Of a stretch of DNA of 11,741 nucleotides, positions 1 through 11,741 are shown in pieces. The notes beneath the pieces are model-generated. The model was given only the letters and a program-made list of their open reading frames with translations, searched no databases and had not been told where the DNA came from. How positions within the stretch are numbered: the stretch's first letter is position 1; every line of letters begins with the position of its first letter. Origin of the DNA: Bordetella parapertussis (GTDB lineage Bacteria > Pseudomonadota > Gammaproteobacteria > Burkholderiales > SG8-41); the NCBI GenBank assembly GCA_945863085.1, contig CAMBCD010000055.1:1-11741 (forward strand), in the 5' to 3' direction. Made by a program: the position numbers and the translations under genes.

Positions 1-141
1 GCATTGAAGGCATACCAGCGCAGCTGCGCGACTGCATCCGCGTCGCTGTCGGCTGCCGGCTGCGTTACGTCGCCGCCGTTTCTGCTGTCTGAGGCCATCA
101 CAGCGCGCCGCCTGGCGCGGCAGTTCGAGGTGGCGCGATGA
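1..141 (+). CDS. C-terminal part of the join-spanning 64-residue protein
   Basis: The frame is open from base 1 and stops with TGA at 139-141. It is codon 19 onward of the gene whose complete copy lies at 11539-11733, so this is not a separate or truncated gene. Its stop overlaps the ATG at 138 of the next gene, which indicates translational coupling across the join. Product unknown. Confidence 0.85.
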   Translation, partial: ALKAYQRSCATASASLSAAGCVTSPPFLLSEAITARRLARQFEVAR

Positions 142-149
142 AATCAAAA
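1..149. repeat. Terminal direct repeat, left copy (circular join)
   Basis: These 149 bases are identical to 11593-11741. A long exact end-to-end repeat that falls inside a continuous reading frame is what an assembler leaves when it walks past the join of a circular molecule. The unit length is therefore 11,592 bp. A true terminally redundant linear genome would look the same, but rolling-circle Rep and PM2-like genes favour a circle. Confidence 0.92.
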
Positions 150-521
150 GTCACCATCCTTACGTCGCGGCTGCCGATGGAATGCGGCAGCGTGTCGATC
201 CCTGACCGCGTTGATCCTGCGACGCTCAACGATATTCAGCGTGTTGCTGTCGATGCCCTGCAGGCGGAATTGCAGCGGCTGCGGACGGCCGTGCTGGCGG
301 TCGGGGAAATCATCGGCTCAATATCCGAAGTGCAGCGGGAAACCGCGTTCCCTTACAACGTGCTGACCGATATCGACTTAGCCGATCTGCTGCGCCAGGT
401 GATGCAAACCCAGGAAGATTTTGACCATCAATTCGCCCTGGTGCTGCGCCCCTGGTTGAACCGATCACGCGCAGCTGAGGAAGTCGCAGAGCGCGTGAAA
501 ATTGAAATGGCTGGCGCGTAG
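138..521 (+). CDS. Hypothetical early protein, 127 residues
   Basis: I do not recognise the family. The ATG overlaps the preceding stop (ATGA), typical of coupled phage genes. The product is soluble and mixed-charge with no membrane segment. Residues about 30-65 are rich in Leu, Gln and Glu and look helical or coiled-coil; the last 20 residues are also helical and charged. It lies in the early block between the control region and Rep, so a role in replication or host takeover is possible but unproven. It is followed by an intrinsic terminator at 563-594, so this may be where some early transcripts end. Confidence 0.72.
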   Translation: MKSKVTILTSRLPMECGSVSIPDRVDPATLNDIQRVAVDALQAELQRLRTAVLAVGEIIGSISEVQRETAFPYNVLTDIDLADLLRQVMQTQEDFDHQFALVLRPWLNRSRAAEEVAERVKIEMAGA

Positions 522-562
522 TGACCTGCAATCGCTGCAGGATTATTCGACGCGCTTTTTTG

Positions 563-594
563 GCCGCCCTGGCTACCGGGGCGGCTTTTCTTTT
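563..594 (+). terminator. Intrinsic terminator between early genes
   Basis: Arms GCCGCCC (563-569) and GGGCGGC (579-585) pair perfectly around a 9-nt loop, followed by a T tract broken by one C (586-594). It sits in the 88-bp gap after the gene ending at 521. The Shine-Dalgarno GGAGG of the next gene begins only 3 bases after the T tract, so transcription of the downstream early genes and Rep must read through it unless a promoter here was missed. Confidence 0.7.
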
Positions 595-613
595 GTGGAG
601 GTCGATGAAATGA
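595..613 (+). promoter_or_regulatory. Shine-Dalgarno plus two-codon start-stop frame
   Basis: GGAGG (597-601) serves two ATGs: 605, which reads Met-Lys-stop, and 610, the start of the KOW-like gene. The TGA of the mini-frame (611-613) overlaps the ATG at 610. The 3-nt spacing to 605 is poor and the 8-nt spacing to 610 is good, so 610 should dominate; the mini-frame may tune initiation or be incidental. Confidence 0.45.
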
Positions 614-852
614 AGGCGAAGAAAAAAGCTGTAAAGAAAACCGCTGCGCGCAAACCTGCAGCGAAAAAATCCCCGTTCACCGTGGGCCAGCGCGTCAAGG
701 TTCACTATGGCGAATGGGGAAATGCTAAAGGCACGGTCGAAAGCATCGGCGAAGATGTCATGGTGCTGCTGGACGTGAACATTCGCGGCGGCGCTGTCGG
801 TTTCGATGCTGCAAACCTGATCGCATTGCCGGCCGCAGCTGAGCGGGGCTGA
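610..852 (+). CDS. Basic-tailed KOW/SH3-like protein, 80 residues
   Basis: This is probably a nucleic-acid-binding protein. Residues 2-20 carry nine Lys and one Arg mixed with Ala and Pro, like histone H1 or AlgP tails. Residues about 22-74 form a small beta-barrel pattern: VGQRVKVHYGEWGNAKGTV, then alternating hydrophobics and a VGFDAANL ending, as in KOW or SH3-type barrels. The start at 610 is chosen because GGAGG at 597-601 is 8 nt upstream and the basic tail begins there; an in-frame TTG at 502 would place the terminator inside the gene. A minute ATG-AAA-TGA frame at 605-613 overlaps the start. Function in genome compaction or transcription is inference. Confidence 0.75.
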   Translation: MKAKKKAVKKTAARKPAAKKSPFTVGQRVKVHYGEWGNAKGTVESIGEDVMVLLDVNIRGGAVGFDAANLIALPAAAERG

Positions 853-854
853 CC

Positions 855-1064
855 GTGAAAAAAGAGGCGTTCGACCAGCTGCCCGAAGCTGACCGCATGC
901 TGGTGAAGATGACGCGCGGGGAGTTTGATGTTTTGTTTGCCCGGCTGAAACTGGCAAACCAGGCTCCCGATTCCGCGACGTGCCTGGCCGTTCTTGACCA
1001 GGCTGAAACGTCTTTTAAGGCGTTGCGGGCGTTCCTGGGCCGCTGCATCAAGGCTGGCCTTTGA
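855..1064 (+). CDS. Hypothetical early protein, 69 residues
   Basis: The GTG start lies 2 bases after the preceding stop, with a weak purine-rich site (GCGGGG) upstream. The product is a small, soluble, helical protein rich in Leu, Ala, Asp and Lys, with a single Cys in each half and no recognisable motif or membrane segment. Its TGA overlaps the TTG start of the next gene. It belongs to the early block before Rep. I do not recognise a family. Confidence 0.65.
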   Translation: MKKEAFDQLPEADRMLVKMTRGEFDVLFARLKLANQAPDSATCLAVLDQAETSFKALRAFLGRCIKAGL

Positions 1065-1273
1065 CTCCGGCGGAATTCTCGCGGGCCTTTGAGGCGGCGG
1101 TGCAGCTGCCGTGGCGTTACAGGGCCGGCCTGGCGCTGGTGCTGCTCTACCGCGCCGCCTGGTGGCCGGGCCTTGTAAGGGCTGTCCTGCGGCTTCCTGA
1201 CGCACCCACGGCGGTGCCGAACCGGGCGCAGCGGCGGGCCGCAGCCCGTTATAAGGCTTCGCCGCCGCTGTGA
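1061..1273 (+). CDS. Hypothetical protein with one hydrophobic helix, 70 residues
   Basis: The start is a TTG overlapping the upstream stop (TTGA), so expression would depend on coupling; the rare start lowers confidence. Residues about 20-38 are hydrophobic with Arg and Tyr inside and Trp-Trp at the end, suggesting an amphipathic or short membrane helix. The C-terminal third is Arg/Ala-rich. The gene ends 46 bases before Rep. No family is recognised. Confidence 0.5.
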   Translation: MTPAEFSRAFEAAVQLPWRYRAGLALVLLYRAAWWPGLVRAVLRLPDAPTAVPNRAQRRAAARYKASPPL

Positions 1274-1287
1274 TGCCTATTTCCACA

Positions 1288-1301
1288 GGTCGAAACCGAC
1301 C
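1288..1301 (+). repeat. Small hairpin just upstream of rep
   Basis: GGTCG and CGACC pair around AAAC in the 46-base gap before the Rep start. There is no T tract, so it is not a terminator. It could affect Rep translation, since no good Shine-Dalgarno is visible before 1320. It could also be chance in GC-rich DNA. Confidence 0.3.
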
Positions 1302-1319
1302 GAACGCGCGGCTCTCGGT

Positions 1320-2597
1320 ATGATCGCAAAATCGGTTGACCGCCAGAGGGCGGGAAATCCGCAAAAAGCGCCCGATTCAGACCGGGCCGGCCGTTACCAG
1401 CTGCAGCGGGTGGCCGCGAACCTGATCTACCGGCCGCTGCCGGAGGGCAAAAAGCAAGAGCGCGTCTGCACCTGCCATCGCTGGCGCACGGTTGGCACGG
1501 TGCAGGTGCGCGTCGATCACGCCAGGAATAAGGCGATTTTCAGCGGCCTGGAAAGCTGCAGCAACGTGTGGGCCTGTCCGATCTGCAGCGGCATTATCAC
1601 GGAAGAGCGCCGGCACGATCTGCAGGCCGCCATTGATGCCTGGGCGAAGCAAGGCGGCGAGGTTTATTTGATGACGCTGACGCTGCCGCACATTCGGGCC
1701 GATGACCTGGCCGCGCTGATCGCCCTGGCGTCGGAAACGTCGAAGCGGTTCAAACAATCGAAAACGTTCCGCGCGGTGATGGAGGAGGCCGGCCGTATCG
1801 GCAATGTGCGCGCGACCGAATGCACCTGGGGCAGCTGGCACGGCTGGCATCCGCATTACCATGAATTGATTTTCGCCAAAAAGGGCCAGCTGCCGGCGCT
1901 TGAGCGGCTGCGCGCCGCCTGGGTGGCCGCGCTGCTGAAATCCGGCGCAGCCGATACGCGCCAGCTGAACGATATCAACCAGCATTCTTTCGACGTGCGC
2001 GGCGGTGACTTCGCGGCGGAATACGTCGCTAAATTCGGGCATGAAGCCTCTTTTAAATCGAAGCTGGAAGCCGGCGCGACCTGGGGCGCTGCGCGTGAGA
2101 TGGTGAAGGGTCAAAGTAAAGTCGCGCACCACATGCGCGGCTCGACGCCGTTCACGCTGCTGGTCGAAGCCGAACGCGGCAATGACCAGGCGGCGGCGCT
2201 GTTCATCGAATTTTATTGGGCGATGAAGGGCCGCCGGCAGCTGACCTGGTCACCAGGGCTGCGCGGTCGCCTGGGCATCGGTGCCGAAAAAGACGATGCA
2301 GAAATTCTCGATGACCAGGTGAAAGCGCCGGAGTTTGAAACGGTGGCCACGCTGGATAAATCCGACTGGCAGCTGGTGCTGCGCCATCGTGCGCGATACC
2401 AGGTGCTGCTGTGGGCTGAACGTGAAGGCGAGGCCGGGGTTAGGGGCGTTCTCCTGGCATTGCGACAACTCGACCGCGAACGCCCGCCGGACAAGGTGCC
2501 GAAAAATGGATCTGCAGACCAGAATGAAATCGATCAAAACCCAGGTGGCGAAGATGTTGGGCAGCCCGACTGTGGCGATGTTTTTGGGTCACGCTGA
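1320..2597 (+). CDS. HUH rolling-circle replication initiator (Rep)
   Basis: Rep nicks one strand at the double-strand origin, stays covalently bound through a Tyr and so primes rolling-circle replication. The motifs are in the expected order: a Cys cluster (C50, C52, C80, C86, C89) that may bind zinc, motif 1 LMTLTLPH (117-124), the metal-binding motif HPHYH (177-181), and motif 3 EYVAKFG with Y235 as nucleophile and K238. A single Tyr with YxxK resembles plasmid Rep_1-type enzymes rather than the two-Tyr phiX174 A protein; PM2 P12 belongs to the same broad superfamily. Residues beyond about 320 form a charged tail of unknown role. ATG 1320 is the only plausible early start although its ribosome site is weak. 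The next gene begins inside its 3' end in another frame. Confidence 0.9.
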   Translation: MIAKSVDRQRAGNPQKAPDSDRAGRYQLQRVAANLIYRPLPEGKKQERVCTCHRWRTVGTVQVRVDHARNKAIFSGLESCSNVWACPICSGIITEERRHDLQAAIDAWAKQGGEVYLMTLTLPHIRADDLAALIALASETSKRFKQSKTFRAVMEEAGRIGNVRATECTWGSWHGWHPHYHELIFAKKGQLPALERLRAAWVAALLKSGAADTRQLNDINQHSFDVRGGDFAAEYVAKFGHEASFKSKLEAGATWGAAREMVKGQSKVAHHMRGSTPFTLLVEAERGNDQAAALFIEFYWAMKGRRQLTWSPGLRGRLGIGAEKDDAEILDDQVKAPEFETVATLDKSDWQLVLRHRARYQVLLWAEREGEAGVRGVLLALRQLDRERPPDKVPKNGSADQNEIDQNPGGEDVGQPDCGDVFGSR

Positions 2598-2691
2598 GCG
2601 TGGCGCAATCGCTGACCTGGCGGCCGTCATCGACCAGCTGACGCAAGATGTTGAGTCACTGAAAAGGGAAGTTAAAAATGGCAAACCCTGA
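2506..2691 (+). CDS. Small coiled-coil protein nested with the rep 3' end, 61 residues
   Basis: ATG 2506 has AAGGTG 7 nt upstream and starts inside Rep, overlapping it by 92 bases in another frame; ATG 2524 is an alternative. The N-terminal 20 residues are basic, followed by SPTVAMFLGH and a helical segment. Residues 36-58 have heptad-like hydrophobic spacing (LAAVIDQL, VESL) and suggest a short coiled coil. It could be an oligomeric DNA-binding or Rep-accessory protein, which is inference. Its end overlaps the next gene by 14 bases. Confidence 0.65.
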   Translation: MDLQTRMKSIKTQVAKMLGSPTVAMFLGHAERGAIADLAAVIDQLTQDVESLKREVKNGKP

Positions 2692-3022
2692 TTATGGTTA
2701 CTGCAGCTGCCCGGTGTGCCAATACGCGCGCGCCGCCGTTCGCATCGCTGCAAACAACAAGGCGTATATCAGCTGCGACAACTGCGTGTCGAACATCAGG
2801 ACGCTGTCGAGCATCGGCGATAAAGACATCCGCGCGATGATGACCAGCCGCGTTGACGGCTTAGAGAATAACCCCGCGCCGAAACCTGGTGCCGGGGCGG
2901 GTGCCGAGGCGTCGCCAGGTGCCGCAGCTGCAGCTGCACCCGCCCCAGCTGGTGACAAGGCGAAAAAACAGGGCGGCTTCGCTGACGCGCTCGACGTGCT
3001 GACCGGGGGCAAGCGTGGATAA
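2678..3022 (+). CDS. Zinc-ribbon protein with Ala/Pro-rich tail, 114 residues
   Basis: The N-terminus carries CxCPxC (C9, C11, C14) and, 19 residues on, CDNC (C33, C36), a Cys4 zinc-ribbon arrangement seen in small nucleic-acid-binding phage proteins. Residues about 66-95 are low-complexity Pro, Ala and Gly, probably a disordered linker, followed by a Lys-containing helix to the end. ATG 2678 has a GGGAAG site upstream. It follows Rep and precedes the virion block, so it might be a single-strand binding, late-transcription or packaging factor; none is shown by sequence. The tail overlaps the next start by 8 bases. Confidence 0.75.
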   Translation: MANPDYGYCSCPVCQYARAAVRIAANNKAYISCDNCVSNIRTLSSIGDKDIRAMMTSRVDGLENNPAPKPGAGAGAEASPGAAAAAAPAPAGDKAKKQGGFADALDVLTGGKRG

Positions 3023-3503
3023 GGACGCCATTAAAACCGCCGGCAGCGGCGCGCCTGCCGCTGATAATCCTGATCTGAATTCGCTACAGGGCGATGCCGC
3101 GCGCGTCGATGCTGCCGCCGATCCGCAGCCTGAACCGCCGCCGGCTGGCGCTGATGTGCCGCCAGCTGGTGAGGCCGCCAGGGAAGGGGTGCATTCCATC
3201 TCGACGGTGCAGCTGGTGCAGGGGGTGCTTCTGGGGTCGGGCAATCTCCTGGCGATGCGCTATCCCGCCGTGAAGCGGGTTTACACAGAGGAGCGTTGCG
3301 GCATGGTCGGCGCTGCCCTGGCGCCGGTGCTGGATCGCTGGGGCATCACTGCGAAAGACAGCGTTGCCATGCAATACGTGGTTGCCATCGGCGCGCTGGT
3401 GATGTTGGGCATGGATACCGTCGAGGTCATCAAAGGCTCGACGCATGAAAACACTGCCGGCCGCGCTCATCCTGGCGGGCCTGCGCCGAAGCCGGTGCCA
3501 TGA
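3015..3503 (+). CDS. Probable membrane-associated virion protein, 162 residues
   Basis: The GTG start at 3015 overlaps the previous gene by 8 bases and has GGGGGC upstream. Residues 1-58 are acidic, Ala/Pro-rich and probably disordered. Residues 64-112 form helices with conserved-looking MRYPAVKRVYTEE. One membrane segment lies at about 118-136, followed by a polar, Pro-rich C-terminus. Its stop overlaps the packaging ATPase start (ATGA). Membrane proteins beside the ATPase in PM2-like and PRD1-like phages often belong to the internal membrane or the packaging vertex, so that role is inferred. I do not recognise the family. Confidence 0.7.
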   Translation: MDKDAIKTAGSGAPAADNPDLNSLQGDAARVDAAADPQPEPPPAGADVPPAGEAAREGVHSISTVQLVQGVLLGSGNLLAMRYPAVKRVYTEERCGMVGAALAPVLDRWGITAKDSVAMQYVVAIGALVMLGMDTVEVIKGSTHENTAGRAHPGGPAPKPVP

Positions 3504-4162
3504 AGGGCAGCGACAACCAGGCGGCTTTTGTGGCCGTCATCGGCTCGACCGGCAGCGGCAAGTCGCATTTTGTGAAAGCGGTGCTGGCCGCGAAACCGCC
3601 GCGCCTGATGATCTGGGATGCCATGCGCGAATACGATCACGCCGGCAAAGTCATCAAGGAAAAAACCGCTGACCTGGTGGCGCATCTGCGAAAAGTTTCC
3701 GGCGGCGACTTCGCTGTGGTTTACCAGCCGCGCAAAGATACCGAGTCGGTAATGCGCGACCAGTTTTCAATTTTCTGCAAAGCTGCCCTGGCGGTGCGGA
3801 ATGTGCTGCTGGTGGTCGAGGAAATGGCGCTGGTGACAAAGGCCGGATACTCGCCGCCTGGCTGGCTCGAAGTGGTGACCGGCGGCCGGCACTATGGCGT
3901 TAAAGTCGTTGGCACGTCGCAGCGGCCGGCGCTGCTGGATAAAACGTTTTTTTCCAACTGCACACATATCCGCGTCGGCAAGCTGACCAGCGCGGGCGAT
4001 AAAAAAACCATCGCCGACGCCATCGACGTGCCGGTCGATCTGCTCCGCGAAGTGCGCCCGCGTCAGTGGGTGGTGAAAGACCTGGTCAACGGGGAAATCT
4101 CTTACGAGGGATTCACGCCCGGCCAGGCGGCTGCATCCGCCAAAAAGCGCCGCGCGCGCTGA
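3500..4162 (+). CDS. A32/FtsK-type genome-packaging ATPase (PM2 P9-like)
   Basis: This is a P-loop ATPase thought to pump DNA into the procapsid at the vertex. Walker A is GSTGSGKS (15-22, K21 binding phosphate). Walker B is NVLLVVEEM (101-109) with acidic residues E107 and E108. A sensor-like GTSQRP lies at 138-143. The 220-residue length fits the compact ATPases of PM2, PRD1 and related double jelly-roll viruses; tailed-phage terminases are much larger and carry a nuclease domain that is absent here. The C-terminus is very basic (KKRRAR) and may contact DNA or capsid. The start overlaps the upstream stop (ATGA). It lies shortly before the capsid gene, the usual order in this virus group. 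Confidence 0.88.
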   Translation: MKGSDNQAAFVAVIGSTGSGKSHFVKAVLAAKPPRLMIWDAMREYDHAGKVIKEKTADLVAHLRKVSGGDFAVVYQPRKDTESVMRDQFSIFCKAALAVRNVLLVVEEMALVTKAGYSPPGWLEVVTGGRHYGVKVVGTSQRPALLDKTFFSNCTHIRVGKLTSAGDKKTIADAIDVPVDLLREVRPRQWVVKDLVNGEISYEGFTPGQAAASAKKRRAR

Positions 4163-4184
4163 TTCCCTAACGTTATAAGGCGTT

Positions 4185-4209
4185 TGCGCCCTGGTGCCGC
4201 CAGGGCGCA
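4185..4209 (+). repeat. Strong hairpin before the capsid gene pair
   Basis: Arms GCGCCCTGG (4186-4194) and CCAGGGCGC (4200-4208) pair perfectly around 5 nt, with a further T-A pair outside. No T tract follows, so it is not a classical terminator. It sits in the 98-bp gap between the ATPase and the 40-residue membrane gene and could be an RNA-processing or mRNA-stabilising hairpin at the 5' end of the abundant capsid message. Confidence 0.55.
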
Positions 4210-4260
4210 GCGTGGCGGCGTCTTTCTGTCTCTCCCGACAATTTTTAATGAGGTGCCGTA

Positions 4261-4383
4261 ATGGATCTGAAAAAACTGGCCATCGCTTACGCAACCTTCG
4301 TGGCCTTCGGTGTGTTCACTGCCCTGGTGGTGCGCCCGATGGTGAAAAAAGCCGAAGTTCCGCTGCTCAAAGACGTGCTGTAA
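4261..4383 (+). CDS. Small single-span membrane protein, 40 residues
   Basis: The frame runs ATG to TAA with GAGGT 6 nt upstream. It begins MDLKKLAIAYATF, continues with a hydrophobic span at about residues 6-25, and ends in a basic then mixed tail (VKKAEVPLLKDVL). It lies 34 bases before the major capsid gene, with its own ribosome site and a hairpin upstream, so it is probably made with the capsid protein. PM2 has several small membrane proteins that anchor the capsid to its internal membrane; this is a good candidate for such a role, by position and shape only. Confidence 0.75.
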   Translation: MDLKKLAIAYATFVAFGVFTALVVRPMVKKAEVPLLKDVL

Positions 4384-4417
4384 CCGGCGCGCCGGCAAAC
4401 CCGAAGGGAAACCGATC

Positions 4418-5227
4418 ATGGATTTAGTGCTTACTCCGCTGGCGAACGTCGCCGCAAACTCCAAAGCTACGGGCAAGTGGAATGATGCCCTGGGCTACAC
4501 CATCGACCGCATCATTTTGACGCTGGGCGGCGGTGTGATGACCAAAGCGTTGATGTCGAACATCAAGCTGCAGGCGAACGGCAAAACGTTCTGGGAAGAT
4601 ACCGGATCGCGCACCGATTCCCGGATGCAGCATCGCGGCATCACGGCTTCGGCAAATTATCTGGCCATCGACTTTTCGGAAATCCGCGCGCGCACCATCG
4701 TCGGCCAGTCGGTCGGCGGTATTGATACCGTGTCGTGCGGCATCCGCGACCTGAGTGCTGAAATTACCATCGGTGCTGCAACCACGCCGACAATTTCCGC
4801 AATCGCCCAGGTGTCGGCGGCTCCGCAGAAAGACCAGTCCTACAGCACGCTGATGTCGAAGGTGTTGAGTTTTACGCAAAACTTCGGCGCGGCTGGTGAG
4901 TTCCCGCTAGATATCCCGTATGGCCGCCAGGCTGGCGCGCAGATCAAGCGCGTATTCCTGTTCGGTGCAACGGTGACCGCCGCGCGGGTCAAGAAAAACG
5001 GCATTGATGTCTGGAACCGAAACGATGCGCTGAATGACTTCATCCTGACCGAATACCAGCGCACCCCGCAGGCGAACATGGTCTGCATCGACTTCATCGA
5101 AGACGGCAATATGTCGAAGGCGCACAACGCGGCCAATTCGCAGACGCATCAATGGTTCGCCACGGTGAGCGGTGCCGGCAACGTTGACGTGGTGTGCGAG
5201 CTGCTCGACCCGCTGGCCAACAACTAA
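4418..5227 (+). CDS. Major capsid protein, PM2 P2-like double jelly roll
   Basis: This is the shell-forming protein, expected as trimers of two fused beta jelly rolls. The 269-residue length equals that which I recall for PM2 P2. I recognise the P2 N-terminal-domain pattern: ANSKATGKWNDALGYTIDRI, then KLQANGKTFWEDTGSRTD (about residues 50-68) and YLAIDFSEIRARTI (about 87-101). Alternating hydrophobic strands fill the rest, with a second-half hinge near 130-150. There is no signal peptide or membrane segment, as expected. ATG 4418 has GAAGGGA upstream at good spacing. It follows the ATPase and a small membrane gene, as expected for this lineage. Assignment is by recognition of the family; no alignment was run. 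Confidence 0.85.
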   Translation: MDLVLTPLANVAANSKATGKWNDALGYTIDRIILTLGGGVMTKALMSNIKLQANGKTFWEDTGSRTDSRMQHRGITASANYLAIDFSEIRARTIVGQSVGGIDTVSCGIRDLSAEITIGAATTPTISAIAQVSAAPQKDQSYSTLMSKVLSFTQNFGAAGEFPLDIPYGRQAGAQIKRVFLFGATVTAARVKKNGIDVWNRNDALNDFILTEYQRTPQANMVCIDFIEDGNMSKAHNAANSQTHQWFATVSGAGNVDVVCELLDPLANN

Positions 5228-5240
5228 GAAAGGGCGCGGT

Positions 5241-5522
5241 ATGAACCCCTATCTTTACGGCACTCCGACCGTCGCGCCGCCGCCTGGCCTGACTCTCGGC
5301 GATGAATGGTGGCAGAAGCTGGTCAGTTACGGCGTCGGCCGATACATCGACTCCGAAACGCTGCAGCCGCACCAGGCCGCTGAGTTTGCGCGCCTGGGCT
5401 TGGGGCCGAACGGGGAATACTACCCGCGCGGGGTGCCGATGACCGGCGCGCTGAGTAATCCCCTGGTGCTGGCGCTGGGTGTTGTTGCGGTCGCTGGCGT
5501 CGCCTATCTCGCTTTGAAGTAA
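5241..5522 (+). CDS. Tail-anchored membrane protein, 93 residues
   Basis: The start at 5241 is chosen because GAAAGGG lies upstream and it is 13 bases after the capsid stop; an in-frame ATG at 5172 would overlap the capsid gene. The first 70 residues are soluble, with Pro-rich APPPG, DEWWQKLVSYGVGRY and HQAAEFARLGLGPNGEYYPRG. A single membrane span at about 74-92 ends in Lys. Placement right after the capsid gene and a C-terminal anchor fit a minor virion protein that spans the internal membrane and faces the shell. No family name can be given. Confidence 0.75.
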   Translation: MNPYLYGTPTVAPPPGLTLGDEWWQKLVSYGVGRYIDSETLQPHQAAEFARLGLGPNGEYYPRGVPMTGALSNPLVLALGVVAVAGVAYLALK

Positions 5523-5603
5523 CGGCGGCGCTGTGTGGCCGTCATCCAGCGCGCCGGCCTTTGAGGATGATTACGCCGGAATTCCTGAATTGGCCGGCGC
5601 ATC

Positions 5604-5634
5604 AAAAACCGCCGTTGGTTCGGGCGGTTTTTTT
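5604..5634 (+). terminator. Intrinsic terminator inside the virion operon
   Basis: AAAAACCGCC (5604-5613) pairs with GGCGGTTTTT (5623-5632) around a 9-nt loop, and the T run continues to 5634. The A/T flanks make it symmetric, so it could work on both strands. GGAGG of the next gene follows at once (5635-5639). Highly expressed capsid transcripts may end here while minor-protein genes get readthrough, a plausible way to set dosage. The 121-bp gap contains no other convincing gene. Confidence 0.75.
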
Positions 5635-5643
5635 GGAGGTTCG

Positions 5644-5889
5644 ATGAATCCGGCACTGATCGCCGCAGCTGCACAGGTGTTTTCTTCTGCGGTCGCGTCG
5701 CCGCCGGCCGGGCCGTCGCGCGCCGATGCGTCAAACAATTTTGCCTTTGATAACTCCGGCTTTGTCGTGGACTTCGGGCCTGGTGGGGCCACGTCCAGCA
5801 AGACGGCCGGCGTTCCTTCCTGGTTGATCGCTGGCGCTGTCGCCGGCGCTGTTTTGATGGGGCTGGTATGGATAAAGAAAAAAGCCTGA
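5644..5889 (+). CDS. Small tail-anchored virion-type membrane protein, 81 residues
   Basis: ATG 5644 has GGAGG 4 nt upstream. An in-frame GTG at 5533 would add 37 residues but would run through the terminator hairpin, so it is rejected. The N-terminus is Ala-rich and amphipathic. Residues 29-45 (ASNNFAFDNSGFVVDFG) look beta-stranded and conserved in style. A membrane span lies at 59-77 and ends with WIKKKA, a positive stop-transfer. It probably belongs to the internal membrane or vertex set. The next gene starts inside its end, overlapping by 22 bases. Confidence 0.75.
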   Translation: MNPALIAAAAQVFSSAVASPPAGPSRADASNNFAFDNSGFVVDFGPGGATSSKTAGVPSWLIAGAVAGAVLMGLVWIKKKA

Positions 5890-6284
5890 CCCTGCAGCCG
5901 GTCGCCTGGCGCGATGAACATGCTGCGCTGTTCGCCCGCGCGCTGATCTGCGACCCGCTGGCGACGCCTGAAACCCTGCGCCGCAACGTCGCGGCCGGGA
6001 TCGCGGCGCTGTTCGATGTTCTGGATGCCGGCGGCCAGGTGCTCGGCGCTGTGGTGCTGCGCGTTGAAAAGCGCGACGGCGGTGCTGACGGTGTGATTGA
6101 TGCCGGCGCGGGCCGGCTGCCGTTCACCAGGGAACAATTCCCGGCGCTGATTCGTGCGCTGGAAAAACAATTCCAGGGCGTCAATTTTTACCGCATCGAA
6201 ACCGGCCGGCGTTCGATCATTCGCCAGTTCGCCAGGCTCGGTTATAAACCGCGCCAGATCACGCTGCAGCGGGCGGCGGCATGA
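5868..6284 (+). CDS. GNAT-fold-like protein, 138 residues
   Basis: The layout resembles a GCN5-type N-acetyltransferase fold: an N-terminal strand (LTLQPVAWRDE), helices, paired strands (DVLDAGGQVLGAVVLRVEKR, residues about 46-66), a helix and then YRIETGRRSIIRQFARLGYKP (about 108-128), which resembles the GNAT end where a helix precedes LGY/F. The usual acetyl-CoA pyrophosphate loop (Q/RxxGxG/A) is not clear, so it may be inactive or structural. It lies among virion genes between two membrane proteins and overlaps both, with ATGA at its 3' end. Acetylation of a virion or host protein would be speculation. Confidence 0.6.
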   Translation: MDKEKSLTLQPVAWRDEHAALFARALICDPLATPETLRRNVAAGIAALFDVLDAGGQVLGAVVLRVEKRDGGADGVIDAGAGRLPFTREQFPALIRALEKQFQGVNFYRIETGRRSIIRQFARLGYKPRQITLQRAAA

Positions 6285-6751
6285 ACGCGCGCCTTCGTGA
6301 ATGTCTGCGCCAGGGCGTCGCGCCGCAGCTGCTGCACGCAGCCTGCTGCGCGCACAAGGGCGGGTCATCGTCTGCGAATGCGACAACCAGCAACAACATT
6401 GATAAACGCCTGGTGGTCGATTCCGGCCTGGGGGTCAGTGCCGATTCGTCAACGCTGACGTTGACCACGCTCGACGGCGGCGCGATTGGTCGCGCCTTTG
6501 ATTTTGCCGAGAGCGCCGACGCGCTGCAGGGCCAGACGGTGCAGCAGCTGCTGGGCCTGGTTGATCGTGTCTTTGAAAACTCCTTTGATGTGCTGGATAA
6601 AAATTCAGAGATCGTGAAAACGTCGGGCGCGATGGTGGCCACGGCTTACGACAACGCGAAAGGCGAGGGCGATGCAAAGCGCCTGGTGGCCTATGGCGTC
6701 ATTGCGGCGGTGGCCATCGTCGCTGTTCGCTCATTTGGAAAGGCGCGCTGA
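6281..6751 (+). CDS. Membrane-anchored virion protein, 156 residues
   Basis: The ATG overlaps the upstream stop. The N-terminus (1-28) has three Cys and several Arg. The middle (38-80) reads TSNNIDKRLVVDSGLGVSAD and a TLTTLDGGAIGRAFDFAESAD segment, a pattern I associate with minor structural proteins of small membrane-containing phages. A helical stretch (85-125) is followed by one membrane span at about 134-150 and a basic end (SFGKAR). It most likely sits in the virion membrane beneath the vertex, given that the putative vertex gene follows with a 1-base overlap. Family assignment is from memory of the pattern only. Confidence 0.7.
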   Translation: MNARLRECLRQGVAPQLLHAACCAHKGGSSSANATTSNNIDKRLVVDSGLGVSADSSTLTLTTLDGGAIGRAFDFAESADALQGQTVQQLLGLVDRVFENSFDVLDKNSEIVKTSGAMVATAYDNAKGEGDAKRLVAYGVIAAVAIVAVRSFGKAR

Positions 6752-7320
6752 TGCGTATCGCTGAGACTTTTGTTGCAGCAACGCCGAAGTCGTTTGGCGT
6801 GTTCGGGAATTTTTTCCGCATCCGCACGGCGACGGCCGGCATTGATGTTGAATTTCGGCGCGCGGGTAAAAAGCTGGCGGAAGACCTGGTTTCCGCGACG
6901 GCTGCCGAGTGGGCCTATCCCGAAGGCGGCTTTGACCAGGTCATTGTCACTTCATCGGGAACCCAGCTGGTCGAGTTTGATATTTATGCCGGCCGTGTCG
7001 GCTCCGATGCGGTGCAGGGCAATGTTTCGATTATTTCCCCGCCGGCCGGCGCGCATGTGCCGGCGGCCGTCGCTGTTACCAATGCCAGCATTGTTATCCT
7101 GGCGGCGAACGCTGCGCGGAAATATTTGTTGATTCAAAACGCGCACGCTACGGATACGCTGTGGGTGCGCTGCGATGGTGTGGCCGCAGCCGCGACGCCG
7201 GCCTGCCTGGCGATTCCGGCGGGTGGCGTGTGGGAACCGCCTTTTGTGCCAAGCGGTGAAATCCGCGGCATTCGTTCCGTCGCATCAGGCGGCAACAACG
7301 TTCACGTCATCGAGGGCTAG
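6751..7320 (+). CDS. Probable vertex/penton structural protein, 189 residues
   Basis: The protein is almost all beta with no membrane span and appears to have two small domains. Residues 1-95 have FFRIRTATAGIDVEF, then FDQVIVTSSGTQLVEFDIY, the pattern of phage vertex or baseplate-like jelly-roll proteins. Residues 107-189 have NASIVILAANAARKYLLIQN (111-130), LWVRCDG, IPAGGVWEPPF and a closing NNVHVIEG strand, a module seen in many phage virion proteins. The gene begins at TGATG after the membrane-protein gene and stops directly before the fibre gene. In PM2 the single spike protein P1 has both penton and receptor-binding parts; here they may be split between this and the next gene. Role is inferred. 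Confidence 0.65.
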   Translation: MRIAETFVAATPKSFGVFGNFFRIRTATAGIDVEFRRAGKKLAEDLVSATAAEWAYPEGGFDQVIVTSSGTQLVEFDIYAGRVGSDAVQGNVSIISPPAGAHVPAAVAVTNASIVILAANAARKYLLIQNAHATDTLWVRCDGVAAAATPACLAIPAGGVWEPPFVPSGEIRGIRSVASGGNNVHVIEG

Positions 7321-7752
7321 ATGTTTTTCGCGCCTGTCGTCAACGTTCCAGGAACCGCCGCCAATGTCACCGGCACGGTGGCCGTGGTCAATGGCGGAAC
7401 CGGCGCGGCGACCGCCGCGAACGCGCGCGCCGCGCTGGTGGTGCCGACGCGAACCGGCGGCGATGCGTCGGGGTCATGGGGTATTAACGTTACGGGGAGT
7501 TCTGCATCCTGCACGGGTGCGGCGGCGGGCAATGTCGATAATGACAATGGAAATATCGGCATCGGCTCTTTTATCCTTGGTCGGGCAAATACGGTAATCG
7601 CGGCGGGCGGCACCAGTGCCGCCATTAGCGGCGCGATGTGGGATGCGTCTGCTGTGGATTGGGCGTTCACGGCGGTTGCGGGAACGTGGCGAAACATTAA
7701 CGGGGTGCCCTGCCAAACCGGAGATATAACTGTTTTTCAGAGGGTCGCGTGA
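7321..7752 (+). CDS. Fibre/spike protein resembling tailed-phage tail fibres, 143 residues
   Basis: The N-terminal part contains VVNGGTGAATAANARAALVV and DASGSWGINVTGSS, the repeat signatures found in trimeric tail-fibre shafts of tailed phages. The C-terminal half is rich in Gly, Ala and Asn with TAVAGTWRNINGVP and ends VFQRVA, like fibre tip domains. It is a candidate host-recognition protein at the virion vertex. It begins at the base after the preceding stop and is followed by a fibre-assembly-like gene, the usual pairing in tailed phages. The genome has no tail genes, so the module was probably acquired from a tailed phage or prophage. Confidence 0.72.
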   Translation: MFFAPVVNVPGTAANVTGTVAVVNGGTGAATAANARAALVVPTRTGGDASGSWGINVTGSSASCTGAAAGNVDNDNGNIGIGSFILGRANTVIAAGGTSAAISGAMWDASAVDWAFTAVAGTWRNINGVPCQTGDITVFQRVA

Positions 7753-8102
7753 TGGTGTTTTCAGGGGTGCGGAATCCTGTTTTTTCCAGTGCTGACGGTC
7801 GGATGATCGTCTGCCGGGTGCAGTTCGAGCATCTGCCTGGGTGGACGCCGTTTAGCGCGAGTGCTGATGACGCTGAGGCGCACGGGCGCGAAATTCACGC
7901 GGCTGCGGTGCGCGGTGATTATGGCGCGGTTGGTCCCTATGTCGCGCCGGTGCTGACCGCACAGCAAAAGCTAGAGGCTGAGCTTCGCGCCCGTGGCGTG
8001 ACGGCTGAAAAAGTCGCGCTTGCACTGCTCGACCAGGACAGCGCGAAAATCACTGAATTGCGCGCTGCACTGACCGCCGCAAAAGCCGAGGCCGCCAAGT
8101 GA
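7752..8102 (+). CDS. Tail-fibre assembly (Tfa)-like protein, 116 residues
   Basis: The start is taken at ATG 7752 (TGATG overlap); a GTG at 7749 would add one residue. The middle region, with PGWTPFSASADDAEAHGREIHAAA and a GDYGAVGPYVAP segment, resembles fibre-assembly chaperones or small fibre-partner proteins of tailed phages, which carry a similar PF.A...D.E.HGR...A..G..G.V..Y pattern. Residues 75-116 are a charged helical, probably coiled-coil tail (KLEAELRARGVTAEKVALAL). Position directly after the fibre gene supports the call. It may chaperone fibre trimerisation or remain bound to it. Confidence 0.65.
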   Translation: MVFSGVRNPVFSSADGRMIVCRVQFEHLPGWTPFSASADDAEAHGREIHAAAVRGDYGAVGPYVAPVLTAQQKLEAELRARGVTAEKVALALLDQDSAKITELRAALTAAKAEAAK

Positions 8103-8809
8103 GCGCGCGCGCCGTCGCCGCCCTGGTGGTGATTGCTGGCGCAGCTGGCGCGGCCTACCTGGTGCTGCGTGAGCGCCAGGATGAAATTTTTCAGATCGAC
8201 AATCCGGCCGTGCCGTTCGAATGGTATTCCAATGACGCGCCGGAGCCGGGCGTCGTGATTGATGCCGGTGAATATGAGGCCGGCGCGTTCGATGCGGTCG
8301 GCGATGCGGTGCTGCCGATCGCCTACAAAATAGAAAACGTTTTTTCCTCTGTGTGGGGTGGCCGGATGGATCTGTCGCTTGCGGGCCTGGCGCACCTGAA
8401 ACAGTTCGAGGGTTTGCGCCTGCAGCCTTACAAGGATTCTGCGGGCCTGTGGACTATCGGTTATGGCCATCTGCTCAAGTCCGGCGAATGGTGGGATTCG
8501 ATCACCGAGCAATTCGCGGCGCAGCTGCTGGCCGATGATGTCGGCACTGCCGAGGATGCGGTTAATGCCCTGGTCAAGGTGCCGCTGACTCAGCCGCAGT
8601 TCGATGCCCTGGTGTCATTCGTTTACAACGTCGGCGTGGGTGCCTTCCGGCGCTCGACGCTGCTTAAAAAGTTGAACGCGGGCGACTATGCCGGCGCGGC
8701 GGGGCAATTCCCGCTGTGGCGCAACGCGGGCGGGCGTGTGGTGCAGGGCCTGGTGAATCGTCGCGCGGCCGAAGTCGCGCTGTTTGCTGGTGGAGGGTAT
8801 TACGCATGA
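8099..8809 (+). CDS. Membrane-anchored GH24 (T4-type) lysozyme, 236 residues
   Basis: It hydrolyses the glycan bonds of peptidoglycan. The lysozyme domain spans about residues 90-236. The catalytic triad spacing of T4 lysozyme (E11, D20, T26) is reproduced exactly by E104, D113 and T119 in QFEGLRLQPYKDSAG and LWTIGYGH. The family motif FNVGVG-like FVYNVGVGAFRRSTLL is present downstream. Residues 1-89 are an added part: a membrane span at 5-23, RER, then an acidic linker with PVPFEWYSNDAPEP. The GTG start at 8099 overlaps the previous stop (GTGA). An internal ATG at 8366 would give a soluble lysozyme. The anchor suggests a signal-anchor endolysin or a virion membrane lysozyme for entry. Confidence 0.9.
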   Translation: MSARAVAALVVIAGAAGAAYLVLRERQDEIFQIDNPAVPFEWYSNDAPEPGVVIDAGEYEAGAFDAVGDAVLPIAYKIENVFSSVWGGRMDLSLAGLAHLKQFEGLRLQPYKDSAGLWTIGYGHLLKSGEWWDSITEQFAAQLLADDVGTAEDAVNALVKVPLTQPQFDALVSFVYNVGVGAFRRSTLLKKLNAGDYAGAAGQFPLWRNAGGRVVQGLVNRRAAEVALFAGGGYYA

Positions 8810-9006
8810 AGGCATCCGATCTCTTGATTCTCGCCGCATCGGCGACGCTGGCGTATTGGTTGCTGCGCTGGGCGCGCAGTGAACAGGGCGCGGTGCAAAC
8901 CTACCTGCAGCACGCGAACAGCGCGCCGGCCGGCTTCGTGTTTGACCCGGTGTTAGACGGCTGGGCGCGCACCCTGCCGAACGGAACAAAGCAGATTTAT
9001 GTCTAG
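8806..9006 (+). CDS. Small membrane protein, 66 residues
   Basis: ATG 8806 overlaps the lysozyme stop and has GGAGGG upstream. One membrane span at about residues 5-22 is followed by RWARSEQ and a soluble tail with FVFDPVLDGWARTLPNGTKQIYV. Placement between the lysozyme and other membrane genes allows either an exit or a virion-membrane role. The family is not recognised. Confidence 0.68.
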   Translation: MKASDLLILAASATLAYWLLRWARSEQGAVQTYLQHANSAPAGFVFDPVLDGWARTLPNGTKQIYV

Positions 9007-9322
9007 CTGCGCCGTCAACGTGCCGGGGCTGACCTGCGCCCAGGGAAAATTAATCCTGGTCGGTTTGGGCGTCGGCGTTGTCCTGGTGGCACTCCTGCCG
9101 ATCATCGCGCGGCATGCGCGCGGCATCGGTTCGGCCGCGGGCGGCGTGGTGGTGTCTGCGGCTGATGGGTTTATCGGCGAAGCGGTGAACAGTGCCGGCG
9201 ACATCGTCGGCATTCCGCGCACCAATCAAACGCAATGCGAAATCGACCTGGCCGCCGGCCGGTATTGGGATGCGTCTTTCAGCTGCCCGGCCGGCACATT
9301 TTTAAAAGGGGTGTTCTCATGA
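8999..9322 (+). CDS. Membrane protein with Cys-bearing ends, 107 residues
   Basis: The ATG overlaps the end of the preceding gene by 8 bases. The N-terminus MSSCAVNVPGLTCAQGK contains two Cys, a span at about 19-37 follows, then basic RHARG, a Gly/Ala-rich stretch at about 42-65 and a C-terminal domain with CEIDLAAGRYWDASFSCPAG. The paired Cys at both ends could form disulphides if they face the periplasm. No family is recognised; it is part of the late membrane-protein series. Confidence 0.68.
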   Translation: MSSCAVNVPGLTCAQGKLILVGLGVGVVLVALLPIIARHARGIGSAAGGVVVSAADGFIGEAVNSAGDIVGIPRTNQTQCEIDLAAGRYWDASFSCPAGTFLKGVFS

Positions 9323-9708
9323 CTGGTTTGTTGTCATTGGTTCTGCCGGCGCTGGTGCCGGTGCTGGCCGATGGGGTGCGCGGGCTGATCGCGCGCGTGA
9401 CCCAGGGCGCGGGGGCGCAGCCGGCAAACGTCGGCGAAGCTATTCAGCTGATGGAAGCGCAAACCGCACGGCTGCAGGCGCTGGCGGAAATGGACAAACT
9501 CGCGCCGAATGCGTCGCCCTGGGTCGCCGATCTGCGCGGCGCGTTCCGGTATGTCGCTGTGGCCATCATCATCACGGCAACGCTGGGCGCGGTGCTGTTC
9601 GCCGCTGACCAGGTGCCGGAACCTGTGCAGCTGGTGCTGCTCGATCTGTCGGGCGCGTGTATGTCGTTCATCATCGGTGAACGCATGTATATCGGGCTGC
9701 GGAAATGA
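9319..9708 (+). CDS. Putative 3TM-type holin, 129 residues
   Basis: Holins make pores in the inner membrane that time lysis and release or activate the lysozyme. Three hydrophobic stretches are visible: about 4-24, 77-95 and 103-119. Between the first and second lies a charged helix (ALAEMDKLAPNASPWVADLRG). The C-terminus FIIGERMYIGLRK resembles the end of 3TM holins of the gene-transfer-agent type (GTA_holin_3TM). The start overlaps the upstream stop (ATGA) and has AAAGGGG upstream. Position two genes after the lysozyme supports the call, though a virion membrane protein cannot be excluded. Confidence 0.6.
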   Translation: MTGLLSLVLPALVPVLADGVRGLIARVTQGAGAQPANVGEAIQLMEAQTARLQALAEMDKLAPNASPWVADLRGAFRYVAVAIIITATLGAVLFAADQVPEPVQLVLLDLSGACMSFIIGERMYIGLRK

Positions 9709-9914
9709 AGCGGCGCGGGGTGCATGTGGTCACGGTGCTGGTGGCGTCGGCGGCCATCATTGGCGGCGTTGCCTGGTTCGCGCAGTGGTCGGCGCGGCAG
9801 CAACGCCGGCAGCAGGTTGCGGCCACGATGTATGCCGGCCTGCCGGGCATGGTGAATCCCTACACGGGCCAGAACATGAGCGCGCAGCAGGTCACCACAA
9901 TGGAGTGGTTGTGA
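9705..9914 (+). CDS. Small N-anchored membrane protein, 69 residues
   Basis: The start overlaps the holin stop (ATGA). Basic KRR is followed by a membrane span at about 8-27, then a polar segment with SARQQRRQQ, ending in PYTGQNMSAQQVTTMEWL. The shape (short cytoplasmic end, single span, hydrophilic tail) could fit an inner-membrane spanin or a virion membrane protein, but the tail is short for a spanin and no lipobox partner is visible. Confidence 0.62.
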   Translation: MKRRGVHVVTVLVASAAIIGGVAWFAQWSARQQRRQQVAATMYAGLPGMVNPYTGQNMSAQQVTTMEWL

Positions 9915-10087
9915 TGGGCATGGGCGAAGCTGCGCTGATCGCCCTGGCGACGGCCGCCGTGAATGGCGCGGTCACCTGGGGCGTGGTTTCTACAAAGCTG
10001 GAATGGCTGCGCCGCGATGTTGATGCCGCGCATGCCAGGCTCGACCAGCTGAACGCGCCGCCGGCCTATTCAGCGCGGCGGAAATAA
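9914..10087 (+). CDS. Small membrane/coiled-coil protein, 57 residues
   Basis: ATG 9914 overlaps the previous stop by one base (TGATG). One hydrophobic helix at about 6-25 is followed by a charged helix KLEWLRRDVDAAHARLDQL (about 28-46), a layout common in small phage lysis-module proteins of the XhlA-like type. It is the last gene of the rightward operon, and its 3' end overlaps the convergent regulator by 18 bases. A strong terminator follows at 10121-10149. Confidence 0.65.
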   Translation: MGMGEAALIALATAAVNGAVTWGVVSTKLEWLRRDVDAAHARLDQLNAPPAYSARRK

Positions 10088-10504
10088 CGCCAGGCCGATT
10101 CTCGACTCACTGACCAGCTGCGCGCGGTAAAAAGCCGCGCGTTTTTTTTCGTCCTGCAGTTCGGCGCGCAGCCTGGTGATGTCGGCCTGCAGCTGGCGGC
10201 GCTCCACGTCGAAGCCGGCACGGCTGCCGTGCAAGGTCGGCAGTTCCTCCAATTCGACGCGGGAGAATCCGCGCCGCCAGCGCGGCGAATACAGCAGGGC
10301 ATCGCGGCCGATGCGCCAGCCTGTCCAATCAGGGCCGGCCAGGGCCGCCAGGTCGCCGATCTGCGCCAGGGCGGCCAGGCGGGCGACGGCCGCCGGCAGC
10401 CGGGCCTGGCCGCGTTTCCATCGCCGCGCGGTGGTAGCGTCAACGCTGGCCAGGCGCACCAGGTCATTGATGCTGCAATACTGCAGAATTTCCCCTGATT
10501 CCAT
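10070..10504 (-). CDS. HTH regulator with DUF3653-like domain, 144 residues
   Basis: This is probably a DNA-binding regulator. Residues 11-40 (SINDLVRLASVDATTARRWK) have helix-turn-helix spacing with a basic recognition helix. Residues 59-89 carry DWTGWRIGRDALLYSP, the W.GW.....LYSP signature I recall from DUF3653 proteins of filamentous and other small phages. Residues 100-132 form a charged coiled coil, probably for dimerisation. It is the second gene of the leftward unit, 21 bases after the first; only a weak GAGG/GGGTG site precedes its ATG. Its 3' end contains the rightward terminator and overlaps the last rightward gene. The likely target is the 11015-11239 region, by inference. Confidence 0.75.
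   Translation of the reverse strand: MESGEILQYCSINDLVRLASVDATTARRWKRGQARLPAAVARLAALAQIGDLAALAGPDWTGWRIGRDALLYSPRWRRGFSRVELEELPTLHGSRAGFDVERRQLQADITRLRAELQDEKKRAAFYRAQLVSESRIGLALFPPR
10121..10149 (+). terminator. Intrinsic terminator of the rightward operon
   Basis: CGCGCGG (10121-10127) and CCGCGCG (10135-10141) form a perfect 7-bp stem with a 7-nt A-rich loop, followed by eight T (10142-10149). It ends transcription 34 bases beyond the last rightward gene and lies inside the 3' part of the convergent regulator gene. Confidence 0.88.
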
Positions 10505-10525
10505 CCTCGCACCCGTTTTTATTGT

Positions 10526-11014
10526 TTATTGGGGCTGTAGGCTATTCCGGCGGGCGGGCTGGTGTCTCCGGTCATTCCAGGTGGTGAGCGCGCAGCAGCA
10601 GGCCGCCAGCGCAAACGTCAGGGCAAATAACAGCGTCGGATTCGTATAATGTGTATTCACCAGGGCAAAAAGGCCGGCCAGGCTGGTTTGTGATTCGCCC
10701 GCGTCCAGGCCGAAAATAACAAACAACATCAACGCGCCGACGCCGGCCGCCGCCGCCCTGGCTGCTGTTTCCCAGGCTCGTTTCACTTCCGGGCGTTTCG
10801 CCCGTTCCGCCGCCACTTCGGCCAGGATTGCGCCGGCCGGTTCCTGCAGCAGTTCCGCGACCTTGATGCACATGGATTCGTCCAGGCGAGAGCGCCCGGC
10901 GCGGTAGCCGTAAATGGCGCTTTTTTGGCATTCAAGTACTTGCGCCAGACGGTAGTCGCTGCCGATCTGGTGGCGGGCCTTGATCGCGTTCAAAAGCTGG
11001 TTGGTGGTTCGCAT
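10526..11014 (-). CDS. HTH regulator with membrane segments, DUF3693-like, 162 residues
   Basis: Residues 1-80 match the DUF3693 type of small-phage regulator: TTNQLLNAIKARH, a helix-turn-helix region (SDYRLAQVLECQKSAIYGYR, 19-38) and the ending AERAKRPEVKRAWE (69-82). Unusually, two hydrophobic spans follow at about 86-103 and 127-144, with a polar loop between and a basic tail. This predicts a membrane-tethered DNA-binding protein. It is the first leftward gene, with AAGGAAGGGG upstream of its ATG and a candidate promoter overlapping the palindrome at 11059-11080, so self-regulation is likely. A dif-like sequence (10639-10657) lies in codons 120-126. Confidence 0.78.
   Translation of the reverse strand: MRTTNQLLNAIKARHQIGSDYRLAQVLECQKSAIYGYRAGRSRLDESMCIKVAELLQEPAGAILAEVAAERAKRPEVKRAWETAARAAAAGVGALMLFVIFGLDAGESQTSLAGLFALVNTHYTNPTLLFALTFALAACCCALTTWNDRRHQPARRNSLQPQ
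10639..10657 (+). other. dif-like sequence, candidate XerC/XerD attachment site
   Basis: GATTCGTATAA followed by TGTGTATT matches the first 19 bases of the gammaproteobacterial dif site as I recall it (GATTCGCATAA, TGTATA, TT) at 17 of 19 positions. These cover the XerC-binding arm and the central region. The adjoining XerD arm (10656-10666) does not match. Such half-good sites are typical of phage attP sites used by host XerC/XerD, as in filamentous phages. It lies inside the regulator gene, which is a caution. Confidence 0.45.
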
Positions 11015-11016
11015 TT

Positions 11017-11027
11017 TTTCCCCTTCC
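11017..11027. repeat. 11-bp motif TTTCCCCTTCC, copy 1
   Basis: On the minus strand it reads GGAAGGGGAAA and forms the Shine-Dalgarno of the leftward regulator. The same 11-mer occurs at 11185-11195 and inverted at 11226-11236. Confidence 0.7.
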
Positions 11028-11046
11028 TTATAACGTGATGCGGCCG

Positions 11047-11075
11047 ATTTTGTGCCTAGACCCTTGATCTATCAA
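11047..11075 (-). promoter_or_regulatory. Candidate sigma-70 promoter for the leftward regulators
   Basis: On the minus strand TTGATA (11075-11070) and CAAAAT (11052-11047) are separated by 17 bases, matching the consensus at 5 and 4 of 6 positions. The -35 lies within the palindrome. The expected start near 11040 gives a 5' leader of about 25 bases before the ATG at 11014. Confidence 0.5.
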
Positions 11076-11080
11076 GGGTC
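11059..11080. promoter_or_regulatory. 22-bp perfect palindrome: operator and/or nicking origin
   Basis: GACCCTTGAT (11059-11068) and ATCAAGGGTC (11071-11080) are perfect inverted arms with a 2-bp centre. A third related half-site, CCCCTTGACC, follows at 11084-11093. The palindrome overlaps the candidate leftward -35, as expected for an operator of a dimeric regulator. Alternatively, its minus strand holds CTTGATA, the core of nicking sites of pC194- and phiX174-type Rep proteins, so it could be the double-strand origin. The two readings are not exclusive. Confidence 0.6.
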
Positions 11081-11087
11081 GCACCCC

Positions 11088-11117
11088 TTGACCCGGTAAC
11101 GGGGCATGCTCTAGGAT
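11088..11117 (+). promoter_or_regulatory. Candidate sigma-70 promoter for the rightward early operon
   Basis: TTGACC (11088-11093) and TAGGAT (11112-11117) are 18 bases apart. The -35 overlaps the third half-site of the palindrome motif, so one regulator could act on both divergent promoters. The transcript would start near 11124 and carry a leader of about 115 bases with a hairpin able to mask the ribosome site. Confidence 0.42.
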
Positions 11118-11184
11118 GCGCCCCATGATCTAGGGGTGGGTCATGTACTCGCCCCCAGGTCTGGCGTTTTGGCCTGGTCGGTTG

Positions 11185-11236
11185 TTTCCCCTTCCTGCCC
11201 GGTTTCAGAGCGCCCCTTTTAACGTGGAAGGGGAAA
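11185..11236 (+). promoter_or_regulatory. Inverted repeat sequestering the early Shine-Dalgarno
   Basis: TTTCCCCTTCC (11185-11195) and GGAAGGGGAAA (11226-11236) are perfect 11-base complements with a 30-base loop. The right arm holds the ribosome site of the gene at 11240. If the leader folds, the site is hidden and translation of the first early gene would be low. Confidence 0.55.
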
Positions 11237-11239
11237 ACC

Positions 11240-11542
11240 ATGCTTAGAAACAGAGAAACAATCGCGGGCGCTGTCGCCCGTGAAATCGACCGCATCGAAA
11301 AGACCGGCGACGCCATAGGCGAGGGCGCTGCATATAAAGCGGCATTCGACCGGGCCGGCTCCAGCTGGTCAAAACACTGCGATGTATTCAAGGCCGATGC
11401 GGAAGTTATGGACGCCGGCGCTTGGACTTGCCAGCTGTGCGGGTATCGCGGGTTTTGGGAAGGCGGGCCGCACTGCGGGCCGGGTTCAGCTGATTACGCT
11501 TTTTATCCTGGCCGTCCTGCTCTGCGCGTGGTGGCCGCATGA
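11240..11542 (+). CDS. First early protein, Cys/His-containing, 100 residues
   Basis: This is the first rightward gene after the control region. The ATG has GGAAGGGG 6 nt upstream, within an 11-bp inverted repeat. Residues 1-58 are helical and charged. Residues 63-79 read TCQLCGYRGFWEGGPHC, giving C64, C67, H78 and C79, a possible zinc knuckle. The remainder is short. Phage first-early proteins are often small regulators or host-takeover factors; here that is inferred from position. Its stop overlaps the next start (ATGA). The family is not recognised. Confidence 0.72.
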   Translation: MLRNRETIAGAVAREIDRIEKTGDAIGEGAAYKAAFDRAGSSWSKHCDVFKADAEVMDAGAWTCQLCGYRGFWEGGPHCGPGSADYAFYPGRPALRVVAA

Positions 11543-11733
11543 AAACCATCACGCTGCAGGTCGATGAATCCGAACGCCTGGCGCTGGTCGCCGCATTGAA
11601 GGCATACCAGCGCAGCTGCGCGACTGCATCCGCGTCGCTGTCGGCTGCCGGCTGCGTTACGTCGCCGCCGTTTCTGCTGTCTGAGGCCATCACAGCGCGC
11701 CGCCTGGCGCGGCAGTTCGAGGTGGCGCGATGA
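11539..11733 (+). CDS. Hypothetical early protein spanning the circular join, 64 residues
   Basis: The ATG overlaps the preceding stop. The N-terminus MKTITLQVDESERLALVAAL forms a strand then a helix, reminiscent of small ribbon-helix-helix-like or stress-type phage proteins but without diagnostic residues. The middle is Ser/Ala-rich with two Cys, and the end ARRLARQFEVAR is a basic helix. The stop overlaps the ATG at 11730, which equals the start at 138. Bases 1-141 are the duplicated 3' part of this gene. Confidence 0.68.
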   Translation: MKTITLQVDESERLALVAALKAYQRSCATASASLSAAGCVTSPPFLLSEAITARRLARQFEVAR

Positions 11734-11741
11734 AATCAAAA
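11593..11741. repeat. Terminal direct repeat, right copy (circular join)
   Basis: This is an exact copy of bases 1-149. Joining 11592 to position 1 keeps the 64-residue reading frame that starts at 11539 intact and leads directly into the gene at 138 through an ATGA stop/start overlap. Confidence 0.92.

Follow-up and report, generated by a model that had tools for sequence, protein, structure and literature searches.

A circular 11,592-bp genome of a probable tailless phage of the order Vinavirales

The circle and its virion genes

The window (the whole stretch of DNA analyzed, a contig of 11,741 nt) begins and ends with the same 149 bp, positions 1 to 149 matching 11593 to 11741 exactly, which closes the 11,592-bp circle proposed in the initial annotation. 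This repeat is probably an assembler overlap at the joint of the circle rather than a biological repeat, because related loci also end in exact repeats, 94 to 127 bp long in six of 17 related viral loci (some of them without a whole contig) and exactly 127 bp in four of the six. In locus L009, a repeat of 126 bp comes to within 6 bases of the end. Scans of the genome for tRNAs and Rfam families found none. The features, in order along the window, are as follows.

1 to 149: terminal repeat, first copy (exact match with the second); joint of the circle
138 to 1273, plus: small early ORFs g03 to g06 (138 to 521, 610 to 852, 855 to 1064, 1061 to 1273)
1320 to 2597, plus: Rep_1 initiator of rolling-circle replication (HUH with a single invariant Tyr; Pfam, PHROG, and motif)
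2678 to 3022, plus: small zinc-ribbon-like protein (four-Cys pattern), possible P14-like late activator (weak)
3015 to 3503, plus: membrane protein, PM2 gp h position (one hydropathy segment)
3500 to 4162, plus: FtsK/HerA-type packaging ATPase (P9)
4171 to 4180, plus: CGTTATAAGG element, placed where a late promoter is expected; also present in exact copies at 1247 (plus) and 11026 (minus)
4261 to 4383, plus: 40-aa single-span protein (hydropathy), P7 position, between the ATPase and capsid genes
4418 to 5227, plus: P2-type double jelly-roll capsid protein, 269 aa
5241 to 5522, plus: single-span membrane protein (hydropathy), P3 position (hhalign NO16_P3 30%, weak)
5533 to 5889, plus: single-span membrane protein, P8 position
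5868 to 6284, plus: GNAT acetyltransferase-like protein (hhalign)
6281 to 6751, plus: membrane protein, P10/gp j-like (hhalign)
6751 to 7320, plus: g18, spike base/penton candidate, P1-like, without a distal receptor domain (hhalign, fold comparison)
7321 to 7752, plus: g19, tail-fiber-type tip
7752 to 8102, plus: g20, tail-fiber or fiber-assembly type protein (PHROG)
8099 to 8809, plus: T4-type lysozyme with an N-terminal hydrophobic segment, candidate signal-anchor endolysin
8806 to 10087, plus: small membrane and lysis genes g22 to g26 (hhalign, hydropathy), the last (9905 to 10087, plus) PM2 gp k (P17)-like
10070 to 10504, minus: regulator, PM2 gp a-like
10526 to 11014, minus: PM2 gp c-like HTH regulator whose C-terminal part has two hydrophobic segments
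11015 to 11239: divergent control region, with sigma-70-like sites on both strands and the palindrome ACCCTTGATCTATCAAGGGT (11060 to 11079)
11240 to 11542, plus: early ORF g01
11539 to 11733, plus: early ORF g02, crossing the joint to 141
11593 to 11741: terminal repeat, second copy

The ORFs at 4418 to 5227 and 3500 to 4162 have the 269 and 220 codons initially claimed for a P2-like capsid protein and a packaging ATPase, and both assignments stand. The capsid protein belongs to the P2-type family, and structure prediction, carried out as the initial annotation had proposed, gives a double jelly roll; it is 25% identical to the PM2 capsid protein and like it in fold and length. PDB entry 9t9v, we note, matches the NO16 capsid over its full length. 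The ATPase gene, close to that of the capsid, codes for a Walker A motif (GSTGSGKS) and matches phrog_2666 (1.8e-31), the same PHROG as PM2 P9 (2.6e-50); its matches to all Pfam FtsK/HerA-type families are under the cut-off. The enzyme would pump dsDNA.

A series of single-span membrane proteins had also been described, and hydropathy agrees: there is one segment each in g10, g12, g14, g15, g17, g23, g25, and g26 and one near the lysozyme N terminus, together with three in g24 and two in g28, while g16 and g18 are barely above the threshold and are probably not membrane proteins. The single-span proteins would lie in an inner membrane surrounded by capsid trimers; this membrane, the dsDNA virion, and the icosahedral particle are predicted from the genes. 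Equivalents of P7, P3, gp h, and P14 are assigned by position and size, with weak profile matches (hhalign throughout): the 2678 to 3022 protein reaches 6% with PM2 P14 and 30% with NO16_23, the gp h match is not significant, and the P7-position protein, 70% identical in the related contig L006, has no good match to PM2 or Jorvik P7 profiles. Among the P7, P3, P8, and gp h candidates, the P8-position protein alone reaches 81% (NO16_17). The GNAT-like protein, with no match in Pfam, matches that of Vibrio phage 1.249.A at 98% and that of NO16 at 48%, the Jorvik GNAT being unmatched, and the P10-like protein matches 1.249.A_16 (97%), NO16_15 (95%), PM2 gp j (51%), and Jorvik (26%). The GNAT-like, P10-like, P17-like, and HTH regulator proteins match at least one reference phage each, at 98, 97, 92, and 97%.

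Replication, regulation, and lysis

The identification of an HUH Rep is upheld by matches to Rep_1 (PF01446, 5.4e-10) and phrog_11698 (9.3e-63), by the motif WHPHYH at residues 176 to 181, and by H177, H179, H181, Y235, and K238, which are invariant in all ten aligned Reps. Tyr235 presumably nicks the circle to start rolling-circle replication. The palindrome at 11060 to 11079 was rejected as the origin: the CTTGATA that it contains on the minus strand, which we take to be the nick heptamer of pC194/pUB110, is expected 0.41 times by chance, and in relatives it is at other places or absent. An operator is the more likely role for this palindrome.

The closest named phages by Rep are Inoviridae, which raises the prospect of a FLiP-like phage packaging single strands with a filamentous-phage-type Rep and a double jelly-roll capsid. 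The one-sided gene layout and the excess of G over C on the plus strand in most 500-base windows are in keeping with this, and capsids of this kind enclose genomes of ssDNA in FLiP and phiCjT23 (PMC5894146, PMC9719478). An M13-like Rep together with a FLiP-type capsid was not found here, and we consider the ssDNA alternative highly unlikely.

In a dsDNA phage of the Vinavirales, the reading that we prefer, g27 and g28 may carry a divergent early switch. The gp a-like regulator matches PM2 a (hhalign 91%) and NO16_7 (89%) and is weak against phrog_18872 (0.0023, versus 6.5e-95 for the PM2 protein), and the HTH regulator matches phrog_4441 (4.8e-22), PM2 c (97%), and NO16_6 (98%). The region between these genes and g01 holds two of the three promoter-like sites of the genome, a total close to the chance number (2.7). 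Three exact copies of the CGTTATAAGG 10-mer are present versus 0.005 expected, for a 10-mer picked after being seen; L006 has it at the same place with one mismatch, and it is missing there from most other loci scanned. A late promoter between the ATPase and P7-position genes would drive virion gene expression. Of the early ORFs, g01 is present in L001, L006, L010, and L014, g03 and g04 in L001 and L006, and g06 in L006, with g02 and g05 found in none of the compared loci.

The lysozyme matches Phage_lysozyme (7.7e-50), with its hydrophobic segment within residues 1 to 23, and g24 is a candidate three-span holin (GTA_holin_3TM, E 0.054, under the cut-off). The g26 protein matches PM2 gp k, which we take to be P17, at 92% (hhalign). 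Lysozyme and small membrane proteins together would lyse the cell.

Membership in the Corticoviridae proper would fit the PM2-type capsid, regulators a and c, and gp k, but it is extremely unlikely, as PM2 has a Phage_GPA Rep (7.2e-124) in place of Rep_1, PM2 P5 falls into other PHROGs without a Pfam family while the lysozyme here is T4-type, and PM2 and GXT1010 pair at 100/99 in the capsid tree, apart from the window.

Spike base and fiber-type tip

By hhalign, g18 matches autolykivirus 1.249.A_17, itself not proven to be a P1, at 98% and PM2 P1 at 0.2%; its structural similarity to PM2 P1 is weak, at the level of a common fold only. The GGTGAATAANAR...VPTRTGGDASGSWGINVTG stretch of g19 also occurs in ten environmental proteins, two of which contain PF13884, presumably Peptidase_S74. 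The g20 protein (scanned from 7749) matches phrog_1795 (1.1e-12) and phrog_1141 (4.1e-12) and 353 phage records, two of which cover at least 80% of it; eight of the 20 matches listed, from the 353, are annotated as tail or tail fiber. These tail-fiber-type proteins are an addition to the initial annotation.

A tailed phage fragment, or a tailed phage/plasmid chimera, might account for g19, g20, and the T4-type lysozyme, yet has next to no likelihood given the capsid fold, the conservation of gene order in L001 and L006, and the absence of portal, tape-measure, and HK97 capsid matches (Pfam, PHROGs) among the 20 of 28 called proteins scanned. In line with the initial statement that terminase, portal, and tape-measure genes are lacking, the sole large-terminase hit among these 20, a PHROG annotation of the ATPase as "terminase large subunit", denotes the PM2 P9 family.

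In the tailless phage that we favor, the g18 base would hold an exchangeable fiber-type tip (g19/g20) for host binding. We entertain, short of favoring it, the view that the vertex spike of this clade is split into a conserved base (g18) and a separately encoded tip swapped with the tailed-phage receptor-binding repertoire (fiber, collar, glycine-rich adhesin, pectate-lyase tailspike). In that case, host-recognition parts would pass from one realm into a tailless virus of another. The genome also points to a testable rule: the host is set by the gene after the spike base, and that gene may resemble tailed-phage parts.

Relatives and classification

PM2-type capsid genes are present in eight of the 399 genomes in the order to which a Rhodoferax genome belongs (that one counted), and clade relative P0119 is named as a Sulfuricella MAG; distant relatives of this kind make a betaproteobacterial host the most likely. 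Capsid searches matched two of 22, one of five, and six of 43 genomes in the families of G107, G033, and G140, and three of 369 genomes of a class (starting genomes counted throughout), with no match above 46% identity. One scan of genome contigs gave one locus (32%), viral-contig searches with the window Rep and ATPase, the L039 capsid, and A2 gave no new locus, and plasmid records matched neither capsid protein nor DNA.

A capsid relative (P0002, 88%) and a spike relative (P0121, 93%) are probably on the same 362,275-bp contig, the longest of both, and contigs of >70 kb for eight of the 120 listed capsid proteins (155 in all) hint at integration. Six of eight provirus-type stretches (L035, L036, L038 to L041) have a dif-like site with at most 3 mismatches (5 in L037, 6 in L042), and a 17- to 20-bp direct repeat lies 10.9 to 11.8 kb apart in L035, L038, L039, and L041; Rhodoferax contig L005 has no dif-like site with up to 6 mismatches. 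A site for Xer/dif integration was looked for in the window too, where the best one (8 mismatches) is no better than shuffles; the scan has little power on free circles, since PM2 and NO16 likewise score at chance (5 mismatches, equal to the best shuffle of 20), and its negative outcome carries little weight.

We are highly confident that the window holds the complete circular genome of a dsDNA phage belonging to the Vinavirales, one that is tailless, probably contains a membrane, most likely has a betaproteobacterial host, and falls outside the tested family exemplars. The placement follows from the capsid family and fold, the ATPase PHROG, the gene order and profile matches (PM2, NO16, 1.249.A), the closure of the circle, and the relatives and tree; the PM2/Autolykiviridae gene order is recognized by sequence or profile for the capsid, ATPase, Rep, lysozyme, regulators, P17-like, GNAT-like, and spike-base candidate genes. 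The observation of a complete circular PM2-like element is confirmed and its initial interpretation supported. The genome is a sound, unstartling addition to a group already represented by many sequences from metagenomes and prophages, giving a complete genome to a branch without a close isolate in the searched phage collection (capsid matches to 21 Vibrio phage records only, those listed at <29% identity, and no DNA match) and a clean example of a Rep from another family than that of PM2.

PM2 (Corticoviridae, NC_000867) resembles the window in the fold and length of its capsid protein, in its ATPase family, in regulators a and c and gp k, and in overall gene order; besides its Rep and lysozyme, the window differs in its GNAT-like gene, short spike base, and separate tip genes. 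Among the Autolykiviridae, Vibrio phage 1.249.A (MG592615) shares GNAT, P10-like, and spike-base proteins (97 to 98% hhalign probability), and its spike-base homologue is likewise followed by a tip gene of its own, but it is a linear record annotated with a putative terminal protein and a family-B DNA polymerase and with no Rep listed, whereas the window is circular with no PolB in the 20 proteins scanned. Capsids of NO16 and PG21 (Asemoviridae) are across a 98/88 branch, on the PM2 side, and the window does not group with Jorvik and YY (Mestraviridae), both long branches whose place is unsure in the tree output; none of 13 Jorvik proteins compared (hhalign) matched well. Clade D of the Vinavirales (Yutin et al. 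2022, PMC9502842), the proposed "Neaeraviridae", is similar by description in its T4lyz-like lysin, a type given there for phages predicted to infect Betaproteobacteria and found here, and in its GNAT, a small gene separating the ATPase and capsid genes, replacement of the Rep, and relatives within the Rhodoferax genome's order; fiber genes are named in its Figure 3 legend. Its members are described as prophages, in contrast to this free circle. IMG/VR contigs 3300002461_000783 (L006) and _000550 (L001) are colinear with the window, with capsids 75% and 71% identical (the latter over the 65 residues present) and Rep 75% identical (partial in L001), but they carry different tip genes, a Collar in L006 and another fiber, 32% identical to g19, in L001.

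Circle closure and completeness

The initial annotation described a complete, circular PM2-like element with a 149-base terminal repeat, and positions 11593 to 11741 of the 11,741-base window are indeed identical to positions 1 to 149. Exact end repeats are also present in 6 of 17 related IMG/VR loci (some of the 17 being partial contigs), measuring 94 bp, 99 bp, and, in four loci, 127 bp. These sizes resemble assembler overlaps, and we thus infer that the 149-bp repeat marks a circle rather than being a biological repeat. Gene order provides further support for the circle, as genes g01, g03, and g04 run in order across the place of the window's cut in contigs L001 and L006 (IMG/VR 3300002461_000550 and 3300002461_000783), which share one IMG metagenome number; in L001 the helix-turn-helix (HTH) gene precedes these three genes and Rep comes after. 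The window is a real and complete member of a known order, Vinavirales. Four of its genes are referred to throughout:

1320-2597 (+), replication protein (Rep)
3500-4162 (+), packaging ATPase
4418-5227 (+), capsid protein
8099-8809, lysozyme (g21)

Placement within Vinavirales

The capsid tree has 63 rows, 34 of which are the window, related loci, and reference phages, with the other 29 drawn from 120 listed capsid-related proteins; the partial L001, L020, and L021 and the class hits L044 and L045 were left out. The window sits in a 40-row clade (support 100/99) that contains no exemplar of the Corticoviridae, Asemoviridae, Autolykiviridae, or Mestraviridae in this tree, the families being those of the ICTV (PMC12451628). 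Jorvik, YY, and one Vibrio row form long branches, and their placement is unsure. We conclude that the window is an ordinary member of the order and falls outside every named family that we were able to test, and that its tip module (fibre-type genes g19 and g20) is mildly interesting.

Replication proteins and a repeated sequence element

The window Rep was originally annotated as an HUH protein, and it matches PF01446 (Rep_1) together with phrog_11698, in contrast to P12 of PM2, which is PF05840 (Phage_GPA; 7.2e-124). It matches 15 phage records, two of them printed as Inoviridae and 13 belonging to Bifilivirus B5 and Propionibacterium phages, which we take to be inoviruses. The Rep survey of the window's clade covered the window, L001, L006 to L009, and L012 to L014. 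A Rep_1-type Rep is coded by the window, L006, L007, L009, L012, and L014, and a partial one by L001; no HUH Rep was seen in L008 or L013. In L008, a complete-looking relative, the place of Rep is occupied by a phrog_23635/13103 protein (606-1775), a candidate replication protein that matches only PHROGs of unknown function. L013 has an ORF at 6315-6722 that we take to resemble a zinc-ribbon transposase fragment.

We note that L007 codes for another large ORF besides its Rep_1-type Rep, one that bears the other Rep motif (the two reading frames are at 1178-2548 and 10634-12607), and that a 17-bp word from its capsid gene is found again at 15157; L007 is perhaps two such elements in tandem. L018 and L036 carry Rep_1 although their neighbours in the capsid tree are genomes with a Rep of the other motif. 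Among these other-motif proteins, Phage_GPA is confirmed only for PM2 and L015, and the NO16 Rep matches REP_ORF2-G2P, not Phage_GPA. Replacement of Rep, Rep_1 included, has already been published (PMC9502842), and several Rep types are on record (PMC1950889).

Two sigma-70-like sites lie within the divergent region, but the window's total of three such sites is no more than chance would give (2.7 expected). The 10-mer CGTTATAAGG, which was picked after being seen, occurs in three exact copies (1247, 4171, and 11026; 0.005 expected), and these stand upstream of Rep, the virion operon, and the HTH gene. One copy is at the place of the PM2 late promoter (PMC1950889), an arrangement found only in L006 among nine other loci scanned, where the word has one mismatch and lies at the same place as in the window; in another of the nine, L014, it is immediately ahead of the ATPase gene. 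It is possible that CGTTATAAGG is a shared promoter or operator element.

Gene matches to reference phages and a probable betaproteobacterial connection

The packaging ATPase and the HTH regulator each belong to a PHROG that a PM2 protein matches as well, and the capsid protein matches a PHROG labelled major head protein. When 15 genes of the window were compared, profile against profile, with 61 proteins from PM2, Jorvik, NO16, and 1.249.A, seven of them matched well and in the expected order; g09, g10, g12, g14, g21, g22, g23, and g24 have no good match among the 61 proteins.

Window genes with good profile-profile matches
g15 (5533-5889): NO16_17, 81%
g16 (5868-6284): GNAT of 1.249.A, 98%
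g17 (6281-6751): 1.249.A_16, 97%; NO16_15, 95%
g18 (6751-7320), spike-base candidate: 1.249.A_17, 98%
g26, small membrane/lysis gene: PM2 k, 92%
g27 (10070-10504, -), regulator: PM2 a, 91%
g28 (10526-11014, -), HTH regulator: PM2 c, 97%

The gp c-like g28 has two hydrophobic segments at its C-terminal end and may therefore be a membrane-bound regulator; gp c of PM2 is only 91 aa.

Of 399 genomes from the order to which a Rhodoferax genome belongs, 8 contain PF25513, representing the PM2-type capsid gene, the Rhodoferax genome itself being one of them. Among the matches listed, one member of the window's clade (P0119) carries the name of a Sulfuricella MAG. In L035, L036, and L038 to L041, all in genomes of the Rhodoferax order, PM2-type capsid genes adjoin dif-like sites; such sites have been proposed for NO16 in Vibrio (PMC9966536). 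The mainly betaproteobacterial clade D is proposed as 'Neaeraviridae' in PMC9502842, and that paper was the only one listed in a search for the name. The same source describes T4lyz-like lysins in phages predicted to infect Betaproteobacteria, and the window lysin is of that type.
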